From: a virus
Direction: 5' to 3' (one strand)
DNA length: 64,000 nt
IMG/VR virus record: IMGVR_UViG_3300032288_002811
Location: 1 to 64,000 of that record
In this document: positions 1 through 64,000 of the stretch, piece after piece
How the letters are laid out: each line of letters starts with the position of its first letter
Position numbering within the stretch: position 1 is the stretch's first letter
Notes under the pieces: model-generated
Told to the model about the DNA's origin: nothing
The model's database searches: none
Seen by the model: only the letters and a program-made list of their open reading frames with translations
Position numbers and translations under genes: made by a program

Positions 1-1307
1 ATGCGGTAGTAAACGTTTGTACGTGCATCCAAACGGCCATCGCCTTTTGTAAGACCACGAGCAAACGGGTTTGCAACCATGCCGTAACGAGTCTTAAATC
101 CAATTTTTGGTTGGAATGTATACTGGTCAACTGCACGAACCATTTGCAACGGTACGTATGGGCAATAGAAGATACCAGCGTCATAAGGAGAAGAACCCTT
201 ATAACCGATTGTAACCAATTCTTGGTTCGATGTATAACCACCGAAATAAGGATCGATATAAACCTTGATACGACCATGCAACATACCAGCAAATGTATTG
301 CCTGTATCGTCAACTTGTAGGTCAGCAGACAAAGCAGGAGTGTAAGACAACACACCAGCCATTGCCATAGCAGAAGCTACGTCAGAAGAAACGATAAGGA
401 CATTACCTTTACCACGGCGTGTTTGCTTAGCAATTACGTTAGCATCACGCTCGATTTGGAAAATCAAACCTTTGAAACGTTCAACTGACCAACGACCGTT
501 AGAGTCGGTGTCCAAGTCAAAAGCACCAGCAGTTGTAACACCATACTGAGCACCTGCAACGGCACAAGTATAAATGGTACGGATAACTTCACGGTTGATT
601 TCAGCCAAGATTTCTGTAGACAGAATGTTTGACAATTCTGTTTCAGCATCCAAACCATGGATTGCCTTCAAGTCTTGAGCGAGTTCAAGTGAGTATTCGG
701 CCTTCAGAGCACGTGATTGAGCAGTTACAGTAACTTTCTCAATTGAGAATGCCATTTGGTTGAATACACCAGTAGCGTCATCAGCACCCAAACCTTCAGC
801 AGTAGCTGTTGGTAATGGAATACCAGTTGTATACAGATTACCTGTTTCAGCACCAGCGTTGGTCTTAATATCGGTTGCGTTGTTACCAACAAAACCGTAT
901 GGGTTCGAAGCTGAACCAGTACCTGAGAAAATCGTATTAGCTTCGTTAAAGAACGATTCTGTACCAGATGGTGTGTTGTAACGAGCACGCATTGCGAAAA
1001 TCAAACCGGTAGGGCCAGTCATTGGCTGAACGCCAGCAACGTCATAAGCGATAAGATTAGGCAACGCACGGCGAACCAAACTAATCAAGATTGGATCATA
1101 GTTTTGAATACCAGCACCTGTAGCGTTTGTAGGCGCTGCAGAATAAGTAGTCTCATTCAATGACTGTGCGTCTTGACGCATAGCTTGTTGTTGGTTTTCC
1201 AAAACAAGTGCAGTAACTGCTTTCTTGTATGGATCTTTAATGGCTTCAAGTTCTGGATGATTCAGAACTGGATCCCATTTCTTTTGTAATTCTTCGGTTA
1301 GAAACAT
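1..1307 (-). CDS. 23: Major capsid protein gp23 (3' end missing)
   Basis: This is the T4-type HK97-fold major capsid protein that builds the head shell. About 435 codons are visible before the left window edge cuts the gene, so the C-terminus is missing. The N-terminus starts MFLTEELQKKWDPVLNHPEL. Typical gp23 stretches follow: YDPILISLVRRALPNLIAYD near residue 70 and QPMTGPTGLIFAMRARY near 95. Toward the end of the visible part is the segment FQPKIGFKTRYGMVANPFAR. The start is fixed by a strong AAGGAG ribosome site just upstream (revcomp of 1313-1321). T4 gp23 is matured by gp21 cutting after an (I/L)xE motif; here SLNE ending at residue 52 is the best candidate (inference). It is the last gene of the head block, directly after gp22. 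Confidence 0.96.
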   Translation of the reverse strand, partial: MFLTEELQKKWDPVLNHPELEAIKDPYKKAVTALVLENQQQAMRQDAQSLNETTYSAAPTNATGAGIQNYDPILISLVRRALPNLIAYDVAGVQPMTGPTGLIFAMRARYNTPSGTESFFNEANTIFSGTGSASNPYGFVGNNATDIKTNAGAETGNLYTTGIPLPTATAEGLGADDATGVFNQMAFSIEKVTVTAQSRALKAEYSLELAQDLKAIHGLDAETELSNILSTEILAEINREVIRTIYTCAVAGAQYGVTTAGAFDLDTDSNGRWSVERFKGLIFQIERDANVIAKQTRRGKGNVLIVSSDVASAMAMAGVLSYTPALSADLQVDDTGNTFAGMLHGRIKVYIDPYFGGYTSNQELVTIGYKGSSPYDAGIFYCPYVPLQMVRAVDQYTFQPKIGFKTRYGMVANPFARGLTKGDGRLDARTNVYYR

Positions 1308-1345
1308 TTAGTGTTCTCCTTGTAAGTTTCTATATTGGTAAATTT

Positions 1346-1353
1346 TATTTATT
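1346..1353 (-). promoter_or_regulatory. Possible T4-type late promoter for gp23 (one mismatch)
   Basis: The minus strand reads AATAAATA, one base from the T4 late consensus TATAAATA. It overlaps the gp22 stop codon and lies about 40 nt upstream of the gp23 start, a sensible distance for a late promoter with its own leader. The A/T-rich context makes chance matches likely, so this is only a candidate. Confidence 0.35.
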
Positions 1354-2617
1354 TAACCAATGTTTTAGAGATTGTTTGTGCATACTGTGCGATTTCTGCA
1401 TCGACATAACCCGTAGGTTTTTTATCGTCTTCGATAATCACTTCTTCGTTCAATGCAGAACTGCCAGATGTATTAACTGGTTCATTGAAATATGATTCTC
1501 TCAATGTTACCAATTTGTCTGCGAATTCCTCGTCAGTAGTAAACTCCACACCCTCTGCGAGTGACTTCATTTTTTCTACTTGAGTCTGCGTTAGGCCTTC
1601 ACATACTGCATGTATAGCCTCTGTTTTTTTAGATTCGTTTAATTCTTTTTTCATATCAACGGCAGATTGAATCTGTTCGTTTAATGAAGATTCCAGTTCT
1701 TGGACTTTAGTTGTTAATTCTTCAACAACGTTTACCTTTTCTTCTGGAATATCAATGTAATGAGCTTCGAATAGGTCTTTCATACCATTGATGAAAGATT
1801 CTACGATTTCAGCACGTAGACCTTTTTCGATTGCCAATTCATTTTCTTTGATCCATTCTTCGGCCATGTAATTGATGTAATCGTCCAACTTGGTAGCCAA
1901 GTCTTCTTTGATTTCTTCAACGGCAACTTCGAATTCTTCAAATAGAGCTTGTTCGATATCTTCCATAACAGCTTGTGTACGTGCGATAACGGCAGCTTCA
2001 AAAATTGTAGTGGCCTTTTCTTTGAACTCTTCAGAAAGATTTTCACCAGACAATAGAGCATCAACGTCTTGTTCCATTTGCTCTTTCATCTTTTCTTTCT
2101 TCATCATCTTTTTAATCATGGCTTTATCTTGTTTCGCATCTTCATGAACTTCTTCTTTTTCTTCAGCAACTACTTCACCATCTTCTTCGGTTTCTTCACC
2201 GTAAGATTGGAATGTAGCACCTGGATTAGATTGAAAAGTTTGTTTGGCCAATTTGGCTTTCACACGGTCACGAATAGATGAATAATCTGTGGCTGGTTCT
2301 TGTACTGGTGTTGTACCTGCACCTGAATCGGCTGGTTGACCAGACAACTTCTTCATTGGTTCTGAACCAACTGGTGGTGTAGCACCTGGAGGTGTTGCTG
2401 TTGGTGTACCTTTGGTGTAGTCTCCACCTTGGTCACTCAATTTGTCAACAACGCCTGCAACTTCACCTGCATCTTTTTGGCCTGTTACAACCGATGTAGG
2501 TAATTTAGATGGTTTGTCTTTGCCGCCTTGTTTAGACGAAATGTTAGATTGAAAGTTTTCTTTGGCACCTTCAGTCAAAACTGCTTTAGCGGCATCTGCT
2601 AGATTTAAATTTCCCAT
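1349..2617 (-). CDS. 22: Prohead core scaffolding protein gp22
   Basis: This is the internal scaffold on which the prohead shell assembles before gp21 degrades it. It is identified by position between the protease and the capsid gene and by composition. Residues about 1-120 are low-complexity and rich in Gly, Pro, Thr and Ala. From about 130 on the protein is very acidic and predicted helical/coiled-coil, with long Glu/Lys runs typical of phage scaffolds. At 422 residues it is much longer than T4 gp22 (269). An LxE-type site (VLTE, residues 13-16) near the N-terminus fits processing by gp21. FQSN/FQSY motifs occur three times in the N-terminal third. A strong AAGGAG ribosome site and an exact late promoter precede it. 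Confidence 0.85.
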   Translation of the reverse strand: MGNLNLADAAKAVLTEGAKENFQSNISSKQGGKDKPSKLPTSVVTGQKDAGEVAGVVDKLSDQGGDYTKGTPTATPPGATPPVGSEPMKKLSGQPADSGAGTTPVQEPATDYSSIRDRVKAKLAKQTFQSNPGATFQSYGEETEEDGEVVAEEKEEVHEDAKQDKAMIKKMMKKEKMKEQMEQDVDALLSGENLSEEFKEKATTIFEAAVIARTQAVMEDIEQALFEEFEVAVEEIKEDLATKLDDYINYMAEEWIKENELAIEKGLRAEIVESFINGMKDLFEAHYIDIPEEKVNVVEELTTKVQELESSLNEQIQSAVDMKKELNESKKTEAIHAVCEGLTQTQVEKMKSLAEGVEFTTDEEFADKLVTLRESYFNEPVNTSGSSALNEEVIIEDDKKPTGYVDAEIAQYAQTISKTLVK

Positions 2618-2644
2618 TTTGAGAATCTCCTTGTATATAATGGA

Positions 2645-2652
2645 TATTTATA
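2645..2652 (-). promoter_or_regulatory. T4-type late promoter for gp22
   Basis: The minus strand reads exactly TATAAATA, the -10 element recognised in T4 by the gp55 late sigma factor. Transcription would start near 2639, about 22 nt before the gp22 ATG, leaving room for the AAGGAG site. It lies just past the gp21 stop codon, the expected place for a late promoter that boosts scaffold and capsid output. Confidence 0.7.
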
Positions 2653-2653
2653 A

Positions 2654-3298
2654 TTAAAGTTTTTTGATGAAATTTTGGAATATTTTTAAGCTGACTTGTT
2701 CAATCTCTTTACGAGTCGCTTGGCGAATTTCTTGTTTCGCTTCTGCTAACTGAACTTCAGTCCAATTTCCATTTATCATCATCCACTCTTTACCTTCCAT
2801 GATACCTTGTACAAAAGCACCAGGTGCGGAAGGGTCTGCTACTATATCTGCCGCTGTGGCTAGACAAAAATCACCTTGAACAACGTTGATTCCGTTTTCC
2901 ATTTTAAGAGAACCCATACCTCTAGATGATACTCCTAATTGAGCACCACCCTCGATAAGGTTTCTTGCAATGTTACCCATAGGGGTTTCAAGGATTTTAG
3001 CTTTGCCTATCCAAGCGTTTCCTTCCTGGCGTAAACCCACAATTAAGTGAGACACACGGTCAAGATTGATAGATGGGGTGTCTGGATGTCCCAGTTCACC
3101 AAAGGCACGGTTTTTATTAATGTATTCTTCTGTGTAACGATTAACCTCAGTACGCATGACATCTTCTTTGTACATGCGTTTGTTTTTGTTAACTGTCTCA
3201 GCAACAAGAAATGGACCTTCAATAAACAAGGTTTTCTTGCCGTCTTTTTCTTCTACTAAGTAGGTTACCGATTCGGTAATTTCTTTAATGAGTTTCAT
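2654..3298 (-). CDS. 21: Prohead core protease gp21
   Basis: This serine protease sits in the prohead core and cleaves scaffold, core and capsid proteins during head maturation. At 214 residues it is nearly the same length as T4 gp21 (212). The family hallmarks are visible: the FGELGHPDTP motif with the likely catalytic His71, and the LGVSSRGMGS motif with the likely catalytic Ser at 124/125. Between them lies a WIGKAKILETPMG strand, typical of the herpesvirus-like assembly-protease fold. It lies upstream of gp22 and gp23, as in T4. The ribosome site is weak. Confidence 0.95.
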   Translation of the reverse strand: MKLIKEITESVTYLVEEKDGKKTLFIEGPFLVAETVNKNKRMYKEDVMRTEVNRYTEEYINKNRAFGELGHPDTPSINLDRVSHLIVGLRQEGNAWIGKAKILETPMGNIARNLIEGGAQLGVSSRGMGSLKMENGINVVQGDFCLATAADIVADPSAPGAFVQGIMEGKEWMMINGNWTEVQLAEAKQEIRQATRKEIEQVSLKIFQNFIKKL

Positions 3299-3311
3299 TA
3301 TAGACTTTCTA

Positions 3312-3833
3312 TTATGGTGTTAATCCATACGGTGGGTAATTGAATGCAGCAGGATCATTAAACTGACCACGTTGATAATGATTATTGTCTTTACGCAAAT
3401 CTAAAATCATAGTATAAGAATCATTTGCAGCCATACCACGGGTTACAACACCTATGTTACCATTGCAACCAGCAGTACCAGCAGCATTATTTGGAATTGT
3501 TGTCCAGTTGCCTGCACCGTCAAATTCACCATTTCCATTTAATATCATCAATGGAACTGGTGTGCTTGCTGTCCAATATAATTGAAGGTCACCACTAGAA
3601 CCACAGTCATACCATAAACGATTCAATGCCAATCCATAATATGAGAGAGCACCTGTGTTTGCTGCGGACACTAACAGATTGGCTTTAGAAGTGTCTAATG
3701 CACCATAAAGTCCATTGGCTGTAATTCTAGCGGTATTTGATTCTTGTCCTGAACCATCGAAATATCCAGTTAATTTAATAACTACACTTTCTGTGGTATC
3801 TTTGATTACCTGATATGTAAATGAATTTGCCAT
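3312..3833 (-). CDS. Conserved-type virion protein of unknown function (173 aa)
   Basis: I recognise no family with an assigned function. The 173-residue protein has the composition of a compact beta-rich virion protein: many Gly, Asn, Thr and Ser residues and few charges. No signal peptide or membrane segment is seen. Notable segments are KDTTESVVIKLTGYFDGSG near the N-terminus, GLALNRLWYDCG in the middle and RGQFNDPAAFNYPPYGLTP at the end. It sits inside the head-morphogenesis block between the gp67-like core protein and the gp21 protease, where T4 has gp68. It is too large and too beta-rich to be gp68. A head decoration, vertex or neck role is possible by location only. It has a GGAAAC ribosome site. 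Confidence 0.8.
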   Translation of the reverse strand: MANSFTYQVIKDTTESVVIKLTGYFDGSGQESNTARITANGLYGALDTSKANLLVSAANTGALSYYGLALNRLWYDCGSSGDLQLYWTASTPVPLMILNGNGEFDGAGNWTTIPNNAAGTAGCNGNIGVVTRGMAANDSYTMILDLRKDNNHYQRGQFNDPAAFNYPPYGLTP

Positions 3834-3844
3834 TTTGTTTCCTA

Positions 3845-4030
3845 TTAAACTTCGGTATCTTCTACTTCAGCATTTTGTGGCTGATTGAAGAGAGTTTTTG
3901 CTAATTGTTCTTTATGTGTCTCTATATGAGCCATAACTTTATTATTAATTGCAGAATACAAGGCATCACGCATTTCAGTTGCGTTTCCATCTTCTGCATA
4001 ATCTATAATTGCTCTTGTTGTTTCTGACAT
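3845..4030 (-). CDS. Small prohead core protein, gp67-like
   Basis: This is a 61-residue protein with an acidic C-terminal tail, placed directly after the portal gene as T4 gp67 is. It is predicted mostly helical. The segment MRDALYSAINNKVMAHIE resembles the gp67 pattern of a short helix that ends in a basic stretch. T4 gp67 is a prohead core component needed for correct head shape. A longer reading starting with TTG at 4042 is possible, but that TTG overlaps the GGAG ribosome site (4037-4040), which sits six bases from the ATG at 4030, so ATG is chosen. The gp67 assignment rests on position and general character, not on a strong match. Confidence 0.65.
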   Translation of the reverse strand: MSETTRAIIDYAEDGNATEMRDALYSAINNKVMAHIETHKEQLAKTLFNQPQNAEVEDTEV

Positions 4031-4049
4031 ATTATTCTCCAAATTAAAT

Positions 4050-4057
4050 TATTTATA
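4050..4057 (-). promoter_or_regulatory. T4-type late promoter for the gp67-like/gp21 block
   Basis: This is an exact TATAAATA on the minus strand, overlapping the gp20 stop codon. The expected start of transcription (about 4044) lies 14 nt upstream of the ATG at 4030, leaving just enough room for the GGAG ribosome site. Confidence 0.65.
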
Positions 4058-5726
4058 GTATACGTTTCAGTCTAGTGAAAGTATTTACTTCTTCTTTTTT
4101 TGCTGCTGATTTTTGTTTCTGTGTTTCCATTTCAGCTTGCGCCTTCAAATCTTCAGGATGAGTAGGTTGTGCAGGTACATTACTAATCATTTGTTGTTGT
4201 GCTACGTCATTCATTACACCAACTGGCAAACCTAATCCTTCTTCTTTCTCTTTATCAATTTCTTTTTCCATGTCTTTAATTTGGTCATCTGTCAAACGCA
4301 ATACATTTCGTTGTATCCATGCTTGTGAGAAGTAACGACCCGTATAAGGGTCAACTGCACCCAACAACTGTAACCGTTGAGTCATTAATTCGGCTTCTTT
4401 AAGTTCTGCAAAATTATTATCTTTAATAAAGTCATAATGGATATTTTCTTTGAATATATCCCATTCTTCTGCTGTACAGATACCTTTAAGTACACATTGA
4501 ATTCTCAATGCTTGGTCAAACATATCTGTGAATTTGTTACGTAAACGATCCACAAATTTAGAAAACTTCAACTCGTCACGGGTAATTTCAGAGGTACGAC
4601 CTAATGAAAAACCCTGGTTCGGTTCTAATCTAGAAATTGGTACAGACAATGCGCCATACAATTTCTTTTGGAAATACTTAACGTCTTCCAATTCACCTAG
4701 GTTCTGGCCGCCAGGTAATGTGGTAATCTCAGTACCTTTACCACCTTCACGGCGAGGTAACCAAAAATCTTCCAACATAGACATGTGTTTACGGTCATCA
4801 CGTACTTCACCTGTGTTCGAATCATATACAAGTTTGTTCTTGTATTTCACCATAATATCACGGAGATATTGCTCTGCTTTTAATTTTGGTAGATTACCTA
4901 CGTCAATATAAAAGATGCGGCGTTCTGGAGCTCTCGAAATTCGGTAAATCACCGTTGCATCTTCAATCATCCGGAGTTGATTGAGAGGTTTGATAGCTTT
5001 ATGTAGATAACTCAGAACGACTGCTCTACGTGAATCCATTAGACCAGAAACAATTGAAACAATTGAATCTGTTGTAATACGAATACCAACTGGACCAAAA
5101 TTAGATGATGCACCAGTTACAACTTTATCATTGTAAATATAATATTCATTAACCGTTTGCATAACATCTGCACCGGTACGTTCATCTTTTTGTTTCTTCA
5201 TCTCACGTACTTTACGGAGTTTACGTGGATCAATGTACCTTAGTTCTTTAATACCTTCTGTAGGTTTTTCTTTATCAATAATGGCATGATAATATAACCT
5301 ACCATCAACATAGTACCTACGAAAAATATCTTGTGCCATGTTTTGATAATTTAACAAACGTAAGAGAATCTGGAATTCATCTTTAATTGCTTTTTTAATC
5401 TTATCTGTTACTTTTAAATTATCCAAAACAATGTCTGTAATTTTACCATCATCATCTTGTACTATAGCCTCATTAACTATATCATCTATTGCAGATTCAA
5501 TTTCTGGCTGCATTGCCATTTCACGGTAACGAGAAATGAGTTCTACCTCATTCTTTGCGGTACCGTCTAGGTCAACGTATGTGCCATAATAAGCGGCAGA
5601 TGTAATAGTTAATGCGCCATCGTCCGTAGCCGGAGGCGAAAATGATTGCTGAGTCGCTTTCTGCAACTCATCTTTCTCACGGGATATCGTAAAACCGAAA
5701 AGTGAAAATTTATTTGTATTAGCCAT
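4053..5726 (-). CDS. 20: Portal vertex protein gp20
   Basis: The portal is a dodecameric ring at one head vertex that starts prohead assembly, holds the packaging motor and later binds the neck. The 557-residue length compares with 524 in T4. Recognisable family stretches are YREMAMQPEIESAIDDIVNE (about 86-105), YYVDGRLYYHAIID and YIDPRKLRKVREMKK (about 165-180). Further on come EDATVIYRISRAPERRIFYI and DFWLPRREGGKGTEITTLPG. The C-terminal 60 residues are charged and Gln-rich, as in other gp20 proteins. A hairpin terminator separates it from gp19 upstream, and the ribosome site is poor. Confidence 0.97.
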   Translation of the reverse strand: MANTNKFSLFGFTISREKDELQKATQQSFSPPATDDGALTITSAAYYGTYVDLDGTAKNEVELISRYREMAMQPEIESAIDDIVNEAIVQDDDGKITDIVLDNLKVTDKIKKAIKDEFQILLRLLNYQNMAQDIFRRYYVDGRLYYHAIIDKEKPTEGIKELRYIDPRKLRKVREMKKQKDERTGADVMQTVNEYYIYNDKVVTGASSNFGPVGIRITTDSIVSIVSGLMDSRRAVVLSYLHKAIKPLNQLRMIEDATVIYRISRAPERRIFYIDVGNLPKLKAEQYLRDIMVKYKNKLVYDSNTGEVRDDRKHMSMLEDFWLPRREGGKGTEITTLPGGQNLGELEDVKYFQKKLYGALSVPISRLEPNQGFSLGRTSEITRDELKFSKFVDRLRNKFTDMFDQALRIQCVLKGICTAEEWDIFKENIHYDFIKDNNFAELKEAELMTQRLQLLGAVDPYTGRYFSQAWIQRNVLRLTDDQIKDMEKEIDKEKEEGLGLPVGVMNDVAQQQMISNVPAQPTHPEDLKAQAEMETQKQKSAAKKEEVNTFTRLKRIL

Positions 5727-5762
5727 ATTTTTAAATTAATTATAAAGTCAAGAAAACATAAA

Positions 5763-5781
5763 GGAGGGTGGTTAACCCTCC
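5763..5781 (-). terminator. Hairpin terminator between gp19 and gp20
   Basis: A perfect seven-base stem GGAGGGT/ACCCTCC with a five-base loop lies eight bases past the gp19 stop. It is followed on the minus strand by a T-rich run (TTTATGTTTTC). This fits a rho-independent terminator, or partial terminator, that would lower readthrough from the abundant tail-tube message into the portal gene. Confidence 0.7.
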
Positions 5782-5788
5782 GTAAAAA

Positions 5789-6334
5789 TCAGGTAGTTGT
5801 ATCGTCCGTTTGCCACCATTGATATGCAAACGTTGTTTGATATTCTTCAATAGCGTCATTTGAACCCCAATCTAAATCGATTGGAGCCAAATCAATTGGG
5901 AATAAACCAACAAAGTTGTATTTCTTTAGTGTGTTACCTGTTTTGCCAAATTGTGTGACAGCTGCATCAACTGAATAACCATTTGAACCAGCTGCACCGG
6001 CATTACGCACGTTGCCTGCATGGCTGTTGATAGCATTCATCCATGATTCGAGACTATTTCTAATTGAAAAATCTTCATCATTGATGATTGTTAATGTCCA
6101 GTCTGCAAAAGTTCTGTTACCAGCAAATTTCATTTCACGACCGAAATAATATACTGGTACAGTTCCAATTGTCGAACCTGGTAGTTGTGCTGTCTTGGCC
6201 ATAAATGTTACTTTTTGACCAGACGCAACGCTGTTGAGTGCAATATTTGGAAAAGTTAGAGTCACAGAAAATAGATTAGGACGGGCACCGTCTCCAATCA
6301 TTTGTGCTCTAAAATCTGCTACATTGAATGCCAT
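5789..6334 (-). CDS. 19: Tail tube protein gp19
   Basis: Hexameric rings of gp19 stack to form the inner tail tube through which DNA passes. The 181-residue length is close to T4 gp19 (163). Family features are visible: N-terminal ADFRAQMIGDGARPNLFSV, then KTAQLPGSTIGTVPVYYFGR (about 47-66), ADWTLTIINDEDFSIRNSLE with the W-N-INSHAGN segment after it, and a C-terminal strand YQTTFAYQWWQ. It is adjacent to the sheath gene, as in all T4-like phages. A CAGGAG ribosome site lies just upstream. A terminator hairpin follows it, which fits its need for high, separately tuned output. Confidence 0.97.
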   Translation of the reverse strand: MAFNVADFRAQMIGDGARPNLFSVTLTFPNIALNSVASGQKVTFMAKTAQLPGSTIGTVPVYYFGREMKFAGNRTFADWTLTIINDEDFSIRNSLESWMNAINSHAGNVRNAGAAGSNGYSVDAAVTQFGKTGNTLKKYNFVGLFPIDLAPIDLDWGSNDAIEEYQTTFAYQWWQTDDTTT

Positions 6335-6354
6335 TCTTTTCTCCTGTTATTGTT

Positions 6355-6362
6355 TATTTATT
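6355..6362 (-). promoter_or_regulatory. Possible late promoter for gp19 (one mismatch)
   Basis: AATAAATA on the minus strand overlaps the gp18 stop and lies 21 nt before the gp19 ATG. It has one mismatch to TATAAATA. The leader would be very short, so confidence is low. Confidence 0.28.
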
Positions 6363-8040
6363 AGACACCAACGATGGTGTTAAAATCAACACCTGTTCCG
6401 ACAGCAACAAAGTTTAACTGAATGTAGTTGACAGAACGAGAAGGCTTAATGTAGATATCACCAACGAATTGATTTGAGTCAATAACATTTGATGTGTTAT
6501 TGGTTGTGTCGCAAACCACTTTGAAGTCTGTAATACCACGGCGACCTTTAACATCACGTAAGAAAGGAGTTACAGTTGCTACAAATTGTGCTCTTGTAAA
6601 TTCATCATTTTGTTCAAACAGAGAAAACTTTGCAGCTTCTGCAATTGATTTCTCTAGTGTAATAAACAATCTACGTACATTAATTCTATCAAATGCAGAT
6701 GGTCTTGTTGTCAATGTTTTGTCACCAAACAAGACGATGCCTTGTCCAGGGAAAGAAACAACTGGGTTAACACCTGATGCATATATTGTATCACGGTCAG
6801 TTTTGCTTGGGTTCCAAGCCAACTTGATTGCATTTTTAATTTGTCCACGTGAGAAACCTGCTGGTGAATACCATGGGTCTCTAACGGTATCTGTGTTGAC
6901 ACATAAACCAGCAATATCACCGTTCAATGGAATCCAACGATAAATGTTATTATATTTGTCGTATTGGTATTTCCAACCAGAATCAGCAACTGCATATGTT
7001 GATGTTGTTGCCACACTTGATAACCATGTTGCAATGTTTGTTACTTCTGAACCAGATTGATTAACAACTGATGAAGAAGGTGGAGAAACAAATGCTACAC
7101 AATCTTTTCTTGTTGCTGCGATAGATGAAATTACATAGTTTTGAACAGTTGCACTTGCATCACCTGTGATAATTAAAGATACATCAACTGTTTCTTTATT
7201 CAAGAATAAACCAAATGCTGAAGTTGTATTTGCAGCTACTATTGCTGCATCAACACCGCCAGCTAAATTTACCGTTGACACACCACTCAAAGAAGTAAAA
7301 TTGGTAGTTGAAAGTCCACCCCATGTACCAGATTGACCTGCGTAATCAGGAGGATCCATTACATACACATAATTTGAATTGTTGAAAACTACTTGTTTGT
7401 AGTAATTTGAGACACCATTGATAGATGCATCTCTTGCTTTAGATACATACGCATATGTTTCTAGTACGGTATTTGCTGCAGCAGAGAATAAACCACCACG
7501 GTCAACAACAACAATGTGTAATTCATCATCTTGACCACCTGCAGCAGTAACATAATCGGAATTTCCTGGAGCACCTGGAAAATAACTCTTATATGTCCAT
7601 GTTGCAAAATCGGTTGAGTTATCACAAACTGAAACAGTAAGTGAATTTCCTAATGCACCAGCGTAACGGGCTGCAAATGCACCATATGTACCAGAATTGT
7701 TCTGATTTAAATATGTTGCTTCATACACATCTTTGTTTGCAATCTTTACGGCAACCGAATCGGTTGCGTTTTTAGCTAAAGCACCAAGTGCTCGAGCAAT
7801 CTTTAAATTATTTCCGTAAGCTAAATAGTTTGCAGCAGTAAAGAAAGATATTGCTGAATTTGAATCTGGTGTACCGAAAGTGTTTACGAGACTAATTTCA
7901 CTATCAATTTGTTTTATAATGTTAGCTGGACCCCAACTAAATGTTCCAGCAAATGCACCAGCAGTAGTAAGAATAGAAGGTACAACTGTGGTTAAGTCTA
8001 CTTCTGATACATTTACGCCTGGAGAGATTTGAAATGCCAT
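6361..8040 (-). CDS. 18: Contractile tail sheath protein gp18
   Basis: This protein forms the helical sheath around the tail tube and contracts during infection. At 559 residues it is shorter than T4 gp18 (659), in keeping with loss of surface domains in many aquatic T4-like phages. The N-terminus SPGVNVSEVDLTTVVP is the classic sheath strand used for inter-subunit mesh. The conserved C-terminal core is present: GQGIVLFGDKTL, RINVRRLFITLEKSI and the final DIYIKPSRSVNYIQLNFVAV. The variable middle (about 100-330) is likely the outward-facing part. A strong AAGGAG ribosome site precedes it. Confidence 0.97.
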   Translation of the reverse strand: MAFQISPGVNVSEVDLTTVVPSILTTAGAFAGTFSWGPANIIKQIDSEISLVNTFGTPDSNSAISFFTAANYLAYGNNLKIARALGALAKNATDSVAVKIANKDVYEATYLNQNNSGTYGAFAARYAGALGNSLTVSVCDNSTDFATWTYKSYFPGAPGNSDYVTAAGGQDDELHIVVVDRGGLFSAAANTVLETYAYVSKARDASINGVSNYYKQVVFNNSNYVYVMDPPDYAGQSGTWGGLSTTNFTSLSGVSTVNLAGGVDAAIVAANTTSAFGLFLNKETVDVSLIITGDASATVQNYVISSIAATRKDCVAFVSPPSSSVVNQSGSEVTNIATWLSSVATTSTYAVADSGWKYQYDKYNNIYRWIPLNGDIAGLCVNTDTVRDPWYSPAGFSRGQIKNAIKLAWNPSKTDRDTIYASGVNPVVSFPGQGIVLFGDKTLTTRPSAFDRINVRRLFITLEKSIAEAAKFSLFEQNDEFTRAQFVATVTPFLRDVKGRRGITDFKVVCDTTNNTSNVIDSNQFVGDIYIKPSRSVNYIQLNFVAVGTGVDFNTIVGV

Positions 8041-8098
8041 TTTTTTTTCTCCTTGAATTATTATGTGTTCTTCTGGTAATTAAAGAATACCATAGAGA

Positions 8099-8106
8099 TA
8101 TTTATG
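8099..8106 (-). promoter_or_regulatory. Probable late promoter for gp18 (CATAAATA)
   Basis: CATAAATA on the minus strand, one base from TATAAATA, sits in the 77-nt gap between gp17 and gp18. The expected start is near 8093, giving a leader of about 50 nt before the sheath ATG. This is the only gap of notable size in the packaging/tail block, which supports a regulatory role. Confidence 0.5.
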
Positions 8107-8117
8107 AAAGGCTGGAT

Positions 8118-9809
8118 TTACAACCTATCAGCCATCCTTTTAATGAAGTTTGAATATGTGCCAGCACCATCTGCAACTTCCCACAAATCACCATCAATAA
8201 TCTCAAACTCATGTTCTAGACCATCTTCAATGATAGGTGCCGGCAGAGTTTCATCATCCACTTGGTTCATATTCTCTAATTGTATCTGTTTACGTATGTC
8301 ATGGTTGACAATTTCTTTGAAATATTGTTGGGTTGTTACCCATGAAAAGATGACCAAAGACATAACCATGTCATCATTTGCACCATCTTCCGCAGAAAAC
8401 GAGTTCTTTTGTTGCACAAAGGTTGTCAATTCTGAATAGGTATCAAAGTCATTAATTAATAGTTTGTCACCTTCAATCAAAGTTTTGAGGTTAGAACAAC
8501 CAATAGCCTTGACTTGAGTAGACATCTTCAACCCCATTTGAATACCACGGGCAAAACCAGCAGACAGTTGTTGTGGTTTTTTATTGCCTGTGAATATCTT
8601 CCATAGGTTTTCATATTCAAAATCTTGGTGTAATGAATCTGCAACCTGTGGGTTGTTGTTAATTTCTATCAAAACATAGGCATCATTATAATATCTTGCG
8701 GTATTATAAATGACAGTTGGGAAAAGAATTGCGGTGATTGACGAACTCTTGTATGTTGCCACTTGTTTGTATGGTGTTTGTGAGATATCAATAACCGACA
8801 TTGCAGAACTGTCTAGGTTCTTACCTTCAGAAACGTCTACACAGATACAATATAGATGGTCTGATTTACCTTCATCAACACCTTCTTTGACTGGATGTTC
8901 ATAGATTTTCAACAAATCGTGATTTGCAATTGGATCAGTATACACCAACTGTTGCAGCTTGTAACCAGAAATCAAGGTGTTGGTTGAACCTAAGAACTCT
9001 GTTTCAAACTCTTGTTTGAATTGCCGTTCAGAGGTGTTACGAATTGTTTCTTCTTTCCACTTCTCATCACGACCTGGCACCATAGACCAATGAATTTCAA
9101 AGTTGGTATAGTTATTTTTCTTGTTTAATGAATCCATCCATAACTTGTAGAACAGGTTCATACCGTTCGGTGTAGACACAATAATAATCTTTGTCTTTTT
9201 ACCTGATGAAATTACAGGGTAAACAGAGTTAAAGAATTCTTCAGCAATATTATTTGGAACGAAAGCAAACTCATCCAAGAATACAATGTTAAATGAACCA
9301 CCTCGAATTGCAGAACTGGATGTGGAGGCTGCAATAATCTTAGAACCGTTCTCAAGTTCTACGTTACCTTTGTTCCATGTGACAACACCTTGTTGTAACC
9401 ACATTGGTAAGTTTTCATAAGCAAGTTGGTACTTAGATAAAATATCTCTTGCTAATGAACCTTTGTTGGCCAATACCGCACAGTTTTGTGTGTCAGTAAA
9501 GATAGTTGCCCATAACATATAGGCCACAGTTGTGGTAGTTTTACCAACCTGACGAGGACATTTTGTAATTACAAATCTATTGTTTGCAAACAGATGTAAC
9601 ATTTCTTCCTGAAAACCCCACATAGCAAAGTTTATTAGACCTTCATCTACGTTTACAATTTTAATGTAATTTTTTGCAAAATAAACAGGGTCATTAGAAC
9701 ATTTAATATACTCATCAACCTGTTCTTGTGTATATTCTACCTTGACACCCGACTTTTTAAGTAGAGGGTTGTCACGGTATGCTTCACCAAATTTTAAATC
9801 AACATTCAT
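8118..9809 (-). CDS. 17: Terminase large subunit gp17
   Basis: This is the DNA-packaging motor ATPase and headful nuclease; it docks on the portal. The 563-residue protein (T4: 610) has an N-terminal ATPase with Walker A CPRQVGKTTTT (Lys90), Walker B IVFLDEF (Asp179, Glu180) and a coupling motif STPNG (about 212-216). The C-terminal RNase-H-like nuclease has CICVDVSEG with Asp325, a second acidic strand VLIEINNNP and a third acidic segment NDDMVMSLVIFSW near the end. All key residues look intact. Its ATG overlaps the gp16 stop by four bases (ATGA at 9806-9809), implying coupled translation of the two subunits. Confidence 0.98.
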   Translation of the reverse strand: MNVDLKFGEAYRDNPLLKKSGVKVEYTQEQVDEYIKCSNDPVYFAKNYIKIVNVDEGLINFAMWGFQEEMLHLFANNRFVITKCPRQVGKTTTTVAYMLWATIFTDTQNCAVLANKGSLARDILSKYQLAYENLPMWLQQGVVTWNKGNVELENGSKIIAASTSSSAIRGGSFNIVFLDEFAFVPNNIAEEFFNSVYPVISSGKKTKIIIVSTPNGMNLFYKLWMDSLNKKNNYTNFEIHWSMVPGRDEKWKEETIRNTSERQFKQEFETEFLGSTNTLISGYKLQQLVYTDPIANHDLLKIYEHPVKEGVDEGKSDHLYCICVDVSEGKNLDSSAMSVIDISQTPYKQVATYKSSSITAILFPTVIYNTARYYNDAYVLIEINNNPQVADSLHQDFEYENLWKIFTGNKKPQQLSAGFARGIQMGLKMSTQVKAIGCSNLKTLIEGDKLLINDFDTYSELTTFVQQKNSFSAEDGANDDMVMSLVIFSWVTTQQYFKEIVNHDIRKQIQLENMNQVDDETLPAPIIEDGLEHEFEIIDGDLWEVADGAGTYSNFIKRMADRL

Positions 9810-10219
9810 TCTTTACCTTTGAGAAACCTATTCAGTTCGGCTGTTGAACCCACAAAAAGAGCATTGTTAATTTTAGTATCAGCCTCTCTTTTCTTACCAT
9901 CCATCTCACGCATTTCTTTTTGTGTTTTTAATAGTCGGTCATTTGCTTCGACCACGTTCTTTAGTAATGTTGCATATACTTCAAATGCACGTGGATGTTG
10001 GCCTGCACTGGCAATCTGCCGCAATTCTTCCATTGCATCTTTGCCGTTGTCAATTAAGTCTTGTAGATTATTTTTGGATTGTTCGTAGGCATCGACCAGG
10101 TCAGTTTTGAGGTCAATACTATCTGTTGGTTCTTTAGTTACAGGTACTAAAGGTTTCTTTTCTTCTTGTACCGGAGTTACATCAAAGATTTTTTCCATGT
10201 TTTTGTCAAACGTGTTCAT
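9806..10219 (-). CDS. 16: Terminase small subunit gp16
   Basis: The small terminase subunit recognises phage DNA and regulates the gp17 motor. At 137 residues it is near the T4 gp16 length (164). The sequence is mostly helical: an N-terminal linker rich in Lys, Pro and Val, then SIDLKTDLVDAYEQSKNNLQ, then a second long charged helix around KNVVEANDRLLKTQKEMREM. This matches the ring-forming coiled-coil core of the family. Assignment rests on this plus its position, with its stop overlapping the gp17 start. The ribosome site is weak. Confidence 0.9.
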   Translation of the reverse strand: MNTFDKNMEKIFDVTPVQEEKKPLVPVTKEPTDSIDLKTDLVDAYEQSKNNLQDLIDNGKDAMEELRQIASAGQHPRAFEVYATLLKNVVEANDRLLKTQKEMREMDGKKREADTKINNALFVGSTAELNRFLKGKE

Positions 10220-10220
10220 A

Positions 10221-10949
10221 TTAAATTCCGTATGTTCCTTTTATTGCATTGTAGTTTTGTGTTATTTCTGCACCAGACAATGCTTTATTATATATACGCA
10301 TTTGGTAAAATACTGGTCGTAATGATGAACTTGTATTGTTCATTTTATCTGTTGCACCAGTACCACCATTTGTATGTCTAGCACCAAATAAGAATTCAGA
10401 TGTTACAAAAAGAGTTTGATTGGTGACTGTTGCAGTTGTTCCAACTTGTGTTCCATTTAAATATAAACTATGACTTGTTCCATTAATAACAAAAATCCAT
10501 TGTCTTATAGAATTACTTGCTGTTATGGTTGCTGTAGCTGGACCACTAGGTTTACCATAAGTTATGCTTGTCGAAGAAGCCATATACGCTAAGTATCCAC
10601 GACCCGCACTATAAGATTCATTACCCCAAATGGTTGCCCAATTTGATGTTGGATTAAATGATGCAACAACTTCAATGGTTGCTGCATTGGTAGAAATATT
10701 ATATGGTACACTTATATAATCTGCACCAACAAAGTCGGCATTGTTTAATTTTACACCACCGCCATTTGCTGATGTGTATGAAGCAGAACCTTGTAGAGTT
10801 GCATTATATCCATTGCCACTTATGTCTGTCCATGTTGTGCCAGATGTAGGCGCCGATGCAAGATTAACTTGTAAACCAGAAGTTACATAATCTGTTACTG
10901 GAGGTGAAGTTATATTCAAACCAGAAATGTTTACGCCTGAGAAATTCAT
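10221..10949 (-). CDS. LamG/concanavalin-like adhesin protein
   Basis: This 242-residue protein is dominated by a laminin-G/ConA-like jelly roll: DISGNGYNATLQGSASY, then a strand series ending GARHTNGG and FYQMRIYNKALSGAEITQNY. These are hallmarks of the LamG_3 fold often used for glycan binding. The first 13 residues, MNFSGVNISGLNI, resemble the start of the next gene upstream (MKISGLQVGGITI), suggesting a shared docking peptide. It begins directly at the stop codon of that gene (TAAATG), so the two are almost certainly co-translated. T4 has no gene here between gp15 and gp16. A virion-bound, host-glycan-binding role is inferred; there is no catalytic motif. Confidence 0.8.
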   Translation of the reverse strand: MNFSGVNISGLNITSPPVTDYVTSGLQVNLASAPTSGTTWTDISGNGYNATLQGSASYTSANGGGVKLNNADFVGADYISVPYNISTNAATIEVVASFNPTSNWATIWGNESYSAGRGYLAYMASSTSITYGKPSGPATATITASNSIRQWIFVINGTSHSLYLNGTQVGTTATVTNQTLFVTSEFLFGARHTNGGTGATDKMNNTSSSLRPVFYQMRIYNKALSGAEITQNYNAIKGTYGI

Positions 10950-13900
10950 TTATATATCACTCACAACTGTTGATGGGTATTGACGATAAGCTCCAGGCCA
11001 TATAATACGACACGCACCAAACTGACCTGCACCACCATATGCACCAGCTGCACCGCCGCCACCATAATATCCTGCTACTGGTGCTGAAGAAATTGAACTT
11101 GGATATCCATATGTAGAGCCTCCGTCACCACCATTAGTTCCATTTGAACCGCCGCCTCCTCCGCTTGGATTATAATAACCATTTGCAATATTTCCTGCGC
11201 CGCCTGCACCATTGCTACCGCCGCCATTGAACGTAACGCCTCCACCAGCACCTGATGCATTACGATATGTAGTAGTTGGTGACCTGTTTGGAGCATCATT
11301 TCCTCCTCCACCACCACCGCCGCCGCCAGAACCGGCAACACCATTGCCTCCAGCTGATGTTCCTCCTGCACCACCAGTGCCAGTATATCCACCAGCTCCG
11401 CCACCACCACTACAGGTCCATCCTGAAGATGGAGTAGCGACACTAACTCCTGCTGTGCCTCCAGCACCACCGGCACCACCGCCGGTTCTACTAGTACCAC
11501 CACTTGTACCACCTGTACCACCTGATAGAGCAGCAAGAGCAGAACTAATATCACCTGCACCACCGCCACCGCCTTGTACATAAGTTCCAGCACCAGCAAT
11601 TCTAAAATATGTAGCACCACCAGCGGTATTTGCAGCACCTCCAGCGCCACAGATAACAGTTATAACTTGGCCAGCAGTAACTGAGATATTATTTCCGTAA
11701 GAAAGACCACCACCGCCACCACCAGAACATTTATAATAACCTATACCTCCATTTAAACTTCCGCCGCCACCGCCGCCACCAATAGAGACTACTGATATCG
11801 AGGTTACTCCTGCAGGCACAGTCCATGTTTGTGAAGCACCTGCACCATAATCAAAAGCTTCTTGGCCTTGTGCTTGTTTAAATACAGTAACTTGATATGT
11901 TCTAGTTGTAGTTTCGTCTTGTGCGGTTATTTTTATTTGAAAAACATTGTTACCATCATTTAATGATGCTGGTGAATATGTTACAGTTGATCCATTATTT
12001 GTAATAGAATTAAATCCAGCTCCTTTATCATTGAATTGAATTGTTGCTAGTGAAAATCCAGTTATAAAACTAAACACCAAATTACGGTCACCGCCACCGT
12101 AATCATATATTACGGTGTTTGTATAAGTTGTTGTTCCTGAAGCAAAAGTTGGACTTAATGTTCGAGTTGCACCACCCACATAATTTGTAACAATTAATGA
12201 TGAAAGAGTTGCATCAGTTGAAACTGTTCGAGTAACAACTAAAGTATAAGTCTTTGTTGTACCATCTTCAGCAGTTACCACAATAGTTATTGTATTTGTA
12301 TTAACTCCATATGTTAAATTACTAACAGTATATGCTGAACCAGAAGATACTGAATTTCCATTAACAGTAATCGTAGCATGAGATTCTGTTCTAGTTGGTG
12401 TAACATCTATTGAGCTGGTTGCATTAGTTACTGTGGCTGTATATGATATTGTTGAACTACTGAATGTAGGAGTTAGTGTACCAGAAGATATCGTTAATGC
12501 AGATAAAGTTGCATCATTAGATAACCTGTGTGCTGTTATCGTATAAGTTTTGGTTGTAGTACCATCTTCAGCCGTGACTAATACAGTAATGGTATTATCT
12601 CCTACACTCATAGATAACGAGCCTGATGGCGATCCTGATGTTACAGTAACAGTATTAACTTTTACCGATGCAGAAGCATAATTAAGTGTAGGTGTAACAG
12701 TAACTGATGTTGTTGCATTTGTTAGTGTAACTGTATAAGATGTTGTTGCGGAATCAAATGTGGGAGTTAATGTACCAGAAGATATTGTTAAATTAGATAA
12801 TGTAGCGTCAATAGAAGTTCTACGTACAGTAATTGTATATGTTGTTGTAGTTGTACCATCTTCAGCAGTCACCACTATCGTAATTGTATTATTGCCAACG
12901 TTCATTGAAAGAGAACCAGATGGTGAACCTGATGTTACTGAAACACCATTAACTGTAATAGTTGCAAATGCATTGGTGCGTGTTGGTGTTACTGTAATTG
13001 ATGTTGTAGCATTTGTAATTGTGGCTGTATATGATATTGTTCCACTACCAAATACTGGAGACAAAGTGCCAGAAGAAATTGTTAATGCTGAAAGTGAAGA
13101 TACATTAGATATTCTGTGTACAGTAAGTGTATAAGTTTTAGTTGTTGTACCATCTTCTGCTGTAACAACGACAGTAACAGTATTATCACCAACATTTAAA
13201 CTAATTGAACCTGAAGCCGCACCAGATGTTACCGTAACAGTATTAACAGTAATTGTAGCATGAGATTCTGTTCTAGTTGGTGTAACTGTGATTGAAGATG
13301 TTCCATTTGTTACATTAACCGTGTATGAAGTTGTTGCAGAATCAAAAGATGGACTCAATGTACCAGAAGATGTTGTTAATGCAGATAAAGTTGCATCATT
13401 AGAAATTCTATGTACAGTTATGGTATAAGTTTTGGTTGTAGTACCATCTTCAGCAGTCACCAAAACAGTAATGGTATTATCTCCTACGCTTAAATTAATG
13501 GATGAAGAAGCCGAACCGGATGTTACAGTAACAGTATTAACTTTGACGGAAGCTAAAAAATAATTGAGTGTAGGTGTAACAGTTAATGTTGATACTGCAT
13601 TACCAACAGAAGCTGTATATGAAGTTGTGGAACTACCAAACGTTGGAGATAATGTACCACTAGAAAGAGAGAGTGCAGATAGAGTTGCATCATTAGAAAT
13701 TCTATGTACAGTTATGGTATAAGTTTTGGTTGTAGTACCATCTTCAGCAGTTACTAAAACAGTAATAGTATTATCACCAACGCTCATTGAAAGTGAACCA
13801 GAAGGTGAACCGGATGTTACAGTAACTGTATTAACTTTAACTGATGCTAAAGAATAAAGTGTCGTTGGTGTTACTGTAACTGATGTTGTAGAATTTGAAA

Positions 13901-14636
13901 TTGTGGCTGTATATGATGTGGTTCCAGCACCAAATGTAGGAGTTAAAGTACCAGAAGATATTGTCAATGCAGATAAATCAACAGCATTAGAAATTCTGTG
14001 TACAGTTATGGTATAAGTTTTAGTTGTATTATCTTGTGCAGTTACTGTTACATCTATTATGTTATCTCCAACAGCCATATAAATCGGATCACTTGCTGAA
14101 CCAGATGAAACAATACTACCATTAACTTCAATTTGCGCTGGCGCAGTAACTCCGCTGGCTGCGGTGGGTGTGACTGTTATTGATGATGTAACATTCGTTA
14201 TTGTGGCTGTATATGATGTTGTTCCACTACTGAATGTTGGTGTTAATGTACCACTAGATATGGCCAACGCAGTTAAATTGGCATTATTGGAAAGTCTAGT
14301 TACTGTAATTGTATATGTTTTTGTAAAATAATTATCTCTATCAGTTACAGTTATAGTAACTGTGTTTGGTCCGATGTTCATACCAATAAAACTAGATGTG
14401 GATCCTGACGCCACCACAGTATCATTAACTCTAATTGTTGATAGTATATCAACTGCTGTAGGTGTAAAACTTAAAGAAGTAACATTAGTGGCAATACTAA
14501 ATGAATATTCTGTGGTTGAAGAATCCAAATCAGGATTAAGTAAATACCCGTTTGATATCGTTAAAGAAGTTAATTCTGTTGAAAGCCTTACATCTTTAAT
14601 TGTTATTCCACCAACTTGTAAACCTGAAATTTTCAT
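10950..14636 (-). CDS. Adhesin: nine cadherin-like repeats plus glycine-rich tip
   Basis: This is a 1,228-residue modular adhesin. After a short N-terminal peptide it has nine tandem beta-sandwich repeats of about 98 residues (to about residue 920). Each runs LSALTISSGTLTPTF...TTSYTA...TVTPT...VKVN...VGDNTITVLVTAEDGTTTKTYTITVHR, the cadherin-like beta-sandwich (PF12733-type) family. The last repeat is the most diverged. Residues about 925-1228 form a glycine-rich region opening with WTVPAGVTSISVV and ending in RIIWPGAYRQYPS. This tip resembles glycine-rich domains at the ends of phage adhesins (compare T2-type gp38). It probably extends from the virion as a beta stalk with a receptor-binding tip. 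It lies between gp15 and gp16, outside the main fibre cluster. Confidence 0.85.
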   Translation of the reverse strand: MKISGLQVGGITIKDVRLSTELTSLTISNGYLLNPDLDSSTTEYSFSIATNVTSLSFTPTAVDILSTIRVNDTVVASGSTSSFIGMNIGPNTVTITVTDRDNYFTKTYTITVTRLSNNANLTALAISSGTLTPTFSSGTTSYTATITNVTSSITVTPTAASGVTAPAQIEVNGSIVSSGSASDPIYMAVGDNIIDVTVTAQDNTTKTYTITVHRISNAVDLSALTISSGTLTPTFGAGTTSYTATISNSTTSVTVTPTTLYSLASVKVNTVTVTSGSPSGSLSMSVGDNTITVLVTAEDGTTTKTYTITVHRISNDATLSALSLSSGTLSPTFGSSTTSYTASVGNAVSTLTVTPTLNYFLASVKVNTVTVTSGSASSSINLSVGDNTITVLVTAEDGTTTKTYTITVHRISNDATLSALTTSSGTLSPSFDSATTSYTVNVTNGTSSITVTPTRTESHATITVNTVTVTSGAASGSISLNVGDNTVTVVVTAEDGTTTKTYTLTVHRISNVSSLSALTISSGTLSPVFGSGTISYTATITNATTSITVTPTRTNAFATITVNGVSVTSGSPSGSLSMNVGNNTITIVVTAEDGTTTTTYTITVRRTSIDATLSNLTISSGTLTPTFDSATTSYTVTLTNATTSVTVTPTLNYASASVKVNTVTVTSGSPSGSLSMSVGDNTITVLVTAEDGTTTKTYTITAHRLSNDATLSALTISSGTLTPTFSSSTISYTATVTNATSSIDVTPTRTESHATITVNGNSVSSGSAYTVSNLTYGVNTNTITIVVTAEDGTTKTYTLVVTRTVSTDATLSSLIVTNYVGGATRTLSPTFASGTTTYTNTVIYDYGGGDRNLVFSFITGFSLATIQFNDKGAGFNSITNNGSTVTYSPASLNDGNNVFQIKITAQDETTTRTYQVTVFKQAQGQEAFDYGAGASQTWTVPAGVTSISVVSIGGGGGGGSLNGGIGYYKCSGGGGGGLSYGNNISVTAGQVITVICGAGGAANTAGGATYFRIAGAGTYVQGGGGGAGDISSALAALSGGTGGTSGGTSRTGGGAGGAGGTAGVSVATPSSGWTCSGGGGAGGYTGTGGAGGTSAGGNGVAGSGGGGGGGGGNDAPNRSPTTTYRNASGAGGGVTFNGGGSNGAGGAGNIANGYYNPSGGGGGSNGTNGGDGGSTYGYPSSISSAPVAGYYGGGGAAGAYGGAGQFGACRIIWPGAYRQYPSTVVSDI
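11880..14620 (-). repeat. Nine tandem ~98-codon cadherin-like repeats
   Basis: The repeats are about 294 bp apart and differ by substitutions with few length changes. The segment encoding VGDNTITVLVTAEDGTTTK is the best conserved, and several copies keep it unchanged. The arrangement suggests growth by unequal recombination. Confidence 0.85.
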
Positions 14637-14642
14637 TTTATA

Positions 14643-15623
14643 TTAAGGGTTTTCTGTTATGGTTTTTGTATACGTATACAAACTGTTTGCGTTTGCATTT
14701 GTTGGATTTGGCTGAACAACTATTTCTGACAAAACGGATGGTACTACCTGATATGATGTAAAATTATAATTTGCATTTGTTATCATACCGTACACTGGTT
14801 GTGATGATATGAAATTACCATTGATTGATGTTAGATGTAGTTTTGAATTACTCCAACTTAAAACTCTAGCTGTTGCTGTTGCGGTACCAGCAGAATAACC
14901 TTGATACACACCTTCACCAATCTGGTAATTACCGATACCTGTATTACCCATATTAAATACAACCACATCTTCTGCTGTAATATTGTTTAGAATATTTGTG
15001 ATAGATGTTGTGATTAAACTGGCACTTGATACTGGACCAAAAATAAAACCTTTGACAGTAAAATTTAATGTCCAAATAACCAATCTTGGGTCTGAACTTC
15101 TATTACCTTCATACTGAACATCTTGTGTTACATTATTTAAGATGATAGGTATTTCTTTGACCATTCCCATTTCTGGAACCAAGTTCAATTTGATTGTATA
15201 GTCCGGAGTAAAGTATGGTAGAATGTGTTCTATAACTTGTGTACCATCTTCAATGTTACGGACATATAGATATAAATTGAAATCGAAATTATAAGGTACT
15301 GGATTATATTGTCCTACAACTGTACCACCAGTTGATGTTGCATAATTTCTTATGTTTGTATTTTGTTTTCTACTTGCATCATATTGTAAACCAGTCATTT
15401 CGAATGATAATCTTGGTAAAGTTATTTGAACTTTTTTGTCCAAATTATAATCTTCTTCCAATCTTAACACATAGTGTTCTTTGGCTGCATATGCGATTGG
15501 TACAATAAACCGTTCAGCTTCAGTCAGGTCTGTATTGTATCTGACCATTGTTATTTCATTAAACAAGTTGCCAAAACCGACAACCAATTTACGAATGATA
15601 CGATTATAGAATATGTTTGCCAT
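14643..15623 (-). CDS. 15: Tail sheath stabiliser/completion protein gp15
   Basis: In T4, gp15 forms the hexameric ring that caps the tail and joins it to the neck. Homology is visible in FYNRIIRKLVVGFGNLFNEI, then VPIAYAAKEHYVLRL (T4: VPITYASKEHFMMKL), then LPRLSFEMTGLQYDASRK, QYNPVPYNFDFNLYLYVRN and IEHILPYFTPDYTIKLN. The 326 residues exceed T4 (272). The extra C-terminal part (about 235-290) is a small beta module of the EGVYQGYSAGTA type also present in gp14 and gp8 here. It overlaps the gp14 stop by one base (TAATG at 15621-15625). Confidence 0.95.
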   Translation of the reverse strand: MANIFYNRIIRKLVVGFGNLFNEITMVRYNTDLTEAERFIVPIAYAAKEHYVLRLEEDYNLDKKVQITLPRLSFEMTGLQYDASRKQNTNIRNYATSTGGTVVGQYNPVPYNFDFNLYLYVRNIEDGTQVIEHILPYFTPDYTIKLNLVPEMGMVKEIPIILNNVTQDVQYEGNRSSDPRLVIWTLNFTVKGFIFGPVSSASLITTSITNILNNITAEDVVVFNMGNTGIGNYQIGEGVYQGYSAGTATATARVLSWSNSKLHLTSINGNFISSQPVYGMITNANYNFTSYQVVPSVLSEIVVQPNPTNANANSLYTYTKTITENP

Positions 15624-16510
15624 TAAATGTTACCAAAAGGATTTGTTTCACTAAAATCAGCAATAGAATTTGCTTGCTGTTGAATGTATAGGTTGTCATA
15701 TTTTTCATTATTCAATTCAACAGCCAACGGATCAAATGATGTTATTGTATATCGTGCATTACTTGTTGCACCAATAACAAGTGAATTGTTTGCAAACTCA
15801 CCTGCAATATTGGTTACCGATAGTATTCTATTTTCTGTATCCCAACCAGAAACGGTACCAACAACTGTTGCATTTGCTTGTGTGTTATCTGGAGAACGGA
15901 ACACAAGTTCTTTACTTAGGTATATTCCTGAACCACTATTTGACCGCATAGTCAAATCAATTGTATAAGCTGAGTTATCAACCACAATATCAATATCTGG
16001 TACACCAGTATCGATAACTTCTTGTGAGTATTTGAATTTTTCCATTTCCAATTCATAGAAAAATGGAATTTTACGACCTAAACTAAAGAAGTCTTTAGTC
16101 TGGTTAACAAACTTAATTTCAAATAGTTCACCTGTACCATTAAGGAATGGAACATACACCAAATCACCCTCACGTGGTCGTGTAAATGTTTCTTGAGGAA
16201 CTCTTAATGAAAAGGAACGTTTTGAAATGATGACACTAACATTGTTTTTAATTTCAAGGCCAAACTTGGAAAAGAATTCTCTTTCACCACCGTATTCTAA
16301 TACATTTGACAGATAGAATTCAACAGGAAATGCCGTGTTGAATTTTTTAACTGGATCTTCTCCATACAACAAATCTCTGGCTTGGTCATTGTCGTTAGGT
16401 AAATACATACCATCGAAACCCATAATTTTAATGGATTCGACAATCAAATCTTCTACTACTCTCTGTTCACTAAGAGCATTATAGTTATTAAAATACTGCG
16501 AGGTTGCCAT
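15623..16510 (-). CDS. 14: Neck protein gp14
   Basis: This neck protein forms with gp13 the connector between head and tail. Family-like stretches are VVEDLIVESIKIMGFDGMYL, LLYGEDPVKKFNTAFPVEFY, YGGEREFFSKFGLEIKNNVS and REGDLVYVPFLNGTGELFEI, which align in order with T4 gp14. The C-terminal part (about 200-258) carries the extra beta module shared with gp15 and gp8. It is translationally linked to gp15 by a one-base overlap and follows gp13 with a one-base gap. At 295 residues it is slightly longer than T4 gp14 (256), owing to that module. Confidence 0.94.
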   Translation of the reverse strand: MATSQYFNNYNALSEQRVVEDLIVESIKIMGFDGMYLPNDNDQARDLLYGEDPVKKFNTAFPVEFYLSNVLEYGGEREFFSKFGLEIKNNVSVIISKRSFSLRVPQETFTRPREGDLVYVPFLNGTGELFEIKFVNQTKDFFSLGRKIPFFYELEMEKFKYSQEVIDTGVPDIDIVVDNSAYTIDLTMRSNSGSGIYLSKELVFRSPDNTQANATVVGTVSGWDTENRILSVTNIAGEFANNSLVIGATSNARYTITSFDPLAVELNNEKYDNLYIQQQANSIADFSETNPFGNI

Positions 16511-16511
16511 A

Positions 16512-17285
16512 TTAGTTCATGTACCATTCCAGAGGACCACCATAATTGGTAATCATCTCGGTTTCTAATCTTGTTTTCTCACTCAGGCCTTCTTCAAATA
16601 TTTTATCACCATTTAATATCACTCCGCCTGGTAATTGAATGCCACCAAATTTCTTGAGGTTTGAACCCCATTGGATTTTAATAAGATTGGATGTATATTC
16701 TTTTAACCAACGGTCTTCCCATACCCTACCATAAATATCGGCATCTATTATTGCATAACATTCCGCAATAACTGTGGTACCTACTGGTGCTTCCGATGCA
16801 CCCCAAGACCAATCAATGAACAGCTTCTGCATATGTCTCTGGAAACGAATAGGAACCTCACCTGTGAATAGTAATTCAAGTGAACGAAGGTGTTGTTGCG
16901 TTAGGGTATAATTGATGTAGGACGCTGAGGTAAAGTCATACAATTCATTTAGACGCAACTGGTATCTCAAGTCAAACATATTAACTTGAGACAATGAATC
17001 CGAGATTGGGAAAATACGGGTGACACCAACAATTTCCAATGCATTATTGGATGCATCTCTGGCTTCGGTTAAATCCAGAAACTTGTTATTTACATCTGTA
17101 TTTGTTATTTGTTTGATGTAGTATACTTTTTGTAGACCGTCAAAGTGGTAGTCGTGCCAATATTGTAGGGCATCATCAATCCTGTCTTCCACTTGGTCAT
17201 CGTCTACGTTAATGTCAATAACTGGAAAACCCAATCTACGTAAACAATAATCCTTAAATTGTGCTCTGGTTCTTACTGTGGACAT
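16512..17285 (-). CDS. 13: Neck protein gp13
   Basis: Together with gp14 this protein completes the head neck after packaging. The N-terminus RAQFKDYCLRRLGFPVIDIN, followed by DDDQVEDRIDDALQYWHDYH, is the typical gp13 signature and aligns directly with the start of T4 gp13. At 257 residues it is a little shorter than T4 gp13 (309). It has a good AAGGAG ribosome site (within 17290-17300) and heads the tightly packed gp13-gp14-gp15 unit. Confidence 0.95.
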   Translation of the reverse strand: MSTVRTRAQFKDYCLRRLGFPVIDINVDDDQVEDRIDDALQYWHDYHFDGLQKVYYIKQITNTDVNNKFLDLTEARDASNNALEIVGVTRIFPISDSLSQVNMFDLRYQLRLNELYDFTSASYINYTLTQQHLRSLELLFTGEVPIRFQRHMQKLFIDWSWGASEAPVGTTVIAECYAIIDADIYGRVWEDRWLKEYTSNLIKIQWGSNLKKFGGIQLPGGVILNGDKIFEEGLSEKTRLETEMITNYGGPLEWYMN

Positions 17286-17318
17286 TACTAAACTCCTTAT
17301 ATTAAGGTATTTAGTTGA

Positions 17319-18035
17319 TTACCATTCCAATTTTTCATTCCTGTAAGATGCTCGTCCTGTGTCTGAACGATTGGAAATGGTGGTTTCTCCGTGTACATAT
17401 GGATATGTTTCGGTCGCATATAAACCTTGGTGAGTAACATTAAATAAATCGATACGCATCATAATATCCAAAGAATTATTGATGCCGTGTTGAATCACAT
17501 AACTGATTAAATTTTTGGCCACTACAGGATCAATTGCATATGCATGAGCTCTACACATAAACATCCAATTTGGTCCGTCTTGTGAATATGGCGGCAGAGG
17601 TTGCCTTGGCCAATTATGATTAACCCATTCACTTCCACCAAGATAAACAATACTATTATAACTATTCAATGTTTTCAAACGTTCAAGCATTATGGCATCA
17701 TGTTCAAGTATAACAATTGGTTTATCTATTACCGCACAATGAATCCATAAACTAAGGTGGCTTAGACAACATGCCACTTCTGCTTTGGTTAAATAATGGT
17801 CTGTAATTTTAACCATACTAATGATACTATCATTTTCCATATGTGGTGGTGCCACAATAAGACCAGGAGTTGAGTTGGTACCATCAAATGCGTCCCAAAC
17901 TTTATAAGGCATGCCTACTTTTTCACAACTTTCTTGACAAACTTTTGAATATTTTTCACTTTTTTCATTATCTTTAATGGTAATGATGTATGCAGATTCA
18001 ACATCTATACTGTGACTACGAAATAAATTTAACAT
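17319..18035 (-). CDS. Glycosyltransferase family 25 (GT25)
   Basis: This 238-residue enzyme of the LPS-type GT25 family transfers a sugar from a nucleotide-sugar donor. The N-terminus has the family strand SAYIITIKDNEKSEKY. The central core KAEVACCLSHLSLWIHC is followed by KPIVILEHDAIM, where EHDA takes the place of the metal-binding acidic motif. GSEW and an H-x-Y-AIDP stretch (RAHAYAIDP) follow, as in other GT25 proteins. No membrane segment is seen, so it should act in the cytoplasm. It is the last of three sugar-modification genes and lies immediately before the neck genes. The acceptor is unknown; a virion protein or cell-surface glycan are both possible. Confidence 0.88.
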   Translation of the reverse strand: MLNLFRSHSIDVESAYIITIKDNEKSEKYSKVCQESCEKVGMPYKVWDAFDGTNSTPGLIVAPPHMENDSIISMVKITDHYLTKAEVACCLSHLSLWIHCAVIDKPIVILEHDAIMLERLKTLNSYNSIVYLGGSEWVNHNWPRQPLPPYSQDGPNWMFMCRAHAYAIDPVVAKNLISYVIQHGINNSLDIMMRIDLFNVTHQGLYATETYPYVHGETTISNRSDTGRASYRNEKLEW

Positions 18036-18040
18036 AATTT

Positions 18041-19798
18041 TTAATCCATTTTAATTGGTTCTATTTTCAACTTTGGCCAACTCAATCTTTCTTGAACTGC
18101 TTTATTTAATAATTTTTTATTAATACGTCCTGGTTTATATATTTGTAATATGTAAACAACAGAACTGGCTATATTATTGTATGTATTTAATGCATAATCA
18201 ATTTGTTGTGGATTCAGTCTTCTTTTGGTCATTTCTTCTTTAAAACTATCTGTAAAATGAAAATTGTAATTAAGAGTTTCTATATCAATATCATGTTGAA
18301 ATGCCAATAAACTATCGCTCCATCCTGTTTTTATTTTATCTAATGATTTTGGTTGATTAAACATATTAAACATTTCAAGTGTGATACTTCTTTTATGATC
18401 CGGATCATTAATAGCATTATCACATCTCCAATGTGGACATTGTATTTCCCATAAAGCATTATTTGAAGATATTCTATTCATTTCTTTTAGTACCGGAATA
18501 ATATCGGCCGAGTTATTACCTAAATGTTCCAATATATCTTTTGCTACAATATGGTCAAATTCATCATCTTCAAACGGCCATGGAAATTTATTAAAATCAA
18601 CTAATAAATCTGGCTCAACTAAAGGATCGATATCTGCATTAATAAAATTTTCAATTTTTTTAAAACCACAACCCATATTTAATTTTTTATATTTTTTTAT
18701 TTCAAAATTATGTTCTATATGTTTTAAATTAAATTTTTCTTCTAGTTCTTCATATAATAATTCAAATGGTGGTTTCCATTGACCTGCTTTTTTTTGTCTA
18801 AACAAACGAATATTTTTGTAATAAGGTGATCCACGGTTTTCTGGAGTTTTATATGCCCATGTATGATAACATAATACAGGAGTTATTATCCATGTTTCTT
18901 TACCCATTGCAGCTGCCATATGTGCAATGCTAGTACAAGCTGTAATTACAATATCTAAATTTTCAATGGCTGCCATGGTATCTTCCCAATCAACCATTTT
19001 TTCATTTAAATCAATTATTTCTTTTGGTAATTCTATTAGATTGTCATCTCTTTGCAAACTATATATTTGTAATTCCGAATATTTTGATAAATTTAAAAGA
19101 AATTTTTCTGGAAATATTCTATAACTCTGATGTTCAAATAAAGGACTTCCAGCCCATCGAATTCCAACTTTAATTTTTTCTGAATTGATTATACTTTTCC
19201 ACTTATTAACATATTCAGGTGAAGGTGACAAGTATGGTTCGTTGGGAAAATTATCAAAATCATGACCAGCCACATAACCTGCACTAAATGCAGGAATCCA
19301 ATAATCATGTTCTACTGTATCAGCTTCAGTACGTAATATAACTTTATCTACACCTTCAATTCGACTGAATATATCAACAAACTCTGGTGAAGCCGCTAAG
19401 TATACATGTTTTGCACCTAAATTTTTGTAACTAGTAGCCCATCTAGAGTGTATAATTTCATCACCATAACCACCTTCTAATGATATAATTATAGATTTGC
19501 CTTTGATATCATGTTCTTTTGGATTCCAAATTGGTGCGTCTGTTTTTAATCGTGGACTACCATAGGTTTCTATTAATCTACCTGATTCTAAAGCTTCTCC
19601 AGCTTCTTTATATTTACCTTCATATACAAGAAACCAACCACGATTGTATGTATGTCGTATCCAAATATCTTGTGTGTTTTTTCCATAGTCATCCAAAATC
19701 TTTTTGGGACCAAGCATTTGCATTTTGTCACTTATTGCTTTAGCTTCTTTGTGTTTACCTTGATACTGAAGTATCAACATTTCATTCATTTCATGCAT
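18041..19798 (-). CDS. Fusion: GT9-like glycosyltransferase + SAM methyltransferase
   Basis: This 585-residue protein has two enzymatic parts. Residues about 1-80 are helical and TPR-like (GKHKEAKAISDKM, GKYKEAGEALESGR). About 95-345 resemble heptosyltransferase-like GT-B enzymes, with SLEGGYGDEIIHSRW, then VGIRWAGSPLFEHQSYR, then the C-terminal donor-site pattern ITACTSIAHMAAAMGKETW. About 370-585 are a class I methyltransferase with motif I LNMGCGFKKIENFINADID and FDHIVAKDILEHL. The protein probably adds a sugar and then methylates it, or acts on a shared glycan; this coupling is inferred. It is close to its neighbours (5 and 12 nt), so the three genes form one unit. Confidence 0.85.
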   Translation of the reverse strand: MHEMNEMLILQYQGKHKEAKAISDKMQMLGPKKILDDYGKNTQDIWIRHTYNRGWFLVYEGKYKEAGEALESGRLIETYGSPRLKTDAPIWNPKEHDIKGKSIIISLEGGYGDEIIHSRWATSYKNLGAKHVYLAASPEFVDIFSRIEGVDKVILRTEADTVEHDYWIPAFSAGYVAGHDFDNFPNEPYLSPSPEYVNKWKSIINSEKIKVGIRWAGSPLFEHQSYRIFPEKFLLNLSKYSELQIYSLQRDDNLIELPKEIIDLNEKMVDWEDTMAAIENLDIVITACTSIAHMAAAMGKETWIITPVLCYHTWAYKTPENRGSPYYKNIRLFRQKKAGQWKPPFELLYEELEEKFNLKHIEHNFEIKKYKKLNMGCGFKKIENFINADIDPLVEPDLLVDFNKFPWPFEDDEFDHIVAKDILEHLGNNSADIIPVLKEMNRISSNNALWEIQCPHWRCDNAINDPDHKRSITLEMFNMFNQPKSLDKIKTGWSDSLLAFQHDIDIETLNYNFHFTDSFKEEMTKRRLNPQQIDYALNTYNNIASSVVYILQIYKPGRINKKLLNKAVQERLSWPKLKIEPIKMD

Positions 19799-19810
19799 AA
19801 TATATTCTTT

Positions 19811-21190
19811 CTATTTTTTTCTAATATCAACTATCAAATCAAATTCTACTTCTTTAATATATATGTCATACTTAAAACGTATGGCTAAACTTTCAAAAAG
19901 TTTTTTAGTAAAACCACATTTGTGTGACATATATTCATTGTTATTTTTATGTGTATGTGTGTTTGATCCATACAAAATATCCATAACTGTAATTGGTGTA
20001 TTTGAATCTGCATAATACATAATATCCAATATATCACCTGTAGTTATTTTATGACCTAATCTGCTCATATTAGGTGTAACAAGTCGAACAAAACCACCTT
20101 CTTTTGTAATTCTTAATAATTCATTTATTACGGTTGGTACTTTGAAAAAATGAATATGTTCAATCATATGACTAGAAAAAACAACGTCCACAAATTCATT
20201 TGGTATATGACTTAAATCATGTACACTAGCTATTATATCTGGATTATATTTTTTGTCAATATCAAGTGACAATTCTTTGTAATTTAATTTAACCAAATCT
20301 TCGGTAAATATTTGTTCAGAAATTTTTGATCCACCAAAACCCACATTTAATATTGTTTTTTCGATTGTTGGTTGTAATTTTTCTGGCCTATCATATTTGT
20401 CCCACCATTCTCTCCAATTTATATATGGATCTCTTTCTGTTTCATATTGCATATGTAATGCCAGACTTGGCATAGGAACAAATAGATAATAACCACGTTC
20501 TTGGAACAATCTATTGATGGTATTATCTTCCATCTTTTCTTCCACAGGATGGTCACCCATAGCTTCAAATAAATCCCACTCTTGTTGTATAACAGCCCAC
20601 CAAGTCATAAAACAACTAGCTGTAGCGATTTGAGTTCGCCAATGTTTTCCTTGAGATTGTATTATGTGACTTTGTATTGCTGTATTTTCTGGAATATAAT
20701 AACGATAAGGATCATTAAATGGGTATATGCTAGTAAAGTTTCCTACTTTGTTTGTTGTATCTATCAAAGTTACTATCATGTCAAAAATAGCAGTAGTTTC
20801 ATATAGATAATCATCTTGTGCAAAATAAACAATATCTATACCATGTTCTAAACCATGTTCATAACATTTTTTAATACTTGGCATAATACCATAAGTATCT
20901 AATGGAATAAATTCTGTTGGAAATGTTGCAAGATTTAGGTTATTTTTTAACTCATCTATGGATGAATCATCACTATGGTCATCATATACTACCAATTTAA
21001 ATTTGGTACGGCCGTTGAATAGTTCTTTGGCATAAATTAATGATTCAATTAAACTACGTGTGCAACGTCTTTGTATTTCACCTTTAGATGCACCACAATA
21101 TCTTTCCTCTTTTGTGATATCGAGATAATGTTGATTATCTCCTTTACTGTGTGTTTGTAATATCACAAGTACATTTAATATATTTTCCAT
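19811..21190 (-). CDS. Fusion: GT2-like glycosyltransferase + SAM methyltransferase
   Basis: The N-terminal half (about 1-250) resembles a GT-A family 2 glycosyltransferase: a start strand NVLVILQTHSKGD, a donor-site stretch KLVVYDDHSDDSSIDEL and an acidic metal motif in IVYFAQDDYLYE. The C-terminal half (about 285-459) is a class I methyltransferase with ILNVGFGGSKIS, the acidic strand ELSLDID, VDVVFSSHMIEHIHF and FVRLVTPN. A nine-codon-longer reading starts with TTG at 21217 but has no ribosome site and would sit at the predicted transcription start. The ATG at 21190, with an AGAGAG stretch ten bases upstream, is preferred (459 residues). It is the first gene after an exact late promoter. 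Confidence 0.85.
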   Translation of the reverse strand: MENILNVLVILQTHSKGDNQHYLDITKEERYCGASKGEIQRRCTRSLIESLIYAKELFNGRTKFKLVVYDDHSDDSSIDELKNNLNLATFPTEFIPLDTYGIMPSIKKCYEHGLEHGIDIVYFAQDDYLYETTAIFDMIVTLIDTTNKVGNFTSIYPFNDPYRYYIPENTAIQSHIIQSQGKHWRTQIATASCFMTWWAVIQQEWDLFEAMGDHPVEEKMEDNTINRLFQERGYYLFVPMPSLALHMQYETERDPYINWREWWDKYDRPEKLQPTIEKTILNVGFGGSKISEQIFTEDLVKLNYKELSLDIDKKYNPDIIASVHDLSHIPNEFVDVVFSSHMIEHIHFFKVPTVINELLRITKEGGFVRLVTPNMSRLGHKITTGDILDIMYYADSNTPITVMDILYGSNTHTHKNNNEYMSHKCGFTKKLFESLAIRFKYDIYIKEVEFDLIVDIRKK

Positions 21191-21223
21191 TTTATAATCA
21201 CTCTCTATAATATACAATAATAT

Positions 21224-21231
21224 TATTTATA
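21224..21231 (-). promoter_or_regulatory. T4-type late promoter for the glycan-modification genes
   Basis: Exact TATAAATA on the minus strand, in the 51-nt gap between the RCC1 protein and the GT2-methyltransferase gene. Expected start is about 21218, 28 nt before the chosen ATG. It implies that the sugar-modification genes are made at the same time as the virion proteins. Confidence 0.65.
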
Positions 21232-21241
21232 TATGATAAAT

Positions 21242-23098
21242 TTAACAGTAAAATACTGTTTGGAAAGCTCCTAGTGTGAAAGATCCAGTGCCACTGGATG
21301 CTACATTAGTCATAATTTGTGTTGGGCTACTTCTTACTGTACTTGCAGCTGCCAGTTGACAACCATATAGTCCATCTCCCCAAGCATACAATACTCCTCC
21401 AGTAGTTACAGCCATAGCATGTGATGAACCAGCATCAACTTTTGAAAAAGTTGTTCCTGGCATAAGTTGTACTGGACTACTTCTATTGACTGTAGCTGTG
21501 TTTCCTCCATGATATGGTGCTAGACCCCAACCAAAAAGTCTTCCATTAATATCAATTGCAAATCCGGCATAACCGGCTGCTGCAATTTGACTATAACTAC
21601 TACCTGTCGGATAAAGCAAAGCAGCATTACTTTTGTTAACAGTAAGATTATCACCTAGATTTCCATAACCATTATAACCCATTGAAAATACTCTACCTGT
21701 ATTTTGTAACCAAGTTGTATGTGTAGCTCCACCAACCATTGCTACATAACTAGACGATACTAATACGGGAGTACTTGCATTTGCTATTGTTCCACTTCCT
21801 GTTTGACCATAAAGATTGTATCCCCAAGCATAAGATGCGCCAGCTGTTGTAATAGCATATGTAGTGCCTGCTGAACCTCTATTCAGATTAGTATATTGAC
21901 ATGCAGAACCAGTAAGATTACCTGCAATAATTTGTGGGTATATTCTGGTACCAGAATTGACACCTGTTCCACCGCCTGTTGAACCGTTAGCGTTATTTCC
22001 CCAAGTGTAACATAACAAATTACTATAACCTAATGCTATTGTATATTGATTGTATGCATCAGCTCCATAGTATAAATTACTAGGTGCGCCGGCAGTAGTT
22101 AATTGTACAGGACTACTTCGAGCACCGGCACCAGCGCTGGTATTATTACCCCACTGAGCGGCCGTGTTTACGCCCCATATCCATAGTGTAGCGTCCGATT
22201 TAAGTCCGTTGGTTACGACATTACCATAATAATTGTATGCCCATTGACCAAAAGTTGATATAGGTCCAACTAAATTTGCTCTATTTGTACCAGAAGTAAA
22301 TACTGCTGTTGATTTATTGACTGTTGTGTTGTCACCTAATTGGCCACCTGTATTTAATCCAAAAGCAACAGTAAAACGTTCATATAATGTTTGTGTGGCC
22401 GAAACACCAACTTGTGTTCCAAAGTTATCAGGTGAAACACCTACTGTAAAAGTCCGTTCATTACCACCAGAATCATAATTTGTTGTTGTTAAACTGATTG
22501 TACCAGTACCTGTAACAGAAGTAGTAAAAGAACCTGAACTAGTAGTAAAATGTGAAGATGATGTTCCACCATGATTAATTCGCCAATATAATAATTGACT
22601 ATTATAACCTGTACATGCAACTGCAAGGTTGAAAGTACCTAAGCCCGCTTGGCCACCTCTAAGACAAATGTTTGACTGCCCACGTATGGCCGCTGACCTA
22701 GTAACCGTTGCTGTTACAGTTGTAGAAGTATCATTAACTGTTACTGAAGCACTGGTTGCAATAACTGTTCCTGATATTGAATCTGTTCTAATACTAACTG
22801 TAAATGTTTCTGCACCTTCAGTTGTAAAATCTGCAATTGGTGTAATAGAAAAAGTACCTGAAGAAGCTGAAACTGTAATTGTACCTGAAGTTGCAGAAAA
22901 ATCTCCAGAAGATGTTGTTACATGATTGATTGTCCAATATAATGTACCACTAGCAAAATTCGTTGTTGTTATACCAAATGATCCAGCAGAACCTTCGTTG
23001 ATTGAAGATGGTGTAGTATTAAATGTGGCTGATGCACTTAATACACCACCTGCTGCACCAAAACCTAACGATTGACCTATACTAGAATAACGAGGCAT
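21242..23098 (-). CDS. Virion adhesin with RCC1 beta-propeller
   Basis: This 618-residue protein has three parts. After a short Gly-rich N-terminus come two Calx-beta-like Ig-type domains (about 30-130 and 130-235): INEGSAGSFGITTTNFASGT, then TEGAETFTVSIRTD, and a second diverged copy ending ERTFTVGVSPDNFGTQVG. Residues about 240-618 contain seven RCC1-type repeats. Their cores are AFGLNTGGQLG, IWGVNTAAQWG, TWGNNANGSTG, AWGYNLYGQTG, SMGYNGYGNLG, GWGLAPYHGG and AWGDGLYGC. Seven repeats would make one complete propeller. It lies at the end of the fibre cluster and is probably a receptor-binding or accessory adhesin on the tail. No enzyme motif is seen. Confidence 0.85.
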   Translation of the reverse strand: MPRYSSIGQSLGFGAAGGVLSASATFNTTPSSINEGSAGSFGITTTNFASGTLYWTINHVTTSSGDFSATSGTITVSASSGTFSITPIADFTTEGAETFTVSIRTDSISGTVIATSASVTVNDTSTTVTATVTRSAAIRGQSNICLRGGQAGLGTFNLAVACTGYNSQLLYWRINHGGTSSSHFTTSSGSFTTSVTGTGTISLTTTNYDSGGNERTFTVGVSPDNFGTQVGVSATQTLYERFTVAFGLNTGGQLGDNTTVNKSTAVFTSGTNRANLVGPISTFGQWAYNYYGNVVTNGLKSDATLWIWGVNTAAQWGNNTSAGAGARSSPVQLTTAGAPSNLYYGADAYNQYTIALGYSNLLCYTWGNNANGSTGGGTGVNSGTRIYPQIIAGNLTGSACQYTNLNRGSAGTTYAITTAGASYAWGYNLYGQTGSGTIANASTPVLVSSSYVAMVGGATHTTWLQNTGRVFSMGYNGYGNLGDNLTVNKSNAALLYPTGSSYSQIAAAGYAGFAIDINGRLFGWGLAPYHGGNTATVNRSSPVQLMPGTTFSKVDAGSSHAMAVTTGGVLYAWGDGLYGCQLAAASTVRSSPTQIMTNVASSGTGSFTLGAFQTVFYC

Positions 23099-23101
23099 AT
23101 T

Positions 23102-26100
23102 TTATCCGTATGAGTTTAATTGGCCAAGAATTGTAAATGTACCGGAAACATTAATCAATGTAAATGTTATCACATCAACTCTATTTGCGACACCAACACC
23201 CGTTGTAGCATTTAACCATTTAATAGTAGGTGTTGAACCATTAACTGATATACTATTAACAATATATGGTGTTGCGCCTTGTGCAATTATACAAACAAAT
23301 GTTGATACACGACTTGAAGTATTATCTAAACCAGTAATTGTTGCGGTAATGTTACCACCAACGCCTGTATGATAAAATGTGGCACCTGTAGAGTAATCAT
23401 ATGTTGTTGCACCACTAGAACTTGATTTGGATTGAAAGTTTTCTTGTGATTGTTGGAAAACTGTGTTACTACTAAAGGTTACTAGACCAGATACTGTACC
23501 ACCAGCTTTTGGTAGTGCATTGTTAGCAGTTGTAAATGCAGAGTTGGCATATGAACCTGCACCTGTTGCATTTGTGCCAGCGGTATTAGCAATACCAAAC
23601 GCTGCGTTAGCATATGAACCAGCAGACAATGCATTAGTTGCAGCAGTATTGGCTTGTGTGAAAGCACCATTAGCGTAACCAGCTGCAGCAGTTACATTAT
23701 TAGCAGTTGAGAATGCGGCATTAGCATATGAACCAGCACTTGTTCCTTTGGCATCTGCTGTATTGGCTGCCGTGAAAGCACCGTTGGCATATGTACCAGC
23801 TGATACTGCCTTAGCATCAGCTGTGGAAGCATTAGTAGCTGCGGTATTTGATTGAGAGAAACTGGAATTGGCATATGATGCTGCAGAATTAGCTACGGCA
23901 AATCCAGAGTTGGCATATGAACTTGCTGAAGCAGATGAAGCAGCATTAGCTGCTGTGAATGCACCGTTAGCATACGATGCAGCTGAGTTAGCAACATAAC
24001 TTGGAGTATTGGCCGATAGGAAAGCAGAGTTAGCATATGAACTAGCAGCAGTTACGTTATTGGCTTGAGTGAATGCACCGTTGGCATACAACGCAGCTGA
24101 GTTGGCAACATTACTCGGAGTGTTAGCTGTTAAGAATGCTGAGTTGGCATATGAACTAGCAGCAGTTATGTTATTAGCAATACCAAATGCTGAGTTAGCA
24201 TATACACCAGCAGAATTGGCAGAAATGAAGGCACCATTTGCATATGAACTTGCTGAAGCAGATGACGCTGCATTAGCAGCTGTAAAAGCACCGTTAGCAT
24301 ATACACCAGCAGATGTTGCGGTATTGGCTTGTGTGAAGGCACCGTTAGCATACGATGCAGCTGAGTTGGCAGTATAACTTGGAGTATTAGCCTGTAAGAA
24401 GGCAGAGTTAGCATATGAACTTGCTGAAGCAGATGAAGCTGCATTAGCTGCTGCAAAGGCACCGTTAGCATACGATGCAGCTGAGTTGGCAGTATAACTT
24501 GGAGTATTAGCAGTTAAGAATGCTGAGTTGGCATATGAACTTGCTGAAGCAGATGAAGCTGCATTAGCTGCTGCAAAGGCACCGTTAGCATATGAACCTG
24601 CACCTACTGCTTTAGAGTCTGCCGTATTAGCTGCAATGAAAGCACCATTAGCATATATTGCAGCAGGAACAACACTCTCAAAAGCACTATTTGCAACATT
24701 AAAAGCGGATGTTGCATTCAAAGCAGCAGTATTGGCAACTGTAAATGCTGAATTGGCATATGATCCAGATGTTACTGCCTTAGCATCCGCTGTTGCAGCA
24801 TTAGTTGTTGCGGTATTGGCTTGTGTGAAGGCACCATTCGCATACACACCAGCAGACGTTGCAGTATTAGCTTGAGTGAAGGCACCGTTAGCATATATGG
24901 CTGCCGAGTTAGCAACATAACTTGGAGTATTGGCCGCTAGGAATGCAGAGTTGGCATAAACACCTGCCGAAGATGCACCACTTGCTGAGTTAGCAGCCGC
25001 AAAGGCCGCATTTGCATATGAACTAGAAGAATTAGCAACAGTAAAAGCACCGTTAGCATATACACCTGCCGAAGCTGCACCACTTGCTGAGTTAGCAGCC
25101 GCAAATGCCGAGTTGGCATAAGAACCAGCAGTTACTGCCTTAGCATCGGCCGTGTTAGCACCAGCGAATGCTGAGTTGGCATAAACACCTGCTGGTGTTG
25201 CTGTGTTAGCCTGTAAGAAGGCCGCATTTGCATATGAACCAGCAGAGTTTGCACCAGCATATGCATTGATTAAGTCACTAGACCATCCTGTATCATAGTT
25301 TGTTGAACTGTTCTTAACTAATACTTGACCTGTAGTACCACCAGAAGCAACACCATTACCAGTTGCGCCTGTGGTACCAGTTGCACCAGTTGGTCCACGT
25401 GGACCTTGGCCACCAGTTACTGTTTGTTCAAGTGCAAAATAATCTATCTTGGATGCATGTCCTGTATTACCAGCATTGCTGTGATATAAACGAGCTTGAA
25501 CTGCACCAGCAGAAATATAAGATGTATAACCTAATACTTCAAGTGCATATTGTGCATAACCATTGGCACCAGAATATGAACCAATATTGTCCCATGAAGA
25601 TGTGGAATTGTTATAAATTTGGAAATAAATTATATGACCAGATGCTGGTGTGTAATCAATATTTGCAACGATTCGGTTGAATGATGTTATACCACTAAAT
25701 GTAAATGTAATAATCCACGCAGGACCACTACCATTACCATCAGTTATTTGATATGAATTGCCATCATTCAATGTTTGTGTATCGGTTACAGAACCAGAAA
25801 CATAAACACCATTAGTTAATGACAAACTGTCCGCTGTATATGAAGTTGTTGCTGGAGCTTCAATATCTGCAAAACTCAATACACCCGTACCATCAGTAAT
25901 TAAATATTGACCTGGTGCACCACCATAAATGTGTAAGTTGTCAACTACACCAAGTGCAACATTGGCTCCAACAGAATTCACATTACCAGAAATCTTAAAT
26001 GCATTGTTTGATGTGAAGTATTCTAAGTTGCTTGTGTTACTTAAATAACCATTATTGTTGGCAAAAATTATAGTATTTGCTTTCCAGCCACTTACTTGTG

Positions 26101-27664
26101 TTGCGTTGTTTGATTGAGTAAAAGCTGCATTAGCATATGAACCCGCACTTGTTGCTTTAGTATCTGCTGTATTGGCTGCTGTAAATGCACCATTCGCATA
26201 AACACCAGCAGCAGTTGCCGTGTTGGCTTGTGTGAAAGCACCATTTGCATATGCAGCTGCAGAATTTGCCGTGTAACTTGGTGTATTGGCTGCTAAGAAT
26301 GCCGAGTTGGCATATGAACCAGATGCACCACCTGCTGTATTAGCAACAGCAAATGCTGAGTTTGCATACGAACCAGCAGTTACTGCTTTAGCATCTGCGG
26401 TATTGGCCACACCAAATGCCGTATTGGCATATGTGCCAGAATTTACTGCCTTGGTATCAGCAGTATTAGCAGCAGTAAAAGCGCCGTTGGCATAAGAACC
26501 TGCTGATACACTAGTATTAGCCGCACTAAATGCCGAATTGGCATATGAACCTGATGCTACTGATTTGGCATCGGCTGTATTGGCTGCCGTGAAAGCACCG
26601 TTGGCATAAGAAGCTGCTGAAGTGATATTGGTGTTTTGTGTTAAATCAATACCAACACCGTTATTAGCTGACAAGAATGCTGAGTTGGCATATGAACCTG
26701 CTGAATTGGCTGTACCAAAAGCACCATTAGCATATACACCTGAAGATGTTCCACTTAATGAGGCTGTATTGGCTGTTGCAAATGCACCGTTGGCATATAT
26801 CGCAGCTGAGTTAGCCACACCAAATGCCGTATTGGCATATGTGCCAGAATTTACTGCCTTAGTGTCAGCAGTATTAGCAGCAGTATAACCTGAATTGGCA
26901 TATGAACTGGCTGCTAATCCATTTGTATAAGCTGTGTTTGCTTGAGTATATGCGGAGTTGGCATAAGAACCTGCGGTGTTTCCTTTGTCATATGCATTTG
27001 CAATAACACCAGCAGTATCAACACCACCGATTGTTATCTTACTAGCAATTACATTTGCTTTGACCACATTTGCGGCCACATTTGCATACTTGAATGATGA
27101 GTCAGTAACAATAATATTATTATTTGGTAATACTTCAGGTGTATATTCTTCAAAGAACATCCATTCTTTGGTGCCTGCATCTCTAATAATACCTGTATGA
27201 GCATTTACACCATTATTATAATGTGCTGCAAAACCAATATCAATTACATCAGATGTATAATTACCAATACCCATAATAAACATCGAATCATTTACAACAA
27301 ATGAATTTGTATTGATGTTTGTAGTATTACCAAGAATGTTTAAGTTGCCGGTAACTGTTAGGTTTTGATTTACGTTTAAAGAACCTGTAATTGTACCACC
27401 AGTTAATGGTAATGCATTGTTAGCTGCATCAAACGCTGATTGACCGGTAGTATCACTTTTTTGTACTAGGTCACCATCAGCAGTTCCAGATTTCCACCAG
27501 TATTCAACAACTGGAGAAGAACCAATACCAACAGTCAAACCAAGATAACGATTTCCAACAGACACAGAACTCTTAGCAGTAGCTGTATCTGCATATGGAC
27601 CGTACCTAGAATCGGTCGATAAAGGTGCTTGTATACTTAGATTGTCGTTTAGGGTAATTGCCAT
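23102..27664 (-). CDS. Tail fibre protein, heptad stalk with collagen-like and beta modules (1,520 aa)
   Basis: Domains in order: N-terminal docking domain (1-75, ending SSPVVEYWWKSGTADGDLVQ); a beta module (about 88-215) with GSLNVNQNLTVTGNLNILGN and HTGIIRDAGTKEWMFFEEYT; a heptad stalk (about 225-520). A distinct beta module follows (about 525-750), with a jelly-roll-like stretch NDGNSYQITDGNGSGPAWII. Then come a short collagen-like run GPRGPTGATGTTGATG (about 757-772) and the fibre motif GQVLVKNSSTNYDTGWS. A long stalk (about 800-1385) leads to a C-terminal beta tip (about 1386-1520) opening GGTVSGLVTFSSNTVF. The protein is very rich in Ala, Asn, Ser and Thr and poor in charged residues. 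It is probably a trimeric fibre. Confidence 0.88.
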   Translation of the reverse strand: MAITLNDNLSIQAPLSTDSRYGPYADTATAKSSVSVGNRYLGLTVGIGSSPVVEYWWKSGTADGDLVQKSDTTGQSAFDAANNALPLTGGTITGSLNVNQNLTVTGNLNILGNTTNINTNSFVVNDSMFIMGIGNYTSDVIDIGFAAHYNNGVNAHTGIIRDAGTKEWMFFEEYTPEVLPNNNIIVTDSSFKYANVAANVVKANVIASKITIGGVDTAGVIANAYDKGNTAGSYANSAYTQANTAYTNGLAASSYANSGYTAANTADTKAVNSGTYANTAFGVANSAAIYANGAFATANTASLSGTSSGVYANGAFGTANSAGSYANSAFLSANNGVGIDLTQNTNITSAASYANGAFTAANTADAKSVASGSYANSAFSAANTSVSAGSYANGAFTAANTADTKAVNSGTYANTAFGVANTADAKAVTAGSYANSAFAVANTAGGASGSYANSAFLAANTPSYTANSAAAYANGAFTQANTATAAGVYANGAFTAANTADTKATSAGSYANAAFTQSNNATQVSGWKANTIIFANNNGYLSNTSNLEYFTSNNAFKISGNVNSVGANVALGVVDNLHIYGGAPGQYLITDGTGVLSFADIEAPATTSYTADSLSLTNGVYVSGSVTDTQTLNDGNSYQITDGNGSGPAWIITFTFSGITSFNRIVANIDYTPASGHIIYFQIYNNSTSSWDNIGSYSGANGYAQYALEVLGYTSYISAGAVQARLYHSNAGNTGHASKIDYFALEQTVTGGQGPRGPTGATGTTGATGNGVASGGTTGQVLVKNSSTNYDTGWSSDLINAYAGANSAGSYANAAFLQANTATPAGVYANSAFAGANTADAKAVTAGSYANSAFAAANSASGAASAGVYANGAFTVANSSSSYANAAFAAANSASGASSAGVYANSAFLAANTPSYVANSAAIYANGAFTQANTATSAGVYANGAFTQANTATTNAATADAKAVTSGSYANSAFTVANTAALNATSAFNVANSAFESVVPAAIYANGAFIAANTADSKAVGAGSYANGAFAAANAASSASASSYANSAFLTANTPSYTANSAASYANGAFAAANAASSASASSYANSAFLQANTPSYTANSAASYANGAFTQANTATSAGVYANGAFTAANAASSASASSYANGAFISANSAGVYANSAFGIANNITAASSYANSAFLTANTPSNVANSAALYANGAFTQANNVTAASSYANSAFLSANTPSYVANSAASYANGAFTAANAASSASASSYANSGFAVANSAASYANSSFSQSNTAATNASTADAKAVSAGTYANGAFTAANTADAKGTSAGSYANAAFSTANNVTAAAGYANGAFTQANTAATNALSAGSYANAAFGIANTAGTNATGAGSYANSAFTTANNALPKAGGTVSGLVTFSSNTVFQQSQENFQSKSSSSGATTYDYSTGATFYHTGVGGNITATITGLDNTSSRVSTFVCIIAQGATPYIVNSISVNGSTPTIKWLNATTGVGVANRVDVITFTLINVSGTFTILGQLNSYG
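23513..25260 (-). repeat. 21-bp (heptad) repeat stalk of the 1,520-aa fibre
   Basis: The stretch encodes heptads of the ANxAxxY / ANSAFxx type, such as SYANSAFLTANTPSYTANSAA. A second shorter stalk lies at about 26100-26960. Confidence 0.85.
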
Positions 27665-27667
27665 GTC

Positions 27668-29320
27668 TTAACTCAATGTTATTGAACCGCTAGTTGTTGT
27701 TGCGAAGCCTGATATGTATATCTTATATGATACTCCAGTCCAATATGAACTTGGTGAAGTAACGTTTTGTGTTACAGGTCCCAAAATGAATTGGCCTGAA
27801 CCGATACTACCATTATTTAGAGCAGTATTATACCAAGAAGTTTTGGTTGAATAACTAGCAGGTACTGCAAACCATACATATTGTCCACTAGCATTCCATG
27901 TGATTGATATTGAACCAGATGAATCGGAAACAACTTTGTTTGTTGTGCCTGCTTCAATTGCAGCTGCGATAGAAGAACCTGTTGGTTGCGATGAGGCCAC
28001 ACCCCAGAAGTATGGATAAATTCCAGTAGTAGATGTACTACCACCAGAGAAAGAATTTTGTGCAGCTTGTGGATTGGTAGTTAACAATACAGCAGCTGTA
28101 TTACTATCAGTACCACCTTTGTTATTTAATTTTGCTACACCAGCACTATAGTTTCCATCACCAGCCCAAGTTGTTGTACCATTAACAATCGTAAATGTAT
28201 CTGTATAAGAAGCTGTGTAAGAATAGTTTTGATTATTTGGATCTTCATAACCAAACTGAGAAGCAACATTAGATGTAGTAGAACTTGTTGGATTTGTACA
28301 TGCAGAAATTTGACTTCCATCACGTGTGAAACGTAATTGTGTAAACGGTCCTGCATCATTCTTAATACCAGTCAACGTCATTGATTGATTGACAGAAACA
28401 CCAATTTCATATGTACCAGAAACACTTGGTGAGAATGAAAGTGTTGGTACTGTGTAAGATGGTCCTAATGTTGGGAATAATATTGCGTCTAATGCTTGCA
28501 CGATTGTATATGTTTTCCATGTTGATGCTGGCGTAGGAGCTGCACCACCAACTTGAATGCTTGTAACTGAATTGGCAATTGATGTATTATATGATAATGC
28601 ATTATTGGCTTGCAAGAATGCTGCATTGGCTGTTTGTCTTGCAAAAGAATCTTGTGCAGTCGCCGCAGCTGAAGATGCTGAATTTGCCGCATCAAAAGCT
28701 AAGTTAGCAAAAGTGCTGGCAGAGTTAGCTGCTTGGAATGCACCATTAGCATAATTGGTCGCAGCGATTACATTATTTGCAATTGCAAAAGCAGCATTGG
28801 CATATGTGCCGGAGTTTATTGCTCTAACATCAGCAGTATTAGCAGCTGTAAATGCACCATTGGCATAACCGGATGCTGAATTTGCCGTGTAACTTGGCGT
28901 GTTGGCTTGTAAGAATGCTGAGTTAGCATAATCACCAGAAGAATTCGCAGCCGTAAATGCTGAATTGGCTTGTGTTCTAACCCATAAATCAGTAGAATTA
29001 TTTGCTTTATCGAATGCAGCATTAGCATACAATGCAGCCGAATTGGCGGTATAACTTGGTGTGTTGGCTTGTAAGAATGCTGAATTGGCATATGAACCAG
29101 CTGCGCTACCTGAAGCAATATTAGCAACTGCAAAAGCAGAATTGGCATATACACCTGCAGAATTTGCTGTTGTGAATGCTGAATTGGATTGTGTTCTGGC
29201 AAAACTATCAAGTATAGTATTTGCTACTACTTTCCAAGCGTTATTGGCCTCATTGTAAATGTATGTTTTTCCATTTACAATTGTTGTTTCGTTATCTGAA
29301 GGTGATGTTGGGAATGCCAT
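27668..29320 (-). CDS. Tail fibre protein, short heptad stalk with large tip (550 aa)
   Basis: Residues 1-45 are a compact attachment domain (GKTYIYNEANNAWKVV) often seen at the start of aquatic phage fibre proteins. The heptad stalk (about 45-250) contains the Arg/Trp motifs DSFARTQ, DLWVRTQ and DSFARQT. The C-terminal 300 residues form a beta-rich tip. It includes SFSPSVSGTYEIGVSVNQSM, a segment PYFWGVASSQPTG, and the ending WYNTALNNGSIGSGQF followed by WTGVSYKIYISGFATT. The tip is unlike the other fibres here, so it may bind a different receptor or cap a different stalk. No enzyme motif is seen. Confidence 0.86.
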   Translation of the reverse strand: MAFPTSPSDNETTIVNGKTYIYNEANNAWKVVANTILDSFARTQSNSAFTTANSAGVYANSAFAVANIASGSAAGSYANSAFLQANTPSYTANSAALYANAAFDKANNSTDLWVRTQANSAFTAANSSGDYANSAFLQANTPSYTANSASGYANGAFTAANTADVRAINSGTYANAAFAIANNVIAATNYANGAFQAANSASTFANLAFDAANSASSAAATAQDSFARQTANAAFLQANNALSYNTSIANSVTSIQVGGAAPTPASTWKTYTIVQALDAILFPTLGPSYTVPTLSFSPSVSGTYEIGVSVNQSMTLTGIKNDAGPFTQLRFTRDGSQISACTNPTSSTTSNVASQFGYEDPNNQNYSYTASYTDTFTIVNGTTTWAGDGNYSAGVAKLNNKGGTDSNTAAVLLTTNPQAAQNSFSGGSTSTTGIYPYFWGVASSQPTGSSIAAAIEAGTTNKVVSDSSGSISITWNASGQYVWFAVPASYSTKTSWYNTALNNGSIGSGQFILGPVTQNVTSPSSYWTGVSYKIYISGFATTTSGSITLS

Positions 29321-29336
29321 ATTGTTTTTTGCTTAT

Positions 29337-29344
29337 TATTTATT
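29337..29344 (-). promoter_or_regulatory. Possible late promoter upstream of the 550-aa fibre (one mismatch)
   Basis: AATAAATA on the minus strand, 17 nt before the fibre ATG. One mismatch to TATAAATA and a very short leader make this a weak candidate. Confidence 0.25.
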
Positions 29345-29352
29345 TAGATAAT

Positions 29353-32300
29353 TCAATTATATTTCCAGCCTGAAGATGATATATCGATCCAAACATTTGA
29401 TAATCCATCGTATATATATTCGTACAAAATATCATCATTTGAAGACCACCATTGGTCACCTGCCTTAGCAGAACCTGGTGAATTAATTGAAACAGTATAT
29501 GTTATACCAGATGGTGTGTTGGCTTTTGCAAATGCGGAGTTAGCATATGAACCTGCTGAATTGGCAGCAATGAATGCGGAGTTTGCCTGAGTTCTAACCC
29601 ATGCATCAGATGCATTGTTAGCAGCTGCAAATGCTGAGTTGGCATATACACCAGCAGAGTTGGCAGTAGTAAACGATCCATTAGCATACAACGCAGCCGA
29701 ATTGGCAACATCACTTGGAGTATTAGCAGTTAAGAATGCTGAGTTGGCAGTAGTAAACGATCCATTAGCATACAACGCAGCCGAATTGGCAACATCACTT
29801 GGAGTATTTGCGCTTAAGAAGGCAGAGTTGGCATATACACTAGCAGAATTTGCAGTAGTAAATGCACCATTAGCATATACACCTGCTGATGTTGCACTGT
29901 TTGCAGTTGTAAATGCAGAGTTGGCATATACACCAGCAGAATTTGCAGAACTATAAGCAGAATTGGCATATACACCACTTGAGTTAGCAGCAATAAAGGA
30001 TGCGTTTGCATATGCACCAGCACTTTCGGCCTTATCATTTGCGGTGTTAGCAATACTAAATGCGGAGTTGGCATAATCACCAGCAGTTACTGCCTTTGGT
30101 TCACTATTAGCTTGTGTGAATGCACCATTTGCATATAAAGATGCAGAGTTAGCAACACCAAACGAAGAGTTGGCATAATCACCAGCAGTTACTGCTTTAG
30201 CATCAGCAACATTGGCAGCAGTGAAGGCACCGTTAGCGTATAGTGATGATGAATTAGCAACACCGAATGATGAGTTAGCATAGTTACCGGCTGTGACTGC
30301 TTTGGCATCAGCAACATTAGCTGCTGAGAAAGCACCGTTAGCATATAGTGATGCTGAATTAGCGACTTCAAAACCAGAATTTGCTTGTACAAAAGCACCA
30401 TTTGCATAAAAAGATGCTGAGTTAGCAACTTTTGATACTAAACCCATATCTAATGTATCACCATTAGGTGAAGTAATTGATAATGAGCCTGAACCGGTGT
30501 TACTTAATTTGATACCATCAACATTAATAGAACCTGGACCAACATACAAATCTCGCCAAACATAATCTGCATTACCTAACTGATAAGTATTTGTTACTGT
30601 TGGTAGGATATTTGCTGTCATCAGCAAGTCACCCGTCATTGTGTCACCAGATTTACTTAACTTTGTATTAGCTGTTGCAAATGCACCGTTAGCATATACC
30701 GCTGCTGAGTTGGCAGTATAGCTTGGTGTATTTGCTTGTAAGAAGGCAGCATTTGCGTACAGTGATGCAGAGTTAGCGACACCAAATGAACTATTAGCAT
30801 ATGAACCTGCTGTAACTGCCTTAGCATCAGCAACATTAGCTGCTGAGAAAGCACCGTTGGCATATAAAGATGCGGAGTTAGCGACACCAAATGAACTATT
30901 AGCATATGAACCAGCAGTTACTGCCTTGGCATCTGCTGTAGCAGCATTAATAGTCGCTGTATTTGCTTGGTCATATGCAGAGTTAGCATATACACCAGCA
31001 GTTACTGCTTTAGCATCTGCTGTATTGGCTGCCGTGAATGCACCGTTGGCATATAAAGATGCTGAATTGGCAACACCAAATGAACTATTAGCATACGAAC
31101 CTGCTGTAACTGCTTTAGAATCTGCCGTAGCAGCATTAGTGGTTGCTGTGTTTGCTTGGCCATATGCTGAATTGGCATAGACACCAGCTGTGACTGCTTT
31201 TGAATCTGCCGTAGCAGCATTAGTGGTTGCTGTGTTTGCTTGGCTATATGCAGAGTTAGCATATGAACCAGATGTTACTGCCTTGGCATCAGCGGTGTTG
31301 GAAGATATGAATGCTGAATTGGCATACGAAGCAGCAGAGGTTGCTCTATCAAGTGAAGAATTTGCGATAGAAAAAGCAGCATTCGCATAACTTCCAGCAT
31401 TTACTGCTTTAATATCAGCAGTATTAGCAGTTGCAAATGCACCATTGGCATAATCAGATGCTGAATTGGCCGTGTAACTTGGTGTATTTGCTTGTAAGAA
31501 AGCCGCATTGGCATAACTTCCAGCATTTACTGCATTGGTATCAGCAGTATTAGCAGTTGCAAATGCAGAGTTAGCATAAGAACCAGAAGTTACTGCCTTA
31601 GCATCAGCTGTTGCAGCATTAGTTGTTGCTGTATTCGCCTGAGTGAAACCTGAGTTGGCATAACTAGCAGCACTTGTTGATTTAGAATCTGCGGTATTGG
31701 CTGCACCAAAGGCTGCATTAGCATACGTGCCAGAATTTACTGCCTTGGTGTCTGCTGTATTGGCTGCATCAAATGCTGAGTTGGCATATTGAGAAGCACC
31801 AGCTGCATTGTTTGCTGCTGTGTTTGCTTGCGTGTATGCATTTCCAATATAAGAAGCTACATTGACCTGGCCAAGTGTAATATGGTCTGCTTCCAAATCA
31901 CCTTTAAATCTCCATGCTTGAACGTTTGCAAGATGAAAACTAGCATCAAGAAGATTAATTAGATTATTTGATTGAATTTCAGGTGTATAACCTTGGAAGA
32001 AAATCCATTCCTTTTCATTTGGATCTCTGAATATACCTGTGTGAGCACCAGAACTTGTATCAGTATCATAATAATGTCCAATAATACCAATGTCAACTGC
32101 ATCTGATGCATAATTACCATTTGCTAAGTATATTAAAGAATCACCTAATGTAATACTTTGTGTGCTAATTGTTGTTGTATTACCAAGAACTGTTAAATTA
32201 CCACTAATTGTTGCATCACCAGTAACACTTAAATTACCTGTAATTGTACCACCAGATGCAGATAATGCTGTATTGGCTGCATCAAAAGCTGCATTGGCAT

Positions 32301-33900
32301 ACGAACTTGCAGATAATGCATTGAGTACACCTGTGTTTGCTTTGGTATATGCAGAATTGGCATAACCGCCAGATGTTACTGCCTTAGCATCAGCTGTTGC
32401 AGCATTTGTAGTTGCAGTATTCGCTTGTGTAAAACCTGAGTTAGCATATACACCAGCAGATGTTGCTTTATCATCAGCAGTATTAGCTGCAATGAATGCT
32501 GTGTTAGCGTATATACCAGACACAACTGCTTTAGCATCTGCTGTTGCAGCATCAGTTGTTGCTGTGTTTGCTTGGTCGTATGCAGAATTGGCGTATGATC
32601 CGGAACTGAATGAACTATTAGCTGCACCGAATGCAGAGTTGGCGTATGAACCAGCAGTTACTGCTTTAGCATCTGCTGTAGCAGCATTAGTAGTTGCTGT
32701 ATTAGCCTTACTAAAACTAGAATTGGCATATGCAGCACCAGCAGATGCTTTGTTATCAGCCGTATTAGCTGCACTAAATGCAGAGTTGGCATATACACCT
32801 GATGTTACTGCTTTAGCATCTGCGGTATTAGCTGCATCAAATGCTGAGTTAGCATACGCACCGGAATTTATTGCTTTAGCATCTGCGGTATTAGCTGCAT
32901 CAAATGCTGAGTTAGCATACGCACCGGAATTTATTGCCTTGGTGTCTGCCGTTGCAGCATTAGTTGTTGCTGTGTTTGCTTGGTCGTATGCAGAATTGGC
33001 GTATGAACCTGATGATACTCCAACAGTAGATGCCGAGTTGGCCGCATCAAAAGCACCATTAGCATATACACCAGAACTTGTTGCATAATCTGTGGCAGTA
33101 TTTGCTTGGCCATATGCAGAGTTGGCATATGTACCAGAATTTACTGCCTTGGTGTCTGCTGTATTAGCTTTGCTAAAACCTGAATTGGCATATGAACCGG
33201 CTGATACTGCCTTGGTGTCTGCCGTTGCAGCATTAGTTGTTGCTGTATTCGCCTGAGTGAAACCTGAGTTAGCATATACACCAGCAGATGTTGCTTTGGT
33301 GTCGGCAGTCGCAGCATTTGTAGTTGCGGTATTTGCTTGTCCATATGCTGAATTGGCATATGAACCGGATGTTACTGCTTTGGCATCAGCCGTAGCAGCA
33401 TTTGTAGTTGCGGTATTTGCTTGTTCATATGCAGAATTGGCATATGATCCTGATGTTGTTCCACCAGCAGTTGCGGTATTAGCTAAATCAAATGCACTAT
33501 TAGCGTATGAACCGGCAGAAGTTGCGTAATTTACTCCAGCATTGGCGGTAGTAAATGAGGAGTTGGCATAATCACCAGCAGAATTGGCTGTAATAAAAGC
33601 ACTATTGGCATATAAGGCCGCAGAATTGGCTACACCTCTTGCCACACCATCGGTAGCAGAACCGGTAGACATGGCATTCGCAAACGAAAATGCCGCATTG
33701 GCATATATGAATGCACCGTTTGCATAGGTGGCTGCACTTGAAGTGTCTCTAGCAGAAGCAACTGGAAAACCACCTGGAGTCGATCCATCATGTACAACAA
33801 GAATTTTCTTGGTAGTATCAACCGTAACTTCAGCCACAGCACCCGTAAAGGTGCTTGTTGATGTGGTGTTACCTCTTCTTAATTGAAATTGTGTAGACAT
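29353..33900 (-). CDS. Tail fibre protein, long heptad stalk (1,515 aa)
   Basis: The N-terminus (1-45) is an MTD-type docking strand set: FQLRRGNTTSTSTFTGAVAE, then a DTTKKILVVHDGSTPGG pattern. Heptad stalk segments (about 50-540, 690-1080, 1155-1455) are broken by two beta modules. The first (about 543-685) has GNLSVTGDATISGNLTVLGN and HTGIFRDPNEKEWIFFQGYT. The second (about 1082-1154) has GNADYVWRDLYVGPGSINVD. The C-terminal 55 residues contain AGDQWWSSNDDILYEYIYDG and a Trp-rich ending. The stalk contains perfect tandem duplications of 63 bp and near-tandem 84-bp-spaced copies. The overall design matches the other fibres in the cluster. Confidence 0.88.
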   Translation of the reverse strand: MSTQFQLRRGNTTSTSTFTGAVAEVTVDTTKKILVVHDGSTPGGFPVASARDTSSAATYANGAFIYANAAFSFANAMSTGSATDGVARGVANSAALYANSAFITANSAGDYANSSFTTANAGVNYATSAGSYANSAFDLANTATAGGTTSGSYANSAYEQANTATTNAATADAKAVTSGSYANSAYGQANTATTNAATADTKATSAGVYANSGFTQANTATTNAATADTKAVSAGSYANSGFSKANTADTKAVNSGTYANSAYGQANTATDYATSSGVYANGAFDAANSASTVGVSSGSYANSAYDQANTATTNAATADTKAINSGAYANSAFDAANTADAKAINSGAYANSAFDAANTADAKAVTSGVYANSAFSAANTADNKASAGAAYANSSFSKANTATTNAATADAKAVTAGSYANSAFGAANSSFSSGSYANSAYDQANTATTDAATADAKAVVSGIYANTAFIAANTADDKATSAGVYANSGFTQANTATTNAATADAKAVTSGGYANSAYTKANTGVLNALSASSYANAAFDAANTALSASGGTITGNLSVTGDATISGNLTVLGNTTTISTQSITLGDSLIYLANGNYASDAVDIGIIGHYYDTDTSSGAHTGIFRDPNEKEWIFFQGYTPEIQSNNLINLLDASFHLANVQAWRFKGDLEADHITLGQVNVASYIGNAYTQANTAANNAAGASQYANSAFDAANTADTKAVNSGTYANAAFGAANTADSKSTSAASYANSGFTQANTATTNAATADAKAVTSGSYANSAFATANTADTNAVNAGSYANAAFLQANTPSYTANSASDYANGAFATANTADIKAVNAGSYANAAFSIANSSLDRATSAASYANSAFISSNTADAKAVTSGSYANSAYSQANTATTNAATADSKAVTAGVYANSAYGQANTATTNAATADSKAVTAGSYANSSFGVANSASLYANGAFTAANTADAKAVTAGVYANSAYDQANTATINAATADAKAVTAGSYANSSFGVANSASLYANGAFSAANVADAKAVTAGSYANSSFGVANSASLYANAAFLQANTPSYTANSAAVYANGAFATANTKLSKSGDTMTGDLLMTANILPTVTNTYQLGNADYVWRDLYVGPGSINVDGIKLSNTGSGSLSITSPNGDTLDMGLVSKVANSASFYANGAFVQANSGFEVANSASLYANGAFSAANVADAKAVTAGNYANSSFGVANSSSLYANGAFTAANVADAKAVTAGDYANSSFGVANSASLYANGAFTQANSEPKAVTAGDYANSAFSIANTANDKAESAGAYANASFIAANSSGVYANSAYSSANSAGVYANSAFTTANSATSAGVYANGAFTTANSASVYANSAFLSANTPSDVANSAALYANGSFTTANSAFLTANTPSDVANSAALYANGSFTTANSAGVYANSAFAAANNASDAWVRTQANSAFIAANSAGSYANSAFAKANTPSGITYTVSINSPGSAKAGDQWWSSNDDILYEYIYDGLSNVWIDISSSGWKYN
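29657..29808 (-). repeat. Two identical 68-bp segments spaced 84 bp apart
   Basis: Bases 29657-29724 recur without change at 29741-29808. The spacing of 84 bp is exactly four heptads (4 x 21). The copies encode the NSAFLTANTPSDVANSAAL-type block of the 1,515-aa fibre. Confidence 0.9.
32810..32935 (-). repeat. Perfect 63-bp tandem duplication in a fibre gene
   Basis: Bases 32810-32872 are repeated without change at 32873-32935. The unit is three heptads, reading ANTADAKAINSGAYANSAFD twice in the protein. The absence of substitutions between copies implies a very recent event. Confidence 0.95.
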
Positions 33901-33927
33901 GAATGCTTAATCCGTTATTTTATTATT

Positions 33928-33935
33928 TATTTATG
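33928..33935 (-). promoter_or_regulatory. Probable late promoter for the 1,515-aa fibre (CATAAATA)
   Basis: CATAAATA on the minus strand, one base from consensus, overlaps the stop codon of the giant fibre gene and lies 28 nt before the next ATG. Confidence 0.45.
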
Positions 33936-36900
33936 TTAGTTCTCCGCAATCAACATAGAATCCTATGGTAACCGCATCATCTATTAGACCCATATCTAAG
34001 TATGGGAATCCTCCACCTGTGCCGCCACCAGAAGCTGTGTTGGCCGTAAAGAATGCCGCATTTGCCTTTTCGAATGCCGAATTAGCATAAGAACCAGAGG
34101 TTGTAGCATATTCCTGTGCGGTACATGCCGAGGTTATAGCGAAAGCTGCATCACTTGCTGCAGAATTTGCGTTGCCATCAGCAACTCCTGCAAGAGAGTA
34201 TGCAGAGTTTGCAACACCGAATGCGGCATTAGCTTGATTTCTTGCCCATGAATCAGTAGATGTACCGCCAGTATTCGCAGCTGCAAAAGCCGCATTAGCA
34301 TACGAACCAGCAGAAGTTGCTTTAGAGTCTGCTGTATTTGCTTTTATATATGCTGAGTTGGCATATGAACTTGCCGATACAATTGTATTGGCTACTAAGA
34401 AAGCCGCATTCGCATAACTTGCCGCAGAGTTAGCAACATAACTTGGAGTATTTGCTTGTAAGAAGGCAGCGTTTGCTTGAGTTCTTACCCATGGGTCGGT
34501 TGCATTGTTAGCTGTTAAGAAGGCAGAATTGGCATAGGATCCTGCTGATGTTGCCTTGACATCCGCTGTATTGGCAACAACATATGCGGAATTAGCGTAT
34601 ACACCAGATGAATTAGCAGTATCAAATGCACCGTTAGCATAAATGTCTGCTGAGTTGGCAGTATAACTTGGTGTATTGGCTGCTAAGAACGCTGCGTTTG
34701 CATATTCACCTGCAGCAATTACGTTATTAGCTTGTGCAAAAGCACTATTTGCATACAACGCAGCTGAGTTAGCAACATTACTTGGAGTATTAGCTGCCAA
34801 GAAGGCAGCGTTTGCTTGTATGAATGATGCGTTTGCTTTAGTGAAAGCACCATTTGCATATACTGCGGCTGAGTTGGCAGTATAACTTGGAGTATTAGCC
34901 TGTAAGAAGGCAGAGTTAGCATATGAACTTGCAGCAATTACGTTATTAGCTTGTGTGAATGCACCATTTGCATATAGTGATGCAGAATTAGCAACATTAC
35001 TTGGTGTATTAGCAGTTAAGAACGCTGCGTTTGCTTTAGTGAAAGCACCATTCGCATATGATTCTGCGGAATCTGAACCAATATAGAATGAAGTATTTCC
35101 ATTACTTGCGGACCATTTACCTGCAGTTTCAACCCAAAGTAATTGTGAATTTGGTTGAACGCCACGGTCAATTTCAATACCAGCATCAACTAATGGTTCT
35201 CCGTTTTGGTCAACTCCTGCATTTAGTGTGATAATGTTATCAGCAATTAATACTACACTTGTATTTGTATATGTTGTTGTTCCTGTGACAACTAAATTAC
35301 CTGTAATAGAAACATCACCTGTAACTGTGCCGCCAGTATTTGCATTCAAAGCATTATTAGCAAGAGCATATGCTGAATTGGCATATGAACCAGCAGTTAC
35401 TGCCTTAGCATCAGCTGTTGCGGCATTGGTTGTTGCTGTGTTTGCTTTACTGAATCCAGAATTTGCATATACACCAGCAGATGTTGCCTTAGTATCAGCA
35501 GTATTGGCTGCCGTAAATGCACCATTTGCATAAGTTGCACCAGAATTTGCAGTATAACTTGGAGTATTAGCCTGTAAGAAGGCAGCGTTTGCATATACAC
35601 CAGATGTTACTGCCTTAGCGTCAGCAACATTAGCTGAATCAAATGCAGAGTTAGCATACAACGCAGCTGAGTTGGCAACATCACTTGGAGTATTAGCTGC
35701 CAAGAAAGCAGCGTTTGCATACAACGCAGCTGAGTTAGCAACATTACTTGGAGTATTAGCTGCCAAGAAGGCAGCATTTGCTTGTACAAAAGCACCATTT
35801 GCATAACTTGCAGATGAATTAGCTCTGTAACTTGGTGTATTGGCTGCCAAGAAAGCAGAGTTTGCATATACACCAGCAGAATTTGCAGATGAGAATGATG
35901 CATTAGCATATACACCAGAAGAATTGGCAGTTATAAATGCTGAGTTTGCATAATCACCAACAGTTACTGCTGTATTATAAGCTATATTAGATGCACCAAA
36001 TGCTGAGTTAGCATACGTACCAGCAGTTACTGCTTTACTGTCAGCTGTATTGGCTGAACTAAATGCTGAGTTGGCATATACACCAGCAGATGTTGCCTTA
36101 GTATCAGCAGTATTAGCATTTGTGAATGCTGAGTTGGCATATGAACTAGCTGCATTAGCAGTTGTAAATCCTGAGTTGGCATAACTGCCAGATGTTACTG
36201 CCTTAGCATCTGCCGTATTAGCACCAGCAAATGCGGTGTTAGCATACTCACCAGAAGAATTGGCAGCAGTAAATGAACCGTTAGCATATACACCAGCAGA
36301 TGTTGCCTTAGTATCAGAAGTATTGGCTGCACCAAAGGCTGCATTAGCATACGTGCCAGAAGTTACTGCCTTAGCATCTGCTGTGTTAGCTGCGGTGAAT
36401 GCTCCGTTAGCATATGAACCTGCACTAGTTGCTTTAGTATCTGCTGTATTAGCTGATGTGTATGCGGAATTAGCATATACACCAGAAGAATTTGCCGAAT
36501 CAAATGCACCGTTGGCGTATGAACCTGATGTTACTGCTTTGTTATCAGCGGTGTTAGCTGCGGTGAATGCTCCGTTAGCATATACACCTGCTGAAGTTGC
36601 ACCACTTGCTGAGTTAGCAGCAGCATAAGCTGCATTAGCATATGCACCAGCTGTTACTGCCTTGGCATCAGCTGTTGCAGCATCAGTTGTTGCTGTATTT
36701 GCTTTATCAAATGCTGAGTTAGCATATGAACCAGCAGTTACTGCCTTTGTTTCACTATTTGCTGCAGCGAAAGCACCATTAGCATACAACGCAGCTGAGT
36801 TAGCAACATTACTTGGTGTATTGGCTTGTAAGAACGCAGCGTTTGCTTGGATAAATGCACCATTAGCATATAGTGCTGCTGAAGTTACCGCATTAGGAAC

Positions 36901-39900
36901 AAAGGCCGTATTTTGTGTAGTACCATCTGCAAACTGGATTAAATTAGGGAAAGTTGTTTTACCAGTAGTATCAAATAGAGTTATATAACCATTTGTTGTT
37001 ATTGTAGTATTTGCTAATGTACCAACAACATTGTCTGTGATAACATTACCAGTAACAGTAAGGCTACCTGTAATTGTACCACCAGTATTTGCATTAATGG
37101 AATTGTTGGCACGAACATATGCCGAGTTGGCATACACACCAGAAGAATTGGCTGCCGTAAAGGCACCGTTAGCATATACTGCTGCTGAATTGGCAATGTA
37201 ACTAGGAGTATTAGCCTGTAAGAAGGCTGCATTTGCATATGTACCAGCAGTTACTGCCTTCGTTTCACTATTTGCCACAGCAAACGCAGCGTTAGCATAT
37301 GAACCTGCACTAGTTGCTTTAGTATCTGCTGTATTAGCTGATGTGTATGCTGAGTTGGCATAGACACCAGATGAGTTAGCTGCAACAAATGCAGAGTTTG
37401 CTTGAGTTCTAACCCATGGGTCAGTTGCGTTATTGGCTGCTAAGAATGCTGCATTAGCATATACACCTGATGCATTAGCTGAAGTGTATGCTGAGTTGGC
37501 ATAGACACTAGCACTTGTTGCCTTATCGTCTGCCGTGTTAGCACCAGCAAACGCAGAGTTGGCATACACACCAGAAGAATTGGCCGCATCAAATGCACCG
37601 TTGGCATACAGAGCAGCAGATGATGCACCAGCTGCCGAATTTGCAGCTGCATAAGCTGCATTAGCATATGCACCAGCTGTTACTGCCTTGGCATCAGCTG
37701 TGTTAGCTGTCGTAAACGAAGCATTAGCATAAATTGCAGCTGAGTTGGCAACATCACTTGGAGTATTTGCGCTTAAGAAGGCAGAGTTGGCATAAGATCC
37801 TGCTGATGTTGCCTTAGTGTCCGCTGTGTTAGCACCAGCAAATGCAGAGTTGGCATATGAACCTGAAGTTACTGCCTTAGCATCTGCGGTATTAGATGCA
37901 GTGTATGCTGAGTTGGCATATACACCAGAAGAATTTGCGGCCGTAAATGCACCGTTAGCATACACACTAACCGATGCAACGGTATTAGCAACAACAAACG
38001 ATGCATTAGCATATGAACCTGCTGATGTTGCTTTGGCATCTGCTGTGTTTGCAGCTGCATAAGAATTGTTTACATACGGAAGTAAATCAATTCCTTTAAC
38101 TAAAATTGTTGTTGAATGTAAATTAGCATTAAGTGTTGCAATCTTAAATGATGCATCATTAATATCAATATTATTATTGGCAGTAATTTCTGGTGTGTAA
38201 CCCTCAAACAATTGCCATTCTTTGGTACCAGCATCACGAATTAAACCAGCATGAGCATTTGTGCCATCATTATAATGTGATGCAAAACCAATATCTAATA
38301 TATCAGCCGTATAGTTGCCTGTACCAAGAATAATCAATGAATCGTTTGCAACAATAACTTGTGTGCTAATTGTTGTTGTATTACCAAGAATATTTAAATT
38401 ACCTGTTACACTTAGGTCACCTGTAATTGAACCACCAGATTTTGGTAACGCATTGTTTGCAGTTGTAAATGCTGAGTTAGCATATGAACTTGCAGAATTT
38501 GCAGTATAACTAGGAGTGTTTGCCTGTAAGAACGCACCGTTAGCATATGCACCAGCAGTTACTGCCTTAGCATCAGCTGTTGCAGCATTTGTAGTTGCTG
38601 TGTTTGCTTGGTCGTATGCTGAGTTGGCATACACACCAGAAGAATTAGCCGCAACAAATGCTGAATTGGCTTGTGTTCTAACCCATGGGTCAGTTGCATT
38701 ATTGGCAGCAGCGAATGCTGAGTTGGCATACACACCAGAAGAATTGGCTGCAACGAATGCCGAGTTGGCTTGTGTTCTAACCCATGGATCAGTTGCATTA
38801 TTGGCTGCAGCGAAAGCACCATTAGCATAAATTGCAGATGAGTTGGCAACATCACTTGGAGTATTTGCCTGTAAGAAGGCCGCATTTGCATATGTACCAA
38901 CAGTTATTGTAGTATTGTATGCAATATTTGATGCACCAAATGCTGAATTGGCATAAGAACCAGCAGTTACTGCCTTATCATCTGCTGTGTTAGCACCAGC
39001 AAATGCCGAGTTGGCATATACACCAGAAGAATTGGCTGCTGTAAATGCGGAGTTTGCCTGAGTTCTTACCCAAGGGTCTGTAGCGTTATTGGCTGCCAAG
39101 AAGGCAGAGTTGGCATAAGATCCTGCTGATGTTGCCTTAGTGTCAGCAGTATTGGCAGCAGTAAAGGCACCGTTAGCATATACAGAACCAGAATTTGCTG
39201 TGTAACTTGGAGTGTTTGCCTGTAAGAAGGCCGCATTTGCTTGTATGAATGCACCGTTAGCGTATGTTGATGCAGAGTTAGCAACATCACTTGGAGTATT
39301 TGCTTGTACAAACGCAGCATTAGCATATAACGCAGCCGAATTGGCAACATCACTTGGAGTATTTGCGCTTAAGAAGGCAGAGTTGGCATACGAACTTACT
39401 GATGCAATAGTATTAGCTACAACAAATGATGCATTGGCTTGTATAAAAGAAGCATTGGCATAAGTTGATGCTGATGACGCAATATCACTTGCTATATTTG
39501 CGGTTGTGAATGATGAATTGGCATATGATCCAGCAGACAACGCATTGGTTGCGGATGTATTGGCTTGATTGAAACCAGAATTAGCATAGACACCAGAAGA
39601 ATTGGCTGCAACGAAAGCACCGTTAGCATATAATGCAGCTGAGTTGGCAACATTGCTTGGTGTATTGGCTTGCAAGAAGGCCGCATTAGCATATGAACCA
39701 GCTGTTACTGCCTTAGCATCTGCCGTGTTAGCACCAGCGAATGCAGAGTTGGCATATAAACCAGTTGTTGTCGTTTTCGCATCTGTTGCATTTGCCGAAG
39801 CATATGCTGAGTTGGCATACAAAGAAGCACCAGATGCATTATTAGTTGCTGTGTTTGCTTGGTCATAAGCAGCATTAGCATATACACCGGATGTTACTGC

Positions 39901-42900
39901 TTTAGCATCTGCCGTGTTAGCACCAGCGAATGAAGAGTTGGCATAGACACCAGCAGAATTGGCTACAACGAATGCCGAGTTGGCATATGTACCAGATGTT
40001 ACTGCCTTATCATCTGCTGTGTTAGCACCAGCAAATGCAGAGTTGGCATACACACCAGAAGAATTGGCAGAATCAAATGCTGAGTTGGCATAAACAGATG
40101 CCGAGTTGGCAGTATAACTTGGTGTGTTTGCTTGTAAGAATGCACCGTTAGCATACACAGATGCAGAGTTAGCAACAATGAATGATGCATTAGCATATAC
40201 ACCTGATGTTACTGCCTTAGTATCTGCGGTGTTAGCTGCACCAAATGCAGAGTTGGCATACACACCAGAAGAATTGGCAGAATCAAATGCTGAGTTGGCA
40301 TATGAACCTGAAGTTACTGCCTTAGTATCTGCGGTGTTAGCTGCACCAAATGCAGAGTTGGCATACACACCAGAAGAATTGGCAGAATCAAATGCACCGT
40401 TGGCGTATGTGCCAGAATTTACTGCCTTAGTATCTGCTGTGTTAGCTGCGGTGAATGCTCCGTTAGCGTAACTAGATGCTGAATTGGCCACATCACTTGG
40501 AGTATTTGCCTGTAAGAATGCAGCGTTAGCATATGTGCCAACAGTTACTGCTGTATTGTAAGCTATATTAGATGCATCAAATGCTGAGTTAGCATAAGAA
40601 CCAGTTACATTCGCTTTACCATATGCAGAGTTGGCATATACACTAGAAGAATTGGCTGTTGTGAATGCACTGTTGGCATAATTGGAACTACCACTTGCAT
40701 TGTTTGTTGCTGTATTTGCTTGTGTATATGCTGAAGTGGTGTATGCATATAAATCTACACCATTACTTGTAATAGAATAACCAGATACGTTTGCAATCAA
40801 TGTTGCTACGTTTGCAGCGTCTGCTGAACCTGCAGCTAATACATTACCGGAAGGGTCTTGTGATAGACCTTGGAACAATAGGAAATTATTTGAAGCTGCT
40901 TGTCTAACTAAACCATGATATGTTGGACCAGCAGAACCTGTTGTCTTTGAAACTCCGTAGAAACCAATATCAAAAGAATCACTTACGGTATTATTTCCAG
41001 CAAGTTTGATTAATGAATCTGATGTTATAATTGTTTCAGCATTAACAGTAGTTGTTGTACCATTAATAACTAAACTACCAGTAATAGTTACATCACCAAC
41101 TACAGTACCACCAGATTTTGGTAACGCATTGTTTGCGGTTGTAAATGCAGAGTTAGCATATGAACCAGCAGTTACTGCTTTAGCATCCGCTGTATTGGCA
41201 GCAGTAAAGGCACCGTTGGCATATATTGCGGCTGAAGCTGCACCAGCTGCCGAGTTTGCAGCAGCAAACGCCGCATTAGCATATTCACCAGAAGAATTGG
41301 CTGCAACAAATGCACCGTTGGCATATAATGCTGCCGAGTTGGCAACATTACTTGGTGTATTGGCTTGCAAGAAAGCCGCATTGGCATATACAGATGCTGA
41401 ATTGGCACTAATAAATCCTGAGTTGGCGTATGAACTTGCTGATGCAACAGTATTTGCTACAATGAAAGCACCGTTAGCATAGACTGCGGCTGAATTTGCT
41501 ACATAACTTGGTGTGTTGGCTTGTAAGAAAGCACCATTCGCATATGATGATGCAGAATTAGCAATACCAAATGAACTATTAGCATACGACCCAGCAGTTA
41601 CTGCTTTAGCATCTGCTATGTTAGAAGAAGTGAAAGCACCGTTAGCATATACAGATGCTGAATTAGCAACATTAAATCCAGAGTTAGCATATGAACCTGA
41701 TGTAACTGCTTTAACATCTGCCGTATTGGCTGCACCGAATGCAGAGTTGGCATATGCACTAGAAGAATTGGCTGCATCAAATCCAGAATTAGCATACGCA
41801 CCAGAATTTATTGCCTTAGTGTCAGCAGTATTGGCAGCAGTAAAGGCACCGTTAGCATACACAGCTGCCGAGTTTGCTACATAACTTGGTGTGTTTGCTT
41901 GTAAGAAGGCACCGTTAGCATATGCTGATGCCGAGTTTGCTACATAATCTGGTGTATTGGCTTTTAAGAAAGCTGCGTTTGCTTGTATGAAAGCACCATT
42001 TGCATATGTTGCAGCTGAAGTTGCTACACCAGGAACAAAAGCTGTATTTTGTGTGGTGCCATCGGCAAATTGTATCAGGTTAGGGAAAGTTGTTTTACCT
42101 GTTACATCAAATAGAGTTATATAACCATTTGTAACGAGTGTTGTATTAGCAACTGTACCTGCAATATTTCCTGTGATAACATTACCTGCAACATACAAAG
42201 TACTATTTGATGTAATGTATGAGAAATCAGCAACACTAGTTAAATAACCAGTTGAGTTTGCATATAGTACAGAACCTGGTACATAACCGGATGGTGTTGC
42301 AGCTGCGTTTGCTTTATCGAATGCAGAGTTGGCGTAAATGAATGCTGAATTAGCATACGCTGCAGCTGAATTAGCCGCACCAAAAGAACCATTAGCATAC
42401 GATGCAGCAGAGTTGGCAGTATAACTTGGTGTGTTTGCTTGCAAGAAGGCAGCGTTTGCTTGTATGGATGCACCGTTAGCATATACTGAGGCTGAGTTTG
42501 CTCTGTAACTTGGAGTGTTTGCCTGTAAGAACGCAGCGTTTGCTTTATCATATGCACTATTAGCATAGACTGACGCTGAGTTGGCAGTGTAACTAGGAGT
42601 GTTCGCTTGCAAGAAGGCAGCGTTAGCATATGTGCCAGAATTTACTGCCTTAGTATCTGCGGTGTTGGCTGCATCAAATGCACCATTAGCATATACAGAA
42701 GCAGAATTTGCCGTATAGCTAGGTGTATTTGCCTGTAAGAAGGCAGCGTTAGCGTATGATGCTGTTACATTGGCTGCACCAAATCCAGAATTAGCATATG
42801 CTGCGGCTGATGCAGCTGCATCTCTTGCTATACCATCTGTTGCAGAACCTGTTGATAATGTATTTGCAAAAGAAAACGCAGCGTTAGCGTATGAACCTGA

Positions 42901-44763
42901 TGTTACTGCTTTGTCATCTGCCGTGTTGGCTGCCGTAAAAGCACCGTTGGCATACGAAGAACCAGAATTTGCAGTATAACTTGGTGTGTTGGCTTGTAAG
43001 AAAGCAGAGTTGGCATATGAACCTACTGTATTTGCTTTATCATATGCTGAGTTTGCATATTCACCAGCTGAATTTGCTTTACTGTATCCGGAGTTAGCAT
43101 ATACACCAGCAGAATTGGCTGCAACGAAAGCACCATTAGCATAAATGTCTGCTGAGTTTGCTGTGTAACTTGGAGTATTAGCCTGTAAGAAGGCCGCATT
43201 TGCATAGACACCAGAAGTATTTGCAGTATCGAAAGCTGAATTGGCATATCTGCCAGCAGCTTCACTTAACAATGCTGTATTAGCTATTGCAAAGGCAGCA
43301 TTAGCATATGAACTTGCTGAGTTTGCTGTGTAACTAGGAGTGTTTGCTTGTAAGAAGGCCGCATTTGCATATACAGATGCAGAATTTGCAACATCAAATC
43401 CTGAATTAGCATATGAACTTGCTGAATTGGATGTGGTAAATGCACCGTTAGCATAAACAGATGCTGAATTAGCAACACTAAATCCAGAGTTAGCATATGA
43501 ACCAGCAGTTACTGCTTTAGCATCAGCAACATTGGCAGCACCAAATGCACCATTAGCATATACAGAACCAGAATTTGCGGTATAACTAGGAGTATTGGCT
43601 TGTAAGAAGGCACCGTTTGCATATACATCAGCTGAGTTGGCAGTATAACTTGGTGTATTAGCTTGTAAGAACGCTACATTTGCGTGTCTATAAGCAGAGT
43701 TAGCATACACATCAGCTGAATTTGCGGTGTAACTTGGAGTATTAGCTTGTAAATATGCAGCGTTAGAATTTGTGAACGCATTGGTTACATAACCATATAC
43801 ATCAACACCATTGATAGTTACATAATTTGCAATTACATTTGATTTAATTGTGTTGGCATAAACGTTTGCATATTTAAAACTTGCATCAGTTATATCAATA
43901 TTATTTCCAGGTCCAACTTCTGGAGTGTAATTTTCAAAGAACATCCATTCTTTGCGGTCAGAATCTCTGATAATACCTGTATGAGCATTAACAGAATCTT
44001 TGTAATGTCCGATAAGACCAATGTCAACTACGTCAGAAGTGTAATTACCATTCGCTAAGTATATTAAAGGATCATTTAAAATGATACTAGTTGTATTGAT
44101 TGTGGTAGTGTTACCCAATACAAGTAGGTTACCAGTAATTGTTGTGTCACGTGTAACAAATAAATCTCTACCAACAGTTAAATCATTGGTGATTGTACCG
44201 CCTACTATAGGCAACGCAGCATTAGCAACTGCAAAAGCACCGTTTGCATATGATGCAGCTGAATTGGCAGTATAACTTGGTGTATTGGCTTGCAAGAATG
44301 CTGAGTTGGCATAAGAACCAGCTGCATTTGCTTTATCGAATGCTGAGTTGGCGTATACACTTGCTGAGTTAGCATCAACATAAGCCGAATTGGCATAAGA
44401 ACCAGCAGCATTTGCTTTTACATATGCAGAATTGGCATATACACCTGCTGAGTTTGCGGTAGTGAAAGCACCGTTGGCATATCTGCCAGCAGCTTCACTC
44501 AACATTGCTGTGTTAGCTACAGAGAAAGCAGAATTGGCATAATCACCAGCAGAATTCGCTGCAATGAATGCAGAATTTGCTTGTACAAATACTTGACCTT
44601 GTTGGTCTACATAAAATTGGCCACCAATAGTGTGTACACCATTAACAGTATCACCAATGAATAATTTTTGAGATGTATTTGAATAGGCCGCTTCACCAAC
44701 ATTAAGTGATGGTGGTACATCTGTTGCATTGGACCATTTTAATTGAATTACTGTATTTGCCAT
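33931..44763 (-). CDS. Giant modular tail fibre protein (3,610 aa)
   Basis: This is the largest gene in the window. N-terminal docking domain (1-50): IQLKWSNATDVPPSLNVGEA then a KLFIGD strand. Six beta modules break the stalk at about residues 183-324, 823-912, 1211-1347, 2101-2234, 2556-2623 and 3138-3234. Four of them open with a GG(T/S)-type turn followed by TGNL-like strands. Two (823-912, 2556-2623) share the block TTFPNLIQFADGTTQNTAFV. The module at 3138-3234 has AGIEIDRGVQPNSQLLWVE. About 2,800 residues are heptads, with TPS-containing and WVRTQ-containing interruptions. The C-terminus is a short Gly-rich segment and LDMGLIDDAVTIGFYVDCGE. Composition is extreme: Ala, Asn, Ser and Thr dominate and Cys is almost absent. 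Confidence 0.9.
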   Translation of the reverse strand: MANTVIQLKWSNATDVPPSLNVGEAAYSNTSQKLFIGDTVNGVHTIGGQFYVDQQGQVFVQANSAFIAANSAGDYANSAFSVANTAMLSEAAGRYANGAFTTANSAGVYANSAYVKANAAGSYANSAYVDANSASVYANSAFDKANAAGSYANSAFLQANTPSYTANSAASYANGAFAVANAALPIVGGTITNDLTVGRDLFVTRDTTITGNLLVLGNTTTINTTSIILNDPLIYLANGNYTSDVVDIGLIGHYKDSVNAHTGIIRDSDRKEWMFFENYTPEVGPGNNIDITDASFKYANVYANTIKSNVIANYVTINGVDVYGYVTNAFTNSNAAYLQANTPSYTANSADVYANSAYRHANVAFLQANTPSYTANSADVYANGAFLQANTPSYTANSGSVYANGAFGAANVADAKAVTAGSYANSGFSVANSASVYANGAFTTSNSASSYANSGFDVANSASVYANAAFLQANTPSYTANSASSYANAAFAIANTALLSEAAGRYANSAFDTANTSGVYANAAFLQANTPSYTANSADIYANGAFVAANSAGVYANSGYSKANSAGEYANSAYDKANTVGSYANSAFLQANTPSYTANSGSSYANGAFTAANTADDKAVTSGSYANAAFSFANTLSTGSATDGIARDAAASAAAYANSGFGAANVTASYANAAFLQANTPSYTANSASVYANGAFDAANTADTKAVNSGTYANAAFLQANTPSYTANSASVYANSAYDKANAAFLQANTPSYRANSASVYANGASIQANAAFLQANTPSYTANSAASYANGSFGAANSAAAYANSAFIYANSAFDKANAAATPSGYVPGSVLYANSTGYLTSVADFSYITSNSTLYVAGNVITGNIAGTVANTTLVTNGYITLFDVTGKTTFPNLIQFADGTTQNTAFVPGVATSAATYANGAFIQANAAFLKANTPDYVANSASAYANGAFLQANTPSYVANSAAVYANGAFTAANTADTKAINSGAYANSGFDAANSSSAYANSAFGAANTADVKAVTSGSYANSGFNVANSASVYANGAFTSSNIADAKAVTAGSYANSSFGIANSASSYANGAFLQANTPSYVANSAAVYANGAFIVANTVASASSYANSGFISANSASVYANAAFLQANTPSNVANSAALYANGAFVAANSSGEYANAAFAAANSAAGAASAAIYANGAFTAANTADAKAVTAGSYANSAFTTANNALPKSGGTVVGDVTITGSLVINGTTTTVNAETIITSDSLIKLAGNNTVSDSFDIGFYGVSKTTGSAGPTYHGLVRQAASNNFLLFQGLSQDPSGNVLAAGSADAANVATLIANVSGYSITSNGVDLYAYTTSAYTQANTATNNASGSSNYANSAFTTANSSSVYANSAYGKANVTGSYANSAFDASNIAYNTAVTVGTYANAAFLQANTPSDVANSASSYANGAFTAANTADTKAVNSGTYANGAFDSANSSGVYANSAFGAANTADTKAVTSGSYANSAFDSANSSGVYANSAFGAANTADTKAVTSGVYANASFIVANSASVYANGAFLQANTPSYTANSASVYANSAFDSANSSGVYANSAFAGANTADDKAVTSGTYANSAFVVANSAGVYANSSFAGANTADAKAVTSGVYANAAYDQANTATNNASGASLYANSAYASANATDAKTTTTGLYANSAFAGANTADAKAVTAGSYANAAFLQANTPSNVANSAALYANGAFVAANSSGVYANSGFNQANTSATNALSAGSYANSSFTTANIASDIASSASTYANASFIQANASFVVANTIASVSSYANSAFLSANTPSDVANSAALYANAAFVQANTPSDVANSASTYANGAFIQANAAFLQANTPSYTANSGSVYANGAFTAANTADTKATSAGSYANSAFLAANNATDPWVRTQANSAFTAANSSGVYANSAFAGANTADDKAVTAGSYANSAFGASNIAYNTTITVGTYANAAFLQANTPSDVANSSAIYANGAFAAANNATDPWVRTQANSAFVAANSSGVYANSAFAAANNATDPWVRTQANSAFVAANSSGVYANSAYDQANTATTNAATADAKAVTAGAYANGAFLQANTPSYTANSASSYANSAFTTANNALPKSGGSITGDLSVTGNLNILGNTTTISTQVIVANDSLIILGTGNYTADILDIGFASHYNDGTNAHAGLIRDAGTKEWQLFEGYTPEITANNNIDINDASFKIATLNANLHSTTILVKGIDLLPYVNNSYAAANTADAKATSAGSYANASFVVANTVASVSVYANGAFTAANSSGVYANSAYTASNTADAKAVTSGSYANSAFAGANTADTKATSAGSYANSAFLSANTPSDVANSAAIYANASFTTANTADAKAVTAGAYANAAYAAANSAAGASSAALYANGAFDAANSSGVYANSAFAGANTADDKATSASVYANSAYTSANASGVYANAAFLAANNATDPWVRTQANSAFVAANSSGVYANSAYTSANTADTKATSAGSYANAAFAVANSETKAVTAGTYANAAFLQANTPSYIANSAAVYANGAFTAANSSGVYANSAYVRANNSINANTGGTITGSLTVTGNVITDNVVGTLANTTITTNGYITLFDTTGKTTFPNLIQFADGTTQNTAFVPNAVTSAALYANGAFIQANAAFLQANTPSNVANSAALYANGAFAAANSETKAVTAGSYANSAFDKANTATTDAATADAKAVTAGAYANAAYAAANSASGATSAGVYANGAFTAANTADNKAVTSGSYANGAFDSANSSGVYANSAYTSANTADTKATSAGSYANGAFTAANTADAKAVTSGTYANAAFGAANTSDTKATSAGVYANGSFTAANSSGEYANTAFAGANTADAKAVTSGSYANSGFTTANAASSYANSAFTNANTADTKATSAGVYANSAFSSANTADSKAVTAGTYANSAFGASNIAYNTAVTVGDYANSAFITANSSGVYANASFSSANSAGVYANSAFLAANTPSYRANSSASYANGAFVQANAAFLAANTPSNVANSAALYANAAFLAANTPSDVANSAALYANSAFDSANVADAKAVTSGVYANAAFLQANTPSYTANSGATYANGAFTAANTADTKATSAGVYANSGFSKANTATTNAATADAKAVTAGSYANSAYALANNALNANTGGTVTGDVSITGNLVVTGTTTYTNTSVVLIADNIITLNAGVDQNGEPLVDAGIEIDRGVQPNSQLLWVETAGKWSASNGNTSFYIGSDSAESYANGAFTKANAAFLTANTPSNVANSASLYANGAFTQANNVIAASSYANSAFLQANTPSYTANSAAVYANGAFTKANASFIQANAAFLAANTPSNVANSAALYANSAFAQANNVIAAGEYANAAFLAANTPSYTANSADIYANGAFDTANSSGVYANSAYVVANTADVKATSAGSYANSAFLTANNATDPWVRTQANAAFLQANTPSYVANSAASYANAAFLVANTIVSASSYANSAYIKANTADSKATSAGSYANAAFAAANTGGTSTDSWARNQANAAFGVANSAYSLAGVADGNANSAASDAAFAITSACTAQEYATTSGSYANSAFEKANAAFFTANTASGGGTGGGFPYLDMGLIDDAVTIGFYVDCGELT
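34015..44600 (-). repeat. 21-bp/heptad repeat stalks of the giant fibre
   Basis: About eight-tenths of this range is heptad repeat, separated by the six beta modules at about 35060-35350, 36893-37095, 38060-38460, 40720-41130, 42025-42295 and 43790-44215. The commonest heptads are ANSSGVY, ANSAFxx, ANTADAK, AVTSGSY and ANSAAxY. Confidence 0.88.
40208..40395 (-). repeat. Two identical 83-bp segments spaced 105 bp apart
   Basis: Bases 40208-40290 recur at 40313-40395. The spacing is five heptads (5 x 21 bp). The protein shows two copies of an AFDSANSSGVYANSAFGAA-type block in the giant fibre. Confidence 0.9.
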
Positions 44764-44789
44764 ATTTTATTTGTTCTGGTGCATTCTTT

Positions 44790-44797
44790 TATTTATC
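44790..44797 (-). promoter_or_regulatory. Probable late promoter for the giant fibre (GATAAATA)
   Basis: GATAAATA on the minus strand, one base from consensus, lies in the 51-nt gap before the giant fibre gene, 27 nt upstream of the ATG. Confidence 0.42.
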
Positions 44798-44814
44798 TTA
44801 TTTGGTGGCAACTA

Positions 44815-45372
44815 TTAGAAAGTTCCACCATTAATTACATTTAAACCAATTTCACCAATATATCTGTAACCAGTAATAAAAACTACTTTACCAGTTAATG
44901 CTGATGGTATTGTACCACCAATAAAATTTAAAACTCCAGATTGATAATCAAAAAACCATTCACCTACACCCGCAATACCAGAATCAAACATCTGTGTGCC
45001 TGTTGCAACAGGATTCGATGCACCAGAACTGTCTGCATACACAGAGACAAAGTATGATGAACCAAATTCTGGTGTGATCCAATCAGTCAGGTTAGTCTTC
45101 CATGTTGGATACACTCCACCAACAGCCGTAGATGTACCATCCGCAACACATTGTATTCTATCTGTGCCTTGATATCCTTGTACAATACCAACTACAGATG
45201 ATGCTGTGGCAGGTATAAAACTGGCTTGAGTCCAAATTTTATCACCACGATTAATTGTTGGACTGGCAATAGTTTCATTACTTGCACTCTTATTTGTTGA
45301 TGTGTCTGTTTTAGTAACACCAAAAAGTTTTTTATAAAGTAAATCAACTTTTGAGGAATCTGATACTGCCAT
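44815..45372 (-). CDS. Virion structural protein of unknown function (185 aa)
   Basis: This small protein of a type common among aquatic T4-like fibre clusters has no assigned role that I know. It opens KVDLLYKKLFGVTKTDTSTN. The middle contains RGDKIWTQASFIPATA and TWKTNLTDWITPEFGSSYFV, and the C-terminal part EWFFDYQSGVLNFIGGTIPS. It is beta-rich with no heptads. Its last residues, NVINGGTF, nearly match the end of the 805-residue fibre (NLISGGTF). It touches the stop/start of its upstream neighbour, so it is co-translated with the fibres. A fibre connector, adaptor or baseplate-edge role is likely from context only. Confidence 0.8.
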   Translation of the reverse strand: MAVSDSSKVDLLYKKLFGVTKTDTSTNKSASNETIASPTINRGDKIWTQASFIPATASSVVGIVQGYQGTDRIQCVADGTSTAVGGVYPTWKTNLTDWITPEFGSSYFVSVYADSSGASNPVATGTQMFDSGIAGVGEWFFDYQSGVLNFIGGTIPSALTGKVVFITGYRYIGEIGLNVINGGTF

Positions 45373-47772
45373 TTAGTTACTCGCTGTCTGCAAAGATAAT
45401 GCGGTCACAGTTTGACCACTTGTTAATTTAATTCTAACATAAATTTCATTGGTCAATCCTGGATCCGAACTAGATACAGTACCAAATGTACAAGTTTTTC
45501 TGTGGTTAGTTACTGCTGAATTTAATGTGACTACACCACCCAATGCACAACCACTTGATGGTACACCTGCACCACTATATGCAGTTGCCATACTGACCCA
45601 ACCATTTGTTGCACCTGCAGATGTATCTATGGCACTACCTGGTACTGCAACCCAAAGGCCAGCAATCGTACCTGTAAATTGAATATCAAATTTAGATACA
45701 GATGTTCTTATAAATCTAAATGTAAAGTATTGTGCAGAACTTCTTCCTGAACTTAGGTCTGGACCTGCAGGTAAATAACCTGTAGAATAGTTTGTCTGGT
45801 CATGTTTTAATATCGCAGCAACCATTGTTGCGTCATATACTTGTAATGTTCCATTTTGGCTATCGAACAATGTTGCATTTGGGAATTGTACAGGATTGTC
45901 TGTAGAACCAGGATTAATAATTCTTGATGCCGTGCCGGAACCTGTACCAACAGTAGAACCAAAAGTAACAGCAGATTCTTCCATGGAATTGCCTGTTCCT
46001 GTTTTATAAAGAACTGTATTGGCCAATGCTGATGTGAATGCTTGTGTACCTGTTGCATAACTATTATCTACTGTAACACTTGGACCAGTTGATGATGAAC
46101 CAAAACCAGATATAATTGTAGATGTTGTATTTACAGTAACGGAGCCAGAGGACACATATAAATTTTGTACCAAAGGAAATGTTATACCAACAGTTGGATA
46201 TGTGTTACTAGAAGGTGCAGCAAATGCACCACCAGCAGTACCGGTAAAAAATGTATTGCTTGTTGGGAACATATCACCACTCAATTTAGATACGTTAACA
46301 CCCAATCTAAATGTAGATGAACTATTATAGTGTGGTACTGTACTTGAATATGTCAATGATGGAGATAGAGGTACAATACTTGCTGAAGTAAATGTTGGTG
46401 TACCTGGAGATGATGCATCATAATACCAAGATGCAGTAGAAGTTGTACCTGCACCAGAATGTGTAAGATAAACTTCATTCCATCCAGATGATACACTACC
46501 TGAACCTTGAACTGTAAATATTCTCCAAAAGCCTGCAGCACCACCAGAAACAGTAGAGTAATCTTTACTTTGTGAAATAACTAAATCACTATAACTACCG
46601 TTAGCACTTGATGTTGTGAAACTTACACTACCTGATATCGTACTATTTTTATAGAGTCTGAGTGTACCAGAATCGCCTGGTCCAAAGTTACTAAAAAGAT
46701 TTGTTGAGTATGAAGCCGTTCTGAGAACTGTACTAACAGTTGCACCACCAGAAACATTTCTGGCACTTGAAGTTCTGTCCGTTTGTATAAAATTTGTCAT
46801 ACGATATGTTGACAAACTATTAATACTTAAAGATGTTCCAGTAGGGAATGCTGGCGGCGATGCAGGTACTAGTTTACCTAACACATTGTTTAATAGTGCT
46901 ATACCATCTGTAATTTTTGTTGTTGTTGTAAGTGTCACCGCATTACTTACCAATTGACCAACTGTGTTTGAACCTAAATCAGCAGTAGCACCAGTAATTG
47001 TTGCTGAAACTCCACTAGCTAAATCATAAGCAGTATTTGCAACATCAAAAGCCGAATTGGCATAAACACTACCAGAATTAGCAGTATCAAATGCACCGTT
47101 AGCATAAATGTCTGCTGAGTTGGCAGTATAACTTGGAGTATTTGCTTGTAGAAAAGCATAAGCAGCTGATGTAAATGCAGAATTGGCTACACCAAATGCT
47201 GAGTTGGCATAACTAGATGCAGAGTTTGCTACATAATCTGGTGTATTGGCTTTTAAGAATGCAGCGTTTGCTTGTATAAATGCACCATTAGCATACAACG
47301 CAGCAGAGTTTGCTGTATAAATTGGTGTGTTGGCTTTTAAGAAAGCTGCATTAGCATAACTTGCAGCAGAATTGGATGTACTGAATGCTGTGTTGGCATA
47401 CAGACTGGCACCAGCCGCATTGTTTGTTGCTGTGTTTGCTTGGTCATAAGCAGAATTAGCATACACGCCAGCAGAATTGGCTGCAATAAAAGAAGAATTT
47501 GCTTGTAAATAAGATGCATTTGAATATGCATATGGTGCAGCAGCAGTAAACTGTTTTGTTCCATCAGCCAAGAATGTAACATTTGAGAATTCTCCATTGG
47601 CTGCAGCCTTGGATGCAACTAGACTTACTGCATTATTGGTGTCTAAGTAAAATAATTTACCATCAACAATATTAATAGCAACTTCACCGGCAACAAGCGA
47701 GCTCGCCAGAGGTAATGTACCTCCGGTATTAGAATAGAATAGTTGAATTGCTGTTGAATTGGCTTGTGCCAT
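45373..47772 (-). CDS. Tail fibre protein with large C-terminal domain (799 aa)
   Basis: N-terminal docking region (1-60): AIQLFYSNTGGTLPLASSLV, then GEVAINIVDGKLFYLDT, an MTD-like pattern. A short junction with TFLADGTKQFTAAAP leads to a heptad stalk (about 80-245). From about 250 to 799 there is a single large beta-rich C-terminal domain without heptads. It begins ITDGIALLNNVLGKLVPA and contains KDYSTVSGGAAGFWRIFTVQ and YFTFRFIRTSVSKFDIQFTG. This kind of domain ends several fibre proteins in aquatic phages and is probably a receptor-binding tip. Compared with its neighbours, the stalk is short and the tip is large. Confidence 0.87.
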   Translation of the reverse strand: MAQANSTAIQLFYSNTGGTLPLASSLVAGEVAINIVDGKLFYLDTNNAVSLVASKAAANGEFSNVTFLADGTKQFTAAAPYAYSNASYLQANSSFIAANSAGVYANSAYDQANTATNNAAGASLYANTAFSTSNSAASYANAAFLKANTPIYTANSAALYANGAFIQANAAFLKANTPDYVANSASSYANSAFGVANSAFTSAAYAFLQANTPSYTANSADIYANGAFDTANSGSVYANSAFDVANTAYDLASGVSATITGATADLGSNTVGQLVSNAVTLTTTTKITDGIALLNNVLGKLVPASPPAFPTGTSLSINSLSTYRMTNFIQTDRTSSARNVSGGATVSTVLRTASYSTNLFSNFGPGDSGTLRLYKNSTISGSVSFTTSSANGSYSDLVISQSKDYSTVSGGAAGFWRIFTVQGSGSVSSGWNEVYLTHSGAGTTSTASWYYDASSPGTPTFTSASIVPLSPSLTYSSTVPHYNSSSTFRLGVNVSKLSGDMFPTSNTFFTGTAGGAFAAPSSNTYPTVGITFPLVQNLYVSSGSVTVNTTSTIISGFGSSSTGPSVTVDNSYATGTQAFTSALANTVLYKTGTGNSMEESAVTFGSTVGTGSGTASRIINPGSTDNPVQFPNATLFDSQNGTLQVYDATMVAAILKHDQTNYSTGYLPAGPDLSSGRSSAQYFTFRFIRTSVSKFDIQFTGTIAGLWVAVPGSAIDTSAGATNGWVSMATAYSGAGVPSSGCALGGVVTLNSAVTNHRKTCTFGTVSSSDPGLTNEIYVRIKLTSGQTVTALSLQTASN

Positions 47773-47808
47773 TGTTACCTTACTCTTATATAATTGTTAT
47801 TTTATTAT

Positions 47809-50226
47809 TTAGAACGTGCCACCAGAAATCAGATTCGCTCGAAGTGTTCCACCCAATATTACATTACCCGATACACCAATACCACCAACTATAACCATTG
47901 TACCTGTATCTGTTGCCGTTGAATTAACATTTGAATTTGCAATTAATTGTCCAAAATTACCTACACTTGCACCACCTGAACCAGATACACTAAATGTTGC
48001 ACCCGTATCACTTGTTAATGATATTGCACCACCTTCAGCAGAAATCTCTGCACCACCCAAATCAATAGTGTTACCAGCAAGAAACAGTTTACGCCAACGT
48101 CTTGTTGGACTGCCTAAATCGTAACTGATATTTGCAGAAGGTAAGATATGACCGGCATATGTATTAGCCTGTATAATTACCTGACCTTGTAATGTTAAAG
48201 CACCACTAACTGTACCACCAGTTTTTGGTAAAGCAGCATCAGCAAGATTATAAGCAGAATTGGCTTGAAGAAATGATGAGTTGGCGTATGATGCAGATGA
48301 GTTTGCTGTATAACTTGGTGTGTTAGCTTGAATGAAAGCTGCATTGGCTGTACTGAATGAAGCATTTGCTTGTCTGAATGCACCATTAGCATAATTTGAT
48401 GCCGAATTGGCCGAAACAAAAGCCCCGTTGGCATATGTTCCACCAGAAACTCCAGTGGATGAGGCTGCATTGGCTGCGTCAAATGCTGTGTTGGCTTGTG
48501 TTCGAACCCATGTATCTACAGCACTATTAGCAGCTGCAAAGGCCGCATTGGCGTATATGCCAGAAGAATTGGCTGCAACAAAAGCACCGTTAGCATATAA
48601 TGCTGCTGAGTTGGCAACATTACTTGGTGTATTGGCTTGTAGGAAAGCCGCATTTGCTTGTACAAAAGCACCGTTAGCATAAACACTAGCTGCTGTAGTA
48701 TTATTTGCTGCAATGAATGCCGCATTTGCTTGTACAAAAGCACCATTCGCATACAACGCAGCTGAGTTAGCAACATTACTTGGTGTGTTAGCAGTTAAGA
48801 AAGCACCGTTGGCGTATACACCAGCGGATGCAGCTGTATTAGCAACAACAAACGCAGCATTAGCATATGAACTTACTGAATTTGATGTAGTAAATGCACC
48901 ATTAGCATATAATGCAGCCGAGTTAGCAACATTACTTGGAGTATTTGCTTGTAGGAAAGCGGCATTCGCTTGTACGAAAGCACCGTTAGCATATAATGCA
49001 GCTGAGTTGGCAACATTGCTTGGTGTATTGGCTTGCAAGAAGGCCGCATTAGCATATACACCAGATGAATTAGCTGCATCAAATGCTGAATTTGAATTTA
49101 AGAAAGCCGCATTAGCATAAACACCAGAAGAATTAGCAGCAACAAATGCAGAATTTGCTTTTATAAAAGCAAGATTGGCTGTATTAAAAGAGGATGTTAT
49201 GTGTGAATATGCATTTATTCCATTTATAGTTGCATATTCAGCAATTAAATTACCTTTAAATACATTTGAATAAACGTTGGCATATGAAAATGATGGATGA
49301 GCAAGGTCAATTAAGTTATTACCTTCAACTTCAGGTGTATATCCTTGAAAGAAAATCCATTCTTTTCTGTTTGGATCTCTAAAAATACCTGTGTGAGCAT
49401 TAGATCCAGAATTATAATTACCAATAATACCAATGTCAACTGCATCACTGCTGTAATTATTACTACCCAAATATATTAAAGTATCGGTTACTGTAACGCT
49501 TTGTGTACTAATTGTTGTACTATTACCAAAAACAATCAAGTTACCAGAAACTGTAAGGTCATTTGTTACATTTAATGAACCTGAAACTGTACCACCAGTA
49601 GCTAATGATGTAGTATTTGCTTTATCAAACGCACCTTGTGCAAGGTTTGTTGCAGATGTAATATTGGTATTTTGTGTTGTATTAACACCTTGTAACAATA
49701 TAATATTATTTGATGCGGTATTGGCTGTGTCAAACGCAGCGTTTGCTTGTGCAAAAGCAAAAACAGCCAAACCTGCACCGTTGGCAGTATTGTATGCAGC
49801 TTGTGCTAATGCTGATGCTGAATTGGCCGCACCAAATGCAGAGTTGGCATATATGCCTACTGTTACAGAATTATTTGCATTCGTATTTGCTTGTAAGAAA
49901 GCTGCATTAGCTTTAGTAAATGCACCATTTGCTTGGTTGAAAGCAGCATTTGCGCCTGCCCATGCAAGACTTAAATTACCTGTAGAACCCGCTGAATTAG
50001 CAGTATTGAATGCAGCCTGTGCTAATGTAGTAGCAGTATTGGCCTGTGTATATGCATTTATACCAGTTGCCACCGCTGTGGCACCACCAATGGTAATTAC
50101 ATTACCATATTGATTACCAATATAAAATGTATTTGCTAAAAATGAGTAAGCTAATGCGCCATCTTGTAAAAAAGTCGGTGCAGTATTAGCATACGACCTT
50201 AATATCTGTACACTTGTATTTGACAT
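47809..50226 (-). CDS. Tail fibre protein, heptad stalk (805 aa)
   Basis: Residues 1-50 form the docking domain (TFLQDGALAYSFLANTFYIG). A first stalk is of a looser type rich in AQAAFNTAN, followed by a beta module (about 208-342) with GSLNVTNDLTVSGNLIVFGN and HTGIFRDPNRKEWIFFQGYT. A second heptad stalk (about 350-655) contains DTWVRTQ. The C-terminal 145 residues form a beta tip: GALTLQGQVIIQANTYAGHI, YDLGSPTRRWRKLFLAGNTI and GTMVIVGGIGVSGNVILGGT. It is the first of the long heptad fibres in transcription order. Its start codon overlaps the stop of the 72-residue protein by one base. Confidence 0.88.
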   Translation of the reverse strand: MSNTSVQILRSYANTAPTFLQDGALAYSFLANTFYIGNQYGNVITIGGATAVATGINAYTQANTATTLAQAAFNTANSAGSTGNLSLAWAGANAAFNQANGAFTKANAAFLQANTNANNSVTVGIYANSAFGAANSASALAQAAYNTANGAGLAVFAFAQANAAFDTANTASNNIILLQGVNTTQNTNITSATNLAQGAFDKANTTSLATGGTVSGSLNVTNDLTVSGNLIVFGNSTTISTQSVTVTDTLIYLGSNNYSSDAVDIGIIGNYNSGSNAHTGIFRDPNRKEWIFFQGYTPEVEGNNLIDLAHPSFSYANVYSNVFKGNLIAEYATINGINAYSHITSSFNTANLAFIKANSAFVAANSSGVYANAAFLNSNSAFDAANSSGVYANAAFLQANTPSNVANSAALYANGAFVQANAAFLQANTPSNVANSAALYANGAFTTSNSVSSYANAAFVVANTAASAGVYANGAFLTANTPSNVANSAALYANGAFVQANAAFIAANNTTAASVYANGAFVQANAAFLQANTPSNVANSAALYANGAFVAANSSGIYANAAFAAANSAVDTWVRTQANTAFDAANAASSTGVSGGTYANGAFVSANSASNYANGAFRQANASFSTANAAFIQANTPSYTANSSASYANSSFLQANSAYNLADAALPKTGGTVSGALTLQGQVIIQANTYAGHILPSANISYDLGSPTRRWRKLFLAGNTIDLGGAEISAEGGAISLTSDTGATFSVSGSGGASVGNFGQLIANSNVNSTATDTGTMVIVGGIGVSGNVILGGTLRANLISGGTF

Positions 50227-50444
50227 TAGAAAAACCCAACATCAACTACTACATCGGCTGCGGATGCTGGTGCAACAGCAAAACTGTTTGTGTTTGCTCT
50301 GTATACAATAGAATATCCATCCTGAGCACCAGCCAGACTTAAATCGGAAGCACTTTTGATTGTTCTGGTACCATATTGAATGGCTGTAACAGATGGATTA
50401 GGTTGACCTACGGTTACTCTGATGTTTGCTGGTGATGTTGCCAT
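50226..50444 (-). CDS. Small protein upstream of the fibre genes (72 aa)
   Basis: This is a short protein with no family I recognise. It begins ATSPANIRVTVGQPNPSVTA and has a middle segment QDGYSIVYRANTNSFAV like the docking strands of the fibres. It ends in a hydrophobic VVVDVGFF. It lies between the 116-residue protein and the first long fibre, with stop/start overlap (TAATG at 50224-50228), so its translation is tied to the fibre. It may be an attachment adaptor or a separately made fibre N-terminal domain; this is inference. Confidence 0.75.
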   Translation of the reverse strand: MATSPANIRVTVGQPNPSVTAIQYGTRTIKSASDLSLAGAQDGYSIVYRANTNSFAVAPASAADVVVDVGFF

Positions 50445-50448
50445 TTTA

Positions 50449-50799
50449 TTACCTTGTTACACGTGGTAAAACATCAACAACACCTTCCAAAACTCTAACA
50501 ACTGTATTTGCTTGTCCAGGTGCACCTTCATAAGACACTATAGTGTCATATACGTATCGACCTGTAGAAATATTAGCTGTTTGTCTGGAATCCAATGATA
50601 ATGTTATTGTGGATGTTCCTGTGTTTATTGATGTTACGAATGTTGCAGTTGCATTCGCAGAATAATAAGATTTTCTGATTTGACTAAAACAAGACGCATT
50701 TGAGAGGTCGTAATTATCTCCATAAACGTCATCCAACGTCAACGAAATGTTGAAGGTCGTGCCTTGTTCTAAAAATAAATTCTGGTAACCTGCGGCCAT
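50449..50799 (-). CDS. Small virion-type protein (116 aa)
   Basis: This beta-rich 116-residue protein starts MAAGYQNLFLEQGTTFNISL and has YGDNYDLSNASCFSQIRKSY in the middle. It ends VVRVLEGVVDVLPRVTR. The pattern suggests an Ig-like sandwich similar to small baseplate or fibre-base proteins of aquatic phages, but no function is known to me. It is the first gene after the exact late promoter at 50833-50840, so it leads the whole fibre transcription unit. No signal peptide, membrane segment or enzyme motif is seen. Confidence 0.78.
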   Translation of the reverse strand: MAAGYQNLFLEQGTTFNISLTLDDVYGDNYDLSNASCFSQIRKSYYSANATATFVTSINTGTSTITLSLDSRQTANISTGRYVYDTIVSYEGAPGQANTVVRVLEGVVDVLPRVTR

Positions 50800-50919
50800 A
50801 GTAATCTTCTTATTGTTATTCTATTATTTAGTTATTTATACTGTAGGAGTGGATTCGCTTTTTGGAATCCAGAAGCTGTCGGAGAAAATTCTTGGGCCGG
50901 AACGCAAAATTTCGAATTT
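50800..50919 (-). other. 120-nt noncoding gap with hairpins and late promoter
   Basis: This is the longest gene-free stretch in the window. In transcription order it holds an AAAATT/AATTTT stem right at the S74 fibre stop, a GC-rich segment GTTCCGGCCCAAG and a seven-base hairpin TGGATTC/GAATCCA (50850-50871). The late promoter TATAAATA and an A-rich leader follow. No clear U-run follows either hairpin, so a simple terminator is not certain. Confidence 0.6.
50833..50840 (-). promoter_or_regulatory. T4-type late promoter for the fibre cluster
   Basis: Exact TATAAATA on the minus strand in the 120-nt gap. Expected start is about 50827, leaving a 28-nt leader before the 116-residue protein. It marks the start of the fibre transcription unit. 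Confidence 0.7.
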
Positions 50920-53700
50920 TTAGGATTTCTTCAAAGCATCTATTTCCGCCTTCAGTTCTTTGATAGACTCAATCAACAATGGTATCAATTTCTCATAATG
51001 TACAGTCAAATACTTATCATCAATTGGCGCAGGAACAACAATCTCTGGTAAAATCTTTTGTACTTCTTGTGCAGAAACACCAACCTCACGTTTTACTGTA
51101 TATCCTAATGCCTGTGCGGTTTCATTTGCTTCGTAATAGAAACCATTAAGTGACATTACCTTTTCCAGAGCATTTTCAATATTACCTATTCTTGTTTTTA
51201 GGTTATCGTCTGAGTAATACGCAGTAATATTGTTAATAGCACGAATTTCACCAGCTGTTCCAGAAGCGGCTGTACCAACACCAAGACTGTTCATCCTGTA
51301 ATTATTGCTTATATTGAGTGCGTTTGCACTATCAGATGTTGCAGCAGTTGTAGATGAACTTGCGCTGGTTGCGCTGGTTGCACTAGTTGCATTGGAAACT
51401 GTAATACCGTAAGTAATTGTATTTGACAACTGTGTGGCAGCCATCGTACCAGTAATTTTAGTACTTGCCACACTAGCAAGTTGGTCACTTGTGACTGTAC
51501 CAGTAAGTTTGGTTGTAGCTAAACTTGCAATTTGAGCATTCGTGATAGTACCATCTATCTTAGTATTGGCTATTGATGTAATCCATGAAGGATTGGCATA
51601 ACTACCATAAGTATAAACACCACTAGTTACAGTACCTGCATTACCTGTAATACTATGTGTATATGCTGCATCTGTATTTGCCAATGCGTTATAAACAAAC
51701 GCTGTGGTCGCCATTGTGGTGTCATTATTAGATAATGTAGGAGTTAAACCAAATACACGACCAGTAAATGTTGTTCCAGACTTTAATGCAACAATAGATG
51801 CCAAACCATCAACAGCTAATTGAATTGTATTTGCACTTCCACTAATTGTGGAGTTAATTGTGTATGGAATATTGTTTGCATAATATGGATTCAGTATATA
51901 ACCATCAACTTCAAGTAAAATCACTGCACCAGTTGCAGGTGCAGTATTAAATGTAACAGTTGTTCCGTTTGTTTCTGTATATGTTGATGCTGCTTGACGA
52001 ATACCATTAATAAAGACTCTTAATTGATTTGCACCTGGAGTATATGTCGGTGCAGTAAATGCTGTAACAATTTGGTTACCTGTATATGTCAATCTAGTTG
52101 AATTGATTGATGTTCCTGGTGTTGCGCCACCTCCATCACCTGTACCACCTGCAGCCCAATAGTAAGAACCTGGACCACCCGTTGCTAAAACATAACCAGA
52201 TGTAACACCAGAAGCACTTGGTAACAAATTTGTTAGTGCATCTCCAGCTGAAGTTGCACCTGTACCACCGTTAGGTATTGATAATGCTGAAGTTAATGTT
52301 AAACCAGCAAAAGTTGGAGAAGCACTTGTTCTTAGGTCTTGTGATGTGCTAATTGCCAAAGTGTTTGCCGTTGTGGCCACAGCAGTCAGACCATTATTAC
52401 TTGTAAATCTAACACTTCCACTTGATGCAGTAATTGAACCTGTTGTACCAACAATTGTATTTGCAGATGTGTTGGCACGTGAGAATGCTGAATTTGCATA
52501 AGAACCAGAAGAACTCACTCCAGCTTGCAAGAAATTGTTTGCAGCTGTAAACGTTGTGTATATTGTATTGGCTAAATTTGCAGTTGCAACATTTGATGTG
52601 CTTGTGTCGGATAAAGAGCTACTGAGATATTCATCTGTAAGAATTCTATTATAATTATTTGAAGTAACGTTTATTATATCAAAATATTTTGATGTTTCAT
52701 TCCAACGAATTGATGCATTAGAACCACCAGAAGAACCTCTATTTACACTAATAGAGCTAATTTGTGCAGTTTCTGAACCAGCATTCAATGTAAATGTATT
52801 TGAGTTGTATACTGTAGTTCCATTAATAACAAAATTGCCACCGACACTTAATTGTCCAACTGTTTGTAAAGAACCTATGTAACCAGCTGCTGAATTTGCA
52901 TCTAAAAGTGATGATATTGTTACAGTTGGTGCTGTTAAGCTTGTATTGGCTGCTAAAGTGTTTGTATATGCACCACCCGTTACGGATACAGAAGATGTAT
53001 TAACAGATGTATTTGCTTGTACTATGCCAGTAGTAACTTTAGTAAATGCATTTAGTGTGCCGGTAGTTGTTGTTGTTGAAACTGTTAATGCTGCAGTGTT
53101 AACATAATTGTTTGATTGTAGATATGGTGTAATTACACCTGTATTTGCTTGAATATTACTCACATAAACATCACCAGAAAAACTACCAACGGCGCCTATT
53201 ACACTACCATTAGCGTTTAATACATTTGTGTATGTTGTTCCTGTAATACTGGCTGTTGCTGTGTTTATTGATATGTTTGCTTGTACCGTATTGGCTGTTA
53301 CTCCATATCGTATCGTGGTGTTTCCACCCATGTTTGTATTATTTGCAACCGATAAACTAAGTCCGGAAGCTTGTGCTATCAACAAACCATTGATGTTTGC
53401 TTGTCCTGCGTTTGTTAAACCTAATGTTGTATTTGAGAAATAAACTTGGCCGCCGACACCTAAATTATTGTCTACGTTAGCTGAAGAACCAACACCTTGC
53501 ACAAGAAGTTGTTTCTGTATAACAATATTACCATTTGATTGTAAAGCATTTTTTGTGTTTTCACTTAGATATAATGTGCCAGAATCTTTAATGTAGTCGC
53601 CTGTTGCTATTGTATTGTTTTCCGCAATAAGAGCATCGGTCGCAACCATCCATTGACCAAATGTATTGGCATAACTTATAGTTGATACTGTATTTGCCAT
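50920..53700 (-). CDS. Fibre protein with C-terminal S74 self-cleaving chaperone (926 aa)
   Basis: The N-terminus ISYANTFGQWMVATDALIAE and TLYLSENTKNALQSNGNIVI is a recurring start in aquatic T4-like fibre proteins. The middle is beta-rich, with only a short heptad patch (SYANSAFSRANTS) and the fibre motif GGTGATSAGDALTNLLP. Residues about 825-926 are a peptidase-S74 intramolecular chaperone: YYSDDNLKTRIGNIENALEK with the likely cleavage at Ser830-Asp831, then GYTVKREVGVSAQEVQKILP and a C-terminal coiled coil LLIESIKELKAEIDALKK. In known S74 fibres the chaperone drives trimerisation and is then released by self-cleavage. It follows the baseplate genes and may be the fibre closest to the baseplate. 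Confidence 0.9.
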   Translation of the reverse strand: MANTVSTISYANTFGQWMVATDALIAENNTIATGDYIKDSGTLYLSENTKNALQSNGNIVIQKQLLVQGVGSSANVDNNLGVGGQVYFSNTTLGLTNAGQANINGLLIAQASGLSLSVANNTNMGGNTTIRYGVTANTVQANISINTATASITGTTYTNVLNANGSVIGAVGSFSGDVYVSNIQANTGVITPYLQSNNYVNTAALTVSTTTTTGTLNAFTKVTTGIVQANTSVNTSSVSVTGGAYTNTLAANTSLTAPTVTISSLLDANSAAGYIGSLQTVGQLSVGGNFVINGTTVYNSNTFTLNAGSETAQISSISVNRGSSGGSNASIRWNETSKYFDIINVTSNNYNRILTDEYLSSSLSDTSTSNVATANLANTIYTTFTAANNFLQAGVSSSGSYANSAFSRANTSANTIVGTTGSITASSGSVRFTSNNGLTAVATTANTLAISTSQDLRTSASPTFAGLTLTSALSIPNGGTGATSAGDALTNLLPSASGVTSGYVLATGGPGSYYWAAGGTGDGGGATPGTSINSTRLTYTGNQIVTAFTAPTYTPGANQLRVFINGIRQAASTYTETNGTTVTFNTAPATGAVILLEVDGYILNPYYANNIPYTINSTISGSANTIQLAVDGLASIVALKSGTTFTGRVFGLTPTLSNNDTTMATTAFVYNALANTDAAYTHSITGNAGTVTSGVYTYGSYANPSWITSIANTKIDGTITNAQIASLATTKLTGTVTSDQLASVASTKITGTMAATQLSNTITYGITVSNATSATSATSASSSTTAATSDSANALNISNNYRMNSLGVGTAASGTAGEIRAINNITAYYSDDNLKTRIGNIENALEKVMSLNGFYYEANETAQALGYTVKREVGVSAQEVQKILPEIVVPAPIDDKYLTVHYEKLIPLLIESIKELKAEIDALKKS

Positions 53701-53701
53701 T

Positions 53702-53923
53702 TTAACCTTTTTCTAATAGTTTTACCATCAGTTTTTTAATATCTGATATGTCGTTTTTGATGTTGTTCATTTCTGCTCTAACATTATTTATTTGCTGAGC
53801 TTGAGTTTCAGCAAATTTGCGTTTAACTTTATAATCTTCTGCACCAGATAAATCTTTGTTAATCAAGGCCATACTCTCCGTATCACGATACAGATTTGTT
53901 CCGTTTATTGGTAATAAAGCCAT
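53702..53923 (-). CDS. Small coiled-coil protein (73 aa)
   Basis: This is a 73-residue charged protein. The N-terminal third, MALLPINGTNLYRDTESMAL, is followed by KVKRKFAETQAQQINNV and a C-terminal coiled coil around NNIKNDISDIKKLMVKLLEK. It lies between the DUF4815 protein (2-nt gap) and the S74 fibre (1-nt gap), so it is co-expressed with them. A structural linker or fibre-attachment role is plausible, but I recognise no function. It is too short for the T4 gp11 or gp12 proteins that lie at this position in T4. Confidence 0.78.
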   Translation of the reverse strand: MALLPINGTNLYRDTESMALINKDLSGAEDYKVKRKFAETQAQQINNVRAEMNNIKNDISDIKKLMVKLLEKG

Positions 53924-53925
53924 AA

Positions 53926-56900
53926 TTAGAATGTTGTATTAACGTTTGATGGAAGAGCAATTACACGTAAATCGGTAGCAAATGGTACATATGTGTTATC
54001 CGAACTTGTCATAACCACTTTGATAGCAAATTGACTAAATGTTGTATATGTTTGTCCATTTTGACTTGTATAGGTTACATAACCTTGGTCAACACCTGAA
54101 GTTCCTGGTGCAAATACAAATTCATATTTGTCATCTCTTGTATTTGAATATAATGAACCGGAACTTTTAATCTTTGTCATTAATTGCCATGAACTGTCAT
54201 CAAATGTTTGTGTATCATTTCTGTTCAAAATCTTGTAATATACATGAATGTCAGTATTTACAGGACGATAAGCAGTTAAGTAAACATTTAGGTCACCAGA
54301 ATCAAATGTCGGATCCAGAACAACCTTCTTACTTACATATTTAGCCAACATGTTACCGCCGTTTTTGGATGTTTCACCTGTAACGATTGCGGTTGCACCT
54401 GTACCAGGTGTATTATTGGCGTCTGTAATTGTAATTGTCGGTGTTGTAATATAACCAGAACCATTACTTGTTAAGTAAACTGATTGAATTATACCACCAA
54501 CAATATTAGCAGCAGCTTGTGCTGTTACACCACCCAAACCTGTAGGTGCAGAAACTGTAACAGATGTACAACTTGCATTATAACCTGTTCCGGCCGCTGT
54601 TAATGTGATAACAGAATTGGACAACTCACCATTGTTGATATTCCATTTAATTCCATATACGGAAAGACCAGCATCAGAAATTATTGGACTTACTGCATTA
54701 TCACTCGTTCTCAATTGGCTGTATAAGGAGAATGATGTATCTGAATTTGCAAGCAATATACGTTCACCTAGACCGTCAGACAAATAAATGTCATCTTGAG
54801 TTGGTGTTCCAAATTTACCAGGATTAATATATTTTGTTCCTGCAGCAGTACCACCAACTAATGTTGCATTGTATGAATATCCAACTGATGTTGTAGAAGG
54901 CAAGAAATCGGTTGTTGTAATATTAAATGCATCAATCAGAGAATCTGTTGTAGAGAATGTATCTGTTGTGCTTGAGAGATTGTTTGCATTCAAATAGTAA
55001 TTAATACTTTGGTCAATAAATGTTCTTTCTGGTAATTTATTTGGAACCACATATTGAATAGTTGGACTTGCAGCTGTATCAAACACACAACGGTCAGCCA
55101 CAAACATTAAACTCTGATTTTGGTCAGCTGTCCATGTTTGTGAATTTTGTGATGTAAATAATCCACCAGTATATGGTGCACCACTAATTTTTGTAATTGT
55201 TGTTGGTAATGGATCATTTGGTAAGTTCTTCACAGAAGAAGAAAGTGCTGTATCTCCATTTGATGCGGTCCACATTGTGTATTCATTTGAATTAGATTTT
55301 AATATGAATGCATACAATACACCAGGTTGAATATAAACTGGCGCAGAGAAGGCAAATTGCGTGGATGTATTTGAATCCAAGTATTGTGGAGAACTAGAAG
55401 TTTTTACCATATCAGGTGTCAATGAAACAACTGAATGATCTAATGTATTACCATCTGGATAACCATTTTGTGTACCAACAATAGTCAATCTAATTGGTGA
55501 ATTATCTGATGTTGGTTTTGAAGCAAAGAAGAATGATGCTGAGCTCAAGAACATACCATTAGGGAAATTAGTTTTATCAACAATAAATGTTTGTGCAACT
55601 GGATCCCAAGGATCATAATTATCAGCAATCAATACATTATGTCTATAATTTGTGGATGTAAATGTTCCCTTGGCACTTGCCGGTGAAGATGAATAATCTA
55701 CTGTTTGTGCAGTTGTTTGTAAACCTTCTGCATAATAGACGCCTTCAGCATAAGTTGTCTCTGTTCCTGGATTATTATTAATTCTATTATCAATACGAAG
55801 TGTTCTTTGACCATTATGGAAAGAATTTTCAGGTAAATTAAATACACCATAGATTGAACCAGATTCATCTGTTTTGAATGAACCTATAGAATATATGTCA
55901 TCTTCTGCACAAGTAATTGCTGTTGATAGTGTTATAGTTTTTGAGGATCCATTGTATGAAGCAATATTTGCTGATTGTCCTGCGCCTGTACCAGCACAAA
56001 CATAAAATGTATTTCCGTTATAATATTGATTTGTACTAGAAGCTAAAGCACTTATTTGTATTGATGTTGTATTTGCAACAGTATCAATCCTTCCACCAAA
56101 GTGAGATGTGGTTGATAGTGTACCTGATGCTGATGTGGATGTATATGATCCTGCCGCATTAAAGAAAGCATTCTGTATTGTTCCGTTACTTGTATATGTT
56201 CCAGAATATTGGTCAGCTGCAACATACAATCTAACACTATGTGTTCCAATATATGTGTTTATGAGTGATGAAGTAATCTGTACACCCATGACACGACCTG
56301 TAGGTGTAAATGAACCACTTGCATAGTAACCAATGATATCACCTTCTTTGAACATACCAGTAACACCAGTCAACTCAATCATGTTGGCTTTACGAATATA
56401 ATTGTTTACGTTTATACCATCAAAGTAATAATTTACTGTGGCATTGAACAACATGTTTTTTCCACGTGTAACAATTTGTTGTGGACGCATCCATGGTAAT
56501 ATAGAGATATCAGTAATATAACCGTTATTCAATGCATATGCACCAACTTTGTCGTATGCACCAAATGTGTTTGTTTGCACTTGGTCAGCATATGTCTTTG
56601 TTTCAGTATAACCAATATTTGTTGTACCATAACCATAACTTCCTTGAGGAACAAATGTATTTACAAACCGGCCATGATTTTCCACATTAGTAACTGTGCT
56701 ATATGTAGTTCCTGGAATAGTTTTCCAGTCACCATTAGTCATTTGATTGATGTTATTACTTGCTTGGAAAACTTGCAAGTTTGGATCGACAACTAGTAAA
56801 GCTGGAGAGTAATTGGTATCTACCCAATTATCTACGTTTGGTGATAATGAAACATAACCATCTCTTACAGAGAATGAGAATGGATTAACATTAACTGTTC

Positions 56901-59900
56901 TGGATGCAAATTTTTGTGAAATTACATTTGATGTTGTGTATGGTAAACTAAAATAATTTATGTCACCATCTGTGTTGATTCCATAACCTAATGAAATAGA
57001 AGAATCTATTTTACCCATATTATATGCTGTTGCAATAGATTTTAACGGATAGTTTTTCACACTTTGTGTGGCAGTCATTATACGGTCACGTTTATTGATT
57101 GTGGCCTTAAAGTCTCCGTTATATGTATCTCCAGTAGCAAAACTAGAAAAGTCATCAACAAGAATACCGTTTTTGAATCTATTCAAACCATATGCATCGG
57201 ATATCTGAAGTGATGTTGTTTTTTGTTCTAACAAATTTAATGATGTATAATACTCAATGCCATTAATTCTATTTTCCAAGCCAGCAATGTCTTGCATTGT
57301 ATATCGCTTGTGTTTAACTTTATCGATTGATAAATCAGCAATTGTTCCTGATGGAGCTTCAGTTGGAATATAACCTGTATATGGATTATGAGTTAGATTG
57401 GCAATTACCAAAGAACCATCTGGTTCAGAAGGGAACAATGGATTAATAGAAGGTGATCCTTCAATAATTTTGAAACTTCTATCTTTGGTTAAAACTAATT
57501 TATCTTTTCTACCAAGATAGTATTCATAATTTGTTGTGAATGTTGTAAGGTCTGATGGAATAAAAATACCTGGTCTATTATCACCGATATTATTGTATTT
57601 AAATCCAAAAGTTGCCGTTGCATTTGTACGAGCAGGCCTAAAATCTAAAGAATCACGTAGTTGATATGTGGTACCATGTTTACTTGTATATGTTGGTATA
57701 TTTGTATATGCTGATGGTAATGTTGAATCGATATAAGAACTCAAAGCAAAATAACCATCACCACCAGTATGTTGATAATAATTGACCAACACAAGAATGT
57801 TACCTTTTGGTTGAGCTGCACCAGGAATTAAAGTAATTGATGCGTGGTCATAGTAACTATCTCTTTGTCCATTATCAAAAGAATAACGATTTGTAACATC
57901 ATAAGAAGAATTTGTCAACATAGCCAATGTTGGTGTAGTACCAACATCTTTTGTATCAATAATCTTAACGATTGATTGAACGTCAGACAAATATAAGGAT
58001 TGTTTACTTCTAGGTGTAACCAATCCGGCTTGTTGAATATATATTTGGCCAGTTGAAGTTAGTGATGCATCATCAACAAAAGTATATGTTGCAACAGTAG
58101 TGCCGTTTGTTTTAATTGTTGTTGTATTAGCGGTAATTAAATTTTTGAATTTTAAGAAATGACTTGAGTTATCAGCATTTGTAGCATATACTTTTTCTAA
58201 TACAGTTGCTGTAAATCCGCCACCAATACTTGCTACTGGAATACTTAATGTAGCTGTTGCGCCAGTGATGTTTATTGTTCCACCTAAAGCTGCCCAAGGT
58301 ATAGTTTGGCCAACTACCATGTTTGAGGTACCAGCACTAGTGACAACAAATAACCAATTTTGTGTAATAGCATCAGAACTTAAATTGCCATTACCTAAAT
58401 GTGAAACAACACCGGCATAGTCATTACTGGAATATACAATTTGTTGTACCGCATCACTTCCAGTAACGTTAAAGTTGACGCCTGTAGTTAATTGTTGTGT
58501 AGTATAAGAAGCACTTGACAACGATGCAACATAAGGTGAACCAATAGTATACAATAATTCTGGTGCACCTGGATTTTCTAAAATAGTGGCACCAGTAGAA
58601 ACACCACCAACACGACCTGATGCATTATTAATACTTGCATAAGCAGTGATTGCAAAAGTTGCGTTTGCTGATACAATAGTATCAACATCTTTGATATCAA
58701 AATTTAATTCAAATACCGATGTTGTATCAGGTGTAACTGTCCAGTTTTGATTAACGGTTGCAACTCTAGTTACACCATTATATGAAGTGATTGTGCGGAA
58801 ATCACCAGCACTTGTACCTTTTTTGATAGAAATATTTACACCAACATATGAGGTGTTAGATTGTGAGTATGTACCAGGTAAAGTAATTGTACTTGCCGTA
58901 GCAGCAATCGCATTGGCTGTCAATACAGCATTTTGAATGTCATGTACATATGCTTTATACACATATGTATTTGCATCATTACTATTTGTATTATAATCAT
59001 AAATAAAATTTCGAAGATATGCAGTACCAACAACGGTAGAATTATATGTTGCGGTATTGGTACTAATAATGTTTGCTGTTGTAACACAATGTAGGTCAAC
59101 TGATTGTCCTGTAGTTACACCAAAAAATGATCCAGCTGCACCACCACGCACGGTATCAACATAGAAGTATGAACCGTAGTCAATGAATGCAGGTGTGTTA
59201 TCCTGTGAACCTGTAGTTCTGGCACGATTAGATACCAAATCTACATTTTTAGAATTTTGAATGCGATAACCATGTACATATGCCAAACCTTTACCAACAG
59301 TTAATGTATATAATTCTGTATTGGCATTTGTTCTTGGTGTTAATTTGTAATCTTCAACGACATAATCGCCATTTGTTTCATAATCACGTTTTGCAAAATA
59401 ATCATCAATAACATTATATACAGAACTTTCAACTAGATTTGAAACAACACCGGCTTCAACACGAACTAATTCCACAAATTTATCATCATCACCTAATGTA
59501 ATTGGACGTGTATCCAATTCTAATGATATAACATAACGGTCAGCTCCTGGTGCCTGATAGTTTGATGCACCAATTGCTGGATCCAATAAAGATGCGTCAT
59601 TGATGTAATCGTAAATTGTTTCTGTAATTGTAAGACCAACACGTTTTGTTGGTGTATTACTATATTTGTCTAATATTGTTGTAGATGGAGAAATTTGTAC
59701 AAAATTACCCAAAATGTAAAACACACCTTGTGCAATAGAAGCAACAGATGCTAAACCAGTTGCATCAGCGACAATTGCTGTTGCTGCCAAATTAGATACA
59801 GTATCAAATATTGTATCACCATCTTGAAATTGATTACCAGATTTATAAGAAAGTATCAGAGTTGGTGGATCTCCACCAGTCGCTGTAGCCACAGCAACAA

Positions 59901-60219
59901 CACGGGCAACGATTGTACCGGATGAGTCTGAAACTAACAAACCATTAAAATCTGTTACATCAACAGCAGCATTATTGTATGATGTTTGTATTTTTACATA
60001 ATATACATTTAAATTTGTTGTTACTTGCCCACCAGTGACTGGTGAATTTTGTTTGAAGATATTATCAGCAAACTTTGTAACTTGATCCTGCAGGATGGTT
60101 TGAGCCTGAGTTAATTCTCTGGCTTGAACCGCACGACCTGGTTTAAATAAAATACGATGGAAGTTTTTTGTTCCGTCAAAATCATCGTAATATGGATCAA
60201 CGTTAAAATTCAGAGACAT
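53926..60219 (-). CDS. DUF4815 baseplate/fibre-base protein (gp10 position, 2,097 aa)
   Basis: The N-terminus LNFNVDPYYDDFDGTKNFHR, then ILFKPGRAVQARELTQAQTI, is the DUF4815 signature found in large baseplate proteins of aquatic T4-like phages. The region to about residue 1000 follows this pattern with long beta domains, including YGSYFYVDTVRGG and YHASITLIPGAAQPKGN-like segments. Residues about 1030-1130 contain the RYTMQDIAGLENRINGIEYY motif. Toward the C-terminus (about 1860-1940) is a GxGY repeat segment, AAGTGYNASCTSVTVSAPTG, also seen in the gp8 insertion. It takes the place of T4 gp10 after gp8 but is over three times longer, so it may also supply gp9/gp11-like fibre docking. A good AAAAGGAAA ribosome site precedes it. 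Confidence 0.85.
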   Translation of the reverse strand: MSLNFNVDPYYDDFDGTKNFHRILFKPGRAVQARELTQAQTILQDQVTKFADNIFKQNSPVTGGQVTTNLNVYYVKIQTSYNNAAVDVTDFNGLLVSDSSGTIVARVVAVATATGGDPPTLILSYKSGNQFQDGDTIFDTVSNLAATAIVADATGLASVASIAQGVFYILGNFVQISPSTTILDKYSNTPTKRVGLTITETIYDYINDASLLDPAIGASNYQAPGADRYVISLELDTRPITLGDDDKFVELVRVEAGVVSNLVESSVYNVIDDYFAKRDYETNGDYVVEDYKLTPRTNANTELYTLTVGKGLAYVHGYRIQNSKNVDLVSNRARTTGSQDNTPAFIDYGSYFYVDTVRGGAAGSFFGVTTGQSVDLHCVTTANIISTNTATYNSTVVGTAYLRNFIYDYNTNSNDANTYVYKAYVHDIQNAVLTANAIAATASTITLPGTYSQSNTSYVGVNISIKKGTSAGDFRTITSYNGVTRVATVNQNWTVTPDTTSVFELNFDIKDVDTIVSANATFAITAYASINNASGRVGGVSTGATILENPGAPELLYTIGSPYVASLSSASYTTQQLTTGVNFNVTGSDAVQQIVYSSNDYAGVVSHLGNGNLSSDAITQNWLFVVTSAGTSNMVVGQTIPWAALGGTINITGATATLSIPVASIGGGFTATVLEKVYATNADNSSHFLKFKNLITANTTTIKTNGTTVATYTFVDDASLTSTGQIYIQQAGLVTPRSKQSLYLSDVQSIVKIIDTKDVGTTPTLAMLTNSSYDVTNRYSFDNGQRDSYYDHASITLIPGAAQPKGNILVLVNYYQHTGGDGYFALSSYIDSTLPSAYTNIPTYTSKHGTTYQLRDSLDFRPARTNATATFGFKYNNIGDNRPGIFIPSDLTTFTTNYEYYLGRKDKLVLTKDRSFKIIEGSPSINPLFPSEPDGSLVIANLTHNPYTGYIPTEAPSGTIADLSIDKVKHKRYTMQDIAGLENRINGIEYYTSLNLLEQKTTSLQISDAYGLNRFKNGILVDDFSSFATGDTYNGDFKATINKRDRIMTATQSVKNYPLKSIATAYNMGKIDSSISLGYGINTDGDINYFSLPYTTSNVISQKFASRTVNVNPFSFSVRDGYVSLSPNVDNWVDTNYSPALLVVDPNLQVFQASNNINQMTNGDWKTIPGTTYSTVTNVENHGRFVNTFVPQGSYGYGTTNIGYTETKTYADQVQTNTFGAYDKVGAYALNNGYITDISILPWMRPQQIVTRGKNMLFNATVNYYFDGINVNNYIRKANMIELTGVTGMFKEGDIIGYYASGSFTPTGRVMGVQITSSLINTYIGTHSVRLYVAADQYSGTYTSNGTIQNAFFNAAGSYTSTSASGTLSTTSHFGGRIDTVANTTSIQISALASSTNQYYNGNTFYVCAGTGAGQSANIASYNGSSKTITLSTAITCAEDDIYSIGSFKTDESGSIYGVFNLPENSFHNGQRTLRIDNRINNNPGTETTYAEGVYYAEGLQTTAQTVDYSSSPASAKGTFTSTNYRHNVLIADNYDPWDPVAQTFIVDKTNFPNGMFLSSASFFFASKPTSDNSPIRLTIVGTQNGYPDGNTLDHSVVSLTPDMVKTSSSPQYLDSNTSTQFAFSAPVYIQPGVLYAFILKSNSNEYTMWTASNGDTALSSSVKNLPNDPLPTTITKISGAPYTGGLFTSQNSQTWTADQNQSLMFVADRCVFDTAASPTIQYVVPNKLPERTFIDQSINYYLNANNLSSTTDTFSTTDSLIDAFNITTTDFLPSTTSVGYSYNATLVGGTAAGTKYINPGKFGTPTQDDIYLSDGLGERILLANSDTSFSLYSQLRTSDNAVSPIISDAGLSVYGIKWNINNGELSNSVITLTAAGTGYNASCTSVTVSAPTGLGGVTAQAAANIVGGIIQSVYLTSNGSGYITTPTITITDANNTPGTGATAIVTGETSKNGGNMLAKYVSKKVVLDPTFDSGDLNVYLTAYRPVNTDIHVYYKILNRNDTQTFDDSSWQLMTKIKSSGSLYSNTRDDKYEFVFAPGTSGVDQGYVTYTSQNGQTYTTFSQFAIKVVMTSSDNTYVPFATDLRVIALPSNVNTTF

Positions 60220-60229
60220 TTTTTTCCTT

Positions 60230-61654
60230 TTAGTAACCTAGTACTATTCTTATTTGTTCTATACCATCAGGACTTCTTTGCACACCAGTTCTGTTTTCAA
60301 GAAAAGCAATATAACCTGAAAACGGAGAAAAATCTGGAGTCGTGTAGGACAACAAAGTTCTATTAGTTTTTGTATCATTTCTGATAGTATCATTGTTAGT
60401 CGGCGTTCCTGTTGTATTTATTAGTCTTAAAACATTGGTTGCTGGATCAAAAGATAAAACTCTTGCAGTAAATGTTGCAGTTACAATATCTTCGGATGGA
60501 CCTTGATAAACAATCTCATCAGGAACATATACACCAAATCCAGGTGCAACTGTTAGGTCTGTAGTTGTATTGTATATTGCGCCGTTTGCTGGATAAGGAT
60601 AAGAAAATCCATCATTTTGTGCTTGCAACCATCTTTTTGATGATGTTGGATTAATAACCAAACCAATTTGATGGTAGTCAATATCAGTAGGTATTACACC
60701 ACCTTCAGAACCATTAAATTCTGTTGTGAACATAACATGATTGCAACCCAATTCAGAAACGGGATCGAATCCGTGGCCACCAATAGGTGACGTAGGTGCA
60801 AACGCTACGGCACCTCCACCCAAAGATGATTCGATTACAACATTTGCGTATGTGTAGTTTGAGCCTGGATTTGTGACTATAATATCACCAATTGTGCCAA
60901 GACTTACGTTTGCCACACCTGTTGCACCGGTGCCATCACCTGTAACTGTGATTGAAATGACTGCATTTGCTGAATCATAATCGGCACCACCGTTTGTTAC
61001 ATTGATAACATCAATACTTCCACGACCAGCCGTATTATTAAAAGGATTTGCTGTATTGTTTCCAATACCAACAGGAATCCATGCTTTATCCATGAATTTA
61101 ACTTTTAGTCCAGTATCAATAGTGTAAATGTATTTCCATTTGTAATTATCTGCACCTTGAAATATATTATTTGTATTATATGTTCCTGGTTGGAAGTATG
61201 GTTCTACTGTTGATGCGTTAAGAACCGAATTATCATATTCATCTAATGTTGTGTTATTCCAAAGACATTTAAAAACTTGGTCATATTTGTTTTTGACATA
61301 AAAATTGCGAATCAAATAACCATTACTATCTTGTTCCATCATATTAACATCATCTCGATAATAATCATAAATTACACCAGATTGCCAATCTATTCTCTGA
61401 ACTACTGGTGAAATTTCACTTGTTGTAAGCAATTTTGCCACAAACATATTTTTCATCACTTGTTTCATGTACTTCTGGTCGGAAGTTGGAACAGGAGGAT
61501 TAGCTTCGTCTGTCCAAGGATCAGCTTTAGCTAAGAAACAGTATGTTGTGCCAATTGGAGTATTATATTCAGGAATAACGAGTACCGGTGAAAGGTACTG
61601 TTGTTCCACTAAAGCAATTTTAGCTGATGGTGGTATGATATTTTTATTTGCCAT
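60230..61654 (-). CDS. 8: Baseplate wedge protein gp8
   Basis: gp8 is a wedge component joining gp7 and gp10 in T4. The 474-residue protein (T4: 334) keeps the T4 pattern: TTYCFLAKADPWTDEANPPV, then VQRIDWQSGVIYDYYRDD, a YKWKYIYTIDTGL segment, GLVINPTSSKRW (T4 has SIITNP) and a C-terminal AFLENRTGVQRSPDGIEQIR ending IVLGY (T4: YMENRPPI...EEINILF). Two regions have no T4 counterpart. One is a GxGY-type insertion (about 210-285; TNGGADYDSANAVISITV) and the other an EIVYQG-type beta module (about 379-436) shared with gp14 and gp15. Confidence 0.88.
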   Translation of the reverse strand: MANKNIIPPSAKIALVEQQYLSPVLVIPEYNTPIGTTYCFLAKADPWTDEANPPVPTSDQKYMKQVMKNMFVAKLLTTSEISPVVQRIDWQSGVIYDYYRDDVNMMEQDSNGYLIRNFYVKNKYDQVFKCLWNNTTLDEYDNSVLNASTVEPYFQPGTYNTNNIFQGADNYKWKYIYTIDTGLKVKFMDKAWIPVGIGNNTANPFNNTAGRGSIDVINVTNGGADYDSANAVISITVTGDGTGATGVANVSLGTIGDIIVTNPGSNYTYANVVIESSLGGGAVAFAPTSPIGGHGFDPVSELGCNHVMFTTEFNGSEGGVIPTDIDYHQIGLVINPTSSKRWLQAQNDGFSYPYPANGAIYNTTTDLTVAPGFGVYVPDEIVYQGPSEDIVTATFTARVLSFDPATNVLRLINTTGTPTNNDTIRNDTKTNRTLLSYTTPDFSPFSGYIAFLENRTGVQRSPDGIEQIRIVLGY

Positions 61655-61664
61655 GATTTATTTA

Positions 61665-63149
61665 TTATGGTTTAGACACTTTTACAAATGTATTTGCAAG
61701 ATCCGAATTAATATTAAAGAACCTCAAATGAGCAGAACTTGTTGCTGCCATGGTAAATGTAAGTGAATTGACTGTTGAATTCATTTCTGATATACCATGT
61801 GTTATTGTACGGCTATTAGTATCAGCATTCACCAACCAAACCTCAACAGCTTTGCCTGTATTAAAATTTGAGTGGGTGATTGTTAAATCGGCAACCAAGT
61901 TTGCTTTAATTACGGTGTCTGTTGAATAATCAATTGCTAGTGTAGTTTGATTGCCCTCTGGTATTCTTACTGTTGGATATATTTGTAAAAGTGCATTATT
62001 TGCTGCCGTAAATGCACCGTTAGCATATAGTGCGGCTGAGTTAGCAACATAACTTGGTGTATTAGCTTGTAAGAATGCACCGTTAGCATATACGCCAGCT
62101 GGTGTTGCTGTGTTAGCAACTAAGAAAGCCGCATTAGCATACGCTGCAGATGAATTGGCAGTATAACTTGGTGTATTAGCCTGTAAGAAGGCTGAATTGG
62201 CATAACTGGCAGCTGAATTAGCAACATAACTTGGTGTATTAGCTTGTAAGAATGCTGAGTTAGCAAATTCGGCAGCAGAATTGGCTGTAAGGCTTGGTGT
62301 ATTCGCTGCAAGAAATGCACCGTTAGCGTATATACTTGCCGCATTTGCTGTACTAAATGCTGAGTTAGCATATCTACCTGATGTTACAGCTTTAGTGTCC
62401 GCAACACCAGCATTAATCAATCCAGAAGATGCGGAATCAGCAGCTGCATTGGCAAATGCACCAGCAGAATTTGCAGCACCAAAGGCTGAATTAGCATATT
62501 GACCAGCAGAATTTGCTTTTGCATATGCTGAGTTGGCATATGTACCAGCTGAACCACTTGATGTGTTTTGTGAAGAACCATCTGCAAAAACTACGTTACG
62601 ATTGAGTGTCAAAGCACTTGAACTCATTTTTGCAACTACAGCATTGGCTGCACCGCCACCTGCAATAAAACGAATTTCTTTATTTGTTGATACAGCACCA
62701 ACAACCAAGTTTCCACCCCATGTATTACTTGTACTACCTTGTGTATAGATATAACCATCTAAACGATTGATAGAGGTGTCTAAACTATTGGTTTCTGAAC
62801 CAGGATTAAAATCTTTGTTTGCATATCCCATGTCAATGAAATATGTTGTGTCTGTACCAGAATTAGCAGTAACAACAAAATCAGCAGAACCACCATCATC
62901 GGTATTAACCAAATTAGTCTGAATGTAAGAAGCAGAATTCAAAGAGAATTGAGCAATTGTGTCTGGTAAATCAACTATTCTTGCACCAACATTCAATACT
63001 TCATTAGAATACAAACCTTGAGCCAAAGTATGTGCTGTGAATTTACCTGTCACACCAGTTGGAATATCCACACCAACCAATAGTGTATTGGATGTGTTGG
63101 AATTAATTGTTGCTATCGCAACTAAGTCTGAAATTTTTACTGTTGACAT
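61665..63149 (-). CDS. Heptad-repeat fibre-like protein in the baseplate block (494 aa)
   Basis: N-terminal ISDLVAIATINSNTSNTLLV and GVTGKFTAHTLAQGLYSN form a compact domain, followed by a beta stretch with VFADGSSQNTSSGSAGTYAN. A heptad stalk (about 200-385) includes FLQANTPSYVANSAASYANS. The C-terminal tip (about 390-494) runs VRIPEGNQTTLAIDYSTDTV, then ADLTITHSNFNTGKAVEVWL and ends in NTFVKVSKP. It is the only heptad-repeat fibre outside the main cluster and sits upstream of gp8. It may be a fibre carried directly by the wedge. Confidence 0.85.
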   Translation of the reverse strand: MSTVKISDLVAIATINSNTSNTLLVGVDIPTGVTGKFTAHTLAQGLYSNEVLNVGARIVDLPDTIAQFSLNSASYIQTNLVNTDDGGSADFVVTANSGTDTTYFIDMGYANKDFNPGSETNSLDTSINRLDGYIYTQGSTSNTWGGNLVVGAVSTNKEIRFIAGGGAANAVVAKMSSSALTLNRNVVFADGSSQNTSSGSAGTYANSAYAKANSAGQYANSAFGAANSAGAFANAAADSASSGLINAGVADTKAVTSGRYANSAFSTANAASIYANGAFLAANTPSLTANSAAEFANSAFLQANTPSYVANSAASYANSAFLQANTPSYTANSSAAYANAAFLVANTATPAGVYANGAFLQANTPSYVANSAALYANGAFTAANNALLQIYPTVRIPEGNQTTLAIDYSTDTVIKANLVADLTITHSNFNTGKAVEVWLVNADTNSRTITHGISEMNSTVNSLTFTMAATSSAHLRFFNINSDLANTFVKVSKP

Positions 63150-63152
63150 TGT

Positions 63153-64000
63153 TTATCCTATTATTAGAACTCTTCCATCTTCCGTTGTTATTAATGTACC
63201 ATCTTCTGTTGCCATTTCTGGAATATATTGTAAACCGACTGGTCCGTAAATTATTATATCTGCACCGTTTGCTGTGAATGTTCTGTTAACAGACAAGTAA
63301 GAGTTTGCAGCTGCACTTAAATTACTCGTCAAGTAAATTTTACCACCAGTATAATCTACATAATTAACTGTCTTACTTGTATTATTGCCAACAAGAACTT
63401 TATCACCAGCATATACAATATCTTTTAATGGATATGCAGTATTACTATACACACCATTATTAACAATATTATATGAATTTGTTATAGTAGTAATATTTAT
63501 GACGTTAGAACCAGAGTTACCTGTTACTGTTGCCACATTGGCGAATGTTAACCAAACATTACTCGCAAGTGTAATTGTATCTGCGACCGGATCAACTGAT
63601 AATACTTCTGAACGTATTGTTGGTCCATGTTGTGGAACAATTACTATTTCAGATGATGGTATTCCTGGCACATAACCGTATATAAAATCAGACAACTCAG
63701 CACCAACTAGATTGGTGAAATGTATAACATTATTACTTGGATTGTCAAAATCGGATAATATTTCAAGACCAGATGCTGTATAACCCGTATAATACTCTAA
63801 TGTTTTTCCTTGAAACAAAGCTTCCAATCCACGATAATTAATACTATTATTGGATTTCATTACATTACGACCAATCAGATTTGTTCCTGATGGATGCAAA
63901 AGTTTCAACAATATGTCTTTATATTTTGAAATTTCTTTTTCAACTGTAATTTGATATGTAAAGTTATTATAAATCAAACTTTGTAATACGTCAAATGAAC
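63153..64000 (-). CDS. Baseplate/structural protein, 5' end missing (possible gp7-position gene)
   Basis: The reading frame stays open to the right edge (window-edge codons include F-D-V-L-Q-S), so the start lies outside. The visible C-terminal part has TYQITVEKEISKYKDILLKL and HPSGTNLIGRNVMKSNNS, a pattern common near the ends of large baseplate or fibre-base proteins of aquatic phages. It ends EMATEDGTLITTEDGRVLII, a repeated EDG tail also frequent there. A TTG at 63977 could be misread as a start, but the upstream frame is open and no ribosome site is seen. In T4, gp7 precedes gp8, so this could be the end of gp7; identification is by position only. Confidence 0.6.
   Translation of the reverse strand, partial: SFDVLQSLIYNNFTYQITVEKEISKYKDILLKLLHPSGTNLIGRNVMKSNNSINYRGLEALFQGKTLEYYTGYTASGLEILSDFDNPSNNVIHFTNLVGAELSDFIYGYVPGIPSSEIVIVPQHGPTIRSEVLSVDPVADTITLASNVWLTFANVATVTGNSGSNVINITTITNSYNIVNNGVYSNTAYPLKDIVYAGDKVLVGNNTSKTVNYVDYTGGKIYLTSNLSAAANSYLSVNRTFTANGADIIIYGPVGLQYIPEMATEDGTLITTEDGRVLIIG

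What the first reader, a model, noticed from the sequence alone, without database searches (positions are those of the whole stretch)
23102..50226. Family of giant fibres built from one Ala-Asn heptad repeat
Six genes here (805, 799, 3,610, 1,515, 550, 1,520 aa), plus one near gp8, share a seven-residue unit of the kind ANxAxxY/ANSAFxx. Blocks such as ANTADAK-AVTSGSY-ANSAFxx are exact three-heptad periods. A small core residue (Ala) recurs at positions 1 and 4, Tyr at 7 and Phe at 5. This suggests an alanine-packed trimeric coiled coil, but the frequent Gly and Pro also allow another helical or solenoid fold. The whole fibre array takes close to half of the window, which is unusual for a T4-like phage.
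Basis: partly seen in the sequence, partly recalled or inferred. Interest (0 to 1): 0.78.

Follow-up and report, generated by a model that had tools for sequence, protein, structure and literature searches.

The report
Giant alanine-zipper phage tail fibres
An uncultured T4-like phage devotes two fifths of this stretch to six tail-fibre genes whose stalks are built from one seven-residue alanine-asparagine repeat; the repeat very probably forms a long helical rope, and near-identical relatives carry the rope in different lengths.

Summary
Six genes (1520, 550, 1515, 3610, 799 and 805 aa; 23102-50226, minus strand; 42% of the window) carry a strict heptad: Ala 96%, Asn 84% and Ala 73% at three fixed positions over 5,306 phased residues. 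The extra copy near gp8 is a single two-heptad scrap. The window is from a Kyanoviridae-like phage, with gp8, a VrlC-like protein, the fibres and gp13-15 in the usual order. Best reading: tail fibres with Ala-a/Ala-d coiled-coil stalks, probably homotrimeric, broken by small beta 'beads', some ending in adhesin-type domains. Support: Pfam Alanine_zipper matches (22/28 stalk pieces; 0/10 shuffles), AlphaFold helices (low confidence), an Mtd-type N-terminal domain, and a C-terminal fold shared with phage fibres. At least 442 IMG/VR stretches are related; no bacterial genome among 84,980 species was. Near-identical phages differ by whole stalk units (14, 40, 56, 105 aa), so stalk length apparently changes by in-frame recombination. 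This is a new variant of a known kind (Ala-rich phage fibre stalks), unusual in consensus, scale and length polymorphism. Trimer state, presence in virions and the role of length are not shown.

The parts
47809..50226 (-). 805-aa repeat fibre; N-terminal domain of the MANTxIQLxxS type, stalk, one bead, ends ...SGGTF
   Evidence: 39 ANxA vs 4.9 by shuffle; PHROG tail fiber hits
49192..49599 (-). type A bead (GGTVSGSLNV...HTGIFRDPNRKEW) in the 805-aa fibre
45373..47772 (-). 799-aa repeat fibre: N-terminal domain, about 160-aa phased stalk, about 530-aa C-terminal part (phrog_8578)
44815..45372 (-). 185-aa protein without the repeat, lying between fibre genes (phrog_9417, unknown function), ends ...NGGTF
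33931..44763 (-). 3,610-aa repeat fibre, 235 ANxA; about 3,150 residues near repeat motifs; several beads
43789..44205 (-). type A bead 1 of the 3,610-aa fibre
40729..41115 (-). bead 2 of the 3,610-aa fibre
38059..38439 (-). type A bead 3 of the 3,610-aa fibre
35074..35337 (-). type B bead (GGTVTGDVSITGNLVVTG...WVETAGKW) of the 3,610-aa fibre
29353..33900 (-). 1,515-aa repeat fibre, 93 ANxA; longest uninterrupted phased run 371 aa
33742..33900 (-). Mtd_N domain at the N-terminus of the 1,515-aa fibre
   Evidence: Pfam PF18454 E=1.8e-10; profile to PDB 1yu0 E=5e-20
31831..32256 (-). type A bead of the 1,515-aa fibre (modelled)
27668..29320 (-). 550-aa repeat fibre: short N-terminus, about 245 aa of repeat, about 290-aa C-terminal part
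   Evidence: 19 ANxA vs 1.5
23102..27664 (-). 1,520-aa repeat fibre, 82 ANxA
26990..27403 (-). type A bead of the 1,520-aa fibre
25352..25414 (-). short collagen-like Gly-X-Y stretch (GGQGPRGPTGATGTTGATGNG) in the 1,520-aa fibre
   Evidence: sequence
24476..24595 (-). 120-bp (40-aa) stalk unit absent from the near-identical contig L004
23105..23467 (-). C-terminal beta domain (FYHT...ATITGL...QGATPY...TIKWLN) of the 1,520-aa fibre
50920..53700 (-). 926-aa tail fibre with C-terminal S74 chaperone; only one two-heptad scrap of the repeat
50833..50840 (-). T4-type late promoter octamer TATAAATA ahead of two small ORFs and the 805-aa gene
   Evidence: octamer count in the window is not above chance

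Best explanation
The six genes encode tail (baseplate-attached) fibres of a T4-like phage. Most chains start with a small N-terminal domain, then run as a long parallel, probably three-stranded coiled coil. Its core positions a and d are both Ala (an alanine zipper), with Asn fixed at b and aromatic residues at e and g in every second or third heptad. Register-shifting linkers and beta-rich beads interrupt the stalk, and several chains end in a large C-terminal domain of adhesin type. The stalk is a spacer that carries receptor-binding tips away from the particle. Because it is made of many diverged but still recombinable units, in-frame recombination changes its length while keeping the fold, so reach can change without altering the tips. 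Shown: the repeat, phasing, domain layout, gene neighbourhood, wide occurrence and length variants between assembled relatives. Inferred: trimer state, presence on virions, attachment end, and that length affects adsorption.
For: Heptad far above chance with fixed Ala/Asn/Ala. Across 158 family proteins 7,922 of 8,974 spacings between AN anchors are multiples of 7. Ala spectral power peaks at 3.5 residues. Pfam Alanine_zipper matches 22/28 stalk segments (best 1.8e-5), 0/10 shuffles. AlphaFold2: residues 2-77 and 213-300 (stalk) helical, bead beta. Mtd_N at the start of the 1515-aa chain, E=5e-20 to solved Mtd; PMC4786415 lists the end of this domain in 1YU4 as a beta-to-coiled-coil junction. 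The C-terminal domain of the 1520-aa chain is a beta fold (pLDDT about 80) whose best BFVD match is a Synechococcus phage tail fiber, E=2e-7. PHROG tail-fibre matches. Position between gp8/VrlC-like and gp13-15 on one strand with short gaps, as in HTVC008M, Mosig and vB_OspM_OC. Near-identical phages differ by one whole stalk block: 40, 105, 56 and 14 aa; including pairs of 93-97% identity, 16 of 21 long indels are multiples of 7. SNPs between window and L004: 16 synonymous, 5 non-synonymous, P about 1e-6 to 1e-4 against random.
Against: AlphaFold confidence in the stalk is low (mostly pLDDT 35-75) and only monomers could be run. Pro sits at core position d in 7% of heptads and Gly is common, which is odd for a continuous helix. 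No solved structure matches the stalk, bead or C-terminal alignments by sequence. No virion proteomics or microscopy is at hand for this phage. The 3,610-aa ORF rests on one metagenome assembly, although no exact repeat in the array reaches 100 bp.
Confidence: 0.78

Rival explanations
1. The repeat forms a beta-solenoid or another non-coiled-coil fibre, with Asn ladders and stacked aromatics.
For: Fixed Asn (84%), Tyr/Phe every 14-28 residues, Gly and Pro in the unit; the seven-residue unit alone does not prove a coiled coil.
Against: Small residue at alternating 3/4 spacing, Ala-zipper profile matches, helical models, register breaks of kinds known in coiled coils (PMC4786415).
Confidence: 0.08
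2. The stalks are helical but two-stranded, or fold back as antiparallel helices (Alacoil-like) between beads, so the fibres are far shorter than the linear estimate.
For: Ala at a and d is also compatible with tight antiparallel helix pairs; beads and the D-x-W/Y-V/A-R-x-x-AN linkers could be turns.
Against: Solved phage fibres are as a rule parallel trimers (own knowledge; T4 gp34 in PMC5537660); the 1515-aa chain begins with the N-terminal domain of trimeric Mtd; a Gly-X-Y stretch in the 1520-aa chain favours three chains.
Confidence: 0.12
3. The repeats are disordered, low-complexity linkers that drift freely, not a structural stalk.
For: Low pLDDT; many Ser, Thr, Gly and Asn.
Against: Strict phasing over thousands of residues and many viruses; the 136 21-residue units of the 3,610-aa gene are all different as DNA while keeping the pattern, and SNPs are mostly synonymous.
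Confidence: 0.05
4. The unit-length variants are assembly collapse of repeats rather than real differences between phages. (This concerns the length variants only, not the fibre reading.)
For: All come from metagenome assemblies; the 40-aa variant lies at a 62-bp exact repeat.
Against: No exact repeat in the window's array reaches 100 bp; several forms recur in separate assemblies (three long-form contigs L007, L009, L010 against L006; four against L036).
Confidence: 0.2

Closest known systems
Ala-rich heptad stalks of phage tail fibres (here Roseobacter phage SIO1 gp7; by own knowledge also phage lambda Stf)
   Same: Seven-residue, Ala-dominated repeat between an N-terminal part and a C-terminal part in a tail fibre
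   Different: SIO1 repeats SATNAAT-like units, without the fixed Asn at b and the aromatics at e/g; one fibre of 540 aa rather than six of up to 3,610 aa; the Pfam fibre repeat PF03406 is not found here
Alanine-zipper coiled coil of outer-membrane lipoproteins (Pfam PF11839)
   Same: Ala at both core positions; profile matches 22 of 28 stalk pieces
   Different: Weak scores; short cellular lipoproteins without the Asn/aromatic pattern; likely convergence, not descent
Bordetella phage Mtd (major tropism determinant)
   Same: N-terminal Mtd_N domain of the 1515-aa fibre
   Different: No reverse transcriptase in the 77-kb record; the confident match is confined to the N-terminal domain
T4 long tail fibre (gp34-gp37)
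   Same: Long trimeric fibre with helical necks, beta parts and a hinge (PMC5537660); T4-like gene neighbourhood
   Different: T4 gp34 is 1,289 aa and mostly beta in its solved part; the whole T4 fibre is about 145 nm; here the shafts look mainly helical and could be much longer
Tail-fibre gene of Enterococcus phage EfV12-phi1
   Same: In-frame copy-number change inside a fibre gene, seen when the host became resistant (PMC6365445)
   Different: There a 1.8-kb block in the laboratory; here 42-315 bp stalk units between assembled natural phages

Membership tests
Phage tail fibre | Sequence relation to annotated tail-fibre families | tested here: met
   PHROG tail-fibre families match four of the five repeat proteins scanned; the 550-aa one has none and the 3,610-aa one was not scanned; the C-terminal fold of the 1520-aa one matches phage fibres
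Phage tail fibre | Located in the structural module of a tailed phage | tested here: met
   Between gp8/VrlC-like and gp13-15 genes, one strand
Phage tail fibre | Present on the virion | not testable with these tools
   Uncultured phage
Trimeric alanine-zipper coiled coil | Heptad with Ala at a and d | tested here: met
   96% and 73% Ala; period 3.5
Trimeric alanine-zipper coiled coil | Helical fold | tested here: inconclusive
   Helix in the AlphaFold model, low confidence
Trimeric alanine-zipper coiled coil | Three parallel chains | not testable with these tools
   No multimer prediction available
Phage_fiber_2 repeat (PF03406) | Match to the Pfam model | tested here: not met
   No match in the record; the control hit E. 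coli
Mtd / diversity-generating retroelement system | Mtd_N domain | tested here: met
   1515-aa protein; a weak match for the 3,610-aa protein (E=0.002, below cut-off)
Mtd / diversity-generating retroelement system | Reverse transcriptase nearby | tested here: inconclusive
   None in the 77-kb record, which is a fragment

The most novel reading that the evidence does not exclude
A widespread class of aquatic T4-like phages uses a length-tunable alanine-zipper shaft: hundreds of diverged heptad units let fibres of up to a few hundred nanometres gain or lose reach by in-frame recombination, as a counter to changing host capsules or surface layers.
Probability: 0.3. Interest if true: 0.72.

Novelty: new variant of a known kind. 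Interest (0 to 1): 0.52.

Why it matters
It identifies a common but apparently unnamed fibre architecture in uncultured T4-like phages that current libraries file as separate 'tail fiber' or unknown families. It gives a simple, testable rule (Ala-Asn-x-Ala heptad) for finding host-recognition genes in metagenomes. The length variants make testable the question whether phages tune fibre reach independently of tip specificity. A long all-alanine core with fixed Asn and periodic aromatics would also be a useful natural model for coiled-coil design.

Tried and rejected
tblastn of the whole 1515-aa protein against annotated phages found mainly its Mtd_N end, probably because the low-complexity filter hides the repeat. 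tblastn with the bead gave no hit. Profiles of stalk, bead and C-terminus found nothing in PDB sequences. Foldseek of the bead model gave only noise, and of the C-terminal model nothing significant in PDB. A diversity-generating retroelement was considered because of Mtd_N; no reverse transcriptase was found. The PF03406 fibre-repeat model was rejected. A profile comparison of the Mtd_N and MANTxIQL N-termini was suggestive only (E=0.0009, probability 24%). A scan of 84,980 bacterial and archaeal species genomes found no relative. The bead alignment was too variable for a collection scan. The SIO1 stalk matched only RNA polymerase II low-complexity tails in PDB, treated as composition noise. 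Literature searches found no paper describing this repeat, but only open-licence papers are held.
Full report
OBSERVATION. The six ORFs are present at the stated sizes on the minus strand. The motif ANxA occurs about 8 to 13 times more often than in shuffled versions of the same proteins and beyond every shuffle; self-similarity peaks at lags such as 7, 14, 21 and 28. In phased runs (5,306 residues) the consensus is [Y/K/Q/A]-A-N-[S/T]-A-[F/G/S/D]-x: Ala 96% at one core position, Asn 84% next to it, Ala 73% at the second core position (Ser 13%, Pro 7%). Tyr and Phe appear together in every second or third heptad (YANSAFx), giving the 14-, 21- and 28-residue super-periods.

CONTEXT. The window is 64 kb of a 77-kb IMG/VR virus record. 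Genes for Gp23, scaffold, portal, sheath and terminase, for neck and sheath-stabiliser proteins (gp13-15 region) and for gp8 mark a T4-like phage. The large protein next to gp8 is most like VrlC-type virion proteins of Kyanoviridae such as Pelagibacter phage Mosig and the protein at the same place in Ochrobactrum phage vB_OspM_OC. In those phages and in HTVC008M the interval between the VrlC-like protein and gp13 holds other genes, fibre genes among them, but the regions examined do not carry the Ala-Asn repeat. Glycosyltransferase- and methyltransferase-like genes, an RCC1-repeat protein and lectin- or cadherin-like proteins lie next to the fibres.

ARCHITECTURE. Stalks are interrupted by bead inserts that begin GGT[IV][TS]G and contain a conserved D-[IL]-G-[FIL]...H-[TA]-G-[IL]-x-[RK]-D core (type A) or a ...NAGIxVxRGDxxxxxxRWNE... 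core (type B). The 1515-aa chain begins with an Mtd_N domain (Pfam 1.8e-10; 5e-20 to solved Mtd). The 3610-, 805- and 799-aa chains share another short N-terminal domain that may be a distant relative of it. The 1520-aa chain has a collagen-like Gly-X-Y stretch and a C-terminal beta domain found in relatives with the same stalk and matched in structure by tail fibres of other phages. A recurrent linker D-x-[W/Y/L/F]-[V/A/S]-R-x-x-AN appears 375 times in 102 of 158 family proteins; in the window it sits in 12-residue spacings, that is, at a register break.

FOLD. Four lines favour a coiled coil: Ala power peaks at period 3.5; Alanine_zipper matches disappear on shuffling; the AlphaFold2 model has continuous helices on both sides of the bead (low confidence); and register breaks of +3, +5 and +6 residues recur, kinds that PMC4786415 discusses as coiled-coil discontinuities. 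The end of Mtd_N is itself listed there as a beta-to-coiled-coil junction. Trimer state is inferred. If every repeat-covered residue were in one straight coiled coil, the 3,610-aa chain would span about 470 nm; this is an upper bound, because beads, breaks and Pro may kink or fold it. The whole T4 fibre is about 145 nm (PMC5537660).

DISTRIBUTION AND EVOLUTION. No bacterial or archaeal genome matched. In 158 distinct family proteins 88% of 8,974 AN-to-AN spacings are multiples of 7. All 136 21-residue units of the 3,610-aa gene differ as DNA, and identical peptides use different codons, so the array looks old and held by selection rather than freshly slipped. Yet near-identical phages differ by whole units: 40 aa between the window and L004 (99.9% protein identity), 105 aa between L006 and three long-form contigs, 56 aa between L036 and four contigs, 14 aa between L117 and L118/L119. 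Counting also pairs at 93-97% identity, where gap placement is less certain, 16 of 21 indels of 10 aa or more are multiples of 7 (events were de-duplicated by hand). Homologous recombination between repeats explains this without invoking selection on length. SNPs between window and L004 are 16 synonymous to 5 non-synonymous.

MECHANISM AND LIMITS. The stalk most likely holds adhesin tips away from the baseplate, and length change alters reach. A laboratory precedent is EfV12-phi1, in which in-frame duplications inside a tail fibre gene arose when the host became resistant (PMC6365445). For the present phage, virion presence, oligomer state, host and effect of length are all untested.

VERDICT. 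A real and large feature, correctly spotted. It is a new variant of a known kind: Ala-rich phage fibre stalks are known (SIO1 gp7), but this consensus, its scale, its multi-gene use and its length polymorphism were not found described in the papers searched.

Noticed in passing
21242-23098: 618-aa protein with RCC1 (beta-propeller) repeats directly downstream of the fibre array; PHROG has other phage RCC1 proteins.
   Followed up: partly
17319-21217: Three sugar- or methyl-transfer genes (GT25 family; a 585-aa two-part protein; a 468-aa protein with methyltransferase domain) sit between the fibres and gp13; they might modify the fibres or the host surface.
   Followed up: no
10950-14636: 1,228-aa protein with eight cadherin-like beta-sandwich domains beside a laminin-G/lectin-like protein (10221-10949).
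   Followed up: no
2645, 4050, 21224, 50833: All four TATAAATA octamers of the window lie on the coding (minus) strand, near gene starts, as T4-type late promoters do, although the total is below the chance expectation of 7.8.
   Followed up: partly
44815-45372, 47809, and loci L012, L017: Several fibre-module proteins end in the same short tail, [S/N]GGTF, a possible joint between fibre parts.
   Followed up: no
C-terminus of 33931-44763; L017 11734-13917: The 3,610-aa fibre ends without a recognisable globular domain, in ...YLDMGLIDDAVTIGFYVDCGELT, similar to the tail of an L017 fibre (DLGYVADTVSVSFDAGYVED...).
   Followed up: no
50226-50799: Two small ORFs (about 116 and 72 aa) lie between the 926-aa and 805-aa genes just after a late-promoter octamer.
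   Followed up: no
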